Positions 1 through 64,000 of a stretch of DNA of 64,000 nucleotides are shown here, piece after piece. The notes beneath the pieces are model-generated. The model did no database searches. It was not told where the DNA came from and saw only the letters and a list, made by a program, of their open reading frames with translations. The stretch is taken from the NCBI GenBank assembly GCA_003615045.1, contig ML014143.1, positions 85,522 to 149,521 on the forward strand. Direction: 5' to 3'. The DNA comes from Caulochytrium protostelioides (taxonomy: Eukaryota; Chytridiomycota; Caulochytriomycetes; Caulochytriales; Caulochytriaceae). The position numbers and the translations under genes are program-made. Every line of letters begins with the position of its first letter. Within the stretch, counting starts at the first letter, position 1.

Positions 1-532
1 TCGCCGATCGCCCGTGCGCCCGCGCTCCAGAGAGGAGGCCCGGCAAGCTGGTGAAAACTGGTCATATTCCGCGGTGATGGCGCTCTCGTTTCACCGGTCT
101 TCCTCCGTCATTCGTCAGAAAGGGCAGCATTGAGGCAGCACAGAGGGAGCCGGCTCTTTGTGGAAGTCTGAGTTACAAGCCGCGCCGTCGCATGGGGCGT
201 TCATGCACGGGCGGGCATGTGTCGCCGGAGCTAAATCGAGCGCAATGGTCATCGGTTCGGGAATCGTTGAGCTCGTCTCATCCTTGAGCGACTGGCTCGC
301 CACCGCGCGGCGCATCGAGGCGTCGTGCTCGTTGAATCGCCGTAGCATCGCGGGGCATCAGCTAGCGTTTACTCTACACGAACCGCCGCTCACTTCATCA
401 GTTGTTCATCCATCATTTCCACCATCGTTCGTTTCCGTCGGCCGGGCGTGCCTCAGGAGCTCGCGAGCGTCCATGGTGTAGCTGTATGCCGATACATAAA
501 TCGCCGGGAACAACTCAACACCAACGCCATAC
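1..532. other. No supported gene
   Basis: Only short overlapping open frames of the kind expected by chance in GC-rich DNA. The right edge runs into the conserved 3' end of Fanzor copy A, which reads towards this region on the minus strand. If copy A still specified a guide RNA, its guide would be read from about 500-532. Confidence 0.5.
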
Positions 533-566
533 CCTCCTGTGTGCCCCCGGGGGAGCCTCACGGAGG
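533..566 (-). ncRNA. Candidate Fanzor 3'-end guide-RNA hairpin, copy A
   Basis: Just beyond the ORF stop there is an outer stem, CCTCC (533-537) with GGAGG (562-566), around a CCCCCGGGGG core (544-553). An equivalent structure follows all four Fanzor copies. In TnpB/Fanzor systems the guide-RNA scaffold overlaps this end of the element. Structure is seen; transcription is inferred. Confidence 0.4.
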
Positions 567-1060
567 CAGTTCGCATTTAATTTATCGCCGGATACGCTCG
601 CCGATCAAGGGCTGCAGTGGGGGTTGCCCGGGGTTGCGGCACAGCGCGTCGACCAGTATGCCGTGGAAACGCTGGGCGTACGCCTGCTACACCCGAGCCT
701 TTAAAACGGTGATCTCGCCCTGGCCATCGGGGGCAAACTTGGAGGCGCCATAGGCAACCATCACTTCAGCGACCACGAACCTCTTCTTCGTGACTGCCCC
801 GTATGCGACGCGGTTGAAGAACTGGGCCAACACGCGGTGCTTGCCACGGTACAGCCGCATGCAATGGCGTGCCCAGCGCGGCGGCGTGCCCAGCGTGCCC
901 AGCAGGAACTCGGCCCACAGCGGTTTGTACGTGGCGATCCACACCTTCTGTAGTTGGTGGTGCGCGGCGAGGGTGCCCTTGGAGCTCGCCGCCGCCAGCC
1001 GCTGCAGCGGCTCTTTTATATGGCGCGGCCATTTGGTTTTAAAGCTGGCCTCCACATCGT
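533..1060 (-). mobile_element. Degenerate Fanzor copy A (internally deleted, 5' truncated)
   Basis: Remnant of a Fanzor (eukaryotic TnpB-like RuvC nuclease) element read on the minus strand. An open frame at 687-1055 gives the middle of the protein, including LWAEFLLGTLG, MRLYRGKHRVLAQFFNRVAYG and a VVAEVMVAYGASKFA-like block, which is the segment between RuvC-I and RuvC-II in Fanzors. After a stop (KARV*) the same frame continues as QAYAQRFHGILVD and jumps to ALCRNPGQPPLQPLIGERIRR and a stop near 587. Copies C and D show that the VDEFRTT to RDLN segment, with the later catalytic acids, has been deleted at about 643-650. The RuvC-I half upstream of 1060 is missing. Sequence from 590 to about 950 is nearly identical to copy B. 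It cannot encode an active nuclease. The family call is firm from motifs and from copies B-D; the exact ends are uncertain. Confidence 0.8.
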
Positions 1061-2538
1061 TTCGAGATTTTTTTTTCTATTCGAGTTCTTTCGGGCAACC
1101 TGGTCAACGACGGCTGAAACTTGCCGGCCATATCCCCCAGCCCCACCTATCCCGCAAAGACTTTAGTTTAGCCGGACCTCTGCCATCAATTGCATGGCCG
1201 GTGTGAGACGCCGCGACGCTTACCTTCGACCCTTCTCCGGCTGGCTGCGCATCGGCTCGCCTGCGCGAGCGGGCCAAGCATGGCGGGCAAAGGGGTGGCC
1301 GCCGGAAACCAGCGCAGCGGACGAGCCGCCTTGACGAACCTCAGCCTATTCCCTGGCGCGTTCCGCGAAAAGAAAAAAACCAGAGACCGATGCAGTGCGA
1401 TGCTTGTCGAGCGCCGCATCCGCTCCGCTCCTTGGGGCCGGTCATCGCGGGATCGGCATGACTCGCTCCCGTCTGGCGCTTTCGAAGGGGGCAGCACGGA
1501 AAGGAAGGAAGGGATGGACCCGCGCCCGGTGCTTAGAGCCCGGCTGCGCCGTTGACTGCGCAACTCCCTTGACCCTCCGGGCGGGGGAGAGTCCGGCCGA
1601 GACCGCGCATGGACGGCCATTCCGTCCAAGCCGACCCAATTGGCTCCGATGATGCATTTCCGCGTGTGCGTCTTTCTCCCCCTGGGGGTGGGGACCCACC
1701 CGAGGCGAGTGTCGTCCCAGGGAGCAAGCGTTCAACCGGAAGACGCGCAGCGGGAAGCACGAAGCCGACCTAAGCGATGGTCGGCGGTCGAGGCCATGCT
1801 CAGGGACACGTCGTCGACATTCCATGTCGGACGACGTGGTGCTTCCGACACCGGTCGATTGCGCGCGTGTCGAAACGACACCGGGGATCCTTCTCACCTT
1901 CTCGCTTTCTCCATGGCTGACCCCCGCTGCTCGCCGAAGCTCGCGGGTGTGCAGAAGGCACCGAACGAAACTTCCGCCACCGGCCTTCCCTCGTTGCATG
2001 CTCACTTGCTTAGACAGGACGTAACGAAGGCGTTGCGCCATCCTTCCGTGTGTGCGCGGGCACGCGGTCGCGGCCCAGAAGGGGGAGGCCCGTGGGAGGC
2101 TCACAAGTCGCGTCTCCATGGTATCGATGATGCCGGGTCTCCGTGGTATCGATGATGTCGAGCTCACTCGACACTCGACACTGCAATAGGCGGCGGCTTG
2201 CGCGCTACAAGCGCGCCGTGCGGGGTTCCTGTCAAAAGGGAGCGTGAAAAATGAAAGAATCGCGGCCTCGTTGGACCGCCACGCCTGAGTTTTGACGTCG
2301 GAATAAGGCAGGCTTGAGTCCGTGTATCACGTTTATCATGAATGGATACATCCCCGTCATCGCATAGAGCGGCTAGGCTTCACCCCATCTTCACCCCATC
2401 AACTCGCCCGCCTCGAGCCCCCTGCGCCGGCGAATTGCCTGCCTGCTTTCCTGCCGGAGCTAGGCCCGCCCACCCACCGCGCGCCCTCGGCTTCACGGCT
2501 CCACGGCTCGCTCTGGTTTGAGGGTGATCGCGATCGCG
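1061..2538. promoter_or_regulatory. Intergenic region upstream of the MFS transporter gene
   Basis: No convincing gene. A 241-residue minus-strand open frame (1442-2167) is Arg/Ser-rich and has no recognisable domain. There is a short direct repeat around GGTATCGATGATG (2119-2157). The region probably holds the promoter and 5' UTR of the transporter. A Phe/Arg-poor, C/T-rich stretch precedes its start. Confidence 0.4.
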
Positions 2539-4740
2539 ATGGCCGTCGCACCACAACACTACCCCGCCTCAGAGACCGCGGCGTCCGCGCCGCCGCCACC
2601 GCGGGCCTCTTCAAGCTATGATACCCCGACCCTGCCGCCCGTCCCACCAGCGTCGCCGCCCGCAATGGCCGCGGATGCCAAGCAGGCCCCGGGGCTCGTC
2701 GGCACGAGGCCCTTGCCGACCGTCGATTCGGACATGTCCGATACGACGGTCGGGAACAGCATGAACGCCGCCGCCGCCGCCGCCACGGCGGCCGCCACGC
2801 AGGGCCCGAGGACAAAGCGCGCCGACTCGGACAGCACGCGTGGCAGCCGCTCGCGCCTTGGGGGCGGCCACATGGCGGCGCCGTTCGCGCCGTCGCCGAC
2901 GCGGCGTCACCGCCCCGGCCTGTGGTCGCCGTACCTGGTGCTCTCGGAGCCGGGCCACCAGCCGCGGTGGTACCAGCAGACGTGGTGGCAGGCGATCCTC
3001 ACGCACGATGTGCTGAGCCACCAGTACCGAGGCAAGGGCACGGCGGCGGAGCCCTACCAGGTGGAATTCCTGGGCTCGCACGACGTGGGCAACCCGCAAA
3101 TGTGGCGCACGGCGCGTAAGTGGCTCGTGGTGATGTGTGGCGCGGTCGCGACGCTCGCGATCGCGTTCGGCTCGAGCGCGTACACAGCCGCGATTCCGGG
3201 CATCATGGCGCACTTCGGCGTCTCCATTACGGCGGCGACCGCGGGCGTCGCCGTGTTCGTCCTCGGGTTTGCGATCGGCCCGCTCTTCTGGGCGCCGCTG
3301 GGGGAGCTGTTCGGCCGCCAGATCTGGTTCTGGACGACGTATGCGGCCGTCACGATCTTTGCGTGGGCCGCCGGCTACACGGACTCGTTCGCGGCGCTGA
3401 TCGTGCTGCGCTTCTTGGGTGGTGCGACCGGCGCGTCGGTGCTGAGCAACGCCGGCGGCGTAATCTCCGACGTCATGAACGAGAAGGAGCGCGGCCTCGG
3501 CCTCGCGTTCTTTTCGTTCGCGCCGTTCATGGGCCCTGTCTTGGGCCCCATCTGCGGCGGCTTCGAGGCCATGGCTGTCGGCTGGCGCTGGGTGCTGTAC
3601 ACGATCGCCATCTTTACAGGCGTCGTGCTCGTGCTCGGCGCGGTGGTCGTCCCCGAGACCTATGGTCCGGCCTTGCTTGCGAAGCGCGCCGCCGCGCTCT
3701 CGGACTATACGGGCCTCCACTTCGTCCGCGCATCGAAGCGCCCGCAGAAGTCCGCTGCTCAGCTCTTCAAGATTGCCCTCTCGCGCCCTTGGCAGCTGCT
3801 CTTCCTCGAGCCGATCACGCTCGCCGTGTGCCTGTACCAAGCCATCATCTACGGCACGCTGTACATGCTGTTCGGCGCGTTCCCCGTTGTCTACCGCCGC
3901 GGCCGCGGCTGGAACCAGGGAGTCTCGGGCCTTATGTTCGTGCCCGTCATGATCGGCTTGCTGCTCTGCCTCGGCTATGCCGTGGTTGAAAACCGCCGGT
4001 ACGCCCGCATCATCGATAAGCGCGGCGCCGCGGAGCCCGAAGACCGGCTGCCGATGTCCTGTGTCGCAGCGATCGCGCTGCCCGTGAGCATGTTCTGGTT
4101 CGCGTGGACCAACTCGGCCTCCTTGCCGTGGTGGCCCTCCGCGCTGGCCAACATCCTTTTCGGCTTTGGTCTGCTGGCCTCGTTCCTCGCGTCCTTCAAC
4201 TACCTCGTGGACATGTATGCGCTGTACGCGGCATCGGTGCTGGCCGCCGCGGCCGTCTCGCGGTCGGTCGTCGGCGCTGCGTTCCCGCTGTTTACGAACC
4301 AGATGTTTGATGCGCTGGGCATCCATTGGGCTTCCGCGCTGCCGGGTTTCCTCGCGCTCGCATGCGCCCCGTGCCCCTTCCTTTTCTACAAGTACGGCGC
4401 GGCTATCCGCATGCGCTGTAAGTATGCGCGCCAGGCCGCCCTTGAGATGGCCGAGATCAAGGCTGCGGCCGCCAGGGTCGCGGCGGAAGAGCGCCGCGAG
4501 TTGGAGGGCGGCGAAGGCGGCGAATTCTGCAATGGCGCCGGCGGCCATGACGACGGCCCCGACGACCACCTCAGCAAGCCCTGTCGCGGCGGCGACCCGA
4601 GCGATGCGGCCGAGCACGGCGCGGCGTGTACCGCCCACAATGCGTCCCAGCGGCCCATGACGACGATCGCCTCGGCGCCCTTGGCCTCGCCGACCGCTGC
4701 CGGGCCGCCCGTGGCCGCCACGACGCTACGACCCGCATAG
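2539..4740 (+). CDS. MFS transporter, DHA1 family (polyamine/drug:H+ antiporter type)
   Basis: A 733-residue plasma-membrane-type major facilitator. Residues 1-190 are a hydrophilic, disordered cytoplasmic N-terminus rich in Pro/Ala/Ser, which is usual in fungal Tpo/Flu1-like pumps. Twelve hydrophobic segments follow from about residue 193 to 620. Family signatures are the motif-A-like PLGELFGRQIW after TM2 and the antiporter motif C in TM5 (GPVLGPICGG), which mark DHA1 drug/polyamine:proton antiporters. RFLGGATGAS in TM4 and the PETYGP segment after TM6 are also typical. The C-terminal tail (about 620-733) is a charged helix followed by disordered sequence. The start used is the first ATG in frame; an upstream TTG in frame is unlikely. 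Substrate cannot be told from sequence: polyamines, azoles or organic anions are all possible. No intron is needed. The gene lies between Fanzor copy A and the MSH3 pseudogene. Confidence 0.88.
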   Translation: MAVAPQHYPASETAASAPPPPRASSSYDTPTLPPVPPASPPAMAADAKQAPGLVGTRPLPTVDSDMSDTTVGNSMNAAAAAATAAATQGPRTKRADSDSTRGSRSRLGGGHMAAPFAPSPTRRHRPGLWSPYLVLSEPGHQPRWYQQTWWQAILTHDVLSHQYRGKGTAAEPYQVEFLGSHDVGNPQMWRTARKWLVVMCGAVATLAIAFGSSAYTAAIPGIMAHFGVSITAATAGVAVFVLGFAIGPLFWAPLGELFGRQIWFWTTYAAVTIFAWAAGYTDSFAALIVLRFLGGATGASVLSNAGGVISDVMNEKERGLGLAFFSFAPFMGPVLGPICGGFEAMAVGWRWVLYTIAIFTGVVLVLGAVVVPETYGPALLAKRAAALSDYTGLHFVRASKRPQKSAAQLFKIALSRPWQLLFLEPITLAVCLYQAIIYGTLYMLFGAFPVVYRRGRGWNQGVSGLMFVPVMIGLLLCLGYAVVENRRYARIIDKRGAAEPEDRLPMSCVAAIALPVSMFWFAWTNSASLPWWPSALANILFGFGLLASFLASFNYLVDMYALYAASVLAAAAVSRSVVGAAFPLFTNQMFDALGIHWASALPGFLALACAPCPFLFYKYGAAIRMRCKYARQAALEMAEIKAAAARVAAEERRELEGGEGGEFCNGAGGHDDGPDDHLSKPCRGGDPSDAAEHGAACTAHNASQRPMTTIASAPLASPTAAGPPVAATTLRPA

Positions 4741-5049
4741 CCAACGGCCCTTGCAGACGGTCTTGCTGGTAGACGGGTCGCTGGCAGACGCCCGGATAGA
4801 TGATATAACGATGGCTCGATACGCCTTTTAATATCCCTTTTTAGATACACGCAGCACGGACTGAACGAGGATGAGGACCCTGCTCCTTCGCTGTGCCACA
4901 CTTAGCAGAGGTAAGAGGCCATCAGTATCAGCCATGCTCTCCTGAGGATGTGTCAGCCTCTCAGGGGTACGGTCCTGCTGCCGTCCGGCAGCTGTTCGCA
5001 AGCTTCTGGTTCATTCGAGGGGCGCCTGCCGATGATCAGGATGACATTG
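4741..5049. other. Intergenic, AT content rising
   Basis: 3' UTR region of the transporter gene. Composition drops from very GC-rich to mixed at about 4790, marking the boundary of the low-GC block that carries the MSH3 pseudogene. No gene is seen here. Confidence 0.4.
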
Positions 5050-6710
5050 CATCGAAAGATAGCGACGGGCCAGGAACAAATCGCACACCTAGAAGTTCAT
5101 CTGCCTTTAAGATTAGCCTTTAAGATTAGCGACATTCCCAAGTTAAGGGGATTGCCTCTCATAGGCCAGCATACCGTGCTGGAATTACAACTCATTTGCC
5201 TCAACGAAAAGTATCCCGACTGCCTGTTCGTGTTCGGTAGAGATGGGCTACACATATCGACTGTTTGGGCAGGATGCGCGAGCGGCAGCACTCATTCTCC
5301 ATCGAGCACGGTATCTGGATCGCTCGAAGCATACATGTTCATTCCCCACGCATCGCTTCATGGTGCATGTTAAAAAGCTAGTCGATCATGGCTTTAAGGT
5401 TGCGCACAAACTGGAGCGGCCGCTCTGAAAGCAGCTGGCGCTAATAGAAGTGCGACTTTTGAGCGTAACGTTTCTGACATCTACACCAAAGGCACGATGG
5501 TGGTCGATGCCGATTCTTCAGTCAAATCCAAATTCACATCCAGCAACCTCATCATGTGAGTGTTAAAGGAAATTGTCGGCAACACGCGCGTGCAGTGCAG
5601 TTTCTGCTCCATACAAGTCACTACAGATAAAGGATCCTTTATCCAGTCACTACAGATGAATGGATCTACGACACGTATGACGATCATAGCGTTCGAAGCG
5701 GTACAGAGACCCGAATCCGACATTTGGAGCCTGCAGAAATTCTTTTTTCGACCCATGTTTTAAGCGCTTTCAAAGCGGTTTTGAATGAAGCCACGGAGCG
5801 TAGCGGAATGCTCCAGGAAGCCTTGGACTTCTTGACGGCTTCGCCAGCACGTGACTACGTTCGCCACCATATAGAAACGCAAATGGCAATCACAGAATTG
5901 CAGCTGGAGCATACCTCTGCAGGCGGAGAGCAGCCAAGCACAATCCCGCGCAGAGCTCCGGAAACGGCTTGATTCGCTGTAAGATCGAGCCGTCTGCAGC
6001 AGTTCAAATCGGCTTTTTTCACTCTTTCAATTTGCCAAACCTTTCGCTGGACGCGGGTACATGCTATTGACTGCTGACACGCCGAACAACCTGGAGCTAT
6101 TCCGCAGCGCCGATGGCGGACAGGAGTACGGAAGCTAGTTTTGGCTGCTCTGCCGCTACCGCACTGCCTTTGGACACCGCTTGCTGCGAAGGTATCTCAG
6201 CCAGCCGCTTTGGAGCTGACATCATTGCAACAGCGACAGGACATGACCAAAGGGCTTTCTCTGAAAAACAAATCTTCCGATATATTGGACGTTGGCTGTG
6301 CCTGACCTTGAGCAGTTTTGTATCGACTGTATACCGAATTCGCCCCTCCGAAGTCATCCGCATGCTGCAGATTTTGACTTCGCTGTCAAACCAGCGCCAG
6401 AGTTGGTTTGATCGGCCGACGGACGAGTTTGACAGTACCCTATTGCGCAACATCTTCATCGAGCTGGTCGATGCAGCCAGTGAGCTGGGGCTCCTCTTGA
6501 GCGAGGTCAACGTCACCGCTTGTGAGCAGAATGGCAAACTAAACATGTTTATCACACCGAGAGTGGCTACCTGGTTCCACGAGGTTGCCGAAGAACGCAA
6601 TAGTCTTCACCTCGCTCGGCTCGCTCGGCGTTCAAGGAGGCTATTCGCTTGCTGCTGAAGAGCCCCAACTTTCGAGCACCGCGTTGTGAGTAAGCAGGCG
6701 TGAGTAATAA
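5050..6710 (+). pseudogene. MSH3: MSH3 (MutS homologue) pseudogene, 5' and 3' truncated, multiply frameshifted
   Basis: The MutS-family order can be followed across frames. Mismatch-binding domain I: LELQLICLNEKYPDCLFVF (about 5180-5235), frameshift, then GYTYRLFGQDARAAALIL, a PTHR..VHVKKLVDHGFKVA block (to 5412) and AALKAAGANRSATFERN. Connector: SDIYTKGTMVVDADSSV (5476-5520), then an in-frame TGA after SSNLIM (5556). Core domain: LSLDAGT, ADTPNNLELFRSADGGQEYG and AFGHRLLRRYLSQPLW (6035-6210), also with frame changes. Lever/clamp: RPSEVIRMLQIL, LLRNIFIELVDAASELG, then LLLKSPNF (to about 6690). The IPTHR-VHV-KKLV and AALKAAG-NRSA signatures point to MSH3 rather than MSH6 or MSH2. The MutS ATPase domain and ABC signature are absent. 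A 13-base duplication (TCACTACAGAT) surrounds 5620-5660. It is a relic of nuclear mismatch repair that cannot give a working protein. Whether an intact copy exists elsewhere is not visible here. Confidence 0.85.
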
Positions 6711-6995
6711 AAACAGCAGCCAACCACACGGCAAAACCGTTCTGCCTGAGCTTGCTGTTGCATATGCTTTGCGAGCCAGCTGTGAACCATCCTTTGGAAG
6801 CATAGCAAATTTCGTGTTCAGTAACAGTTTTATATGGTACAGTTTCAAGGATATATGAATGGGTGAGTGGGTGAGTGGATGGATGGATCGCGAGATGAAG
6901 GGTCCCAGGCATGCATAGGAAAGTCACGATCTGCCGATCAAATGGCTGGTTGGCACCAGACTCGACAAGACATAAGCTGCTGCCTTATCACGTGT

Positions 6996-8357
6996 TTACG
7001 CGTCACAGGCGGACGCAGGGTAAAGACTAAGACTGATCATTTGTTCATTGTTCTCCTTTGTTTTGTTATCGTGCCAATTCATTTTGTAGATCATATGGGT
7101 GTCTTCGTATTTGGTGAAGTCCGGCACGTTATCTTTGCTTTTTTTAAATTCCAGTGTCTTGTGCCAGACGCTTATCTTTGTAGTGGGGGGATCGTCAGTA
7201 AAATACGATTCATCGAACTTACATGTCGGTCGTCCCGGGTTGAAAAAATCTTTTTTCTTTGCGGCCCATTCCTCGATAATCCCGTGGTCCTTGCTGATGA
7301 TCTTTCCGTTTCCAGTAAGGAACATGCCTTCCTCTGGGTCTGAGTAATTACCCGTACCCTTCTTGCATTTTACTGGATTATGCGCGAATACGATCTTGCC
7401 ATTATCTTTGGCACACGGCATTTCTGTCAACTCAAATATCATTTTCTCTGTCGCGCCGGCGTAGTTTTCGATATTTGCGTATAACGGGTACAACGTTTTC
7501 GGGCTCATCAAATGTTCATCCTTATCTTGCCAAACCAGTTTTCCGACAGCTCGCAACTGAAAGTACATACATGAAAGGTTAGCGTCATGGTATGGCTTTG
7601 TATCAATCTTCCACGATCCGGATTGAGAAGTGTTATATCTCCACAGATTTTGGTACAAAACGGCGGCGTAGGCAAATGCCTTTCTCGAGTCGGTTAATGC
7701 GTCTTGGCGCGCGACGCAAGTGTCCTTGTCCAACGCTTGTTTGAACTCTTTCTCAACGTCGGGGGAGTACAATGCAGCAACGCCTCGCAAAAGCAAATCA
7801 CTGAGCACATACCTAGCATCAGTCGGTTCAGTGGGGAAGACAAACACATTGCTGTTGTTTGGAGCAGGCTCGTCGCCTTTTCTGATAGCAACGAAAGGGA
7901 CACGCCGATGAACAATCGGGAGCTGACTGTAATTTCTGAAGAAGTCCGCAAGTTTGTCGTCAGTTATCTTCTCGCACACACAGACGATCGGAAAAACATC
8001 TTGGTCACCGCCTAGCGACGACAGAAATTTAGGTTTGAAGGCTTCCACAGGGTCTCCGTCACACGGTGTGTGGCACTGTTTTTTCAGCTCTTCGGCAGAC
8101 TCTTTTGGCGCGGGATCTCGATCCCAAATACCATACGTTTTATCGGGCCTGAACTTTGTCACTTGCCTCCAGTGATCATCAGTGTTCCTCTGGTGATCCG
8201 CTTGAAACAAAGCCCACTTCCCGGTTGCTGCGTCACGACGGTCCAGCTGGTGGTGCGATGCGGTCAAGCTCGAAGTCGAGATAGGTCCCGCCGCCACGGG
8301 TCCTGCCAGCGCGAGAACCAGAGTGGCTAGAGGCCCCGCCCATTCCGACCACCGCAT
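6996..8357 (-). CDS. Secreted cysteine-containing protein of unknown function
   Basis: A 453-residue protein not recognised as a known family. The start chosen is the ATG giving a clear signal peptide (MRWSEWAGPLATLVLALAGPVAAG), although the frame stays open upstream through a hexamer repeat that would code for an implausible (Ile-Phe)n tract. A dibasic site (LDRRD) just after the signal suggests Kex2-type processing. The mature part has about ten cysteines, including CHTPC and VCVC pairs, with aromatic-rich charged segments and several Asn-X-Ser/Thr sequons, as in an extracellular folded domain. Codon third positions are much more A/T-rich than in the core genes, so it is compositionally distinct. 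Two Fanzor remnants flank the wider region. It could be a wall protein, an enzyme or a host/prey-directed effector; there is no motif to choose. Confidence 0.75.
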   Translation of the reverse strand: MRWSEWAGPLATLVLALAGPVAAGPISTSSLTASHHQLDRRDAATGKWALFQADHQRNTDDHWRQVTKFRPDKTYGIWDRDPAPKESAEELKKQCHTPCDGDPVEAFKPKFLSSLGGDQDVFPIVCVCEKITDDKLADFFRNYSQLPIVHRRVPFVAIRKGDEPAPNNSNVFVFPTEPTDARYVLSDLLLRGVAALYSPDVEKEFKQALDKDTCVARQDALTDSRKAFAYAAVLYQNLWRYNTSQSGSWKIDTKPYHDANLSCMYFQLRAVGKLVWQDKDEHLMSPKTLYPLYANIENYAGATEKMIFELTEMPCAKDNGKIVFAHNPVKCKKGTGNYSDPEEGMFLTGNGKIISKDHGIIEEWAAKKKDFFNPGRPTCKFDESYFTDDPPTTKISVWHKTLEFKKSKDNVPDFTKYEDTHMIYKMNWHDNKTKENNEQMISLSLYPASACDA

Positions 8358-8394
8358 GACGCAAAAACAAGGTCGGGATGAGGTGACGGTGACG

Positions 8395-8513
8395 GTGACG
8401 ATGAAGATGAAGCTGAAGATGAAGATGAAGATGAAGATGAAGCTGAAGATGAAGATGAAGATGAAGATGAAGATGAAGATGAAGATGAAGATGAAGATGA
8501 AGATGAAGGTCCC
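8395..8513 (-). repeat. ATGAAG/CTTCAT hexamer microsatellite in the 5' leader of the secreted-protein gene
   Basis: About 18 near-perfect ATGAAG units on the plus strand with occasional AAGCTG variants, ending about 40 bases upstream of the secreted protein's ATG. On the transcribed (minus) strand it is a pyrimidine-rich CTTCAT run, so it may lie in the 5' UTR or core promoter, where length variation could alter expression. Confidence 0.85.
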
Positions 8514-8710
8514 TGAATGTCGCCAAACGTCACTGAACGTCACTGGAGTGAGAAGGAATACGCATGTGCAAGTAGGGCTGGCGAAAGCGAGATGATGCAG
8601 GTGAGTGTGATGACGAATGATCGGATTCGGATCGTCCAATGCGAATTTTATGAACGACGGGAGGCAGGGGGTACCGGAATGGACCTCGGTTATGGTAGCC
8701 GGACCGGCTC

Positions 8711-8720
8711 CATATATATA
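8711..8720 (-). promoter_or_regulatory. Possible TATA element of the secreted-protein gene
   Basis: CATATATATA in an otherwise GC-rich stretch, about 355 bases upstream of the chosen ATG and upstream of the hexamer repeat. Position and composition are compatible with a TATA box, but nothing confirms use. Confidence 0.3.
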
Positions 8721-8971
8721 GGGCTGGTCTTCTACGATATCCATCTCCGCGAATATTGATGACCCGCCGCATGGTGGGCGACGTCGAAGTTTCAGCGAGG
8801 TTTCAACCATCCATGGAGATAAAATTTAACCCCAAAAGGCGCGTGCCCGCCATTGGGATCACTGTGACCATCAACATAGGCCACGCTACTCCATTGTTCT
8901 CAAACCAACACACTGTCGGTATAATGGCTTAAAAAATATGGGTTCTCCCTCTAGATGACCTAGCACGAACG

Positions 8972-9011
8972 TCATATCCTCCCTGGTGCTCCCAGGGGTC
9001 CCCGCATATGA
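8972..9011 (-). ncRNA. Candidate Fanzor 3'-end guide-RNA hairpin, copy B
   Basis: Structure after the ORF stop. The outer stem is TCATAT (8972-8977) with ATATGA (9006-9011), enclosing a GGTGCTCCCAGGGGTCCCC core. The outer pairs differ completely from copies A and D, but pairing is kept. Transcription is not shown. Confidence 0.35.
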
Positions 9012-9935
9012 TTTATCGCCGGATACGCTCGCCGATCAAGGGCTGCAGTGGGGGTTGCCCGGGGTTGCGGCACAGCGCGTCGACCAGTATGCCGTGGAAA
9101 CGCTGGGCGTACGCCTGCTACACCCGAGCCTTTAAAACGGTGATCTCGCCCTGGCCACCGGGGGCAAACTTGGAGGCGCCATAGGCAACCATCACTTCAG
9201 CGACCACGAACCTCTTCTTCGTGACTGCCCCGTATGCGACGCGGTTGAAGAACTGGGCCAACACGCGGTGCTTGCCACGGTACAGCCGCATGCAATGGCG
9301 TGCCCAGCGCGGTGGCGTGCCCAGCGTGCCCAGCAGGAACTCGGCCCACAGCGGTTTGTACGTGGCGAGCCACACCTCCAGTAATTGGTGGTGCGCGGCA
9401 AGCGCTGTGCTCGCGGTGCTCACCTCCGACGGCTGCTGCAGCTGATCCTTGTGATGTCGCTGCCACGTCTCTGACTGCTTTTAAGCGGCCTTCCTGCTGG
9501 CTTCCACTTAGTACTGCTTTCGGATCAGATTCCAGCTGACGACCTGGCCGCTGTGCCTCACCATGGCCATTAAAATGTTGGTGCGGCCCAGGTCTTTCCC
9601 GAGAATGCAGTACTGATCCCGGCGACCGGCCGAGGGTTTCTTGGTCTGATTGGGGCTGCCTGCCGGGGTGCTCGGTCTGATCCAGGCTCTCTCCCGGGGG
9701 GTGCTCGGCCTGATGGGGGCTGCCTACCAAGGGGGTTCTTGGCCCCGGGGGTAGCCGTGACGATCGGCACGGCGTCGGACACCTTCCTCTGGAGCCGGAA
9801 GTGGACGCACACGCTGGTCCCATCGTTGTCGATGCTGTCAGTGAACGTGTGGCCCTTGCCTTCCAGGTTGCGGAACGCCAGGGTGTCTGTCCACTGCTCC
9901 GCGGTCAAGACCGGTCAGTCGCATGGCGTGCGCGT
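8972..9935 (-). mobile_element. Degenerate Fanzor copy B (longest N-terminal remnant, same internal deletion as A)
   Basis: Minus-strand Fanzor relic. From 9908 downward an open frame gives the N-terminal region with FTDSIDNDGTSVCVHFRL, matching the 'TDG-SV-V' strand of Fanzors, then a Pro/Arg-rich linker built from short GC-rich repeats (9630-9740). After a frameshift, RuvC-I is clear: GKDLGRTNILMAMV (9555-9600), with the catalytic-type Asp in DLGR. The frame continues VVSWNLIRKQY*VEASRKAA*KQSETWQR, where two TAA codons replace the TAT and CAA seen in copy D. The rest, to KARV*, is nearly identical to copy A. It shares A's deletion junction (GILVD to ALCRNPGQ, about 9072-9080), so RuvC-II and RuvC-III acids are missing. 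It is non-functional as a nuclease. Confidence 0.85.
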
Positions 9936-10018
9936 TAGGTCGTCTCAAGGGAGGGCCTATCTACATGACAAGGTTCGCTAATTAAAAAAAATATACGCCA
10001 TGACGCCAGAAAAGCAAT

Positions 10019-12118
10019 TCACTTGCATGAGGGTAACGAAAACGCCTGCCACACCTCGCGCATCTCATTCGCATGAGTGATCTGCTGGCGGCACAACGTC
10101 GTCAGCATCGCCTTTATGTCGCGCACCTTCCCGGCTTGGAACCGGTCCAAGTCTTCAGCGAGGGTAGCGTTTGTCTCGGCGAGCTCGACCTCCAGCCGAG
10201 CCTGTGCCGCCTCCAGCTGCACAATCTTTTCCCGCGTCTTGCTAATTTGATTGCGGCGCGAGGCCTCCGGATCATGGTCGAGCAGCGAATTAATCGACGC
10301 CAGCAGGCTCCCGCCCGAATAATAGCTCGTGCCCATCACGACGGGGCGCGCATACGGACTGCCTCCGGCGCCCCCGGTCCCGGCGCCGGCGCCGGCTTGG
10401 GTGCCCGGCGGCGCGAGCGCGCCGCTCGCGTTCGCGCTGGCAAAGGGCGCATTGGCCGTCTCGGCGGACCCCTCCGCGGCCGGCAGCTTAGTGCCCATGA
10501 CGCCCGCCGTCGTGCCATACGGCGATCCGTTCGAGGGTGGGACACCGCCCAGGGTCGTGCTGGCACTGCTATGACCGGCGCTGTGTGGCGAGGTGCCACT
10601 GGTCCCGAAGCCGGAGCCGCGGAAGCCTTCGGCATTGACGATCGCTGCGATGCGCTGCGATTCCTGCTCGGATGCCTCAAGCTGAGCGAGCGTGGCGCGC
10701 TTGGCAGCAATGCTGTCCACGGTGCCCTCGAGGTCGGCCTGTTTGCGGTGGCGTGCGCGCAAGAGGCCCTCAATGGTCTGCGCGAACTGCGCGTACTCAT
10801 GCAATGTATCGGTGGCGCTAGCATCCTGGGCTTTGTAGAAGCGCTCGGTGATAGGCACCGTCTTATCGAAGGCTTCGCCGAAGAATTCGAGCAGCGGTCC
10901 GAGGGTGTGGTGGTCGAGGCTGAGCGAGAAACTGTTATACTTGTGCCCGAGTTCTGCGAGCGTTTGCATCATGTCCACGTGCTGCTTGCCGATGCGCTTC
11001 TGCACGCGGTACGTGTGCTGCATCTGCTCCAGGAATTGCGACGTGTAGCGCTCGGCGGCCGCAAAGCGGGGCTCAGGGTTCTTGAGTGGCGCCGTGCTCT
11101 TATCGGTGAGTTTGAGGTTGTCCGTAAATCGCAGCGAGCCGCTCCGCTGCTTGCGTAGCAGATGCGACTGGTCCGACTGCGCGAGCAGGTCGGTCCAGCT
11201 CGTGGTCGTCGCGACCAAGAACTGGTGGAAAATATGCTCGCGTGAGAGCACCGGGTGCTGCGCCACGCGGTTCAAAAATGTCTGCAGCTGTCGCTGGCGG
11301 CGGTTGAGCAAACTTGGGTCTTCGCGAACTTTCGCTGTCTTGGTTGCATAGTCCGAAATCGCGTGCTTCTCGGGTATTGGGGGCACGACAATGGCGGGAT
11401 GCGCGCGCGCCAGGATCTTGGCCAGGCTCTCAAATTCTGAGTAGCGTCGCTTCGTCTCGATCACGCCTGGCGCGCTCGGAAATTCCGATTGGATCACAAA
11501 CGCCATGTAGGAAGCGCCTGAGATCTCGGCGGCCTTCACATAGTAAGCGATCGCGATCCGCGCGACATCGCCGTCGTGGCCCACGTCGTGCGGTTGCTGC
11601 GGGTGCAGCAGCAGCTGCTGCTGCAGGTGCGTCACGCGGTTCTGCCATGCCAGCAGATCGGTCAGCACGGCACAGCACGGACCCTGCGGCAGCCGCGTGC
11701 CGCTCGCGTGGCCAAGCGCCATGGACAGCGACGGATGGTCGAAAACGCTGCTGCCGCCCGAGACCGGCGGGATAGACGTCGAGGAGGACAGCGCCGCGTG
11801 GCCGCCGCCGACAGCGCCGAGGGCGTGGGTCGGACTGCGTGCGGCGCCGTCGCCTGGATGGTGCGCCGTGGCCGCCGCGGCGCTCGGAGAGTGGGGCGAG
11901 GTGAGATCGCCGAAGGTGATGTGGGAGGACGGCGACGCCAGCTGGTCCATCGGGCTGAGGCCGTCAGCAGCGCTGTGGTCGTGGTCGTGGCCGTGGTCGT
12001 GATCGCGGTCATGGTCGCGAGAAAAAGCATTGCGCTGGGTCACATCGTCGTCGCTGATGTCGCGGTGGTGTGCGGCCATAAAGCCGTTGTCCATGGTGTC
12101 GTCAGCCGAGAGCGACAT
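10019..12118 (-). CDS. PX-BAR sorting nexin, Atg20/Snx41 type
   Basis: A 699-residue sorting nexin, probably acting on early endosomes in membrane recycling and in selective autophagy or the Cvt pathway. Residues 1-180 are a disordered His/Asp/Ser-rich tail. The PX domain spans about 183-300 and carries the phosphoinositide-binding RRYSEFE segment (near 221) and the PPIPEKHAISDYA loop, followed by an FLNRVAQHPVLSREHIFHQFL helix. Both are diagnostic of the Snx41/Snx42/Atg20 group. Residues 330-530 form a helical BAR-like region (LLEFFGEAFDKTVPITERFY), interrupted by a low-complexity Ser/Gly/Ala insert (about 540-630). A final coiled coil ends near the stop. The ATG at 12118 is preferred to an upstream in-frame ATG whose extension is Arg/Leu-rich and unlike a sorting nexin. 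Snx4/Atg24 is the main alternative; the PX motifs favour Atg20/Snx41. Confidence 0.85.
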   Translation of the reverse strand: MSLSADDTMDNGFMAAHHRDISDDDVTQRNAFSRDHDRDHDHGHDHDHSAADGLSPMDQLASPSSHITFGDLTSPHSPSAAAATAHHPGDGAARSPTHALGAVGGGHAALSSSTSIPPVSGGSSVFDHPSLSMALGHASGTRLPQGPCCAVLTDLLAWQNRVTHLQQQLLLHPQQPHDVGHDGDVARIAIAYYVKAAEISGASYMAFVIQSEFPSAPGVIETKRRYSEFESLAKILARAHPAIVVPPIPEKHAISDYATKTAKVREDPSLLNRRQRQLQTFLNRVAQHPVLSREHIFHQFLVATTTSWTDLLAQSDQSHLLRKQRSGSLRFTDNLKLTDKSTAPLKNPEPRFAAAERYTSQFLEQMQHTYRVQKRIGKQHVDMMQTLAELGHKYNSFSLSLDHHTLGPLLEFFGEAFDKTVPITERFYKAQDASATDTLHEYAQFAQTIEGLLRARHRKQADLEGTVDSIAAKRATLAQLEASEQESQRIAAIVNAEGFRGSGFGTSGTSPHSAGHSSASTTLGGVPPSNGSPYGTTAGVMGTKLPAAEGSAETANAPFASANASGALAPPGTQAGAGAGTGGAGGSPYARPVVMGTSYYSGGSLLASINSLLDHDPEASRRNQISKTREKIVQLEAAQARLEVELAETNATLAEDLDRFQAGKVRDIKAMLTTLCRQQITHANEMREVWQAFSLPSCK

Positions 12119-13904
12119 GATGGCACACACGAAACGACCAGAGCCACGCAGTCGTGGACGGAGGGCCGTTCGACAGAAAAAAAGACGAAGTGGCCGGAGA
12201 CGAGAACAAATGACAGAAAGCACTTCAAGCAAGGGCAAAGATGATGGGGAGAGGCGACGGCCAGACAGGACACGCGACAGACCGAGATCAGCCCGCTTCA
12301 GCGCACGAGAGACGCCGAGAAAATCGGCATGGAAGCGTCAATCGAAAGCTCAGGAAACGAGAAAAGGATGGGCATGTGGTCAGTGGCGCCAGCGACCCTC
12401 GTGAGCATGCTCGCTCATATGGCACGCTAGACTGCTTGTTGATGAGTGGGTCCGATCGCTGCGTGTGACATCCCCTGCATGCGAGTATACTTGCACGGTT
12501 AGCATCGCTTCGTCGGATGAAAGCGTCACCGTGAGGCGCTCGGTCACAGGGACAGGACGATGCGCTTCGCGGTCACCATCGCATCGCTCATCGTCGCATG
12601 GCCCACGAGCCACCCCGAGTCACGCCCATACGTCGTGGATCGGCGTCGCGGATGCTGGGCTGGGGCAGAGGGGCACGACGAGCTGCTGGGACGAGGCGCG
12701 GCCCGATCCCGTCGACCCGTGGCCCCGCCGCATGTCCCGCCGGCTCCGGCTCACCCGTTCAAGGAGCGCCAGGAGCGCCGGAGGCAACCCGCCGGACCGC
12801 ACGCCGTCGTAGCGGTGGAGCCGCCGTCACGGCCGTCCGCTCACGGTTCCAAGCGGCCTTCCAGGCCCCCCTTGCCCTCTTGCCCGGCACGGAGGCATGG
12901 ATGGAGCAGGGGACGGCGTGTGGGAGATCCTGGGACGCTGGGAAGCCGCCCCATCGACCCAAACTAAAAAAAATAGTCGAAAGGAGGATTCGAACACGGT
13001 GGCATGCCACGGCTGCTGCGCCACGCGGGAAGGGATCGACTCGTCAGGCTTGGGCATGGCAGCCTGAGTGGCTGCGCCACACGGGTGTGTAGGACCCCCG
13101 CCGCCGCGGCGGTCCGCTCACGCCCACGTGCTTGCCACGGATATCCCTACCGACCGCGCCCTCTATCCGCGGTCGGCGTAAACCAGGAGCCGCAGTCAAG
13201 AACGAGTCCGCCTGACTCGTATCGTGCCCCGAGATCGCGAGGAAGGCATCGCATCCCGTCAGATGTTGACTCATCATCGACTCGGCTTGCTCTGTGTGTA
13301 TGGACCTCACGTTGCCCCTGCCGTCCTCAGCGATCGCCGACGCTCCTCATCGTATCCACCCGACGCAGGCCCCAGGCCACTTGTTGCAACCCGTGTTTGA
13401 ACAGGAACAACCGTGCCGCGATCCGTGCTGCGGTCCGATCGGCCGCACCCCCTCGCGCACGATACCTCCGTTCCCACGACCGCCGCCTCCCGACCGCTAG
13501 GCCGCTCCCGACCCCGTCGAACGGCTCTTGAAAACTCAGACGCTGCCCAACAACTGTCCATTGTTTCCATTGCTTCTTTGCACATCGGCGCGACGCAGCC
13601 CTCCGCAACACAACGGCACACAACACGGCGAACGGGCGACGCCATCCGCCTGATACCCGATACCCGAAACTGCTGTTCCAGGTGGAAGCGCCGACCACCT
13701 ACATCTTCACGATCGCGACATCAGCTTGAATCCTGAACTCATTCTGAAAAACCCGCTTGCGCCGAGTATGACTGGCAGTTCGAGCTAAGCCGGGAAGGCG
13801 CTGTAATCTCCCATTATATCGATCGCAGGTGCCCGGCAGGCGCCCACGCCCGGCGGGGTGCACCGCGGGTCGTCGGCGCCGCCAACACGCCGACCACATC
13901 ACCG
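12119..13904. promoter_or_regulatory. Divergent intergenic region between sorting nexin and CaMKK-like kinase genes
   Basis: The two flanking genes point outwards, so both promoters lie here. No supported gene: open frames on both strands are Arg/Pro/Ser-rich and domain-free. A tRNA-like stretch at 12968-13085 was examined and rejected as a functional tRNA. Confidence 0.45.
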
Positions 13905-16817
13905 ATGGCCGCCCGACCCGCCGACACAGCCATGGACCCGCCGCGTGGCCGCGCCGCCCGTCCCGCTCGAGCCGCCAAGGCCACCACGATCGCCCAGACC
14001 ACCAAAACGCCAAAAACCGCGGCGCCTGCAACGGATCTTCTCGCAGTACCCATACGCGCCTTCTCCCGCGGCTGGGGAAAGATCGTCCGGGCGACGTCGC
14101 GCTCACGCTCGCCAACACAGCCACAGCCACCGACGCAACCGACGCAACCGCCACCGCCACCGCCACCACCACCACCCGCACTCGACACAGCTTTGTCGAC
14201 GGCCACGGCGGTGGCTCCGACGCCGACAGTCACAGCAGCTGCGATAACCTCATTGCCGACGGCAGGGAGGGCAAGGCCGGCATCGATAGCGGTCACGGCG
14301 ACCTCGGCAGCAACAGCAGTTGAGACTGCGTCGGGGGGGACGACCATAAGAGCGCTTTCCCATGACCAGCGTCCGCGTTCAGCTGCACCGGGTGCTGCTG
14401 ATACTGCTGCGGTGACTCCAGTCATCGAAACACCTGCTGTGCGGACTCGGACGACATCGAGAAAGCCGATAAAGAGGTCGGTGCCCGCCGCACCCAGACG
14501 GTCAGCCGTTCCGCCACCTGCCGGGGGCAACCCCGTGCTAACGACTACCTTGCGGCGGACTACGGATCCCAGTACCGGTCACAAAACCATCAACCATTAC
14601 GTGGTCCTGCATACCATTGGCACCGGTCGCTACGCCAAAGTAAAAGCTGCGCGCGTGCTTCGTTCTCCCGACTCGTCACCCGTTTTGGCTTCGAGTTTTA
14701 CGTCCGAGACCGCGTCGCCATTGGCCTGGCCATCGCCTAACGCGCCTCATGTTGTGTTGTCCGAATGGGTGGCCATCAAGATGATTGAGAAGGCTGGGCA
14801 ACGCCACCAGCGGCGGCTGCCAAGTCGGTTGCGGGCCTCCGCTGCCGAGGCGGACGCGGCGCGGGCGCTCGAGGCGGGGGCGCCGGCGGAGGCACACGGC
14901 ACGGCGGCCGCCGGCGTCCCACGGGAGGGCAGGCGGCAGCGTCCGCCGACGGACACGCTGCGCGCGCCGGCATCGATGGAAGTGCTGTCAACCCAGCCAC
15001 CGGCACCGGCCGACCAGGGCCCCCGTGGGCGGCCGCGCGCTTTGTCCGATAATCGTGGACGGCCGCTTGGCCGCGCTGCTCACCATGCTTCCGACGTGCG
15101 GCTGCTGCCGACCGATCCTCAGCGGCCTGACACGATTCTCGTGACGACGGGCGCGGCTCCCATGACCCGCATTCATCGCGAGGTGGCGCTCCTGCGTGCG
15201 GCGGCGGCCGCGACGACGACGACGGCTGGGACGGGGGCAGCGGGGGCAGCGGCTCGCCCACCAACGGGCGCCGCAAGCATCACGCAGCTGCGGGAGCTGA
15301 TACATGCGCCGTACGCAAACCGTATCTACTTGGTGCTTGACTACGCGAGTGGAGGTGAGATTGTGTGGCAGCGTGCTGCGGACACCTCGTCCCCGGCGCT
15401 CGGTCGCGTGGACGCCGCGCACCACCTGCAGCAAGCGCGGCCGGTGCTGACGCCTCGAGAAGTGCTCGTGATCGCTCGTGACGTGACGGCCGGCCTCGCC
15501 CATCTGCATGCCTGCGGGATTGTTCACCGCGACGTCAAGCCGGCCAACCTCATTTGGGCCACGCCGGCCCGCGAAGCCGTCAAGATTGTCGATCTCGGCG
15601 TCGGAACACGCTTCTGGATTCCCGGTTGCTGGGGCGGCCTCGACACGCCATCGTTGTCGTCGTCATCGTCATCGGGCGCATCAAGCGCACCGTCGGCCGC
15701 TGATAGCGATTCGAAAGCGCTAGAGGCCGCGTGGGCGCTCTATGATGAGGAGTATCCGCCGCTGTGGCCCAACGCACGCAGTGAGCTGGCCCGCACGGTC
15801 GGCACGCCGGCCTTCCTGGCCCCCGAGCTCTGTGGGTATGGTATGCCCCCCTTCGATGCCACAGCGTCGGCTTCTGGGCGGGTGGCCGACGTTTCCGCGG
15901 TTCCCGAGTTGCGGGTCACAGGACCCGCGCTGGACACGTGGTCCTGGGGCGTCACCCTCTACTGTCTTGTGTTTGGCTGCATCCCGTTTGCAGCGCGATC
16001 GGAGTTTGAGCTGTTCCGTGTGATTTGCACGAACACGCCCTCTTATACCGGGCCGACTGTCGTCACGGAAGCGCGCCACCGCGCGTATGCGGGGCATCGC
16101 GCTCCGACGCCGGCCCGCTTCTTTTTCGACTCGGACGCCTCCGACGCCGACGGCCACGGCTACGACGGCACGACCACGGCCAAGCCACCGCGCGACCCAC
16201 CCCCGTCTGGCCGTCTGGCTGTCGACCCGACCCTCGAGGTCGAGGCGTCAGCGATCGACGCGCTCATCGCCGTGCTGCCGCGTCTGCTGGTGAAGCATCC
16301 GCAGCTCCGCGCCAGCGTGATCGACGTGGCCCATGTCATTGCGGACTTTGGCGCGGTGCTGGAATCGTCTGCTTTGACCTCGTCGGCCGCGTCGGGCGAC
16401 TCGTCCTCGAAGCAGCGCGGCGCGAGCGTCGACTCGGTCGGAACCTTCGTACCCGCCGAATGGACCCGCGATGTCGTGGTCGCGTGTCAGAAAGCGCGGG
16501 CGCTGGACGCGCAGATGGTCACGGCAGGAATGGGCACGTGGCCCTGGCGGCACCTGGGGCGGAGCACGGCGTCGACGACGCCCGGGGCGGCGTCCGTGCC
16601 GGCGTTGCCGTACGCGATCCCTCGTGCGCCGAGCCGCCGTTCGTCCGCCGTCTCGACGGCATCGCACCCGCCGCCGCCGCCGGACGCGCCGGCCGGGCCC
16701 GGCGATGGCGACGACGACCCACCGAACGATGCGGAGGCCGGCGATGCCAGCGACGGCGGCGAGCAGGAAGAACAAGCGCGCCGCGCTGCGTGGTATCAAC
16801 AGCACCCGCCACTCTGA
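13905..16817 (+). CDS. Ser/Thr protein kinase, CaMKK / Sak1-Tos3-Elm1 (SNF1-activating) type
   Basis: A 970-residue kinase. Residues 1-220 are disordered and Pro/Thr-rich. The kinase domain begins with the glycine loop GTGRYAKVKAAR (about 239-250). The ATP-anchoring Lys is in VAIK (K292). A roughly 115-residue low-complexity insert then separates it from the alpha-C helix (HREVALLR, E426). Next come the hinge LVLDYASGGEI, the catalytic loop HRDVKPANL (D543), DLG (563-565, in place of DFG, as in many CaMKK/Sak1 kinases), an Ala/Ser insert in the activation segment, and GTPAFLAPE (APE 639-641). DTWSWGVTLYCLVFGCIPF is highly typical of the CaMKK/LKB1-substitute kinases that phosphorylate the SNF1/AMPK activation loop. 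The C-terminal ~200 residues are disordered and acidic. Likely role is energy or stress signalling upstream of SNF1; an Elm1-like role in budding or septation is the alternative. The first ATG in frame is used; a later ATG at 13932 is possible. Confidence 0.85.
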   Translation: MAARPADTAMDPPRGRAARPARAAKATTIAQTTKTPKTAAPATDLLAVPIRAFSRGWGKIVRATSRSRSPTQPQPPTQPTQPPPPPPPPPPALDTALSTATAVAPTPTVTAAAITSLPTAGRARPASIAVTATSAATAVETASGGTTIRALSHDQRPRSAAPGAADTAAVTPVIETPAVRTRTTSRKPIKRSVPAAPRRSAVPPPAGGNPVLTTTLRRTTDPSTGHKTINHYVVLHTIGTGRYAKVKAARVLRSPDSSPVLASSFTSETASPLAWPSPNAPHVVLSEWVAIKMIEKAGQRHQRRLPSRLRASAAEADAARALEAGAPAEAHGTAAAGVPREGRRQRPPTDTLRAPASMEVLSTQPPAPADQGPRGRPRALSDNRGRPLGRAAHHASDVRLLPTDPQRPDTILVTTGAAPMTRIHREVALLRAAAAATTTTAGTGAAGAAARPPTGAASITQLRELIHAPYANRIYLVLDYASGGEIVWQRAADTSSPALGRVDAAHHLQQARPVLTPREVLVIARDVTAGLAHLHACGIVHRDVKPANLIWATPAREAVKIVDLGVGTRFWIPGCWGGLDTPSLSSSSSSGASSAPSAADSDSKALEAAWALYDEEYPPLWPNARSELARTVGTPAFLAPELCGYGMPPFDATASASGRVADVSAVPELRVTGPALDTWSWGVTLYCLVFGCIPFAARSEFELFRVICTNTPSYTGPTVVTEARHRAYAGHRAPTPARFFFDSDASDADGHGYDGTTTAKPPRDPPPSGRLAVDPTLEVEASAIDALIAVLPRLLVKHPQLRASVIDVAHVIADFGAVLESSALTSSAASGDSSSKQRGASVDSVGTFVPAEWTRDVVVACQKARALDAQMVTAGMGTWPWRHLGRSTASTTPGAASVPALPYAIPRAPSRRSSAVSTASHPPPPPDAPAGPGDGDDDPPNDAEAGDASDGGEQEEQARRAAWYQQHPPL

Positions 16818-17217
16818 GCCACGCGCCTGCCAGGGCCCGACCTGATGGCTCGAGCGGTTCGACCCGTCGTTGTGGACGAAAAAAAAAAAGATAGAAAGAG
16901 AAACAATGGATTGTCATTCATGGCATGTGGCAGCCGCCGGTCCGAATGCGCCGGACACGGTGCGCAACACATGGTGGGGTATATGGTGTGAACCGGGTAC
17001 TCAAGAGAGCGACCGCTTCACGAAAGAAATGAACAAAAAGAAAAAGAGCAGCAGGAATCCCCATGCGGAGCATCGATGAGGATCCATCACGAAAGAAAGA
17101 GGGGACATGTAGCAGAAGGCGCGGCAGAGCCGCTCCGAGCGCGAGATGGCTGATAGCGGGGGAACCCATGGGAAAATGCGATGCAGATGAAAGCGAAATG
17201 AATGAAGCAACCAAGCG
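16818..17217. terminator. Shared 3' region of two convergent genes
   Basis: The kinase (+) and the mucin-like gene (-) converge here. The stretch has A-rich runs (16881-16910, 17022-17050) suitable for polyadenylation and no supported gene. Confidence 0.4.
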
Positions 17218-19017
17218 TTAGTTGAGCGGACTCAGGGGGTCGGCGAGCTCGCGCATGTACCGTCCCTGCGCCGTGTCCGAGTCGGATCCCATGCTCATGT
17301 CGTAATGATAGAGGGGAGCCTGGGACAGAGCCGGCGACAGGGTCGCCGTCATCGGCGGCGGCAGCGGCGGCGCACCAGCAGCAGCGGCGGCGTCGGCGGG
17401 CGCCGACGGCATCGCGACTACGTGCGGCGCCGTCGCGTAGGGGTACGCGGCCGCTGGCAGGGACAGCATACTTTGGCCCGGGCCGCCAGCGACCAGGTGG
17501 GACGACGTCGGGTCCCAGATGGACGTCGCGAGCGGCGGCAGCGCCATGGGCGCCGCGACGCCGGTCGGGTGGTGGGCGGTGGTGGGCCCGCGCGTGACGG
17601 GCGTCGCGGGCGGGCTGCTGGCGGGCGTGCCGTTCGTGACGGCGAGCACGGGGCCTGCGGCGGCGGCGAGGGCGGGCGTGACGACAGGCGTGGCGGCGGG
17701 CGAGAGCGTCGTGCGTAGCGGTGGCGGCGCCGCGGCGGAAACCGCGTGCATGGCCACGAGCGGCGCGAGCGAGTCGGTGCCCGTGGGCACGCGGGCCAGA
17801 CCGTGGCCGGCGTTCTGGGGCGGCGGGGTCGAGAGCGGCACGCGGGTGGGCCCCGGCGGCGTGTGGCGCTGGAAGCGGGCCGTGAGCCGCGCCCACGCGC
17901 TGCGGCGCGGCGGTACGAGCGGCGTGGTGGTCGTGGCGGCCATACCGGCTTTGCCCAGCGAGCCGCCGGCCATGCGCGAGCGGAACCGCTGGCGGTGGCG
18001 GACCTGGCTGAAGGGCGCGCGGCGCCGCCACTTGCGGTAGACGAGGAAGGCGATGAGCGCGACGCCGACGACACTCAGTACGATGATGAGGGCGAGTTTA
18101 CCGGCCGTGCTGAGGCCGCTGCTGCCTGAGTCGTCGGCGATGCTGCGATTGCCGGCGTTGTTCGGATCAACGACGGCGGGCGCTGCCGGGTCGGTCGACC
18201 CGTTGTGACTCGGATCGGCCCCGTCGCTTGTGGTTCCCGCATTGTTACTGTTGCTGGGGGAACCCGATGACGGCGATTCCGCCGCGTTATCCGGGTCGCC
18301 CGACGACGATGGCGCGTTACTGCTCGATCCGCCGTTGTTGCTGTTGTTGTTGTTGTTGGTATCATTCGAGCCGCTGTTGCCGCTGTCGGAGGGGCTCGGG
18401 GCGGCGGCGGGCGCGGACGTCGTGGCAGGCGGCGGCGGCGGCACCGGCGCTTGCGTCGTCACGGGCGGCGACGTCGTGGTCGGCGCCGGCGCTTGCGTCG
18501 TGGCGGGCGCTTGTGTCGTCGTCGTCGTCGGCGGCGGCGGCGGTGGCGGAGCCTGCGTGGTCGTCGTCGTCGTGGTCGGTGCCGGCGCTTGTGTCGTAGT
18601 CGGCGGCGGCGACTGAGTCGTCGTGGACGGCGGCGGCTGTGCCGTGGGCGACGCCGTCGTGCTGGCGGGCGCCGTCGGGGTTGGCGAGGCGGTGGTCGGC
18701 GAGGCGGTGGTCGGCGAGGCCGCGGTCGTCGAGGCGGGTGCGGTCGAGGCCGTCGTCGCCGTCGCCGGAGATCCGGCGCCGGGATCAGCCTCGGGCTCGG
18801 CGCGCGGGTAGTGGCGGCGACCGCGGCGGGGCTGGAAGGCGCCGGCACCCGTGGTGCGCAGCGCGAGGCGGGCCGTCACGACGCCCGGATACGGGTGCGC
18901 CGGTCGCCGGGTCGGCGTCGCAGGAGGCCGGTGCCAGGCCGCCGCGCCGAGCTCGGCCGTCACCAGCGCCATCAGCAGCCCGGCCTGAAGACCGGACAGC
19001 AGCGTCAAGAGTCGCAT
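17218..19017 (-). CDS. Mucin-like type I membrane protein (possible wall sensor)
   Basis: A 599-residue cell-surface protein. The start chosen gives a signal peptide (MRLLTLLSGLQAGLLMALVTAELGA) and drops 29 in-frame upstream residues lacking hydrophobicity. Residues 60-230 are a Thr/Pro/Ala stalk made of TTTQAPAP- and TTASPT-like repeats, expected to be heavily O-mannosylated. An Asn/Ser/Gly-rich linker follows (about 230-300). A single transmembrane helix (LALIIVLSVVGVALIAFLVY, about 307-326) ends in a basic stop-transfer KWRRR. The last 270 residues are a disordered, Pro/Ala-rich cytoplasmic tail. The layout resembles Wsc/Mid2-type wall-stress sensors and Msb2-like mucins, but there is no WSC or other named ectodomain, so this is only an analogy. 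A link to the wall-integrity-type MAPKKK at 26-33 kb is suggestive, not shown. Confidence 0.8.
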   Translation of the reverse strand: MRLLTLLSGLQAGLLMALVTAELGAAAWHRPPATPTRRPAHPYPGVVTARLALRTTGAGAFQPRRGRRHYPRAEPEADPGAGSPATATTASTAPASTTAASPTTASPTTASPTPTAPASTTASPTAQPPPSTTTQSPPPTTTQAPAPTTTTTTTQAPPPPPPPTTTTTQAPATTQAPAPTTTSPPVTTQAPVPPPPPATTSAPAAAPSPSDSGNSGSNDTNNNNNSNNGGSSSNAPSSSGDPDNAAESPSSGSPSNSNNAGTTSDGADPSHNGSTDPAAPAVVDPNNAGNRSIADDSGSSGLSTAGKLALIIVLSVVGVALIAFLVYRKWRRRAPFSQVRHRQRFRSRMAGGSLGKAGMAATTTTPLVPPRRSAWARLTARFQRHTPPGPTRVPLSTPPPQNAGHGLARVPTGTDSLAPLVAMHAVSAAAPPPLRTTLSPAATPVVTPALAAAAGPVLAVTNGTPASSPPATPVTRGPTTAHHPTGVAAPMALPPLATSIWDPTSSHLVAGGPGQSMLSLPAAAYPYATAPHVVAMPSAPADAAAAAGAPPLPPPMTATLSPALSQAPLYHYDMSMGSDSDTAQGRYMRELADPLSPLN

Positions 19018-22000
19018 CCTGGCAGGACGAGACGGACGGTCGTGCGTGCGTGTGTGTGGCGCAGCAGAAGTTGGGGCGGGGGAGCTCGAAGCCAGACCAG
19101 ACACCCAAGGTCGAGGGGGACAAGGAAAGCGAAATCAAGGCCGCCGGCCAACGCGTCGGGTCCTGTCGCGTTTCGTTTCGTCTCGTCTCGTCTCGTCGCG
19201 TCTCGTCTCGTGTGATGTGGTGCTGTGGGTCACAAGCGCCCGGCGAGAACGGCGACGCGGGCGACGCGATGCAATGCAACCACGTGGTGTGCGCGTGGCG
19301 GGGTGGGCGGTCGCGCTAGAGGAAGGAAGCCGCAGCACACCATCGGCCAATGCCGCAAACGGCGGCGCCGGGGGGCCCGGATACGCACCCGCGTCGCGCT
19401 CGTCGTGTCGTCCTACGTCGCGCTCAATCGCGCCAAGTCTAGGACGCTGCAACGACCAGGCCCTGGCACCCGTGTCGGCGTTGGCGGCCGGTGTGGCAAA
19501 TCCCCGCCGACGACGTGTTTCAATCCTTGCCGCCACGCGGCGCCGGCCGTGGCATGCGCCGTCGAGACGGCGCGGCCTGAGGCGCAGTCGCGGGCCGGCC
19601 GACACTCAGGCCGGCAGTCAGGCCGGCTCCTGGCGGCGGCGCTGCGGGGATTCCAGGGGGCCACGACGACCAACGCCCGTGCATCCACCGGCCGTGACGG
19701 TCTGACCGCGTCGGTGTCGGTGTCGGTGTCGATGCCGGTGTCGGTGTCGGTGTCGGTGCCGGTGTCGCTGACACTGTGCCGGTCGCGGTCGACCCCGGTG
19801 GACGCGTTGCCGCACGGTGGCCAGGATCGTGCCCGAGAAGGGTCGAGGGCGAGAAGGAAGTGCGGGAGAGGCAAGGAAACGCCCGAGGAAGCCAAGGAAA
19901 GAGAAAGGGGCATGCGCATCAGGGGAAGGCCGGGCCGGGGGGCCAGGGGCCGTCCGGGGCTAGGGCGCGTCAGGTTGCGACGCAGTGTGCGTCCGATTCG
20001 AGAGGACGTGGGTACGTGCAGCGGAGGCGTTGATTCCTTATCGATCCCTCGGTTCATCCATCCGGCATCTGCGGCCATCGCCATCGCCATCGCCATCGCC
20101 ATCGCCATCGCCAGGCGTGACGGGTCACTCCAAGCCTAGCGCCGAGACGCCTCGTCGCCATCGGCCGTCGAGTCCATGTTCCCGCGTACTTTTACGGCTC
20201 TCATATCTCATCTCATCGTCGTTTGGCACGGACCGCGTGTGCGGCAGTCGAAGCATCGTTGATGCGGTACAGGACACGGGACGGCCATGAGCGTGGGTGT
20301 GCCGCCGGGTGTCGCAAGTGGGTCAGGCCGACGAAACGTCGGGCGCCGAGAGGAGGGCGCGAAGGCGGCTGGCGGCCGGGCGTGCTGCCTGTGCGCCTGC
20401 GTCCGATCCCCCCGGGCCGGAGCGGGCGCCAGGTCGCCCGCCCGCCATAACGATGGCCATGGCCACGTCTCTATGCCGCGACGATGCCCTCGGTGTCCTC
20501 GTTGCCCGCGGTGCCCATGTCGACGTCCCTGCAGATGCCGTGCATGCGAACTCGCGAGGAGGCGGGCGAACGAGAGGACACGGATGCGCGGCGGCCATGC
20601 ACCGACGTTGCGTGGCCCCGGCCGCCGTCGCACGAGCCGCAGCCGCAGCCATCGTGGCAGGACGAGCCGTCGCCGGCTCGGGTCATCGATTGTGATGACT
20701 TTTTGCTGCCCAGTCCAGTCGAGCGGCTTGCCACGTCCGCCATCCACGGACGCCGGTATGCCGGCCCGGGCCGAAGGGCGCCTGTGGACGAGGCAGCGTT
20801 GGGGCAGCGCTGATGAGCCGAAGCGGGGCAAGGCCGGGTTGGACGGGGCTGCTCGGCCCCGCCGGATCCACCTCGGCTTCAGCCCGCTGCCCGCGGACAC
20901 GAAAATCCCGACGATCGGACAGGCCGGCCTTCGCGTCGGTCCGTCGCAGCATGATGACGAAGCGATGAAGCGGAAAAAGCGCCGATGTTGCCGCTGTCCA
21001 GACGAACCGCCAGCAGAACAGCGGTCCGGCGGGAAGGTCCGATGCTCATGTGGCGCGGCGGGGGCGCCGGGGAAGCGGCCATCCCGCATCGTCGCCTCTC
21101 ATTCCGCATCATTCCGCATCAACCGGCAGTGCCTCCCGCATCATGCTTTATGGAGAGGATCCCCTCTTTCGAGACGAAGACGGCTGACACGAGGCATCAT
21201 CCGAGGGGCGGATCCTTCCGAGCCATCCCGCTTGTCGCGCCACTCGCGGGCATCACACCAATCCAGTCGTTTGGGGCACCGGTCGATGCAAGTGGAAAGA
21301 TATTGATGTCGCCGGGATCGGCGTTACCGAGCAGGTGTCCCCGCTCTCCTCGCTTGCAACTATTGAGGAAATCGATGCGCTGTCGATACCCAGCGTGATG
21401 GTTCGAGTCTGTGAGGCCATACTACGTGAGGGCTGTGAAGCCTTGCGACGTGATGACTGTGAAGTGGTGCCACGTGCGGCCATGGTAATGAAGGGAGGTT
21501 TATGACGATCAGTGGCGAAACAGTCGATGCCGTCATGCTCACGCAGTGCGTCGAAGGCGACGCTGGCTCAAGCCGCGGCCAACACGGCGCAGCCTGTCCG
21601 CAGTGAAGCGGCGACAAGGCCGTGTTCTGGGCGCAGCGGCGTGGGGCGCAGCAGTTGCCCGGACTCATGCAGTGGCGGGGCGACACCAGGGCGGCATGGG
21701 CCTTCGCCCACAAGGGTCCGTCCTCGGCGCCGGAACCTAGCCGCCTGTCGGTGGCGCGCTCACGGCAGCCGCGGCCTTCGCGTCGCGTACGAAACCCATG
21801 CGGCAGTGGCGCCATGCCAGCGACCGCCCAGCGGCGGCCTTCGACGTACCCATGGCGCTCGCCGTGCGGCCGCCGCCGCCGCCGCGAGCCGCACCACGTG
21901 ATCTGGAAGGCTCGATGGGTCGGCCTGGCATAGGCGTCGCCTACGTGGCTCATGGTTAGTGCTTCGTGTGACGGGTGTGAGGGTTCTCGATTCTGCGATG

Positions 22001-22160
22001 CGGGTGCTATGTGCCTACCGCCTCCCGAACAATACGACCGCCTGCGTCGCGCTTGCCCGGCCGCTTGTCGTCGCTCCCGTGTATCGCGGCCCTTCGTCCC
22101 ACCTGGTTTGATACCGCGTCTTCTGCCGATCCCCTGCCGCACCAGCGCTGCCGTGCCCGC
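19018..22160. other. Gene-poor GC-rich stretch with simple repeats
   Basis: Upstream of the mucin gene there is a TCTCG/TTTCG pentamer run (19166-19210), a GTCGGT-type hexamer run (19704-19770) and a CCATCG run (20075-20113). Long open frames on both strands are Arg/Pro-rich and look like GC artefacts. Two stretches have more protein-like composition: 20484-20813 (+), ending with an acidic VIDCDDFLLPSPVERL segment, and the possible exon listed at 21290-21505. Confidence 0.4.
21290..21505 (+). CDS. Possible exon of an unrecognised gene
   Basis: An open frame reading WKDIDVAGIGVTEQVSPL, then an acidic/helical segment with IEEIDALSIPSVMVRVCEAIL and a stop at 21503-21505. Amino-acid composition is normal and codon third positions are mixed, unlike surrounding Arg/Pro-rich artefact frames. 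No start codon is visible in this frame, so upstream exons or decay must be assumed. The left edge is arbitrary. Confidence 0.25.
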   Translation, partial: KWKDIDVAGIGVTEQVSPLSSLATIEEIDALSIPSVMVRVCEAILREGCEALRRDDCEVVPRAAMVMKGGL

Positions 22161-22368
22161 CATGGCGCAGCCCCAGCCGTCGCAGCCCTTCACGGATCAG
22201 TTTGATGACTTTGACTTTGAGTGTAAGCAATCACACCTCAGACGGATGCGAGCCTTAAGCGAGACTGAAGAGACCACGTGGGCTGCTGTGCTGCGTCGCC
22301 TCGCGCCAGAACCGCGCAGAGCGCAGCCGCTCGGCCTATATGGAGTGCCCGACGATACTGCCCGCTGA
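22161..22368 (+). CDS. Small acidic protein or first exon of a two-exon gene
   Basis: A 68-residue frame starting MAQPQPSQPFTDQFDDF with an FECKQSHLRRMRALSETEETTW helix and normal protein composition. It may stand alone, or may splice to a second acidic frame at 22547-22768, which begins in mid-protein style and carries a DPFVRRLRDELLGLQQQ helix. The two frames share character (acidic, short helices), but no clean GT...AG pair was identified. No family is recognised. Confidence 0.35.
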
Positions 22369-22546
22369 CTCATTCTCTGATGGCTTCTGTGCGATGTTCT
22401 GATGTGCCCGGGTTTCTTATCTGGAATCTGGAATTCATGTGGGATTGTTCTGTTGATCACGAAATGCTCGCTGTGACTGAACGACGCGCTGGTGTGACTA
22501 TGCGCCTACGTGATAACGTGTTGGCGCTCATACGCGTATCCTTATC

Positions 22547-22768
22547 ATGCACCGCGTCCGGCCGTACCAACGCGATGCGAACACAGCATGGCCCATGACG
22601 GAGGTCGACGATGATGTCGAAGACCCCGCTGATGCCTCGCTCTGGGACCTCGACGGCGGCTTGACCGCCATCCATGGCCCCGACGGCATCATGAATACGA
22701 ACGACCCGTTTGTCCGAAGGCTGCGCGATGAGCTGCTTGGGCTCCAGCAACAAAATCACGCTAATTGA
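22547..22768 (+). CDS. Small acidic frame, possible second exon
   Basis: A 73-residue frame with MTEVDDDVEDPADASLWDL and a C-terminal DPFVRRLRDELLGLQQQNHAN helix. The start is doubtful, and an AG acceptor is available just inside (ACACAG at 22582-22587). Probably the 3' exon of the gene beginning at 22161; otherwise a small gene of its own. Confidence 0.35.
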   Translation: MHRVRPYQRDANTAWPMTEVDDDVEDPADASLWDLDGGLTAIHGPDGIMNTNDPFVRRLRDELLGLQQQNHAN

Positions 22769-23153
22769 TGGGGTCACCAGTTGCCATCATTGCAAAGGCC
22801 AACAGGCGAAGTAGCCTGTGTGGAGGGCATAAAGTCATCATCTTCGGTATCGGTCAAGATTGAGATCGATGTCGAGCCATGATACTGCAGAGCCACGGGG
22901 TCCGTCCTGGCTCCTACATGTGGATTAATAGACAGCGCCGAGGGCGCTGGCGCCCTGTTGAACCACGTCTCACGACTGGGGATCTTTCTTAAACGCACGA
23001 GGGTCCTGCAACAGCAGCCATGGTCCCATTAGGGCGCTCAAAACACGGGGCCAGCTTCCGGCCGAGTGGATGCGCCAGCATCGCCTGGATGCGCGCGGTT
23101 TCCACGCGGAGGCGCCGGTCGATCTAAACCACCAGCCGGCGGAACAGCAGCGC

Positions 23154-23411
23154 CTACGTCGGCAGCAGCTGCTGCAGCGCGGACGGCGCCGCGCCCTCGG
23201 CCTGCGCTACGATCCACTGCTGGAGATCGGCCAAGCCACACAAGAGCGTCTTGGCATCGCGCTTTTGCACGTTCTTGAAGACGACCCGCAGCCCGACGTC
23301 CAGGATCGCGTTGGCCAGCATCGTCAGCGCGACGCTGGAGACGCCGGCCGCGCCATGCTGGACCGCCGTGGTCGCGGCCTGGCCGTCGACCGTCGGAACG
23401 CCTCGTAGCAC
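23154..23411 (-). CDS. Short unrecognised frame, possible exon or gene relic
   Basis: Minus-strand frame of 85 residues with a helical, protein-like segment (VALTMLANAILDVGLRVVFK, then DAKTLLCGLADLQQWIVAQAEG). The same frame resumes past its stop as RLVV*IDRRLRVETARIQAML, hinting at decay or splicing. No family is recognised and no signal or motif is seen. Confidence 0.25.
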   Translation of the reverse strand: MLRGVPTVDGQAATTAVQHGAAGVSSVALTMLANAILDVGLRVVFKNVQKRDAKTLLCGLADLQQWIVAQAEGAAPSALQQLLPT

Positions 23412-23598
23412 CCTCGTAGCCTTCGAGCCTTAAAGCGCAATTTGCCCTGTTATTTGGACTGACGCACGTCACAAAAGCTCCGACCCAACGTGGATCGGCG
23501 CGTTTCGTTGCTCCATACGGCCGTCGCAATCGCGTAACCCTATAGAAAGTCGCCGCATAAGCATCAGAAATAATCACAACCGGAAAAGACTCTCTTAT

Positions 23599-23672
23599 CA
23601 TTATCCGGTACGGCCGGATAATGTCGGCTCGGACTCTCTGATCCGGCAGGGCCGGAGAGTCCGAGCCGACAT
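23599..23672. repeat. Double inverted repeat (two adjacent perfect hairpins)
   Basis: Hairpin 1 is a perfect 10-bp stem CATTATCCGG (23599-23608) / CCGGATAATG (23614-23623) with a 5-base loop. Hairpin 2 is a perfect 18-bp stem (23621-23638 with 23655-23672, arms ATGTCGGCTCGGACTCTC and its reverse complement) with a 16-base loop. The two abut and share three bases, so only one can be fully formed at a time. It sits in intergenic DNA with no nearby supported gene. Confidence 0.9.
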
Positions 23673-24957
23673 TTGTCACACGATACGCCCACCCAGAGCG
23701 AAACACTTTATTCACCCCAACATGGATCCGGCCCCCTATACCTAACGACCTGGTCGAAGGCATCGACCGTCAGGAGGAAAGGAGACTTCCGAGAAGTCCC
23801 ACGGAACGGTCTATGTTTGCGTGCAGCGCGCCCAGAAGGGTCGTCAGCGCGACCTTTTTTTTTGGGTTTCACATCGACCGGACCGCCCGAGACCGATCGG
23901 CCGGTCGGCCCACAAGTGTGTGTCGACGCCAAAGTAAAGCGGTGCGACGTGGTATGATCCGGTTGTCACAACAACCGTTCACAGGGCCCCATGCGCATCG
24001 ATGCGGGGTTGAAAAAGAGTCCGAGACCAAAGCCCATCGCGGGTCCGCCGATGCGGCGATCGCTGCAAAAGCCCGCTTGATACCGCGCTCCCTCGCAACG
24101 CGTTGCGAATGACTCATGCGCGTCCGACGCAGGACCGGAGTGTCCGCGATCGCGCTCGCGTTCCTGTCTCGCCGGGCCAGCCAATGCCGGGGGTCATGGC
24201 GCGACTTCCCGCCAGAAACCGCTGCCTGGAGACAACGAGAGGGGCAACTCCGCCGGCGGGCGGGCGGCGATGGCCTGCCGCGCGGGCTCTCGCTGGCCGC
24301 CGTTCGGTCGGCGATCAGCTTGGTTTGTTGATGGGGGCGTCGCGACGGAGCGCGGCGGGGGACCGCGCCAAAGGGCCGCGACCTAGGCCGCCTCCTTCGA
24401 ACCCCGATGCAGTCCATCATCCTGCTTCGCGCTCGTGCGGCCCCGCAACACGCGCCAAAGGATCGGCGGACACGGCGCGCGACCGGAGCGGCGGCCGGCT
24501 ACGCCAGCGCATCTTGTCGACACCTCGCATATTGCGACGCGCTAGACAAGCTCGAAAGTCCGGCCCTTCACCTGCGGGCCGCATGCGGATACGGCCATGC
24601 ACGTCGGCGTTTCTGGCTGAGCATGATATCCGTGTGAGAGTTAACCGTGAAAGCCTGTTCAGCGAGGCGCGACGACGACGCGTATGATCGCCCTGGCGAG
24701 CGGCTGCGCGAACCTACAAATACCGGGGTCGCCCACGCAGATCCCACCAGGATGCAGTTCGCTCAATCATCTATTCGCGCGTACGCAAAGAGCCATGCAT
24801 TCTTCACGCACACGAGAAAGCGAAGCGTACACCAACCACTCATCACTGCTAAACTCTCTTTGTATACAACGAACACCTCCACCCTCGGCAATAGTTGGAT
24901 TCCGACTCCGAATCACCATTAACTCTCTCTTTCCGCCTTCATCGACACATCGCCATC
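23673..24957. promoter_or_regulatory. Intergenic region upstream of the small secreted-protein gene
   Basis: No supported gene; frames are Arg-rich on both strands. The last ~150 bases are C/T-rich with low G (24830-24957), typical of a fungal promoter/5' UTR leading into the ATG at 24958. Confidence 0.4.
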
Positions 24958-25896
24958 ATGCGCACCGCCGTCGCTCTCTTTGCCCTGGTCTCCCAGCTCT
25001 TGCTGGTGAGCGCTGACCGCAGCGACGCGGGCGCTCAGGGTGATGCCCGCCTCGGACTCACGCTGCCCGATCTCATCGACCTCATCGCGAGTGCCGAGCC
25101 CGCCACCACCGCCGTAAGTTTTTGCCTCGACGTTTACTTAGCGCTTCACAGCAGCCTCGCCACGAGTCGATGCTTAACTTAGGAGTGTGAAGCCGAACAA
25201 CTCACTCTCTCACTCTTGGTTTTCTGATATATTCCGAACTCTGAATTCTGACGGGAATCACGGTTGATACGACAGACGATGACCCGACGCGCCGGCAAGC
25301 TCACGGAGGAAGAGATCGCTCGCAGCTGGCTCCTGGCCCCCCACCCGACCGCCACCGCAACGGCTGACGAAGACGATTTCGGCAAGGAGGTGCTCACCTT
25401 CGGCCCGGACGATGATCTCATCGACCGCCTCCTCTCAGCCATGCCGCTGCTCGTGCCCACGCCCACGCCCACGCCCACGCCCAAAGGCAAGGGCAAGGAC
25501 GCCAAGACCAAGACCAAGGGGGGCAAGAAGACGGCCACAATCACCGCCGCTCCGGCCACGGCCACGGCCACGACCATCCGGACCGCGGCTGACTTTGGCA
25601 TTGCCGCCGCGCCGGTGGAAACCGAAGCGATCACCACAACCACTGCGGACGTCGCTTCTGCTGCGTCGGCCACGGTCGAGACGGCGCCGGCGTCGGCCTC
25701 GGCATGGTCCGCGTCGGCTTCGGGCATCGCTTACGCATCAGCCTCAGGCGTCACCCACGCCTCGGCCTCGGCCTCCGGCTACATGGCCAGCGCCAGCGCC
25801 CAGACCACGGGCACCTGGCAGATTGTGTGGGACGATATCCCCGAGCAGGCGACTCTGACCCCAACCTCTTGGCCGGTGGCGACTTTTGCTCCGTAA
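24958..25896 (+). CDS. Small secreted Ala/Thr/Ser-rich protein, one intron
   Basis: Exon 1 (24958-25113) codes for 52 residues beginning with a signal peptide (MRTAVALFALVSQLLLVSA) and a helical LGLTLPDLIDLIASAE segment. A canonical donor GTAAGT starts at 25114. A CAG acceptor at 25273-25275 keeps frame (phase 0), giving exon 2 as 25276-25896. A nearer TTAG (25181-25182) leads to a stop within 45 bases unless a further intron follows. Exon 2 has a short acidic region, a TPTPTPTPKGKGKDAKTKTK linker, an Ala/Thr tract and ASASG/YASASG repeats, ending in WQIVWDDIPEQ and a short tail. About 258 residues. The pattern suggests an extracellular wall-associated protein; function unknown. Confidence 0.65.
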
Positions 25897-26120
25897 ATAT
25901 CGCCCAGTTCTTTGTTTAACTGCGAAAACGAGCATGCCCCGTGGCTCTGTGCCACTTTGTGACTCATGGGCGACGGTCTGTCTCACTTACCGTTCCAATC
26001 TTTCCACACTGTGACGCCTTCCGCCCCTCCTTGAAGAGGGGAGACTCTATCATCAACGCATATATTTTACGCAATAAACGTGACCATCGCCATTCCACAC
26101 GGAAAGGGCGCGATCCCCCC

Positions 26121-29100
26121 TCAAGCATGGCCTAAGGACAGCGTCATGGGATACGCATCGCACGGCGGACTGCCCGGTGTCAAGGGCTCCGATGTTTTAT
26201 TCGAAGCGGCCGAGAGCACGTCGACACAGACATCTTTCGCGCTGCGGCAATCCGGATGACTGGGCGCGGCCACGGCTGCGACCGTGGTCGTGATGGTGAG
26301 CGGTGGGGCGGCCTCAGTTGCGGAGACCGTTAGGGAGACCGCGGGCTTGGCCACGTTCTGCAGCGGTGGAATCTCAGGGAGGTCATCGGGCGATGCGCCC
26401 AACGCGAGCGGTGACGCATGGAAGCTCTGCCGATGGAGGACCGGTCGATGCATCGAAGCGGGGTGGGGTATTTTCGTTGCGGTCGACGCTGGAGTGACCC
26501 TCGCGGGAGCAGCCATTACGGGGGCGGTCGTGGCGGCCGTCAGACCAGCGATCCCCGGGGCGGGAACGATCGGGAGCGCCGCCGTCAGCGCAGGCCCGGA
26601 GCCCAAATCGGCGGCCACGGGGGGCGCCGCGGTCGGCAAAGCCGGTAGCGCTGGGGGCACCAAGGGCCGTGCTAGCGTCTGGGGCATCAAAGCGACCGCG
26701 GCGGCCTGGGTCGTGTAGGACGAGGCATAGGTGGATCCCTCGTAGCTCATGAGGGAGGCGGAGTCGTCTTCGGCCTGGCGCTGCCCGATCGCGCGCGCGA
26801 TGGCGGCGGCAAAGTCGATCGGGACGCCAGCGCCGGCCTGGATCCAGGGATGCATGAGCAGCTGCGACGCCGTCGGCCGCTGCTCAGCGTCGACCGTCAA
26901 GCACTGGGCGAGGAAGTCCTTGGCGAGGTCGGACAGGTCGTCGGGGATCTCCGGGGCATTTCCCCGCCCGAGACGCCACATCGTCTGCATCTCGTCCAGC
27001 TGGCGCCACGGATGCGTGCCGGTCAGCATCTCGAGCACGACGCAGCCTAAGGACCAGATATCGACTTTGGCACTGTAGCCTTTGGACTTGATGACTTCGG
27101 GTGCCATCCAGTAGACCGAGCCTTGCAGCGACATGCGCGAGTTGTAGCGGTAGGCCATCTTGTACTCGTTCTTTTTGCTGATCCCAAAGTCCGAAATCTT
27201 GACGACGCCGTCCTCATCAATGAGGATATTGGCGCCCTTGATATCGCGATGGATGATGCACCGCTCGTGCAGGTACTCGAGACCGCTGAGAATCTGCTCG
27301 ACGAGGTTGCAGCAGAGCGGCTCGTCAAACCGGCCGCATTTCGCCAGCAGCGAGGACGCCGACCCACCAGAAACGTATTCGAGGAAGACGTTGATCGTTT
27401 TCTCGCCGGCTTCGAACCCGAGATAGCGCACGATATTGTCGTGTTGCAAGTCTTCGAGCAGCGCGATCTCCTGATGCAACGCGTCGACCATGCGCTCACG
27501 CATCGGTTTCTTATACGGCGCGCCGCCGGCGCGATCCGGAGTGATCTGACCGCGCGCCGCTGCCGCGGCGTACGCTTGGCTCGTGAGCGGGACCACGTCC
27601 ACCTGCTTCACGGCCATGATTTCTTTGGATTTCAGGTTGACGCCGTAGTAGACACGCGCGAATGAGCCCTTGCCAATCAGCGGGCCCTGCATCCACTCGA
27701 TGGGCGTCCCATGGGGGAATTTCCCAGAAAGTACGCCGGCACTGCTGACAGCATTAGCCAACGGAGCAGCCGCGGCCATGGGGGTCATCGTGGTCGTCGT
27801 GGGCTGTCGCTTCGCCTCGCACGATGTCAACGGCGGCTGCCCGGCATCCGAAGCGCTTTCGGAGACGGTGGTGACATCCGTCGTCAGATCCGTCGCGGTC
27901 ACCTCGGTCTCCGCATCGAGAGCAAAGTCGGTCGCCGCGACGGCCGCCGCTGCGACCGCAGCACACGGCATACCATCAGCCTCGCGCCTCGTGATGGCGG
28001 GGGTCGAGTCGACGGTGGTCAAGTCGACGTCTGTGGTCGCCATGTCATTCACACACGTCACGTTCGTCGTCGCCGCGCCCATGGCCAGTGCCTCGGCCGC
28101 AACCTCCGCCGCTGACCCCTCAGCGGCCGGCGCAACCGCGGGGTTGGGCGGGACGGTGGTCGGCGCGGCGCTCTCACGCGCAAGCGCCAACACGTCATGG
28201 TCGCTCAGGCTTTGAAGATGCAACGGGCCGTAGTGGCTCGCATCGGTCGAGTTCTGGCGCGCGAGGCCTAAGGGCGGCGGATCGCCAAAGGCTGAGAGAC
28301 GGAACGCCACGGGAGCCTGCAGCGGAGCGGCCAGGGGCGCCTGGGTCGGCGTCGCTACCGGCGAGGCCATTCCCGACGTGCTGGCCGACAGTCGCGCGGC
28401 CGTCCGCGCCGCGGCGGCGGGCTTAGCGGCGTCATGGACGCCAAAAATCTCGCGGACGCCGAGACTGATCATACTCGCGCGATGGGTCGCAAAGCTCAGG
28501 CGCTTGGAGAGCCGCTTGCGCGGACCGCACGCGGCGGTCCTGGGGCTCTCGCCATGTCCCGTGTGGCCCGAGGCGATACTCTCGTCGTCCGAGATGGCCA
28601 GACGCAGGCTACGAGCGGCGAGACTGCTTCGCTGGCTTCCCCGACCGGCGAGCGGAGGCACCGCGACGGCGGCAGCGCCCCCGATGGACGCCGGTGCGCT
28701 GCACTCGTGGTCTTCCACGTCACTGCCGCCGGTCGGAAGGGGCCGATCGACCCACGCGTGCGTTCCGTCAATAATCGAGCCGTCTTCGGAGATCATGTTG
28801 ATGCGCTCGCGCCACTGCGTAGTGATATCTGATTCGCCCGACGGTGGCGTTGACGTCTGCGTGGGCGCCCGTGACGCGGGACGGGACGACGGCGCGGTGG
28901 ACGGCCACGGTGGCGGCGGCGGCAAGACCCTCGCTTCGTCAAGCGTGTCCGCACCGGCGGGTGCACCAGAAGCGGCATCGCCATCAGCGCCCGTGTGGGC
29001 CTCACCAAGCGAGGGCGAAGTTTGGACCTTGGAGCCGTGTCGTCGTGCTTCACAACGCCCACCCTCGTCGAAGTCAACCAGCTCTGTCCGCGTCGCACGT

Positions 29101-31502
29101 CCATCACGCGCATGGACGGCGTCCTTCTCTTGGTCTCCGTCTTCGCTGCTGCTGCTGCTGTCGGCGCCGGAGGAGGCCCCCAAAAGCGTCGGAATCATTT
29201 CATAACGACCTGAGGCGCCGATGGGCAGCGCAGCATTCGCCAGACCGCTGAGGGCTGGCAGATCGCGACGACTGACGCGGTACGACGAACGGCGCAAGAG
29301 GCTCTGTATCCGCGAAGTCCGCCGCGACTGAAGTTTGCTACGAACTTCACAGCCGAGCGACGCCGTTTCTTCTTCCGGTGCGCCATTGAGATCCGGAAAG
29401 AAGTGTAGCAGGTTCTCGCAGATCAGCATACTGGGCGGGCGTGTGAAGTAATCGGAGGTAACGGGATGCGAGAGCCGTGCCCACGGCACGTCGTCGGGAT
29501 CGTCTTCCCAAGACAGAGCGGCAGTGAGCGCCGACACTGACGTGGCGAGCGGCTCAGGCGCTCCCGCTGGTGCCGTCGTGGTTGTACCAGCGGGAACGGG
29601 CAGGGTGTCCGGTACCGGCTGAGCCGGCGCATCTGCCGTCGTCTGACGATGACCACCGCCGGCAGCAGGGGCGCCCATCGCCGCCGCTGCCGATGCGTCG
29701 AAGGGACCGGCCGGCGTCGCCAACGGCACGCAGGGCAGCGGCCGGCCGCGCGGATCGAGCGGAACAGGCGCCTGCGGCGGATCGGGCCACGGCGCGGCGG
29801 CTGGCATCGTCGCCGGGAGCGGCAAGGCGGTCCGCGGTATGGCGGCGCCCAGGGCGTCGTGCGCACGACGCAGGGTCTGGAGCGCTGGTTTGCGGACCGT
29901 CGCGTCGCCGCGCAACCGTGAGAGCCGTCGGACCGCGCGGAGACTGCCGTACGGTGCCTGCTTTTGGTAACTTTCGGTGATGGACTGGATCAAGTCGCGC
30001 TCGACGTCTTCGGTGACGGTGGGGAAAGAGGGGTGGGCGGCGACGGGTGTGGCCGGATGGGCCGCGCCATGGCCAAAGGTCGGTGGTCCGGCAAGTGCCG
30101 TTGGTGAGCTGGCAGACGGCGATCCCGCCGATGCGGCAGAAGCCGCTGCAGCCGTCGCCGCGGCTGCGGCCCCAGCCGCCGCCGCATTCTGGTGATGTTT
30201 GCCGTGGGCGTAGTCTTTGCTCGAGTGGCCCGGCAAGAAAGAGCGGAGTTTCTCGTAGCCGAAACTCGTGTCGAAGCTGCCCTTGCGGGAGCGAAGGAAC
30301 CCGCGACCCGTGGAACTCGATGGTGCGGGCGACGGCGAGGATACCGTGGCATTAGCAGTGCTCGCGAAGGGCGAGTACGGACCCGGCGCCGAAGCGCCGG
30401 GCGTGGACGGGCTGGCAGCGCCGGCGGGCGGCGGACCCATGCGCTTCAGGGCGAGGTGCGCCTTCAGATGAGAATTGGCGCTCCGGCAGATCTCGAGCAG
30501 CATCTCGTCGTCCACGGGATTGACGCAGTCGAGCGTGCCGTCGACGCCGAGCCCAAAGATGCCGTACAGCGGCTTCTCGGCAGGGTCCTTGATGCCGAAC
30601 CGGTGCAGAATCTTTTCGCGGATCACGGCCCCGCGGGTGAGATGCGCGACCTGCAGCACGTGCGTTTCGTCGCCAGCACCGTGGATCTTGATGCACTTGG
30701 CCCGGATCGTGTCCAAGTCATGGGAGGGCATGCCACGCGCGGGAAGCCCCGGCGCGGGCGCCGGTGGAGAGGATGCGGCCGGCACGCCGTCACCGCCTGC
30801 TGAGTGGTCCGTCGGCGAGCGCAGCGGCGCGCCGTGAAACACCAGACCTAAGGGGTAGTGCTTGGGTGAGAACGTCGAAGGAGACAGCGAGTTCGAGGGG
30901 TCAGTGACGGCCCCGCCTCGAGGACTGTGATGATTCACGCCCTGGCACGAGGCGCTGTGGCGGCGGAAGGGCAAGAAGCTCATGCGGTCGCGCTGCGCAA
31001 CAGCGGCAACAACGGGGGTATGGAAGGGCTCCGGCTCGATGCCGTCGTGGACCGAGCCGTGGGAGGTCGTTGGCGAGCTGGCCGATACTGTCGTGGCCGT
31101 GCCGGTAGTGGACCCTGACGATGGGCCTAAGAGGGACATGCCTGGTAATGGAATCCCTGTGGCGGCCGGCACTGTGGAGAAGGAGACGGACGCCGACGTC
31201 GACGATGCCGCGGCGGGGGCATGCGCGCCAGCTGCTGTGCCACCGGCTGTCCCGCTTTTCTGCCCCGATCGCTTACCAAAAATACTGGTCCGATGTGACG
31301 TATGGCTGCTGCTGCTGTTGGTCACGGTGATGGACGCGGCCGACATCGATGCCGCGGAATGCTGAACAAGGGACGATGTCGAAGACGAGCTGCCGTGCAG
31401 ACCATGGGACGCGGTGCTTTTTGCGCTGGTAGGCGCGTCGCCTCCGCTCGGCGCAAACATGGAAATAAGGTTTTGAAGGCCCGAGTATGCCGCTTCCCGC
31501 TC

Positions 31503-31548
<46 letters not shown>

Positions 31549-33671
31549 AGCTGCTGCTGCTGCTGCTGCTGGTGGTGGAACTGCTGCTGCTGCTGTTGAT
31601 GATGGTGGTGGTAGTGATGCGGGTGCGGATGTGGATGCGGATGAAGGGGCGGGTAGTGCTGTAACGCAAGCGGACTCGATGCCAGGGGCGGCGTGGCCGT
31701 GCTGAGCAGCGGCGTCGTTTGCAAGGCCTGTCCTGTCTCGTTCGTGCCATAGGGCCAGCCTTTCATGGACGACGAGCGCGGCGTGATAATGGGCGGCACG
31801 GCGGGGCGTGCCGCAGCGCGCGATCCGGACTTGATGGACATCATCGATCCGCCCGCGAGACTGTCGACGGTATGGACCGATCCGGTCGAGGAGCGCAGCG
31901 AATGCGCGTCCACCGAGGGCGAGGGTGGGATCGCGCCGTCGCCATCCCCCAGCATCGCGCCCGCTGGGACCAGCAACGGGCTAAGCCGCGGCGTCAGACC
32001 CGCCATGCTGCTCGCGTCGTCTTCGGCCATCGCCACCCCCTCATCAGGCAGTCCTGCCATACTCCCGCCGCCGCCACCGAAGGCGCCCGCGATGGCCGAA
32101 GGACGAGGCGGCCGCGTACGCGCCGTCGTCGCGGTCGAGCCCGAGCGCAGCGACGACGCCGTCTCGCGCCGGCGGAGCGTTCCCTCCGCCATGTGGGAGG
32201 GGGCCGTCTCGAAGGACGCGTGGCCCGGTGCGGCGGTCGGGGGGCCTGCGATATCGTCCACCATGACCGGCAGGGGGGTCGCGTGCGACCCGGCACTGAA
32301 GGCGGCGCCTGCGGCCGCCGTCGCTGCAGTGGGGTGAGGGAGGGCCGTCGACGTGAGACGCCAGTCGCGGACCCGCGGTGACGGCGCCCGGTGCTGCAGC
32401 GCGCTGGCCACAGGGCTCCCCGCAGCGCTGCCCTCGCTGGACTTTGCGTGGTCCGAGGCATACCCAAAGAAGCTGCGGATGGCCGCGTTGGCCGCGGTCA
32501 GACTCGGTGCGTGAAACGGCGCGCCACGTTTACTGTGAGGCCCGTGAGCCATACCGGCACCCGCGCCGGTGCTGTGGAAGGTTGGCGCGGCCGTCGGGGC
32601 TAGATGTGGACTATGGCTGGTATGCGCGGTGGCGGCGCCGCCGGGGGTCGCTGCGGGCAGCTGGTCAGCGGACTTGGGCTGCCGATGCAGCGCCTCAACG
32701 CACTGGGAGCGGCGGCGTTCGTCCGGATACCGCGGGCCATAGGAGGCCGACCGGGTCGGGGCGTCCATGCGGCGAGGTTCCTCGGCGCCCGCTGGCCAGC
32801 CGCCAGTCGAGAGCGGCGGCAGGCAGCGGAACGGCAGCGTTGGACTCGGCTCCTGCTGCTGGTATGGCGAGTGCGGGTGCGGCGGCAGATAGTACGGCGC
32901 GTGGGCCGAAATCCCGCCGAGCGGCGGCGTCCCCATCAACGGTGTGGGCACCATCCCGTGCGCCTCATACACGGACGAAGCGGACGAGGGTGACCCGGCG
33001 GCGGCGGCGGCGTTAGCGGCGGCGACAGCGGCGGCGCTGCTGAGCGACCCGCGGCGCCGTCGGTCGGCATGCGACGGTGGCGGAAGCAGCTTGGTCAGCA
33101 TTTGCGGCGACGGCGCCGGCGCCGGCGTGGCGGCCGGCGTGGACAAGGCGGTGGCGGCGGCGGCGGCAGGGGTCGCCGTCGCGACCGCGGCCGCGGGGAC
33201 TAGCGGATCATCGAGGGGTGCGGCGGGCGAGGCCGGCTGGAGCGAGCGGATGAGCGCCAGCAGCCGCCACGCGTCTGGGGTGAGCTCGATGCCGTCGCGC
33301 TGCAGACCGTCGCTCGTGAGTGCCAGCAGCCGCGCCCCTGTGACGCCGAGATCGTAGAAAGTGCCGGCGAGGGCATGGAAGCCGTGCTCGTGCAGCCAGA
33401 GCACGACCTGCTGGGGGGTCCAGTGATGGGCCGGCAACGACGCGCCGGGGAGCGCGTTGCCGCCCGCCACGGCACGGCCTGACGGGGGCATGGCCACGGG
33501 CGCCGTGGCCGCTCTTGGGGTGGTAGTGGTGGCAGCAGCAGCAGCAACGGGTTGATTTGGCGGCGCGGTAGGGGACGGTTGGTGGTGAACGGGCCGAGGA
33601 AAGTGCGGCGAGGTGGGCGATGCGGATGCGGTCCGGTGCGAACGGACGGACACGTCATGCGGAGCGGCCAT
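26121..33671 (-). CDS. Large MAP kinase kinase kinase, Bck1/Mkh1-Ste11 type, with SAM and RA domains
   Basis: A 2516-residue cytoplasmic MAPKKK, about twice the usual size. A SAM domain occupies about 78-145 (HHWTPQQVVLWLHEHGF to LLALIRSL). A poly-His/poly-Gln tract lies at about 690-730. A Ras-association-like domain spans about 985-1078 (IRAKCIKIHGAGDETHVLQV, with FGIKDPAEKPLYGIFGL), resembling the Byr2/Ste11/Bck1 RA fold. The kinase domain is C-terminal, about 1990-2275: IGKGSFARVYYG, AVKQVD (K2022), HRDIKGANIL (D2143), SDFGISK (2161), [38 protein letters not shown]. The [18 protein letters not shown] activation loop is typical of Bck1/Mkh1, which act below PKC in the cell-wall-integrity MAPK cascade; SAM plus RA also resembles Ste11/Byr2. 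The ATG at 33671 is preferred because the 33 residues upstream are Arg/Cys-rich and unlike kinase N-termini. Long disordered spacers dominate the rest. Confidence 0.9.
31499..31580 (-). repeat. CAG trinucleotide repeat coding for poly-Gln
   Basis: CTG units on the plus strand (CAG in the coding sense) inside the MAPKKK gene, with a continuation of Gln/His codons to about 31640. Nearly pure CAG makes it length-unstable in principle. Confidence 0.9.
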
Positions 33672-36119
33672 GATGCCCACGGCGCAGCATGGCGCCCATG
33701 CACAGCGGCCCCGGCCCTCCCTCGATCGCAGCGGCCGTGCGCGAGGACGGCACGTGCAGGCCCCAGGCACCGAGATTCAATCCGTGGCGGCTCAATGATG
33801 GGGCGGCCTGGAAGCGCGTGGCCAGGGATACCAGCGGCAGCGGCAGCCGAGCGATCGATCAGGAAAGGCGGACAGCGGCCGTCGACGGGTTCGAGTCGTG
33901 TAGACAGCGAGACAGCATGCGCCCTTCAGCGCGTGGGCGATCAGGCGAGCCGGCGATCAGGCGAGCCGGCGAGCAGGCGAGCCAGATGACTGCACGAGGG
34001 CAATCAGCGGCATGGTCCACGCCAGGCGACAGTTTCGGTATCCCCTCGCACGGGGTCGTGGGGTGATGGCCAGCGGGGGGGGATCCCTATGCGATCACGG
34101 GGGTCGTCGGTGCCTTCCAGCGAGCGCCCGCGACAACGGGGCAGTGGCGAGCGACCTTGTCGTCACGACGGCAGGGGTGGGGTCAACGACAGGGACGGTC
34201 CAGGATCTGATGTGTAGCTATAGCCCAAGGCGGCGCGGTCCATCGTCCAGGAAGATCAGACGCTCTTCGGTCGCCTTATGAAGCGACTGGCTGGATTCCG
34301 GAGGCCACGTGATGGGCGATGAGCGACCCCGGGCTCGGTCGACCCCCCGTGAGCGGCGTCGATCGTTCGGTCGGGCCGTACGAATCCCATGCATACGCTT
34401 GTCGCTGGTCGGGCGGCGAGCGCTGGGCGCCGCCGCCGCTGGGAGATTGGAGAGGGGCGGGACCGACGGCACGCGGCTGGTTTGGGGGTGGTCCTGAGCG
34501 TGGGAGGGCCGTGCGCGCTGGGCGGAGCCGCAGTGGCCGGCAAGACCATGAATCAACATAAACAAGAAGCCGTTGGGTCGATCCCGTGAGGTTCGGGCAT
34601 GGCAGGTGGCCGCCCGTCGCGCCGCGAGGTCCAGACAGGGAAGACATACGCCAGGCCACCCGATATGACGATGGATGGTTCTGCACTTCATACTCCGACG
34701 ATCAACCGTCGCCCAAGCGCTGCTGCGGGCGGGAAACGCCACGAGGTGTGCGGTCGTCGATGGTCCATTCGCCCGATGCATCTGACGGCTGGCGAGGGGA
34801 TCGGCGCCGTGCCACGTCAAACACGGAGCCGCCCACCGGTGATGGGCCATGGGTGTTCGCCACGACACTCCAGACCGCGGTGACGAGCGCATCCGCCGGG
34901 ACGATCCCACGACTTCTGCGATGCGATTCGTCACACCGAACGCACGCGCTCTCCGCCCTTCGACGCCCCGCGGCGGGTCCGCGTCGCCATCTGGACGTCT
35001 CGACGGAGCGGGCGCGACGACGGACACGCGGGCTGACGAGCACTTAGGAACCACGGGCCTCAGTCCCATCGCTCCCGACGACGGAACGTGGAACAGCTGA
35101 GCTGGCCCGTCGGCCCGTCGGCTGATCGCTGGCACCAGGCACCAAAAGGCTTGGCAAACCTGGCCAGAAAGGCGCGCGCCTCGCTGTTGGCGTCGCGCAC
35201 CGCGCGGCTCCTCCCGTCGCCGGGACGGCGACGCGCGCACGAGCCCCCGCCAGGCGACCCGTGGCTGTGGCGTCGTCTGAAGGGCGCCGCCGCGGTCGAC
35301 CTGGACGGGGGGGAGCAGCCCTGGTGGATGGGTCCCCCCCCTGGGTATGCTTTGGGCTGAAGCTGGGAGCACCGCCGCCGTCGGCCGACGGCGGCAAATG
35401 ACGCGACGGCTCCGGCTCCGGCGCGGCGCGGCGGCGGGCGCAGGTGCTTCGACGGCGCGGCGATCCCGTCGTCGGGGTCCTGCGCCGGACGGATGCTTCG
35501 ACCGGCCCCGCGGCGGACGGTGCGGCCGCCCGTGGCCGCGGCCCCGGGAAATGGCGCGTTCGCCGGCGGCTCGGCGGCTCGGCGGCTCGGCGGGACGCGC
35601 GAAGGCTCAGACGGCGCGAAGGTCCGAGACGACGACGCCAATCCCTCGCCAGGGCCAGGGCCACGGCCACGGCCGCTGCTCTCGCTGGGCCACGCACGTC
35701 CGGCCACGTCTCGCTCGCTGCAGGTGAGCCTGCGCTGGGCGCCGTGTGCCGGGGACGCCGGTCGAGGGGCCGGTCGAGGGGCCGGCATGCCTCGCCGTCG
35801 GGAGCGGTCGGGCGGGTCCCGCGGCCCATCCATCGGCCCTGGCGGTTCAAGGGCACGAGGTGCGTGCAGAACGCAAGAACGCCCGAAGCGTGCGTTGGGC
35901 GGATCGGCAGAGATGGGCTTTTCCAGAAGCTGGAGTGCGAGCACTCGCCATCGAGCGGCAGGCGGGGCAGGCGCGAGCGGATAAGCGTGCACCGACCTCC
36001 GACGGACCCGATATCCACCCCTCGCGACCCCCTCCGGACGGTCGATCTCGCTTTCCACTGGATCCGCAAGCGGCCAGTCGTCCATCCGTTGCTCTGCGAC
36101 CAGGTGTGCTGTTTCAACC
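33672..36119. promoter_or_regulatory. Large divergent intergenic region (MAPKKK / Cys-rich membrane protein)
   Basis: A 2.4-kb space between divergent starts, so both promoters lie here. It contains an imperfect GGCGAGCC(GGCGATCA) direct-repeat cluster at 33940-33985. No supported gene: long frames on both strands (to 384 residues) are Arg/Pro/Ser-rich, domain-free and antisense to one another. Upstream exons of either gene cannot be excluded. Confidence 0.4.
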
Positions 36120-39100
36120 ATGAAGGCCCGCAGGCCCCAGCCCGCGGCCGCCGCCGCACGGCGCCGCTCGGCCTCCCTTTTCGGGGTGCTCATTGCCCTC
36201 ACGGGCTCCACCCTCGCGACCTCGTTTGTCTCGGCCACCACCGACGCGACGGCGGCGGCGACCGCCACGGCCTTGGCATCGGCCGCATCGGTATCAACCG
36301 CATCGGCCTCAGCAGCCCTCCCTCTTTCCCTCTCCGCAACCGCCGCTCTATCGGCCACGGCGCCAACGCCCGCGGCGGACGGCAACGCGGTGAAGGACGC
36401 CCGGGCCGATCCGAGTCCGCCCGCTCTCGATGCCGCCGCCGTGGCATCGGCCTCCGTGATCGCCGCCGGCATCCCCGCGAGCGCCTCGAGCGCGAGCGCC
36501 GCTGAGTTGACCGCCGCGACGGCGTCGTCGACATCCGCATCCACGTCGTCGGCGACGACGTCGGCGACATCGACGACGGATGTGGCACCAGCATGGATTT
36601 CGATGCCCGCATCGGCTACGGCATCCGCATCCGCATCGGCGGCCTCATCGACGTCGGTGGCCGTGGAGGCCAAGTCTATCGAGAGCGCCCAGGATGCCAC
36701 CGCGACGCCGGCTCCAGCTGTCCCGAGCGACGCCAAGTCATCGGACGACGCTGCGTCATCGACTGTGGCCGCCGCATCGGCCACCACATCGGATATCTCA
36801 TCAGCGACCGCATCAGCGGCCGCATCAGCGGTTGAATCAGCTGCTGCATCAGCTGCTGCATCGGCCACCGCATCGGTCACTGCCACCGCGTGGTCAACGC
36901 CGGTACCGACGGCGCGCTTGATGGATGCCGACCAACGCTCGTGCATCCGCCTCGCCGACCGGCAGATCACGAACCGGCTGTGCGCGTCCGTGACGGAGAG
37001 CTACGAGGCCCACGGCACGGAAGGCAGTCTTGCCGAGCGCGACACGTGGCTCCAGAACCACGTGCACCGCATCTTTGGCGCCACGCGCTCCCGCTGTCAG
37101 CAGCAGTACATCCAGCTCGCGTGCGGGACCCTGTTCCCGAGCTGTGCCGACGACGGCGCCGGTGGGGTCGGCCACGGCTTCTTCCGCACCGACACCGCGC
37201 GGCCCGCCGCCCGCCCGGCCGACGCGTCCCCGACGCCGTTACCCGAGCGCCTCCGCCTGACCCATCTGCCGCCCGTCTGCACCGATGTGCAGGACGCCCT
37301 CGTCTGGCAGTGCGGCCAGGCCCCGTTGTTCATGGACCCGACGGTCTTTGACGCCGCCTTCGCCGAGCTCACGGGCATGGCGGTTCACTGGCTCGGGCAG
37401 AAGCCCGCGACGCCGTCGACGCTGCCGTCCTATGCGGCGTCCGCGGCGCCCGCGGCGACGCCGGCGGAGGATGACGCCGCGGCCCACGCAGTCTGCCGCG
37501 CCGTGCCGCAGATGGACCTCAGCGCGCCGCTGCCGGCACCCTTCTTCGATCAGTGCTTCGATATCACCGAGATGCACGGGTGCAGCCCGAACGGGTCGCG
37601 CGCCATTGCCCGGCTGGCGCTGCAGGCCGCGGGCCCTGGCGCGCGCGTCTGCCGCCACCCCGCCGTGCACCGCGCCTTGCCGCTGCGCATGTGCACGTAT
37701 GACTTTAGCGAGATCGACGCGACGCCGCCCGCCTTCCTCGACGAGGAGACGGCCGCCGTGATGGCGCCGCAGACGCTGTCTCGCGCATTCTTGACGGACG
37801 CGTCCCCGCTGATGAACCCGGCCGCACCGGCCGTGGCGTTCGCGGCCACGTGCCACGACTTGGACGCCGCGTCGCAGCTGACGCCGTGCGCGCAGGGCGG
37901 CACCGACTGGTATGTCGACGACGCGTGGGGCGGGCCCGCGCTCAGGATCAAGGGCCCTTCCGTGACCAAAAAGGTTATCCCGCCGACGTTCGATCCGTCC
38001 GCCGCCACGGTCCGCGCGTGGTCGCTGCATACGTTTGTGATGATCCCGTCACCGGCCGAGGCCCGCTCAGGAGGACGCGAAGCGGACGGCCCGATCGCGT
38101 GGTCGCCGCGCCGTGCGCCCGCCAGTATCAACGATGGCTTCGGTCCGCTGGACAACGACTTCCCGACGCGCGGCCGCGGCGGCCGCCGGCACCTCCTCCG
38201 CCGTGCCGAGACCATGATGGGCGCGACGGACCGGCTCCCGCCACACTTTACGATCAGCTACAACGCGACCGTGGCCACGTGTGCCGGCACCCAACTCGTG
38301 GTCCGCATCAACGGCGCCCAGCACATGGTGCAGGACCTCGGCGCGCTCGCGCCCGCGGCCTGGGGATACACGTATGGCTCGCTGGTCGCACCGCATCTGG
38401 GACTGTCGACGCTCAGTATCTCGGTCGAGCGCCCGAAGCACCTCACAAGCGACTGCAGCGTCCAGATCCTCCACCTGTCGCTGCACCACATCAACATGGT
38501 CGGCGCCGCCGTCGCCGGCCGCGATCGCCATGGGAACGTTGTCCTCCAGCGCGCCTTGGAGCTGTCCATGGCCGCCGCCGGCCGCGCGCCCCGCGACCCC
38601 AGCCGGGACCCGCTCGACCCGGAACCGTTCTTCCTGCCGCTGCAGCCGGGCACCGACTTCTTTGCACGCCGCTTCCGTCCTGACGGGGCAGAGCCCCTCG
38701 GCGGCGATAGCGACGACGACGGCGACGCGTCCACCCTCGCCGCAGCGTCCGACGACGCCACGGCTCTCGCAGCGGACAGCGCATCGGCCACATCGGCGGC
38801 ATCGGATGCGACCGCTGGGCCGACCTCCAAGACGGCGTCGAAGGCTGAGTCCAACATCGACCCGACGCTGGCTGAGGCGGCGGGCTCTACCGGCGAAAAG
38901 GCGAGCATGCCCGCCGGCGGCGGCGACGGCAAGGCCGCCAACGCGCAAGCCGCAAACTCGACGCCGTCCTTTGGGTTCGTTCGCGGCACGCTGGCCGGCC
39001 TGGCATCGCTGACGCGACTGATCCTGCTCACAGCGGCGGGCACGTGCCTGTTGGCGCTGACGGTGATTGGGGCGTGGTTCTGCGTGCTGCGCCGCCGCGC

Positions 39101-39247
39101 CGCCAAGCCCACGGCGCCGCCGGCGCCGACGGCCGCCGCACCCCACTGGCACATGCCGATGCCGGACGACGACGAAGACGACATGCAGCTGGACGCCGCG
39201 GACCTCGAGCACGGCCGCGCCGACGCGCTCGCCGTCTCGAGCCTCGA

Positions 39248-39285
<38 letters not shown>

Positions 39286-39536
39286 GCGGCGACAGCCGCC
39301 GCCGGCCGGGCGCGCGCGACCGCGACGCCCGCCCGCCGCACCTCCAGGGCCGCCCGGGCGGTGCGAATCCGTTTGTCCGTCGCGGCCCCCTGAGTGGCGA
39401 CGACGAGGGCGCCGAAGCCTTGCTGCACCACGCATCCGACGGCCTCGACGCACCCGTGTCGACGTCCTTGCTCGAAGCGCCGCTGTCCACGAACATTGAT
39501 CCCGACCACCTTGACCGCGAGTATCTCTACCAGTAA
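36120..39536 (+). CDS. Large Cys-rich type I membrane protein with Frizzled/Mid1-like cysteine pattern
   Basis: A 1138-residue surface protein. A signal peptide covers about 1-38. An Ala/Ser/Thr-rich stalk (40-270) includes alternating ASATASASA runs, probably O-glycosylated. A Cys-rich ectodomain spans about 274-640; its first part runs C-IRLADRQITNRLC, SRCQQQYIQLACGTLFPSC, LPPVCTDVQDALVWQC, which resembles the spacing of Frizzled-type cysteine-rich domains and of fungal Mid1 stretch-activated calcium-channel subunits. A second Cys block has HGCSPNGSRAIARLAL and RVCRHPAV. A beta-rich segment follows (HFTISYNATVATC to LHLSLHHINM, 710-800). After an acidic Ser/Ala spacer there is one transmembrane helix (LILLTAAGTCLLALTVIGAW, about 967-986) and an acidic Asp/Ser cytoplasmic tail ending YLYQ. 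Orthology to Mid1 or Frizzled is not established; the layout is seen, the relationship inferred. Confidence 0.75.
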
Positions 39537-39779
39537 ATCAGTAACACTTCGGCATGCGTCGTGGTGACATGACGGCGTCTGAGCCAATGTACAGTTGCCC
39601 CTTTTAATATATTCTGTTTGCCTCGACCTTCCTTCGCCATCCAGCCTACATGGCCCGACCCTCACCCAAGGGTGGTTTTCTCTCTATAAAATATATAAAA
39701 CGGGGAAGCGCGGAGAGTCCCTGGCCTCACACGCATGATCCATACCCGGCACCATGGATGGGCCGCGCAGGGAGCCTCC
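39537..39779. terminator. 3' regions of two convergent genes
   Basis: Convergent ends of the Cys-rich membrane protein (+) and UNC93-like transporter (-). It contains TTTTAATATATTC (39602-39614) and CTATAAAATATATAAAA (39684-39700), both suitable as AT-rich polyadenylation efficiency elements. No gene is seen. Confidence 0.4.
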
Positions 39780-42071
39780 TTACGGCGAGTTGCTCAGGCC
39801 CGTGCCGGACCATGGGTTGCTGGCGGCAGGCGCCGTGAGCTCCATGTCCATGTCGCGGCCTGCGGACGACGGGACGCCCGGAAGCACGGCAGCCGTCGAG
39901 GCGGCCGTGTTGGCGCCGTCGGCGCTGCGGTACGCGGTGCTGCCGACCGCGGACGCGAAGGCCCAGTTGGACGTCTGCCGCGTCATGGGGAGCTGCGACG
40001 AGGACCGGAGCGTCGGGCGCTTGCCGAGGCCCGGGGCCGTGGAGGGCGAGGTCGCGGCTGCGCCGGCAGCAACGGCTTCGTAGGGCGACCCGTAGCGCAG
40101 CGGCCGCTCGCGTCCGTCCACCGCGTCCTCGTCCTCCTCTTCCGCATGGTCCTCGAGGAAGGCGAAGGAGGCGCTGACGGGCACGTGGGCAGGGACCGTG
40201 ATCTCCATGTTGAGCGGGTCGTCGCAGGCGGCGAGGACCTCGGCGGGCAGGAAGATCATGGAGGCGGCGCGCGAGGCGACACGGCCACCGATAACCGTGT
40301 TAGCCGCGTGGTGCTGGGAGCGCGGCGGCTCGGCCTCGGCCGAGTCCGGACGGGTCATGTCCTTACCGCCGAGCAGGTACGCCGCGACGGCGACAACGAT
40401 GATGGCGGACACGTAGGAGAGCATAAAGTAGCGCGAGGTGTTGGCGGCAAGCAGGGATGAGCAGGCGCCCGCGATGCAGAGCAGGAAACGGTAGAACCCG
40501 AACCCCGCCGAGGTCTGCGGCCCCTTCTCGTAGTTGTTGGAGAAGTCAAAGTTGATGATGCTGCTGGTCGTGACATCGATCGCGCTGAGCAGGCCGCAGC
40601 AGAACATGAGCGTGAGCAGCGCGGGCACGCGGCCCGTCAGTACAAGGGTCAGCAGGGTGTAGCCGACGAAGCCGCAGCATCCGATCATGACGGCGAGCGG
40701 GCGGTTGCCGAAGCGGTCATACACCTTGCCGTTTAGCAGCGCAAGCACCACGCCGATGCACCCCCACACCAGAAACATCATGGGCACCTCCGCGGCTTCT
40801 TTGCCCGGCAGCAGCTTCGGGAGCAGGTTGTAGGTAAATGCGCTGTTAGCGCCCTGCAGCCAGATGGTGGGCCAGAGCCAGAGGGTCTTGCGCATCAATG
40901 CCACGCGGATCAGGCCCATGACCTGGCCGCTCAGCGAGGTAGCGTCCTCTTGGGCGATGACGGGCGGGCCGGGCGCCGGCGGGCGGGTGCCGCTGATGGA
41001 GCGCATAGAGACGTGGGATGACATGCGACGCATGGGCACTCCGCGGAAGTGCTGCGACTGGGTCATGTTCGCGGAGCTGCGGCTCAGCGTCGACTTGCGC
41101 AGCGGCGAGGGTGCCGACGCCGAGGGCGCGGGCGGCCCCGCCGCGGGCGCGGTTTTGGACGGGATCAGGTGATTCAGCGAATCGGCCGTCGCGATCACAC
41201 CGACGCCGAGGCAGCCGATGGCGAGCAGCACCCATAGCAGGAGCGTCGTGGAGACCCCCATCTTGAGGATGACGATCGAGAGGATATTGCCGACGATGCC
41301 GTTGACGTTGACGATCATAAAAAACATTCCTGTGAAGTGCCCCACGTACTGGGTGCCGACGCGCGTCGTCAGCAGGGCGAGCCAGATACCTTGGTTGATC
41401 CACGTGAGCGCGGCGCCGATGCCGCAGATGCACGAGACGACGAGGATGAGGCCATCGTTGTGGAACTGCATGGACAACACCATGAGGAAGTAGCCGACGA
41501 CACCGAGCGCGATAGCGTTGCGGTAGCCGATCATGTTGCCGATCATGGGCGCGAGCAGACTGAACATCCCGTAGAACGACCACACAATCGAAATTGAGTA
41601 GGAGCCCGAGTTCGGATACATCGTGGTGAGGAATCCCTGGGACGTCGAGAACGCGGTAAACAGCAGGCAGAACCCGATACCCATGTGGAGGACCTTCTTG
41701 GTATACTCGCGCACGACGCGGGCTTCCTGGGAGGGCCCCTCGCTGGCGGCGGCCGCTGACAAACTGACAGCCAGCGACGGCTGGCGCGCCAGTGCCGCGG
41801 GCCGCCGGGGTTTCTTGAGGTCAAGATCATCCGACCAGTTGCTCGACTTGACGACGGCCTCGTCGGTGAGCGCGATGGCGGCCGGGCCGTAGGACGCTGC
41901 TGCCACACCCGCCTCGCCCGCGGGCGGTGTTGCGCAGCGGTCAATGTTCAGGGTCGACCCGCTGCCCACGAACACATCCTGGCTGCTGTCCTGCGCGCTG
42001 ATCAGCGGCACAGCGTCGTGGCTCGCCCGGCGCGGGGTACCCCCCGCGGTATGGTTGCTGCCGCGGGCCAT
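39780..42071 (-). CDS. UNC93-like MFS membrane protein
   Basis: A 763-residue multi-spanning protein. Residues 1-115 are a hydrophilic N-terminus. Transmembrane helices begin at about 120 (MGIGFCLLFTAFSTSQGFLTTMYP) and continue SISIVWSFYGMFSLLAPMIGN, then WINQGIWLALLTTRVG and HFTGMFFMIVNVNGIVGNIL. The 'N-G-W-A-L-T...G-G-F...N-GN' pattern is typical of the UNC93/DUF895 branch of the major facilitator superfamily. A cytoplasmic Ser/Pro loop (about 310-385) splits two six-helix halves. The second half runs to about 610 and a 150-residue acidic/Ala-rich tail follows. Fungal relatives are mostly uncharacterised; ion-channel regulation or small-solute transport are the known roles in animals. The start is the first ATG in frame. 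Confidence 0.8.
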   Translation of the reverse strand: MARGSNHTAGGTPRRASHDAVPLISAQDSSQDVFVGSGSTLNIDRCATPPAGEAGVAAASYGPAAIALTDEAVVKSSNWSDDLDLKKPRRPAALARQPSLAVSLSAAAASEGPSQEARVVREYTKKVLHMGIGFCLLFTAFSTSQGFLTTMYPNSGSYSISIVWSFYGMFSLLAPMIGNMIGYRNAIALGVVGYFLMVLSMQFHNDGLILVVSCICGIGAALTWINQGIWLALLTTRVGTQYVGHFTGMFFMIVNVNGIVGNILSIVILKMGVSTTLLLWVLLAIGCLGVGVIATADSLNHLIPSKTAPAAGPPAPSASAPSPLRKSTLSRSSANMTQSQHFRGVPMRRMSSHVSMRSISGTRPPAPGPPVIAQEDATSLSGQVMGLIRVALMRKTLWLWPTIWLQGANSAFTYNLLPKLLPGKEAAEVPMMFLVWGCIGVVLALLNGKVYDRFGNRPLAVMIGCCGFVGYTLLTLVLTGRVPALLTLMFCCGLLSAIDVTTSSIINFDFSNNYEKGPQTSAGFGFYRFLLCIAGACSSLLAANTSRYFMLSYVSAIIVVAVAAYLLGGKDMTRPDSAEAEPPRSQHHAANTVIGGRVASRAASMIFLPAEVLAACDDPLNMEITVPAHVPVSASFAFLEDHAEEEDEDAVDGRERPLRYGSPYEAVAAGAAATSPSTAPGLGKRPTLRSSSQLPMTRQTSNWAFASAVGSTAYRSADGANTAASTAAVLPGVPSSAGRDMDMELTAPAASNPWSGTGLSNSP

Positions 42072-43633
42072 CGCGGAGAGGGCGCCGCGCGCGATACCGG
42101 GGCGGGCGTGAGGAAAAGGACGAAAGAGTTCGAAGGCTTGTCACGTTCTCTGCACGTGGTCGATGTGGAAGGGGCGTCCACTGAGGTCGGCCTGAGGTCA
42201 GCCCCGAAGGCAGAACGGCGAGAGAGCGCGTGGGGGACTAGCAGTCAGAGAGGCAAACCGGCACACCAGCAGGCAAACTAGCAGGAACGGCTGGGAGTAG
42301 AGCTCGTCTTTGAGGTCTCCGTCTCGCTTCCACGGTCGATTTTGATCCCGCGCGGGCCACGGATGGGATCGGAGGACACGTCGGCTCCCGCTGAAGACGT
42401 CTCGTCTTGCAGAGAGCTCCTTGTTGCGTCCTGCGCTGCGTGGGTGAGACCGTGTCGTCGTGATCCGCTGCCAATGCGGATGTTGGCACGCCGCTTCCTT
42501 TTATACGATCGCCAAACGACATGAGACGCGACGGTCCTGCTGGATCCCGCAAGATGGCGCACGACTAACAGACCCGACGCCGTGATCCACACGCATTGCA
42601 GGGCGCGAGCCGGAGCGAGCCGGCGCTCGCAGACGAATGCACCGAGCGCACTGCCAAGGATGGCGCGTTTTCTTTTTTTTTTGGTGCGTTTCGACGGGTT
42701 CCTAAGCTTCCACAGCGTGATGTCGCGCGATGCCAGCCGACCTGCGGCGTCCCTCATCCTGGATCCTGCATCCCGTATCCGAGCCTCGGCATCCGACATT
42801 CGACCGCGGCCGTGAGACGATGCGACCACGCGTCCATCTCGGCGTCCATCCGTTGGTGCGTCGGAGTGATCCCGCCTCGTCGTGAAGGTGAAGAACACAT
42901 CGCGTTCGTTGTCGTGGTGTCGTGGTCATCGTTGTCGTGACCATGCTCGCCATCGCCGACGTTGTCGATGCTCCGCTAAGCTCCTGGCTCCTGAAAAGAC
43001 GGCGGGGACGACGGCTCTCCCCCGTGACACGTCGGCCACACGGCCGCCGCGGCAACCGGCCAGACATGCATGTCAGGGGCGACCCCCCGTGGACGCGCTC
43101 ACCCATCGAGCATCGGCCATCCAAGCGGCCCGTCGCAGGGAGGCCTAGGTCTGCAGACGGCCCGACTGGTCCGTCGCTCTTTTCGTAGGTTTCCGACGTC
43201 GGAGATCGCCGCGTCAGGGGGGCTGGACAACAAGAAGCGACGAGACTGCGCAGCGTGCGTCGTGCGGCGCGGCGTCGTGCCGCCGGTCGGATTATAGTTT
43301 TTCAGTGGTCCGCGCCACCGACGGCCGCGGCGACGCCGACCGGCCCGGGGGAGACATGAGCCGCCGCTGGCCGCGAGCGTCGCCGGGTGCCCGAGCCCTC
43401 CGCCGCGGCCGCCGTGTCGGGAGTGGGCGGGGATGGACGTGCATGGGTCGTTCGAAGCGCCGCCGCCAGGCGAGAGAGATGGGGCGACCGCGGGGTCGCC
43501 CAACGGGCGGTGTGCCGTCCCCGCGACCGCGTCATACGAGACCCGCCGAAGGCGCCGCCGCCGCCCCACGCCTCGCGATACACGCCGGGGTGAACGTGGC
43601 CAGGGCCACGGGCGGCGGCGGCATCGGCACCGG

Positions 43634-43666
<33 letters not shown>

Positions 43667-45071
43667 CCGCCGTTCCCCGCGAAGGCGCAGCCCAAAGCGT
43701 CCCAGTGATGGCCGCGACGGCGAGCTCCACGTCGTGGGCCAAGGGGTTGGTCCTCCCCTTAAGTGCCCCGGCGCCTTCAGCGGTTCTAGATCCTTTTCTC
43801 GTCTCAAAACCGTCTGTATCTGTGTCCCTCCTGCCGGAAAGCGCGCGTCCGGTTGTGGAATACCCATGACACGGTGCGGCCCGGCGATCGGCCCGGCAGT
43901 CACGAGGCTTGGACGCCGCTGGGCTGGGTGGTCCCATACCGCCACCCCCGCCGCCATCACGCCCATCGCGCATGGCGAGGTGACTTCTTAGGGTGGGGTT
44001 GGGAAAGCCGTGCTGCGATACGCACGGCCCCCATGCCCGCACAACTAACGGGCAGGAGATCGCCGCCGCGGGCGACGGAAGGCCACGACCTGATGACAGA
44101 AAGCGTAGTCTTGAAGAGGGTCGGGAAGGGTGTGCCCGCCCGCCATACCCGATCAGCATCGCGCCGTCAGATGGGTTATCCTTCATTTGTCAGGATCGGC
44201 GGTGGGAGATTGCAGGCGTTCTACGGAAGTTCGGAGGAAAGCGGGGCTGTCGATTGCGTGAACTGCGGCTTCGACTGGTGCGACCGTTGCGATCGCTCAA
44301 CAGTCATCGTGGGCACGGAGGGGCCCGAAGACCAAAATGGCATCCGTATCAAGACCATGCATCGCATCCGCTTGGCCGATGCGGACCTCCCTTTCCGCGT
44401 TCGTCGCACGTGAGCGTGCTCGTTTTTCGACGAATTCAAGGCAGCTCATGCGACGATCAATGAAAGTCATCGGCGACGCGCCGCTAGCAAACATGATTCT
44501 TCTCTGCGAAACCGCGATGCGATCCGTGGGCTGAGTCGCAAGCTCACACAATCATGTCACTCGGTTCCCGCAAGCATATCTTCGCATTGAGACCAGGGCG
44601 TGCATAGCCCCGAGGTCAAACCGTGACCGGTCCATGAGGCTCCGAGAAGCCGACTGGCATTCCGGAGGATGGCGCGCGTGTCAATGATCGAAACCGGGGC
44701 AGGCCGTGGTCAGGGGCGGCCTTCGCCTACGGCAGCAGACGGCAGCCGCCTGCGCAACCGGCGCATAAAACCATCACGTGCTAACTGCAATCGATGTGGT
44801 GCTTGTCGCGACGCCCTCTCATGCCGATGCGAGCCTGTCCTCCGCACTTGTTGTCGTCCCGCAAGACGTGTCCCCGATCGAATTGATTTTGTCCCGCTTT
44901 AAAGCATCTAGCATGCCGCATACGGTCAAAGGAGGATGGAGAGAGAAACACATGTGATTCATTAAATTAGAGCGGCCACGAGGTGCGTGGGTGATCAGCG
45001 CAGGTGGAGAGGGTAGCGCCGCCGCCAGCGCGACCGCCAGCGACAGACAAACGTCGTGCTCCGCAGACGGA
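42072..45071. other. Three-kilobase intergenic region, no supported gene
   Basis: Begins with the promoter of the UNC93-like gene and ends at the 3' end of CFAP53. Open frames on both strands are Arg/Gly/Pro-rich (for example 43099-44186 on the minus strand) and lack domains. Two short Cys-containing frames (44240-44300 with CVNCGFDWCDRC; 44669-44902 with CNRCGACRDALSC) have zinc-finger-like spacing but no supporting context. Confidence 0.4.
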
Positions 45072-46649
45072 TCAGACCCGGCGGCCCCGGTGGATCTGGT
45101 CCATGGTCAAGGGCGCGTTGCGGTCGCGGTCGTACGGGGCCATACGTTCGCGCAGCGCGGCGGAGTGCTGCGCCACATGCTCGCTGGCGAGGCGGTTGCG
45201 AGCGTGGCCCTCGTCGAGGGCGCGCTGCGTCTCGATCTCGAGCAGCTCGCGGTACCGGTCGTCGGCCTCGCGCTGGTGCCGCTCCTCCTCGGCGCGCGCC
45301 GCCGCTGCATCGCGCGCCTTCTGGGCGTTTGCACCCATCTGATCCTCGAGCTCCGCCGCATACTGACGCTGGTCCTGCACGTGCTGGTGCTGGTGCTGGT
45401 GCTGCTCCTCGCGGTACGCGCGGACACTGGCCTCCATAGCCTCCTGCTCCTGCTGGAGCTCCTGCTGCCGCTCGCGGTTGACGGCGAGCGCTTCTGCGAG
45501 CTGCCGCTGCCGCGTGGCCAGGACCTCCTGCATCAGTGTCTCGCGCGCCGCGGCTTCCTGGGCCCAGCGCCGCTCCTTCGCTTCCCAGACCGCGTTGGCC
45601 TGGTGGGCATACAGCGCATCGAGCTCCTGCGCATGGACCCGCTCGCGCTCACGCTCTTCCTCGAGGTATGCGCGGTAGCGCTGTATCGTGTCGCGGTCCT
45701 CCATACGGCGCTGCGTGAGGCGCTGCCGGTCGGCGGCGTCCTCGGCCTGGTACGCCTGCAGCAGGGCGAGGTCAGCCTCGAGCTGCTCGCGCACGGCTGC
45801 CGCCTTCTCGAGGATGCGCGCCTTGTTGTACGCGTCGTAGCGCGCCCGCTGCTCGCGCTGCGCCGCGACGTGCCGGCGGTGGGCGCGCGCGTCCGCCGCC
45901 TTGAGCGCCGCCTGCTGGTCCGTGATGAGGCGCGCTTCTTCGGCTTTGAGGAGGCGCTGCTGCTCGGCCTGCGCACGGAGCTGCGCCATCTGCTGGTCGA
46001 GCACGCTGATCGTTTGCGCCGCGAGCTCGCGCTGCCGCGCCGCGTCCTCGGCCTCGCGCGCGATCTTTTCTTGGCGGTTCGCCTCCCACAGCCGGTCGTA
46101 GTGCCGTCGCTCCGCGTCCTCGACGAGCCGCCGGTCCTCCTGCTCGAGCAGCTGCTCGCGGCGGCTCGTCGCGACTTCGCGGCCGCGCATCTGGCTCTCG
46201 ATCGAGCGCAGCGGCTCGCAGTCGTTGCGCCACTGCTGCAGCCGCTTCGTCTCGACGACCTGCTGCCGCGCGGCCTCCTTCTGCGCCGTCAGGAAGGCCA
46301 TGCGCTCGCGCATCGCGGCGAGCCGCTGGGACGCTGTCGGCACCAGCGCCTGCAGCGCCGCCTGCTCTCGCGCCGCGTCCGCCGCCAGCAGCGCGCGCAG
46401 CTTCGCCTGCCGCGCCGCAAGGGCCGCCGCCGCCGCGTCACGGTGCTCGGCCAGCGCGTGGCGCACGTGGCGCTGGATGACGACGCGGTCCACGCCGTTC
46501 TCGAACCGCGACGCCGCATCGGTGCGCTGCAGGTACTGTGTATGCGTCGCCATCCGCTCGCGCTCGAGATCGGCCTTGCGCCGCATCGCCGCAAACACAT
46601 CACCCTGCCGCTGGAAGCGGCCAGCGCTCACGGCGGGCGCGAGCGGCAT
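45072..46649 (-). CDS. CFAP53: CFAP53 (CCDC11), axonemal/centriolar coiled-coil protein with TPH domain
   Basis: A 525-residue, almost wholly helical Arg/Glu/Ala/Gln-rich protein, matching the length of animal CFAP53 (about 510). The trichohyalin-plectin-homology (TPH) coiled coil covers most of it. Family landmarks are conserved in order: AARQAKLRALLAADAAREQAALQALV, RMAFLTAQKEAARQQVVE, RNDCEPLRSIESQ, RRHYDRLWEANRQEKIAREAEDAARQRELA, EARLI and YRAYLEEERERERVHAQELD. CFAP53 is a microtubule inner protein of the axoneme and a centriolar-satellite component, found only in organisms with cilia or flagella. The ATG chosen gives the expected size. The frame is open a further 648 bases upstream, and GVTFGSSRPRVCPGA just upstream looks like a plausible N-terminal extension with a CAG acceptor near 46783, so an extra 5' exon is possible. 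Confidence 0.85.
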   Translation of the reverse strand: MPLAPAVSAGRFQRQGDVFAAMRRKADLERERMATHTQYLQRTDAASRFENGVDRVVIQRHVRHALAEHRDAAAAALAARQAKLRALLAADAAREQAALQALVPTASQRLAAMRERMAFLTAQKEAARQQVVETKRLQQWRNDCEPLRSIESQMRGREVATSRREQLLEQEDRRLVEDAERRHYDRLWEANRQEKIAREAEDAARQRELAAQTISVLDQQMAQLRAQAEQQRLLKAEEARLITDQQAALKAADARAHRRHVAAQREQRARYDAYNKARILEKAAAVREQLEADLALLQAYQAEDAADRQRLTQRRMEDRDTIQRYRAYLEEERERERVHAQELDALYAHQANAVWEAKERRWAQEAAARETLMQEVLATRQRQLAEALAVNRERQQELQQEQEAMEASVRAYREEQHQHQHQHVQDQRQYAAELEDQMGANAQKARDAAAARAEEERHQREADDRYRELLEIETQRALDEGHARNRLASEHVAQHSAALRERMAPYDRDRNAPLTMDQIHRGRRV

Positions 46650-47576
46650 CGTGCCGAACAGCGGAAGCACCGCGGGCGTGATCAATGCGGCGCCCGGGCA
46701 GACGCGAGGACGGGACGAGCCGAAGGTGACGCCGTGGGAAGATGGGGCGACGGTATCGAAGGCGGTCGCGGGAGACCACACCAGAACTGGGAAGAAAGAG
46801 GGTTGACAGGAACGCTCACGATGTCGATCACGATGGCAATAGCGACGATCATGCGTCCACGGCGTGCGGCCTCGGTGGGACTTGACCCTGCGGCGGAAAC
46901 CCGACGTGGCCGGCCGTCTCCCACCACCGAGACGCCGGCACGCCGTGGTCGACTGGGCCCATGCAACGCCACACCGCCAAGAAAAAAAGAAGGAAGGACC
47001 CGCCATGCTTGACCATGGGCTGGCGCCAGGCCGCCGCCGCCGCCGCCGTCGCCGCCGTCGCCGCTGATGCCGCCGTCGCCGCTGATGCCGCTGGGGTGGG
47101 CGATCCACGGCGTGACTGGACCGCCGCCGCCGCTGCTGCGAGGGCGAGCCGCGGGCTGAGGCCGCCCGCCGCACCGTGGCCGCCACGCCGGCGGGCCCAG
47201 ACGCCGCTCGGGCCCCCGGCGGCGGCGGCGCGGCGACGCGTCTCCCCGCGCCGCCGGCGATCTCGTGCGGGCGGGTCGGACGGCGGTCGGACCACACGGG
47301 CCGCGGCCGACGGCGCGCGCGCAGGCCGCCGTGAGCGGAGTTTGAAGGGCGGCGCGAGAGGGCCGATCACCCCGCCGGCCGCGGGTCCGACGCGAGCGCA
47401 TCCCTATGGCGGGAGGGAGGAACGGCCCACGCAGGGCCGCCGTCGCCGCTGCCGCAGGGTTCAGGCGCGCGACCCGCGGCACCGCGCACGCGCGCGGTCG
47501 TCGGTATCATGCCGCGCGGGTCGCGGGTCGCAGCGCGTCCGTCGTCCGCCGCCACACAATGACCGCGGATGGGCGG
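46650..47576. promoter_or_regulatory. Region upstream of CFAP53, possibly with a 5' exon
   Basis: GC-rich with GCC/GTC-type trinucleotide runs (47035-47095). On the minus strand a polypyrimidine tract followed by CAG (46783-46795) could be a splice acceptor for CFAP53. No separate gene is supported. Confidence 0.35.
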
Positions 47577-48761
47577 TTACATGACGGTACACGTGCAGCA
47601 CGCGTCGGCCGATGCCGCGGCCGGCAAGCGCCACGGCGGGAGCCGCCGCGAGGCGGTCGCGGCGGCGGCCGCGCCGGCGCCCACGCCGTCCAGCGTTTCG
47701 GACGAGGGCCACCGCTGCGCGGGCAGCGGGCCTTTGATCGACCCGAGCGAGGCGCCGTGGAGCGCCGTGGTCGCCGCGCTCGAGACGGCGCTCGCGCCGC
47801 TGCTGCTGGCGCCGCCCAGCGACGGCGTCCCGTAGGCATGCAGCGGGCTGCCGGTCCCGGCGCTCGTGGCGCGCGCGGCGCCGGGCATGACGTTGGGCCA
47901 GGGCGGCGTCCGTGCCGAGGCGGGCAGACCCTGCGGCGGCGACGGGCCCGTGCCTGCGGCCGGCGGGGACCGCGTCGGCGAGGCGCCGCGGAGGGTCGAG
48001 GCGGTGGAGCGGGTGCTGCTGGGGCTGAGCGGCGGGCGGCTCGCCGGGGTGCGCCGCGCGGGCGGCCGGATCTGGGACCACAGCTGCTGCAGGTCGTCGA
48101 AGCTCGCGGCGGCGTGGATCTGCGTGCTGAACCGCAGGAGGCCGTCCGCAGGAGGCCGCCCGGACCCGTGCGGGGCGCCGGCGGCGGCGTGCATGGCGAG
48201 CTCTCGTGGGCGCGGGGAGCCTCGTGGCGGCGGCCCCTCGGGACGGCGGTCGTGGTCGCGCCCACGCCTCGACGACGGCGGTGGCGGGCACCCCGGCGAG
48301 CGTTCCGGGGCGGCGGATGCGGCGGGTGGCGGCCGCGGATGGCGGTGCGGGTGCCGGTGCAGCTTGTCGTCGTTGCCGTCGTCGCTGCGGTCGCCGTGGA
48401 GACCGGCGGCGCGCGCCTGTCGGTGGAGCGCGGGGTTGTCGGCCCGGCGGCCGGCGCGTGGGCGGGCCTCGTAGGCCGACGCGACCGCGGCGGGCGCGCG
48501 CGGCGCGGTCGTCCATGCCGCTGGTGGCCGCGCGTCGGTCGTCGCTGTCGCCGTCGCCGTCGCCGTGATCCGGGTCATCGCGGGGTCGCGCGCACGGCCG
48601 GCGGCCGCGCGGGAGGAGGCACCACGGGTGCCGTAGCGCACCGCAAGGGGCGGCGGCAGCGGCACGACGACGGAGTTGCGCAGCAGATCGCGCTTCTCGA
48701 ACGGGTCGAAGTGATAGAGCGATGCCGGGGACGGGGGAGCGATGCCGGCCATGGCGAGCAT
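47577..48761 (-). CDS. Disordered protein of unknown function
   Basis: A 394-residue frame. The first 45 residues (MAGIAPPSPASLYHFDPFEKRDLL, then VVVPLPPPLAVRYG) look like genuine protein with a conserved-looking YHFDPFEKRD stretch; an in-frame ATG three codons downstream (48752) is an alternative start. The middle is Pro/Arg/Ala/His-rich and disordered. A short helix (STQIHAAASFDDLQQLWSQI, about 215-235) stands out and might be a binding motif. The C-terminal third is Ser/Ala/Pro-rich. No signal peptide or membrane segment. Sits between CFAP53 and the methyltransferase, all on the minus strand. Confidence 0.55.
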   Translation of the reverse strand: MLAMAGIAPPSPASLYHFDPFEKRDLLRNSVVVPLPPPLAVRYGTRGASSRAAAGRARDPAMTRITATATATATTDARPPAAWTTAPRAPAAVASAYEARPRAGRRADNPALHRQARAAGLHGDRSDDGNDDKLHRHPHRHPRPPPAASAAPERSPGCPPPPSSRRGRDHDRRPEGPPPRGSPRPRELAMHAAAGAPHGSGRPPADGLLRFSTQIHAAASFDDLQQLWSQIRPPARRTPASRPPLSPSSTRSTASTLRGASPTRSPPAAGTGPSPPQGLPASARTPPWPNVMPGAARATSAGTGSPLHAYGTPSLGGASSSGASAVSSAATTALHGASLGSIKGPLPAQRWPSSETLDGVGAGAAAAATASRRLPPWRLPAAASADACCTCTVM

Positions 48762-49935
48762 GTGGGGGGGTCGGGGGGGTCGGGGCCGATGCTACGGGCG
48801 ATGCTAAGGGTGTTCCCGCGACCGCTGCCGCTACGGTGGCTGATGCCGCTCTGATAGCAGCTGCCGCTCGGGTTGCGACGGCCGCTGCAAGTCGGTATCA
48901 CTCGCCGGGGCTGACCGCGGTATCATGAGCGGCGGATGGATGAAGCGATCGACGACTCAATGGACAACGGATGAAGAACGACGAAGGGGAATGGCCGATG
49001 CGCGGCGGGCCAAGCTGAACGAGCGTCGGACGCTCGGACGAGCGTGGTTCGTGAACTGCGGCGGCGCGAGTCTGGCAAAACCTGCAGAACCGGTCGGTCA
49101 CGACGGTGCCGCGCGTGGTCGGCCGGAAGGATCGCCAGGTATGGTCGGCCGGGAGGGTCGCCGTCGCATGTCGATGCTTGCGCGCTCCCTCGTGGCCGAG
49201 CGGTCCTCACGCTCGGGGGGTTCATGCTCGATCGCGGCGCTCGTCGCCGCTCAGCTACGGAGGGGTCTGCCGAACGCCGTCCGCAAAGCCCACCCAAGGA
49301 GGGCCGTCGCCGCCGCCGTCCGCTTGACGATGTGCGTGGCCCAACAGCCGCGTTCACGGCATGGCATGGCGTTGGCATGGCCTCCCGCTGACCACGACGG
49401 CGTGCGCGCCGACCAGCGTGCGCATACGGGCGCGCGCCAGCAAGACGCCGGCGACGCGCGCGCCGGTCTCAAGCAGCGCCTGACAAGGCGTCCGTGTGGC
49501 CGCCGTCGCCCAATGCCGCGCCGCGCCGCGCAAGGCGTCGCGTCGGGTCGGGTCGGGTCGGGTCGCCTCGTCCGACCACAACCCCATCAGGGCCGCGGCC
49601 GCCACGGCGATCACGAGGCCGACCACGAGCCACGACGGCGCCGCGGCAGGAGGGCGCCCCGACCGACCTCGGCGTAGCCAGCGGCGTGGCCAGCGCATCG
49701 TCCGTCATACCGGCGTCGGCGACGATGTCGGCTTCGATGGCGATGGCGATGGCGATGGCGATGGCTGGACTGGACAGTCGACGGCTGTACCGGCCATCGC
49801 GTCGACATCGCACCCACGGGTGGGTGGGATCTGTCTTATGAGCAGTCGCCACGCGACAGACGCTGGTGGGAGGACCCTGCGGCGACGGCGACGGTGACGG
49901 CGACGGCGACGGCGCGCCCATGCCCATGCCCATGC

Positions 49936-49969
<34 letters not shown>

Positions 49970-50144
49970 CTGACAGACCCCGTCTGACGGCCCGGACGCC
50001 CCCCCTCACCTCGAGCCGGCGCCGCGCCTGTCAGCGGCCCAAGGCCGCGAGGAACTCCACCGAGACCGTCGCGTTGTCAACGGCCCTTCGGCTTCTCACA
50101 CGATACGAGCTACTCTAACGTCTGTGGTTGACACGACTACACGT
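48762..50144. other. Intergenic region with a GATGGC microsatellite
   Basis: Five GATGGC units at 49735-49766 and a GCC run at 49938-49970. Probably the promoter of the disordered-protein gene plus the 3' region of the methyltransferase. Open frames here are Arg/Pro-rich and unsupported. Confidence 0.4.
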
Positions 50145-52211
50145 TTAGCTGCGGCGGCCGCGGCCGCCACTACCCGAACCCGCGCTCGGGCCGCCGCTGG
50201 GGCCGCCGCTGGGGCCGCCGCTGCCGCTACCGCCGCCGCCACGGCCGCCGCCGCCGCCGCCGCCACCGCCGCCGCCGCGGCGCCGCCGTCCACGGGCCAT
50301 CGCCGCGAGGCCGCCGTGCGACGGCGAGAGCGCGCCCGACGCCGGCTTAATCTCCGTCGCGCTCAGCGTCGGCGAAGTGGCCGGACTCAGCGCATACCGG
50401 GGACCGGCGCCGTGGGACGGCGCGGCGGCGGCGGCGGCGGCGGCCGTGGCGGCGCCCAGGCCCAGGCTCATGCCCGGGGCGAGGGCGGCGCCGCCCGCGC
50501 CCGGCGGGCTCATCGGCGCTCGTGGCGGCGGCGGCGACGCGCTCGTCTTCCGACCGAGCGGCGTGCGGCTACCGCTGCGGCTGCCGCTGCGTACGCCGGC
50601 CAACCCCGACGTCCCGGCCGCGCCCGGCGCGACGGCACTCGCCATCATCATTGGCGGCGGCGGCGGCGCCGCTAGCGCCGCAGAGGGCGCGTAGAGGGCG
50701 TGCAGCGGCGTCGACCACGACGCCGGCAGCAAGGCCATGCCCGCGCCAGAGGGGACGCCGCCGCCGCCGCCGCTGGGGCCGCTGCCGTCGTCGTCTGCAG
50801 GGTGGCGCAGGTGCGGGTGATCGGACGGCTTGCGGTCGCGGCCGCCGCGGCGACGGCGACGCGACTCGCGCCACGTGGGCGTGGTGGCGCCCGCGCCGCC
50901 GCCGACGCCGCCGCCGCCGGACGACGCGGCACCGCCCCCCGGGCCGCTCGCCAGCGCGTGCGATCCCAGGTCGCCCTGCTCCGAGCGACTCAACCGGGGG
51001 TACGGCGCGGCGAACCCGGCAGCGCCGGCGTCGGCCGGCCAGGCCTCCCAGAGCGCCGGGAACTGCGCGGGCTTGGGCGCCGAGACGCCGCCGTCGCGGA
51101 GGCCGGTGATGCCGTGCGAGACGATGGACGGCATCGCATGGTCGTGCTCGTGGTCGTGGTCCTGGTCGTGCGCGTCCGGGCCGCCGCCGCCGCCGCCGCC
51201 GTGGGAGGCCGCGTGCGCCGGCACGTGCGCCGCCGGGCCGAGGTGCCAGCCCATGGCCATGCCGAGCGCCGAAGCCGTCGCGGCCGCCGAGTGACGCGGG
51301 CTCGTGTGGCCGCTGAGCGCGCCGAGGCCGTCGAGGCGCCCCGGGCTCATGGGGTGCGGCGCCGAGGGCCGGCCCGGCGACGAGACGGTCGAGGTCGGTT
51401 CGCGGGCGCCGAGAAACACGGGCCGCCGCGCGGCGGCGGGCGCGGCGGCGGGCTTGGGCGGCGCACCCACTGCGTCGGCGGCCTCCGCGGCGTCGGCGTC
51501 GGCAGCCGACGGCGGGGACGGCGCTGCCGCGGCGGCCGCCAGCCCCTGGGCGGCCTGGTCCTCGGCGACACAGCGCGAGCACGCGCAGAGGAAAAAGTAT
51601 TCGGTGCGCAGCCGATGGCGGCGGTGCGCCAGCGAGAGCTGGGTATCGATGTAGGAAATGGTGAGCTCCTCGCCGGCGGCAATGGGGCGCAGCGCCTGGA
51701 TCCGCAGGACGTGGTGGGTCCGGATGGTCTCGCAGTTGGGGTCGCAGGAGTGGTTGATGAATGACGCCAGCGGGTAGATGACGCGGCCGATCAGCGTGTT
51801 GCTCTGCGAGTACAGCCCGAACCCGTTGCTCTCGATCTTGGAAATCAGGTGGAGCAAGTCGTCGCCGGCATCGGGGGCGTCCGCACCTGCGTCCGCGTCC
51901 ACGGGAGCGTCGGCGACAGCGTCCGCGTTGGCCGCGTCCGTGGCGGCCGCGTCCGTGGCGGCAGCGCCCCGGGCGGCGGCGGCAGCGGCGGCAGCGCGAC
52001 GCGCGTCAGCGGCCGATCGCGGCAGCAACGCGTGCTCTTCGCAGACGCGCCGGAGGAACTCGCGCGCCGCGTGCCAGTCGCGCGCGTCCTCGGCGCTCCA
52101 GTTCGCGTAGTGGCTCTGCAGCGCCGTCAAGTCGTCGAAGACGGGCTTGCTCGCCGCCAGCGCCGCCAACGCCGCCGGGTCGGCCGGGTCCGCCGTCGCC
52201 GGTGGCGGTGG

Positions 52212-52242
<31 letters not shown>

Positions 52243-53096
52243 GGCGGCGGCGGGAGCGGCGCGTCGTTCAGGGCAGCGCCGCTGGGCGGGGCACGCATGG
52301 TCGGCCGCGCGCGGAGGATGGCGTGCGTGAGGCCGCTACCCGGTGGCGCGGCCAGCGCGCGCGCGGGCACGCGGTGCTCGATGCGCGCGCTCGTGGGCGG
52401 CGCATACGTGTCTCGGACGTACAGGCCGAGCGCGATGTGGCGCAGGTGCGGCGGGTCGTGCGACTTCAGATCGTCGGTCAGCGCGCGGATGCGGTGGAGC
52501 CAAGCGGCGTCGCTGCGATCGTCGACGTCGTCGTGGGCGGTCGTGCCGGTGGTGCGCTTGCCAGCCGTGGCCGTGGCGGTGGTGGTCGCGGAAGGCGGCG
52601 CGAGGCGGTCGAGGCGGTCGGTGCGGTCGGTGCGCGCCGCGTCGGCCAGGACGACGCGCGGCTCGAGGCACTCGGCCGTCTCGCCGAGACGGTTCGCGAG
52701 CGCGACAAAGAGGATGGTGAGCAACGAGGCCTCGTGGGGCGACACGCGCGAGGCGGCGAGCTGCCGCAGGGGCCGGCAGACGAGGTGGTGGTTGGAGACG
52801 ATGAGGCGCTGCAGGCAGCGCGCGGAGCACAGGAAGACCTGCTCGCAGGCGCGGCAACAGACGCGGAGCGGCTGGCCGTTGGCGTTCTGCGCCAGGCAAA
52901 CGCCGCAGACGGTCGACCGGTGCGCCGCGAACACGCTGTAGGCGTACGCGTGACACGCCAGCAGCTCGGCGCCGGCGGCGACGGCGGCGCCGGCGGTCAC
53001 ATACCGCCCGCGGTCGGGGTCCCGCTCCAGCCGCAGGCCCAGGATGCGGAGCCGTTCTTCCAGCGGCGGGAAGCCCGTGGCGGCGGCGGCGACCAT
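50145..53096 (-). CDS. SMYD-type MYND/SET lysine methyltransferase with Gly-rich tail
   Basis: A 983-residue protein. The N-terminal half of the SET domain starts at about residue 25 (RDPDRGRYVTAGAAVAAGAELL) and is interrupted by a MYND zinc finger (about 62-106: CGVCLAQ, CCRACEQVFLCSARC, HHLVC), which is the arrangement of SMYD enzymes. After a helical region, a poly-Pro run and an Ala-rich insert, the second SET half has ISKIESNGFGLYSQ, IYPLASFINHSCDPNCET (AdoMet-site NHSCDPN) and GEELTISYIDTQL (about 430-490), then a post-SET zinc cluster FFLCACSRC (about 510). The last 460 residues are disordered, ending in an Arg/Gly/Ser tail (GGGGGGRGGGG). It should methylate lysines on histones or other proteins; the substrate is unknown. 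Yeast Set5/Set6 and SMYD2/3/5 are the nearest functional comparisons. Divergent from IFT139 across 1.2 kb. Confidence 0.88.
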
Positions 53097-54319
53097 GGCG
53101 GCGGCGGCGGCGGCGGCGATGGCGGCGGCAGGGGTGGGCAGCGGCGGTCGTGGGTCGTGGGTAGCGACGGCGGCCTCGCCCGACGAAGAAGCTCGGACCG
53201 GGCGTGCGGGTGGAGCTTCCAGAGCGGCGAAGCGGCCGACGGGGTTCGGCAGGCGCTGGCGGGCGAGGACGGCAGGACGGCGGGCAGGACGGCGGGCAGG
53301 ACGGCGGGCAGGACGGCGGGCAGGACGGCGGGTCTCGCACGTGGCGGCCCAGCCTCCCGCGGCCCTCCCGCGGCCCTCCCGCGGCGTTCAGCGCGTCCGC
53401 CACGCGAGGCCGCGCGCCGGTGGCGCTATGTGCAGCGGCGCTCGCGGGCGGTGGCCGTCGTCACACGCGCCGGGATCCCTGGCTGGACCGCGCGGCGGCG
53501 GCGGCGGCGGCAGCGGCGGCGGCCTGGACGTGCCGCGCTCGGGAGCGCCGTGGCCACGAGCCGTCCGATCCGCAAGACAACGGCCGGCGCGCGCCGCCGC
53601 CCCGGACGCCGTGGCGTGCGGCGGCGGGCCGACGCCACGGCGTCCGGGGCGGCGGCGGCGGCGGCGGCGGCGACGGCGGCGAGCCGCCCGGGAAAGGCGG
53701 CCGCGACGCCGGGCGGCGGTCGCCGATCCCGAGGAGATCGGCGCGCGACGCGCGGCTCGTGGCGGCCGTGCAGGACACGTCGACGGCAGACCTCTTCGGA
53801 CGCGCGTGCGCCCGGCCGCCTCCGGCCTTCTGCCGTCGGCCTTCTCCCACCTCCCGCGGCGCGCTGGCGGCAGCGCCGGGCACGGCTCCCGCCGGCCGGC
53901 CCGTCCCCCACCACCGTCGTCGGGTCAGCGTCGCACGGCGAGATCCGCCAGCGACGGGATCAGCGGCCGTCTGGCAACATCTTTCTCCCGTGCTGCCAGA
54001 ATCGACCGCGGCCGCGCAATGGAGCGCTTGGGAGGGTCGAGCATGAAAGGGTCGTGGGAGGTGACCACGATATCCCGGGTCATGACGGTGTGGCATGGCG
54101 TCGTTTCCCGCGGCTGCTCTCCCCCGGTACAACAAGCAGCGAACGCAGGCGGCGGGGCGATCAGACGACCCCTGAGCTTATCTCGCGCGCTTATCGCATC
54201 GCACCCACAACCACGGCGGCTACGCCTTCCGGCTCGCGGGCCCGCGTCGATTGCTCGACACCCGAGCGCTCATTGCTTCGACGGCCACCGCTGCCGCTGC
54301 CGCTGCCGCTGCCGCCACC
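53097..54319. promoter_or_regulatory. Divergent promoter region, SMYD-type gene and IFT139
   Basis: Separates two outward-facing starts. Contains a 12-base minisatellite GACGGCGGGCAG repeated about five times (53274-53332) and a near-duplicated GC palindrome CGGCGTCCGGGGCGGC (around 53605 and 53640, inverted). No supported gene. Confidence 0.5.
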
Positions 54320-57300
54320 ATGGCTGACGCCAACTTCATCACACTCGCCACCTGCGTGTTCTGGCTCGAGACCGGCCAGTATGGACGGCTCGTGCGGACC
54401 TGCGATGACTTGCTGGCGCGGAAGGCCAACGACGCGCTGGCGTCGGTTTTGAAGGGCCTGGCCCTCGTGGTGCAAGCGCAGTGGACGCCGGCGCAGCAGC
54501 TCCTGGCCCCGCTGGCGGCGCGCAAGGACTATGCCCTGCTCGCGAGCCATCTGCTGTTCGGGATCGCGGCCCGCGCGCCGCCCGCCGCCGCCGCCGCCGC
54601 GGGCGCCCCAGCCGTCGCCGAGGCCCACACGGCGTACGAGATTCAGAAGGGTCAGACGCCCGCCAGCGCCTTGATCGCGTGGATCCTCGACGCCATCGCA
54701 CACCGGTACCTAGACCAGGACGACGCCGCGGCGCGCCACGCCCTCGACGAGAAGGTGCTCGGGCACCCGGACGCCGAAGCGGCCGCCAAGCTGCCGTTCG
54801 CGCTGCTCGCCCAGAGCCTGCTCCAGTTCTGGGGACTGACCGACACCGCCGTCTCGGGGCCCCCCTCGGCGAGCGCCCTGCTCGCCAAGCTCAGCGCCGC
54901 CGACACGCTGCAGGCGCTCAACGAGATCCGCGCGGCGTTCCCGCGCTGGCTGCCGGCCGGCATCGTCAAGATGAAGCACGCGTGGCGCGACGGCCCCGCC
55001 GACGCCGTCGCCGACGCCGTCCGGCACGTCCGCGCCCTCGATCCCACCGACCTCGACGCCGCGCTCCTCGGCATCATGGCCGGCATGATGGCGCCCACGG
55101 CGCATGCCGCCGCCGGCGCCGGCGCCGGTCTCGGCCACGCCGAGGAAACCGCGGACGATCCGTCCGCCCTCGCCGCGGGGACCGCCGCCGCGCTCCCCGT
55201 CGCCGCCCAGTTCGACCAGCTTGTGCAGCGACTCCTCGCGGGCGAGCGTCATTCGCCGGCGTACGTCTGCACGATGCTGACGCAGCTGCACGAGTGGGGT
55301 TACCTGCCGGAATCGGCCGCCGCGGCCGAGCCGGTCGAGCGGTGGTTGGCCGCGCTGGTTGACGCCGACGACGGCACTGGCGTGGGGGTGGACGCGAGCA
55401 CCACGGGCGCTGCCGCCCTGCTCCGCGCCCACCTGGCCCTGCGCTACGACCCCGCCGCGGCCCTCGCACGCTACGAAGCGCTGTATGCCGCCTCGCTCTC
55501 GGCAGAGGCCGGGAAGGGCGTGGCGCGCGCCCTGCTCGCGCTCGGCGAAACGGTCACGGCGCAGGAAACCCTGCTCCTGCTGCAGAGTCAGGCCGACGAC
55601 CACGACGTGGAGCTCGCGCTGCTGGCGCTTCTCGTCGCGGTGGCGCAGCGGCAGGCCGCCGACGCGCGCGACGCTGCCCAGCGGCTCACCGACCTCGTGG
55701 CCTCGTTCGCCATCCAGCACCTGCCGACGGCCGCGTCTGCGTGGCTCCGCCAGAGCGGCGTCGCCGTCGCCGTCGCCGAGAACCTCTTCTCGCTGCCGCC
55801 GCGCGTGGCCGCCGTGTGGCGCGGCATCGCTGCCGGCCTCGTCCGCGTGTTTCCGGGCGATCCTTGGGCGCGCCTGCTCGACGCCGCGTGGTGGGACCCC
55901 AGCGACCCCATCCCCGATGTGATGGCGTTTCCGGCGAGCGACCGCGCGGGCCCGCTGCTGCATGCGTGGTGCCTTGCGGTCGCGGCCCACGCGATGGCCG
56001 CGGGCGCCGCGGGCGTTACAGGGGCGGATGCCGTGGCGGCGGCCGACGCGGCGCTGCGCTTCGCCCTCGCGGATGACTTCGCCCTGCGGACGCACGCGCG
56101 GTGGGGCGTTCTGCGCGCGCAGGTGGCGCTGGCGCAGGGCGATACCGCGGCGTGCGACGAGTGGTTGGCGACGGTGGCCCCGCATGCCGTGGGCTCTGAG
56201 CCGCTGGCGACGCGCCTCCGCTACCTGGGCCTCAGCCGGCTCCTGCCGGACGTCCCATCGGCAGACAGGATCGACTGGCTGCGGGTCGCGGCGAAGCTCG
56301 CCTTGACGCAAGGCCGGCCCGACGCCGCCCAGGCACGGCTGCAGGAGTTGGAGGATGTCGTGCGCCGGTCGCTGTTCGCCCATGACTATGACTTTTGGGC
56401 CGGCGAGGTGCTACTGACGGCAGGTCCAGCAGGAGCTGGCAGCGGCACCGTGGCCGCCGCAGTCGCCCGCCTGGAGGCCATTCCGCCGGACAACCGGTTC
56501 TACTTTATCGGCCGCCGCATGTTGGCGCGATACTACGCGTCCCACCGCGACCGCCCGCGCGCGCTCGCTATGTTAACTGCGCTCTACCGCCAGGATCAGC
56601 AGCAGGCGCGCGGTCGCCGTCGTCGTGCTGGCGCCGGCGACAGTAGTGACGACGACGCAGACAGCGTCGATGCCGACGTGGACGCGCAGAGTGATGACGA
56701 CTGGTCTCCGCGCGGCCGCACGATCGTTCAAACGCGGCCGTCGCCCCTGGCAGGCGCCATCGTGGATGAGTTGATGCGCATGCATCTGTGGAACGAAGCA
56801 CTCGCCATTGTGAACCAGGAGTTAGACCACGCAGCGCCCACAGAGCTTGCGCGATGGCAGCAGCTCTACGGTCGCCTACTGGCGCGAACCCACCAGTTCC
56901 ATGCCGCGGCCAAGTTCTACGAAGAGCTGGAGGCGATCAACGTGATGCCAGAGACGCCTGTGGAGCGTGCGATGCTGCTGGATGCGCTGCGGTTCTGGCG
57001 GCAGATGCGTCGCGGCGACCGTGCCCAGGCGCTACTCGACAACCCGATGGTGATGCAGCTCATGGAAGCCGGCCCATCACGCGACATCGAGCTGGGGCTG
57101 CTCCAGGAACGGGTGCTGCTCGACGCCGACCAGGGGCGGGCGCACGAAGGACTCGTGCGTGGCCAGCGCTGGCTCTCGCTTGCGCAGCGGCGCCCTGCGG
57201 CGTACCGCGCCACGATCCACTATACGCTCGGGGAGTTCCATGGCTGGCTCGGCCGTGATGACGAAGCGGAGCGCGCCTTCCGCGCCAGCCTGGCCCTCCA

Positions 57301-58789
57301 CGCCCATGGCCCCGCGCGCCGCAGGCTTGTCCAGCTCCTTGCTCAGCGCTGCGGCACGCGACCCTCCATACCAATCGCTCTCGCTGAGCTGCTCGCCGAC
57401 GGACCGGCAGCCCTCTATGTCGACGCCGCGCTGGCCACCGCCGTCGACAACGATGCGCTGAAGGGCGAGCTGCTCGAAGGCGCGCTGGACAACGACGCGC
57501 AGTGCTATGAGGCTCTTGTCGCGTACCTGGAGCTCGCGTATGTGCGTGATACGGCGACAGCCGCGTCGCGATGCGAAGCGCGGATCGTGGCTGCCGCCAA
57601 CGCCGCGGGCGCTCATGCCTTGCTCCGTGGCCTCCAAGCGGCCGCAGCATCTCCGTCCCTGGCGACAGAGGCGCCCTTCCAGAACGTGTCTGGCCCCGTC
57701 GGGCTGCTTTACGCCTGCGGCGTCTGGCAACGTCATGCGCAACAGCTGGCGGGCGCGCTGGCGCTTTTGCATCTGTGTCGCACGGATGTGACATGGGGCC
57801 AGCGAGCCGTGCAGCTCATGGTGGATATCCTGATAAATCCGAGCGGCATTCTGATCGGTGCGACGACGTTGGGGTCGGACCGCGCGGCGGCAATGAAGCG
57901 GCTCGAGTCGATTCAAAAGCACCTCCGACTGGTGCCGACGCCTAGCAGCGGAAGCAGCATCAACGCAGGCGTCGACACCCCAGCGGACACTGATGCCGAT
58001 CCCAGCGAGGGCGCCATCCATGGCGCTAACCAGGCGAGTGAGGACCCCATGCTTGGCATCCTCTCCGCAGAAGGGCTCCTCCAGCCTTGGATCGAGGCAC
58101 GCCCGCTCTGGGTCGACGTGGCCGAATGGCAAGCCCTCATGTTGTCGGGAGTAGCCGCTGACATCCAGCGTGTGAATAAAGCGTGTTCAGCGCGGCTCTC
58201 AGCGCTGATGTCAGAAAAAGACACGGGCGACCTTGCCCCCGGCCTCCCGCTGGAGTCTCCCTCGCGCCGCACAGGTCAAATCGCGCCGATCCTCTTGACC
58301 CTGGCCCAATCCTGCGCCCTCTTGCACCAAGGGGCAAAAGCGCGGAATCATCTCAAGCAGCTTGTCCAGATGCCATGGCACCCGAGTATCCGCAGTGAGT
58401 ATGAAGCGGCGCTGCTGCTCCTGATTGATTTGCACATCCAGGGCAACCAACTCGATGCAGCTCTCAAGCTCGTACAGACTTGTTTGAAGCGCAATGCATC
58501 ATGTCTGCCAGCACTAGAGTACCGCGGCTTGATTGCAGAAAAACAGGGTCGGCTGGCCGATGCCTCGGCGTGCTATGACGCCGTCTGGCGGGCGCTGCCC
58601 GATGCCGCCAAGTCGTCTGTTCTCGGGTTTCGGTTGGCATCCAGTCATGCCAAAACTGGTCATTATACTGACGCCATCGACGTGTGCCACGTCATCGCCC
58701 GACTCGTTGGCCGACGCACACCACAGGTCGATGACCTCCTGCAGAGGGCCCGCGCATCGCTACGTTTGGGAAGTGGTGGTTACATGTAG
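54320..58789 (+). CDS. IFT139: IFT139 / TTC21B, TPR subunit of intraflagellar transport complex A
   Basis: A 1489-residue protein built of tetratricopeptide-like helical repeats from end to end (human TTC21B is about 1316). The C-terminal third aligns clearly by eye with TTC21B: VTWGQRAVQLMVDILINPSG, ARNHLKQLVQMPWHPS, then AALLLLIDLHIQGNQLDAALKLVQ, CLKRNASCLPALEYRGLIAEKQG, and the final YTDAIDVCHVIARLVGR with LLQRARASLRL. An acidic Ser/Asp insert (about 770-800) is lineage-specific. IFT139 is a peripheral IFT-A subunit working with dynein-2 in retrograde transport inside flagella. The start ATG lies in CCACCATGG and the next residues FITLATCVFWLETGQY fit the first TPR; an in-frame ATG 69 bases upstream adds only an Ala run. 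No intron is needed. Transcribed divergently from the methyltransferase gene. Confidence 0.9.
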   Translation: MADANFITLATCVFWLETGQYGRLVRTCDDLLARKANDALASVLKGLALVVQAQWTPAQQLLAPLAARKDYALLASHLLFGIAARAPPAAAAAAGAPAVAEAHTAYEIQKGQTPASALIAWILDAIAHRYLDQDDAAARHALDEKVLGHPDAEAAAKLPFALLAQSLLQFWGLTDTAVSGPPSASALLAKLSAADTLQALNEIRAAFPRWLPAGIVKMKHAWRDGPADAVADAVRHVRALDPTDLDAALLGIMAGMMAPTAHAAAGAGAGLGHAEETADDPSALAAGTAAALPVAAQFDQLVQRLLAGERHSPAYVCTMLTQLHEWGYLPESAAAAEPVERWLAALVDADDGTGVGVDASTTGAAALLRAHLALRYDPAAALARYEALYAASLSAEAGKGVARALLALGETVTAQETLLLLQSQADDHDVELALLALLVAVAQRQAADARDAAQRLTDLVASFAIQHLPTAASAWLRQSGVAVAVAENLFSLPPRVAAVWRGIAAGLVRVFPGDPWARLLDAAWWDPSDPIPDVMAFPASDRAGPLLHAWCLAVAAHAMAAGAAGVTGADAVAAADAALRFALADDFALRTHARWGVLRAQVALAQGDTAACDEWLATVAPHAVGSEPLATRLRYLGLSRLLPDVPSADRIDWLRVAAKLALTQGRPDAAQARLQELEDVVRRSLFAHDYDFWAGEVLLTAGPAGAGSGTVAAAVARLEAIPPDNRFYFIGRRMLARYYASHRDRPRALAMLTALYRQDQQQARGRRRRAGAGDSSDDDADSVDADVDAQSDDDWSPRGRTIVQTRPSPLAGAIVDELMRMHLWNEALAIVNQELDHAAPTELARWQQLYGRLLARTHQFHAAAKFYEELEAINVMPETPVERAMLLDALRFWRQMRRGDRAQALLDNPMVMQLMEAGPSRDIELGLLQERVLLDADQGRAHEGLVRGQRWLSLAQRRPAAYRATIHYTLGEFHGWLGRDDEAERAFRASLALHAHGPARRRLVQLLAQRCGTRPSIPIALAELLADGPAALYVDAALATAVDNDALKGELLEGALDNDAQCYEALVAYLELAYVRDTATAASRCEARIVAAANAAGAHALLRGLQAAAASPSLATEAPFQNVSGPVGLLYACGVWQRHAQQLAGALALLHLCRTDVTWGQRAVQLMVDILINPSGILIGATTLGSDRAAAMKRLESIQKHLRLVPTPSSGSSINAGVDTPADTDADPSEGAIHGANQASEDPMLGILSAEGLLQPWIEARPLWVDVAEWQALMLSGVAADIQRVNKACSARLSALMSEKDTGDLAPGLPLESPSRRTGQIAPILLTLAQSCALLHQGAKARNHLKQLVQMPWHPSIRSEYEAALLLLIDLHIQGNQLDAALKLVQTCLKRNASCLPALEYRGLIAEKQGRLADASACYDAVWRALPDAAKSSVLGFRLASSHAKTGHYTDAIDVCHVIARLVGRRTPQVDDLLQRARASLRLGSGGYM

Positions 58790-58819
58790 AGCGACATATA
58801 TTTTTTGAACGCTTCTCGT

Positions 58820-58842
58820 GTATATAGGCCCAGCCTATATAC
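58820..58842. repeat. Perfect 9-bp hairpin downstream of IFT139
   Basis: GTATATAGG (58820-58828) and CCTATATAC (58834-58842) with loop CCCAG. Lies between the IFT139 stop and the 3' end of Fanzor copy C; could be a 3'-end signal or a footprint of insertion. Confidence 0.75.
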
Positions 58843-58862
58843 TTACCTCACGCTGCACACCG

Positions 58863-58903
58863 TGCCCTCCTTGATGCACCCCAGGGGCACCCCCACCGAG
58901 GCA
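58863..58903 (-). ncRNA. Candidate Fanzor 3'-end guide-RNA hairpin, copy C
   Basis: Outer stem TGCCcTC (58863-58869) with GAGGCA (58898-58903), one bulged base, around a GATGCACCCCAGGGGCACC core, 15 bases after the ORF stop on the minus strand. Same placement as in A, B and D. Confidence 0.4.
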
Positions 58904-59290
58904 GTAGCGCACTCGGTTCATTGTCGGATGAGCTTGCCGACCACGGGCCGCAGCGGGTCTTGCCCGGGGTTGCGGCACAACGCCTCCGGTCTGACGGGTA
59001 AGGCCAGGCAGCGTCGGATGTTCAATGCGGCATTGAGATCGCAGGTCACCAGCTTGCTGTTTGTGGCTTCACATCACGGCAACCTTCGGACCACAGTCCC
59101 CTGGCGCCGGTGTTGCCCGGGTATCAGGACGACATTCGTCTTAGCATACACCACGTTCCTGCGGAACGGGTTGACTGTCCTCGGCGCGGTCGGGGAGGGG
59201 GGCGCGGCTGGGATGCACGAGATTTCGGCACGACCATCGTGTCCCAGATTTGCACCTTGGTCATACCATGCCTGCAGCAAGCACTCACGA
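58863..59290 (-). mobile_element. Degenerate Fanzor copy C (3'-terminal fragment with RuvC-III)
   Basis: Minus-strand Fanzor C-terminal remnant. From 59290 downward: TKVQIWDTMVVPKSRASQP, matching copy D's TKVKLRDPTQVPISPASRA; then after frame changes NPFRRNVVYAKTNVVLIPGQHRRQGTVVRRL. Finally, in an unbroken frame, comes KLVTCDLNAALNIRRCLALP, with LCRNPGQDPLRPVVGKLIRQ and a stop at 58918-58920. CDLNAALNI is the RuvC-III block, where most relatives have RDLN or RDVN. The zinc-binding Cys pairs usual in TnpB/Fanzor are not apparent. Nothing of RuvC-I or RuvC-II remains. Confidence 0.82.
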
Positions 59291-59697
59291 TGGGACTCGC
59301 CGCATAGCGCAGCGGACAAGCTGGCTGGTGGTGGACGAATTGGGTGACAACTCCAGAGCGAATAGTAAATATAAATATAAAGTATAATATAAAATAGTAC
59401 GCACCGTAAGTTTAGTGCAGAAGTTGAGTGGAGAATGGACATGGTCATAGCCTGCTGCCCTCCATGCCGACTTTCGCCCGCTCGGGTGTAATGACCGCGG
59501 CCCCGCTACCACCGTCACTCGTCAACGGCCCGCCTCGCCACTCCTCCTGCACATTCCCGTCCATCACCGAAGTCTACTACGCAGTAGACTCTCCTCTCCC
59601 GACACCCCACCCTGTCTCTCAGTCCCTGCATCTCTCCATCTTTCTGTCTGCTTGCGATTTCGCTCTCTCCTTCTCTGCGGCAACTGCAGCATTCGTC
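59291..59697. promoter_or_regulatory. AT-rich promoter region of the secreted helical-protein gene
   Basis: A TAAATATAAATATAAAGTATAATATAAAATAG tract of over 30 bases (59368-59400), exceptional for this window, followed by a C/T-rich leader (59560-59697). Fits a promoter and 5' UTR; the frame stays open upstream of the chosen ATG but encodes unremarkable sequence. Confidence 0.45.
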
Positions 59698-60903
59698 ATG
59701 TTCACGATGTTGTCCCTCGGACGATCGCTCGCCATCATGGCCGCCATGATTGCGAGCATTGCGATGTGGACATCGGCATCGCCGTTTCCGACAGACCCAC
59801 AAGCTATCGACGAGTGGCATCAAAAGGTAGCCTCCAGCGCCTTCACAAGCCAGATCGCCGAGCAAGCACTCGCCGAAGTCCTCCCAAAGGATCGTGACAG
59901 CTCCAGCAATACAGCCAAGCGCAAAGCCGAAGATGCTGCGGACCAATCGTCCGATCGTCGCCCACCCCCAACCCCAACCAAGACGTTTTACGATCCGGTC
60001 CGCGCCATGGTTGTAAACTCATTTGAACCAAAAGATCGTGAAATGATCGACGTATCGTCTAGTTCAGGCGCATCTATGCCGGGGCCAATCGGGGTCGTGA
60101 CAGAGGAAGGTAGACATGGATCGCGTGACAATGGCCCGGCTTTTACGGATCTTCTTGCATTAGTGAATGGTCACCGCCTGAGATATCAAGAGGCGATAGC
60201 CAAAGCGAAGTCTATTCGTGCTGTACTCGAGCCGTACAGCCTATCGGTCGAAGAACTTCACGGTTATCTGAATGAGTTGACCAACACAGGCCGTAGGAGC
60301 AGGACGACTGCTTTAACTCAGGTCTTGCCATATTTCCAACTGACATATCGGCACAAGTCGCATTATCCCCCGATTGAAACGAGTGAAGGATTGCCCAAGA
60401 AGAACAAGCAGAGGAAAGAAGGGAAGGCGAGTCTGAAAAACCCGACGCGCCTTCCAGTAAGGCTCATCCCTAAATCCGATCTGTTCGCCCGACCTTTAAA
60501 GGAATACACCGATGCACTGGCTACCAAGAAGCAGCTTGAAGCGTCCAAAGCTCATCGGGAAGCCGTAAAAAGTTCTCAGGAAACAAACGCGAATTTTGAA
60601 AAACAGCTCGTGACGCTGAACCAGAGTATCGATAGGTCGGCGAGGGCCATTGAACATCTCGTGGATGAGGCCACCATCGCTTACAAAGGGATTGAACGCG
60701 TTTATCTGAATCACGAGGTAGGAACCAGCGTGTTGATCGCGCACACCAAGTTCAAAAAGTGGATTGCTGCATCGTTGAAGGCCGCTGCAAGACGTGAGTT
60801 CATGCTTGACCAATGTTTAGCGAAAACAACCTACATTTCCTCGGTTCTTTCGTCGCTGGAGCCCCCAAACAAGGGCAAAGTTCAAGGAGCGCTGGTCAAA
60901 TAA
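59698..60903 (+). CDS. Secreted helical protein of unknown family
   Basis: A 401-residue protein. The ATG chosen gives a signal peptide (MFTMLSLGRSLAIMAAMIASIAMW, cleavage near residue 29); the open frame runs 270 bases further upstream but without such a signal. The first 150 residues are polar and partly disordered (KRKAEDAADQSSDRRPPPTPTK). The rest is helical and Lys/Glu-rich (LLALVNGHRLRYQEAIAKAK, LVTLNQSIDRSARAIEHLVDEA). Few cysteines. Codon third positions are mixed, much less GC-rich than in the core genes. No domain is recognised. After the stop the same frame continues for 60 codons before a shift, and a related-looking frame follows, so this may be the first half of a once-longer gene or a tandem pair. 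A host- or prey-directed secreted protein is possible but unproven. Confidence 0.65.
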   Translation: MFTMLSLGRSLAIMAAMIASIAMWTSASPFPTDPQAIDEWHQKVASSAFTSQIAEQALAEVLPKDRDSSSNTAKRKAEDAADQSSDRRPPPTPTKTFYDPVRAMVVNSFEPKDREMIDVSSSSGASMPGPIGVVTEEGRHGSRDNGPAFTDLLALVNGHRLRYQEAIAKAKSIRAVLEPYSLSVEELHGYLNELTNTGRRSRTTALTQVLPYFQLTYRHKSHYPPIETSEGLPKKNKQRKEGKASLKNPTRLPVRLIPKSDLFARPLKEYTDALATKKQLEASKAHREAVKSSQETNANFEKQLVTLNQSIDRSARAIEHLVDEATIAYKGIERVYLNHEVGTSVLIAHTKFKKWIAASLKAAARREFMLDQCLAKTTYISSVLSSLEPPNKGKVQGALVK

Positions 60904-62049
60904 GACGAACCGCCCAGTAGACTGGATGACTCGAGGCCGCTTTTGGAAAAGTCCCAAGAGGGTGAAAGGCTTACTGGAACGGATCCGAGGGGATCGGAAA
61001 TCACAATGAGACCGAAAGAACCGATAGAATTAAATACTTACCCGCTACTTTTGAAGAAACCACCACAACGTTTCTTGATAAGGTCGGCAACTTGTTCAAA
61101 GACGACAATCCGATGCAGAGTGGTGAACAAGCTCCCATGAAGGAAACACGTTCTCACGAGGCATGGCCAGAAGTTTGGCACATGAAATCAGTGGGTAATG
61201 CTGAAAATCGGTGGCTTCCTTACCTTGTGAGTTACCAAAACGCGGTCGACTTCACCAAAGCCAAAAAAGAGCTCCTCTCCAATCACATCTCCAAAATAAA
61301 AGCGCTGGACGTAACAGCGCTAACACTGGACGTAACAAGAAAGGTTATGTCTGCTCAGACGAGTCTTGCGGCGGATACCAAATTCTTGCCTAACTTACAT
61401 GATGTTCCCTCTGCGATGCTCCTCCACCAAAGCCATGTTCGGTCACATTTTACGCAGACACAGACACAGCAGCAGCAAGAGGTCGTCAGATACATCAATG
61501 CACTCAAAGAGGCTTTCAAAATTATGGATACCCACCTGAATTGGAAGGCCAAGCGTGTGAAGGAATATGATAGGTCTTATGTGACGTTCAAACCCCTCGT
61601 GTACGAGCTTTTTTATGCCGTAGGAACTCGCAGATATCGAGGCAGTCCTAGAGTTCTGGTTGAATCTGCGAGAGTTATTACTCCATCTGGCCGACACCAA
61701 AATCGATGATGATAAGATTACTCGCGGCACCGAAGACATTCTGGCCAAGAAAACATCACAAGATCCGCTTGCTAAAGCTGCTGAAAAATGGTTGAAGGAT
61801 ACACTTGAGCGAAGAAACCAGATTCTAAACGACCTCAATCACGAGCAGGTGTACGGATGGTACTTACAGAATCCGATGCAGCTTTGGGAGAAGCTTCCGG
61901 CGATAATCCCGAGTCGCAGTGCCTTAAAAACTGAGCAAGTCCAATCCACAATGGATACCATGGATACCATCAGTCATAATATGGATGGTCATAAACTTCT
62001 TCCTCCAGAGATTAAAGACAACCTTCACTACTTCAAAGAGCTTTTCTAG
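60904..62049 (+). pseudogene. Frameshifted second helical gene or 3' half of the upstream gene
   Basis: Open protein-like sequence continues past the TAA at 60901-60903: first in the same frame (DEPPSRLDDSRPLLEKSQEGE), then in another frame (HNETERTDRIKYLPATFEE, through 61092-61620 with NRWLPYLVSYQNAVDFTKAKK and QQEVVRYINALKEAFKIMDT). Near 61625 a single-base shift moves it to the frame LADIEAVLEFWLNLRELLLH, with KWLKDTLERRNQILNDLNHE and a stop at 62047-62049. Composition and helical heptads resemble the preceding gene. No signal peptide of its own is seen. Introns could account for some breaks, but no clear GT...AG pair was found at the 61625 shift, so decay is favoured. Confidence 0.55.
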
Positions 62050-62884
62050 CCTATATAAAATTTTAATACTACTGGCAGTCTCTCATTCACATCGCCTGCG
62101 CGGTTCTGACCAAAATGGCTGATGCCGAGGGCGTCAGCGTCACTGGCCACGCGACGCGAGGCGGGCCTTCTGCGACCGCCGGATAGTACGTTTGTTGTAA
62201 CGAGGAAGCGAGAAGCCACGTTGATGGCCGAGCTGCTGGGAGGGCAGCTGATATCGGGGGCAGTCGACAACGCGGCAGCTTTGTCACGGCCTGTCGCGGG
62301 ACTGCCAACCCAGGATGACACACATGGGGAGAGTGCCACGGAAGCCAGGGAGGCACGCGTCGACGGGACCATCGACCCAACCGACACCCGCGAAGGGGAC
62401 GAGCCCACGCTAGGGCCCGTGCTACCATCACCCAAGGCACAAGGGGCCCTGCGCGTCGCGGCGCTTTTGTTACGTGCCCGACAGCTCCGACAGGCCAGCA
62501 TCAAGCAACTTAGGCGGGAATACCATATCCCGGCCCGTCGATCTACCCATCGAGGACAGCGATCCCCGACAACAACTCCAATTTAGCCGAAGCTCCCTTT
62601 TCGAGGGGGTAGGGCTGCCTGCAACGGCAAAACGTATCATGTACCGCATGAGGCGGATAGGGTAATGGTTTTCGTGGGTGAGGGGCCGCCGGAACGGGTC
62701 CGACGTGCCCCAAGTCCCACACTACCCGGGAGCTATATGCTGACCCGGGTGTCTCCCCGCCGGGCCACCAAGTCCGCGGAAGGCGCGATCAGCGCTGGAA
62801 GAGTAATAAGATGCGTTCGGCTGCGCCGCATCCCAAATCGGCGGGCAATGATTTTCTCCTTGGCACCTTATTTTAATACATTGA
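62050..62884. other. Region between helical-protein relic and Fanzor copy D, with one unrecognised frame
   Basis: A plus-strand frame from an ATG at 62224 to 62586 gives 120 residues beginning MAELLGGQLISGAVDNAAAL, acidic in the middle and ending in a basic helix (LLLRARQLRQASIKQLRREY). It precedes copy D and might be a remnant of its N-terminal region or of another gene; no motif decides. 62590-62884 shows no supported gene. Confidence 0.35.
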
Positions 62885-63870
62885 TACCTCCCAAAAAATC
62901 TTCTTTATGGCCATGGTGGGGCCCGAAGGCCAGGTCGTCAGCTGGAAGTTGAGTCGAAGGCAATACTATGTGGAAGCCGGCATGAAAGCCGCCCAAAAGC
63001 AGTCAGAGACGTGGCAGCGCGGTCTCAAGGAGCCGCTGCAGCGGCTGTCCGGGGTGAGCTCCAAGGGCACAGCGCTCGACGTGCACCACCGCTTCCTGGA
63101 AGCGGTATGTGACTCGCCACGTACGAGCCGTGGTGGGCCGAGTTCCTGAAGCTGCGCTGGGCGCGCCAGCGCCTGGGGCTGTATAGCGACAAGCTGTATA
63201 GCGCGTGTTTGCCAAGTTCATGAACCGCGTCGCCAAGGTGGCGGCCACGGTGATGGCGCCCGTCGTCGCTGAAGTGGTGATCGCCTATGGCGCCTCCCAG
63301 TTTGCCCCCGGCGGCGAGAGCGAGGTCGCCCTTCCAACGGTATCGCGCGTACCTCGCGTGTGCCCAGCCGTTTAGCACCGTCCTGGTTGACGAGTTCCGG
63401 ACGACCCAGGTGCATGCCGAGATGAACGACCTCCTGACCAAGGTGAAACTCCGGGACCCGACACAGGTGCCGATCTCTCCCGCGTCCCGGGCGGGTGCCC
63501 CTCACTGACCGAACCGACGCGGGCCACCCCGGTTTGCGAGACCCGGGTGGACGCCCAGACGCTTGTAGTCCTGAAACCCGGTCCACACCGGCGCCAGGGG
63601 ACCACAGTCCGAAGATTGCTGTGGTATCAAGCCACCCACGGCAATGAAGCCACCCACACACCCACGGCAAGTTGGTGAACCGCGATCTCAATACCGCGTT
63701 GAACCTCCGATGCTGTCTGGCCTTACCGGACAGACCGATAGCGTTGTGCCGCAATCGAGAGCAAACCAGGTTGCAGTCCAAGGTCGGCAAGGTCATTCGA
63801 CACTGAACCGAATGCGCGTCTGCTTCGGGGGCGGACCCCTCGGGGGCACCGCCGAAGGTTGGTGTGCGCA
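62885..63870 (+). mobile_element. Degenerate Fanzor copy D (RuvC-II and RuvC-III retained, frameshifted)
   Basis: Plus-strand Fanzor relic, the only copy keeping the segment deleted in A and B. It enters just after RuvC-I (MAMVGPEGQVVSWKLSRRQYY at 62907, matching copy B's MAMV...GQVVSWNLIRKQY), then KQSETWQRGLKEPLQRLSGVSS. A frameshift near 63105 and further shifts and stops follow through the YxxWWAEFLKLRWARQRLGLYSDK region. From 63287 a frame gives QRYRAYLACAQPFSTVLVDEFRTTQVHAEM, whose VDEFRTT block is a Fanzor hallmark and probable second acidic site. RuvC-III is in another frame: KLVNRDLNTALNLRCCLALP, then LCRNREQTRLQSKVGKVIRH and a stop at 63804-63806. At least four disruptions rule out function. 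Confidence 0.85.
63823..63857 (+). ncRNA. Candidate Fanzor 3'-end guide-RNA hairpin, copy D
   Basis: Nested stems 17 bases after the ORF stop: CTTCG (63823-63827) with CGAAG (63853-63857), GCGG (63831-63834) with CCGC (63849-63852), and an ACCCC/GGGG core. The outer CTTCG/CGAAG replaces CCTCC/GGAGG of copy A by paired changes. Confidence 0.45.
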
Positions 63871-64000
63871 TTGGGTCAATCTATGGACGACCGCGTTTAA
63901 CTCAGTATAGTCTCCGCGTTTCGTTCCGTTTCCGCACCGCATGCATCGCTCGCATGCATGCAAGTAACGGGTGATTGCATGGTTTGAAAGGCCTGGCGGG
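63871..64000. other. Window end, nothing supported
   Basis: Short stretch downstream of Fanzor copy D, with a GCATGCATCGCTCGCATGCATGC near-palindrome at 63940-63962. No gene. Confidence 0.4.

What the first reader, a model, noticed from the sequence alone, without database searches (positions are those of the whole stretch)
533..63870. Four decayed Fanzor (RNA-guided nuclease) copies flank a conserved gene block
Copies A (533-1060), B (8972-9935), C (58863-59290) and D (62885-63870) share RuvC-type motifs: GKDLGRTN in B, VDEFRTT in D, RDLNTALN in D and CDLNAALN in C. Between them they cover nearly the whole C-terminal two thirds of a Fanzor. All four lie in the two flanks, none between 10 and 58 kb. 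Fanzors are eukaryotic TnpB relatives, known from chytrids among other groups. The sequence shows past expansion and decay; active copies elsewhere in the genome are an inference.
Basis: partly seen in the sequence, partly recalled or inferred. Interest (0 to 1): 0.85.

Follow-up and report, generated by a model that had tools for sequence, protein, structure and literature searches.

The report
Dead zinc-fingerless Fanzor family in chytrid
The four fragments are real, dead remains of a large mobile-element family that carried a Fanzor (RNA-guided DNA cutter) in the chytrid Caulochytrium, and this branch of Fanzors lacks the zinc finger once described as strictly conserved.

Summary
Confirmed and extended. 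A-D are decayed copies of one Fanzor1-type family in Caulochytrium protostelioides. Single-sequence Pfam and PDB searches found nothing useful. A profile built mainly from metagenomic relatives hits only Fanzor1 in the PDB: PpFz1 4.8e-14, SpuFz1 3.2e-11, GtFz1 0.15. The AlphaFold model of a relative has seven Fanzor1 chains as its top Foldseek hits. DPG, the alternative-position Glu and the D-E-D triad are present; no CxxC zinc-finger pair occurs in 40 of 40 scorable relatives, 44 examined. The family has at least 134 loci. No match spans a whole relative. Per-copy decay is near neutral. Copies tend to keep the 3' end and lose the 5' end or middle. The 3' UTR holds a hairpin with mixed covariation support, a candidate omega RNA, and ends in CTCAATATA. 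Bao & Jurka 2013 described the same 3' overabundance for Chlamydomonas Fanzor1 elements. How copies are made is open: no target-site duplications were detected, and no omega RNA was shown.

The parts
488..1060 (-). Copy A: Fanzor1 remnant, 5'-truncated, lacks the RuvC II-III segment (model 1200-1616 joined to 2030-2193)
   Evidence: nhmmer with family profile; blastn to B and D
8946..9924 (-). Copy B: Fanzor1 remnant with degenerate RuvC-I (GKDLGRTN), same internal deletion as A (model 740-1616 joined to 2030-2177)
58806..59266 (-). Copy C: Fanzor1 3' part with RuvC-III (CDLNAALN) and 3' UTR (model 1653-2203)
62894..63908 (+). Copy D: Fanzor1 3' half with VDEFRTT and RDLNTALN, reaching the family 3' end (model 1129-2198)
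62076..62141 (+). 5' UTR and first codons of the same element type, probably belonging to D
   Evidence: blastn to L014, L017, L040, L064, L065, L067, L068, L074 (79-96%)
62147..62898 (+). 3' part of a non-LTR-like (RVT_1) retroelement between the two parts of D
   Evidence: 81% identical to L076 2293-3049; L076 frame matches RVT_1, 1.7e-22; 'non-LTR' is my reading of the sequence, not a tool result
63804..63878 (+). D: 3' UTR hairpin, candidate omega RNA scaffold
   Evidence: alignment A4 and pair counts
58843..58920 (-). C: same 3' UTR hairpin region
511..584 (-). A: same 3' UTR hairpin region
63890..63909 (+). D: element 3' terminus (ACCGCGTTTAACTCAGTATA, 2 mismatches to the family terminus)
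   Evidence: pattern search, (C33:149411-149430)
572..871 (-). A half of a tract nearly identical to 9003-9302 in B (99%)
   Evidence: the repeat finder D5; A-B alignment

Best explanation
A-D are dead members of a Fanzor1-type mobile family of Caulochytrium protostelioides. The ancestral element carried a 5' UTR with a TATA-like box, one gene for a RuvC nuclease of roughly 620-630 aa by comparison with relatives (D-E-D triad, DPG and alternative-Glu fingerprint, no C4 zinc finger), and a short 3' UTR with a hairpin ending at CTCAATATA. Shown here: homology, fold of a relative, residues, copy number, decay, a common 3' end with frequent 5' truncation and internal deletion. Partly supported: selection on the hairpin. 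Inferred: the hairpin is the omega RNA scaffold that guided the nuclease; the element had no replication enzyme of its own and was copied in trans by a process that begins at its 3' end and often stops early.
For: Profile A2 (24 metagenomic relatives plus P0001 and P0009) hits only Fanzor1 chains in the PDB up to E 10. AF2 of relative P0002 (pLDDT 88.6) has as top 7 Foldseek hits SpuFz1/PpFz1/GtFz1 (E 4.8e-21 to 4.0e-15), then Cas12s. TNB domain PF07282 weakly matched in relative P0008 (5e-4, under the cut-off). Catalytic columns conserved. Genome identity: P0009 = C. protostelioides CXG81DRAFT_23488 on a contig of 260,677 bases, the length of C6. At least 134 loci on 103 contigs. Ends: of 47 testable copies each, 37 reach model 2120 or beyond and 12 start within 150 of the model's 5' end; random breakage fitted to the 3' side predicts 62% reaching 5' against 12 of 47 seen. 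9 of 10 copies fetched by their 3' end begin within about 730 nt of it, at nine different points. 3 of 4 copies fetched by their N-terminus still reach the 3' end. Hairpin: 25 both-side-changed cells against 13.4 +/- 2.7 in shuffles, 0/500.
Against: Single-sequence Pfam and PDB searches gave nothing; PF07282 has no match in this genome. The C4 zinc finger, 'strictly conserved' in the 2013 definition, is absent. Hairpin: RNAalifold predicted no structure; the two measures least inflated by relatedness were not above shuffles (pairs with change on both sides 5, reached in 204/500; further pair types 15, reached in 214/500); slide +2 gave 24 changed cells; six of 47 rows with large indels were left out. 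No RNA data; no Rfam family in three loci. No target-site duplications. Loci were found by queries nearer the 3' end, the 5' region is more diverged, and eight of the twelve 5'-complete copies went into the profile that scored them, so the end asymmetry is partly ascertainment; with full-length P0002 I count 19 loci matched in its first 100 residues against 44 past residue 520, the latter part being better conserved.
Confidence: 0.8

Rival explanations
1. Copied through RNA: a non-LTR reverse transcriptase acting in trans made the copies by target-primed reverse transcription, which explains 5' truncation and could explain short tandem repeats at the 3' end.
For: Graded 5' truncation with one 3' end. 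CTCAATATA tandemly doubled at 14 places at <=2 mismatches, 7 exact, reversed control 0; 9 of 10 of these fetched are Fanzor 3' UTRs. RVT_1 matches exist in this genome (19, 15 over the cut-off; two read).
Against: Most doubled tails share one tail type (GCCTTGA before the repeat), so doubling there is probably inherited; only L078 and L084 double the other tail type. No target-site duplication signal in 24 of 61 copies tested (permutation p 0.341; several boundaries doubtful). The two reverse-transcriptase loci read show no match to the Fanzor profile. Several copies keep both ends with internal deletions.
Confidence: 0.34
2. Rolling-circle (Helitron2-like) mobilisation with one-ended copies, as proposed for Chlamydomonas CRe-1, 2, 3.
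For: Same signature printed for CRe-1, 2, 3: 5' truncation, internal deletions, 3' ends nearly always intact (section 8 of PMC3627910 read). Hairpin near the 3' end.
Against: Helitron_like_N (PF14214) gives 0 matches in this genome, although no control genome rang, so absence is not shown. No Helitron was available for comparing ends. The 3' end does not carry CTRR (recalled Helitron feature).
Confidence: 0.28
3. Cut-and-paste or IS605-like DNA transposon whose 5' parts were merely lost or diverged.
For: Some copies keep a common 5' UTR and the 3' end with internal deletions. A composite bounded by two inverted 3' ends is shared by L013 and L016 with unrelated flanks.
Against: The reversed type-I 3' terminus was not found in the held loci. 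Truncation at many points is not expected. By the profile, 11 of 11 testable 5'-complete copies keep the 3' end, but only 11 of 37 3'-complete copies keep the 5' side; an independent blastn shows the 3' UTR in 9 of those 11, in L027 in part, in L052 not.
Confidence: 0.2

Closest known systems
Fanzor1 of Spizellomyces punctatus (SpuFz1) and Parasitella parasitica (PpFz1)
   Same: Fold of a relative matches (TM 0.68/0.71 to SpuFz1); profile homology; RuvC motifs with DPG in PpFz1; Glu just before the zinc-finger position; fungal host.
   Different: SpuFz1 and PpFz1 show two Cys pairs in the alignments; this clade shows no CxxC. SpuFz1 elements are flanked by inverted repeats (passages of PMC10432273); none found here.
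CRe-1, 2, 3 Fanzor1 families of Chlamydomonas reinhardtii (Bao & Jurka 2013)
   Same: Multi-copy Fanzor1 elements, 5'-truncated with internal deletions, 3' ends nearly always kept.
   Different: CRe families share ends with Helitrons, CRe-1 is about 98% identical to its consensus, and many copies have 7-19 bp duplications; here no Helitron match, older copies, no duplications detected.
CMe-1A of Cyanidioschyzon merolae
   Same: About 150 old copies, no inverted repeats, unclassified (section 12 of PMC3627910 read).
   Different: Some CMe-1A copies still encode intact Fanzor1 (section 15 read); none found here.

Membership tests
Fanzor1 | RuvC D-E-D triad | tested here: met
   Columns in C.p. 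copies D 33/37, E 33/43, D 32/39; D381, E546, D590 invariant in the 23 relatives of A3
Fanzor1 | DPG in RuvC I (Yoon 2023 fingerprint) | tested here: met
   43 of 44 relatives contain DPG; C.p. columns D33/37 P30/37 G34/39; definition in section 23 of PMC10711439
Fanzor1 | Alternative catalytic Glu six residues before the zinc-finger position | tested here: met
   Glu, six residues, then the former first Cys site; that site is still Cys in 5 of 40 relatives and His in 37 of 41 C.p. copies
Fanzor1 | C4 zinc finger between RuvC II and III (Bao & Jurka 2013 motif) | tested here: not met
   0 CxxC in 40 of 40 scorable relatives, 44 examined; C.p. copies: former first Cys site His in 37 of 41 and never Cys. 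Control: Cys pairs visible in SpuFz1 and PpFz1
Fanzor1 | Fanzor fold | tested here: met
   Foldseek of the P0002 model, top 7 all Fanzor1; tested on a relative, not on the broken copies
Fanzor1 | Carried by a mobile element | tested here: met
   At least 134 dispersed loci with common ends
Fanzor1 | Omega RNA from the element's right end | tested here: inconclusive
   Hairpin in the 3' UTR with some compensatory changes but mixed statistics, RNAalifold empty, no RNA data
Fanzor1 | Position in a Fanzor/TnpB tree | not tested
non-LTR retrotransposition in trans | 5' truncation with common 3' end | tested here: met
   with the ascertainment limits stated
non-LTR retrotransposition in trans | Target-site duplications | tested here: not met
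   24 of 61 copies scorable, permutation p 0.341; weak test on old copies
Helitron2-type element | Rep/helicase source element with shared ends | tested here: inconclusive
   PF14214 0 matches, no control rang; shared ends not compared

The most novel reading that the evidence does not exclude
A Fanzor lineage that spread through RNA: its transcript, with the guide-RNA hairpin at its 3' end, was reverse-transcribed in trans into the genome, and the RNA-guided cut made by Fanzor itself may have supplied the primed target, joining RNA-guided cleavage and reverse transcription in nature; and a whole Fanzor clade lives without the zinc finger.
Probability: 0.14. Interest if true: 0.88.

Novelty: new variant of a known kind. 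Interest (0 to 1): 0.5.

Why it matters
Fanzors are being developed as genome editors. A clade with seemingly complete members of about 570-700 aa that keeps the catalytic fingerprint and, in the one model made, the fold, but lacks the C4 zinc finger suggests that the finger is dispensable; searches that require CxxC pairs (as the regular expression in PMC10711439 does, passage) would miss it. A second case of 3'-anchored, 5'-truncated Fanzor copies, in a fungus, makes the open question of how Fanzor elements copy themselves testable: RNA-mediated or rolling-circle.

Tried and rejected
Rejected: an unrelated transposase or cellular family (no Pfam match to A, B or P0001; profile and fold hits are Fanzors). 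Rejected: A and B as proof that a nuclease-dead copy moved in trans. Their near-identity is confined to about 360 nt and falls to 40-75% outside, which fits gene conversion, so the shared deletion is no proof. Rejected: terminal inverted repeats, as the reversed type-I 3' terminus was not found in the held loci. Rejected: target-site duplications as support for any mechanism. Led nowhere: viral-contig scan (600 pattern matches, none confirmed); Rfam on three loci; phage collection as a probe of the gene block; Pfam of frames in the low-GC stretches (6996-8822, 59428-60900, 60966-61706: none). Earlier thought dropped: L025 as an intact gene; its frame is open for 526 codons but shares nothing with the family upstream of RuvC I.

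Changed on re-reading my calls: the hairpin claim was weakened because two of the five measures do not exceed shuffles; RNA-mediated copying was lowered (0.38 to 0.34, novel case 0.15 to 0.14) because most doubled 3' tails share one tail type and so are probably inherited; overall confidence went from 0.82 to 0.80; the rolling-circle rival went from 0.27 to 0.28.

Rows dropped before counts: one search used 84 of the 103 rows, 53 of 53, 19 of 20, 40 of 40; one search used 41 of the 47 hairpin rows, leaving out six with large indels; one search gave boundaries for 24 of 61 copies, some doubtful (L014, L008, L086); one search scored 40 of 44 relatives (P0037, P0042, P0044, P0046 not matched by my motif expressions; P0009 left out beforehand); 11 duplicate loci were removed, and L025 itself. 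For some searches I picked 10 of the 40 places and 4 of the N-terminal matches. The 19 against 44 loci is my own count from its table.
Full report
Observation. The repeat tools show that A, B, C and D are copies of one sequence. A profile built from eight longer copies of the genome finds exactly these four places in the 64 kb at E<=1e-3: A 488-1060 (-), B 8946-9924 (-), C 58806-59266 (-), D 62894-63908 (+). D also has a 66-base piece of 5' UTR and first codons at about 62076-62141 and a piece of a reverse-transcriptase element (62147-62898) before its main part. D ends near the end of contig C33.

Organism. The protein search returned P0009, named by its source Caulochytrium protostelioides CXG81DRAFT_23488, on a contig of 260,677 bases; contig C6 of this genome has that length. 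The genome has 20.9 Mb in 337 contigs. The species was sequenced from single cells (passages of PMC6784888).

What the protein is. Single sequences gave no Pfam match and no meaningful PDB match. Relatives in metagenomes, 514-702 aa, made the difference: a profile of 24 of them with P0001 and P0009 matches three PDB sequences up to E 10, all Fanzor1 (PpFz1 4.8e-14, SpuFz1 3.2e-11, GtFz1 0.15). AlphaFold2 of P0002 on 23 sequences has mean pLDDT 88.6 and Foldseek ranks seven Fanzor1 chains first (SpuFz1 E 4.8e-21, TM 0.68/0.71), then Cas12 enzymes. The C.p. copies keep the catalytic columns (D 33/37, E 33/43, D 32/39; 47 loci in the table). By the DPG plus alternative-Glu fingerprint (section 23 of PMC10711439 read) they are Fanzors.

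The missing zinc finger. Bao and Jurka (passages) call the C4 zinc finger between RuvC II and III strictly conserved; Yoon et al. say many TnpBs and Fanzors have it. In the 40 of 44 relatives that my motif expressions could score there is no CxxC in that stretch; five of the 40 (P0008, P0011, P0017, P0018, P0045) still show a Cys at the former first site, and many keep the single Cys of 'LLWC', so the finger looks eroded. In the C.p. copies the first site is His in 37 of 41 and never Cys, and the residue after 'LLW' is Cys in 8 of 34. SpuFz1 and PpFz1 show Cys pairs in the alignments, which serves as control. I therefore call the clade Fanzor1-like by homology, fold and fingerprint, and a variant by the 2013 definition. 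In the searches made (listings) and the papers seen in part I saw no report of Fanzors in Caulochytrium or of a zinc-fingerless Fanzor clade; the library is partial, and Jiang et al. 2023 (recalled) was not seen.

Copy number and decay. The union of listed matches of four searches makes at least 134 loci on 103 contigs. With P0002 as query no match covers the whole protein; the longest covers residues 242-620 of 629 with one stop. Divergence from the majority base is 13.8, 12.4 and 15.8% at codon positions 1, 2, 3, close to neutral, so most change came after the copies died.

Anatomy of the element. Coverage plots show one sharp 3' end and a graded 5' side. Complete 5' ends begin near CTGCACAGGCGC and several show a TATATAAA box before the start codon; the N-terminus in C197 reads MADAES...PPKRRRPDRAEK, which looks like a nuclear localisation signal (recalled idea, not tested). 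The 3' UTR holds a hairpin: 82.7% of cells paired against 77.3% in shuffles and at most 51.3% in slid registers, 25 cells changed on both sides against 13.4 +/- 2.7, for example CCTCGG/CCGAGG, CTTCGG/CCGAAG and CCTCCG/CGGAGG. Against this, the number of pairs with such a change (5) and of further pair types (15) is no higher than in shuffles (204/500 and 214/500 reach them), one slid register has 24 changed cells, and RNAalifold returned no structure. The element stops at CTCAATATA: ACCGCGTTAAACTCAATATA occurs 58 times at up to 3 mismatches, reversed control 0. The 9-mer is tandemly doubled at 14 places at up to 2 mismatches (7 exact), control 0; nine of the ten of these fetched are Fanzor 3' UTRs, mostly of one tail type, and L078 and L084 double the other type.

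How it copied itself. Of 48 unique loci, 47 are testable at each end: 37 reach model 2120 or beyond, 10 begin within 60 and 12 within 150 of the model start. By the profile, 11 of 11 testable copies complete at the 5' side keep the 3' end, and 11 of 37 3'-complete copies keep the 5' side (Fisher 3e-5). Limits: loci were chosen by queries nearer the 3' end, eight of the twelve 5'-complete copies were profile members, and an independent blastn shows the 3' UTR in nine of the eleven, in L027 in part, in L052 not. Ten copies fetched by their 3' end: nine begin at nine different points (model 1477-1940), with no further match in the 370-850 nt fetched upstream; one runs out of the fetched stretch. 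Four fetched by their N-terminus: three still reach the 3' end, with internal deletions in at least two; one does not within 1.4 kb. This is the pattern printed for Chlamydomonas CRe-1, 2, 3, which the authors ascribed to Helitron2 (section 8 read). Here Helitron_like_N has no match, without a working control, while reverse-transcriptase elements exist. The doubled terminal 9-mer mildly favours reverse transcription; the lack of duplications and the two reverse-transcriptase loci read, which show no match to the Fanzor profile, do not. I put RNA-mediated copying first among the mechanisms, at about 0.34, rolling-circle copying close behind.

Verdict. What is new is the size of the family, the fungus, the zinc-fingerless clade and the 3'-anchored copying pattern in it.

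Noticed in passing
window 572-871 and 9003-9302: Copies A and B are 97-100% identical over about 360 nt, including a shared premature stop and deletion, but only about 40-75% outside: this fits ectopic gene conversion over 8.4 kb.
   Followed up: partly
L013:1329-2721 and L016:1332-2664: Two loci share a composite of an inverted Fanzor 3' end fused to Fanzor from model 840, 77% identical, with no match in the flanks: a unit bounded by two inverted 3' ends seems to have moved.
   Followed up: partly
G000 contig C6 (P0009, L016): The public gene model CXG81DRAFT_23488 seems to join a Fanzor fragment to an unrelated reading frame.
   Followed up: no
L025 1064-2641, L007, L011: C.p. Fanzor copies have a length-variable Pro/Arg/Ala/Thr-rich insert between RuvC II and III that the metagenomic relatives lack.
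   Followed up: no
window 6001-8000 and 60001-62000: Two lower-GC stretches (0.49 and 0.48; 0.57-0.78 elsewhere) near the Fanzor copies hold long frames without Pfam matches (6996-8822 -, 59428-60900 +).
   Followed up: partly
window 2464-4737 (+), 10019-12334 (-), 54176-58786 (+): Genes beside the copies: a major-facilitator transporter, a PX/Vps5 sorting-nexin-like protein and a TTC21-like protein.
   Followed up: no
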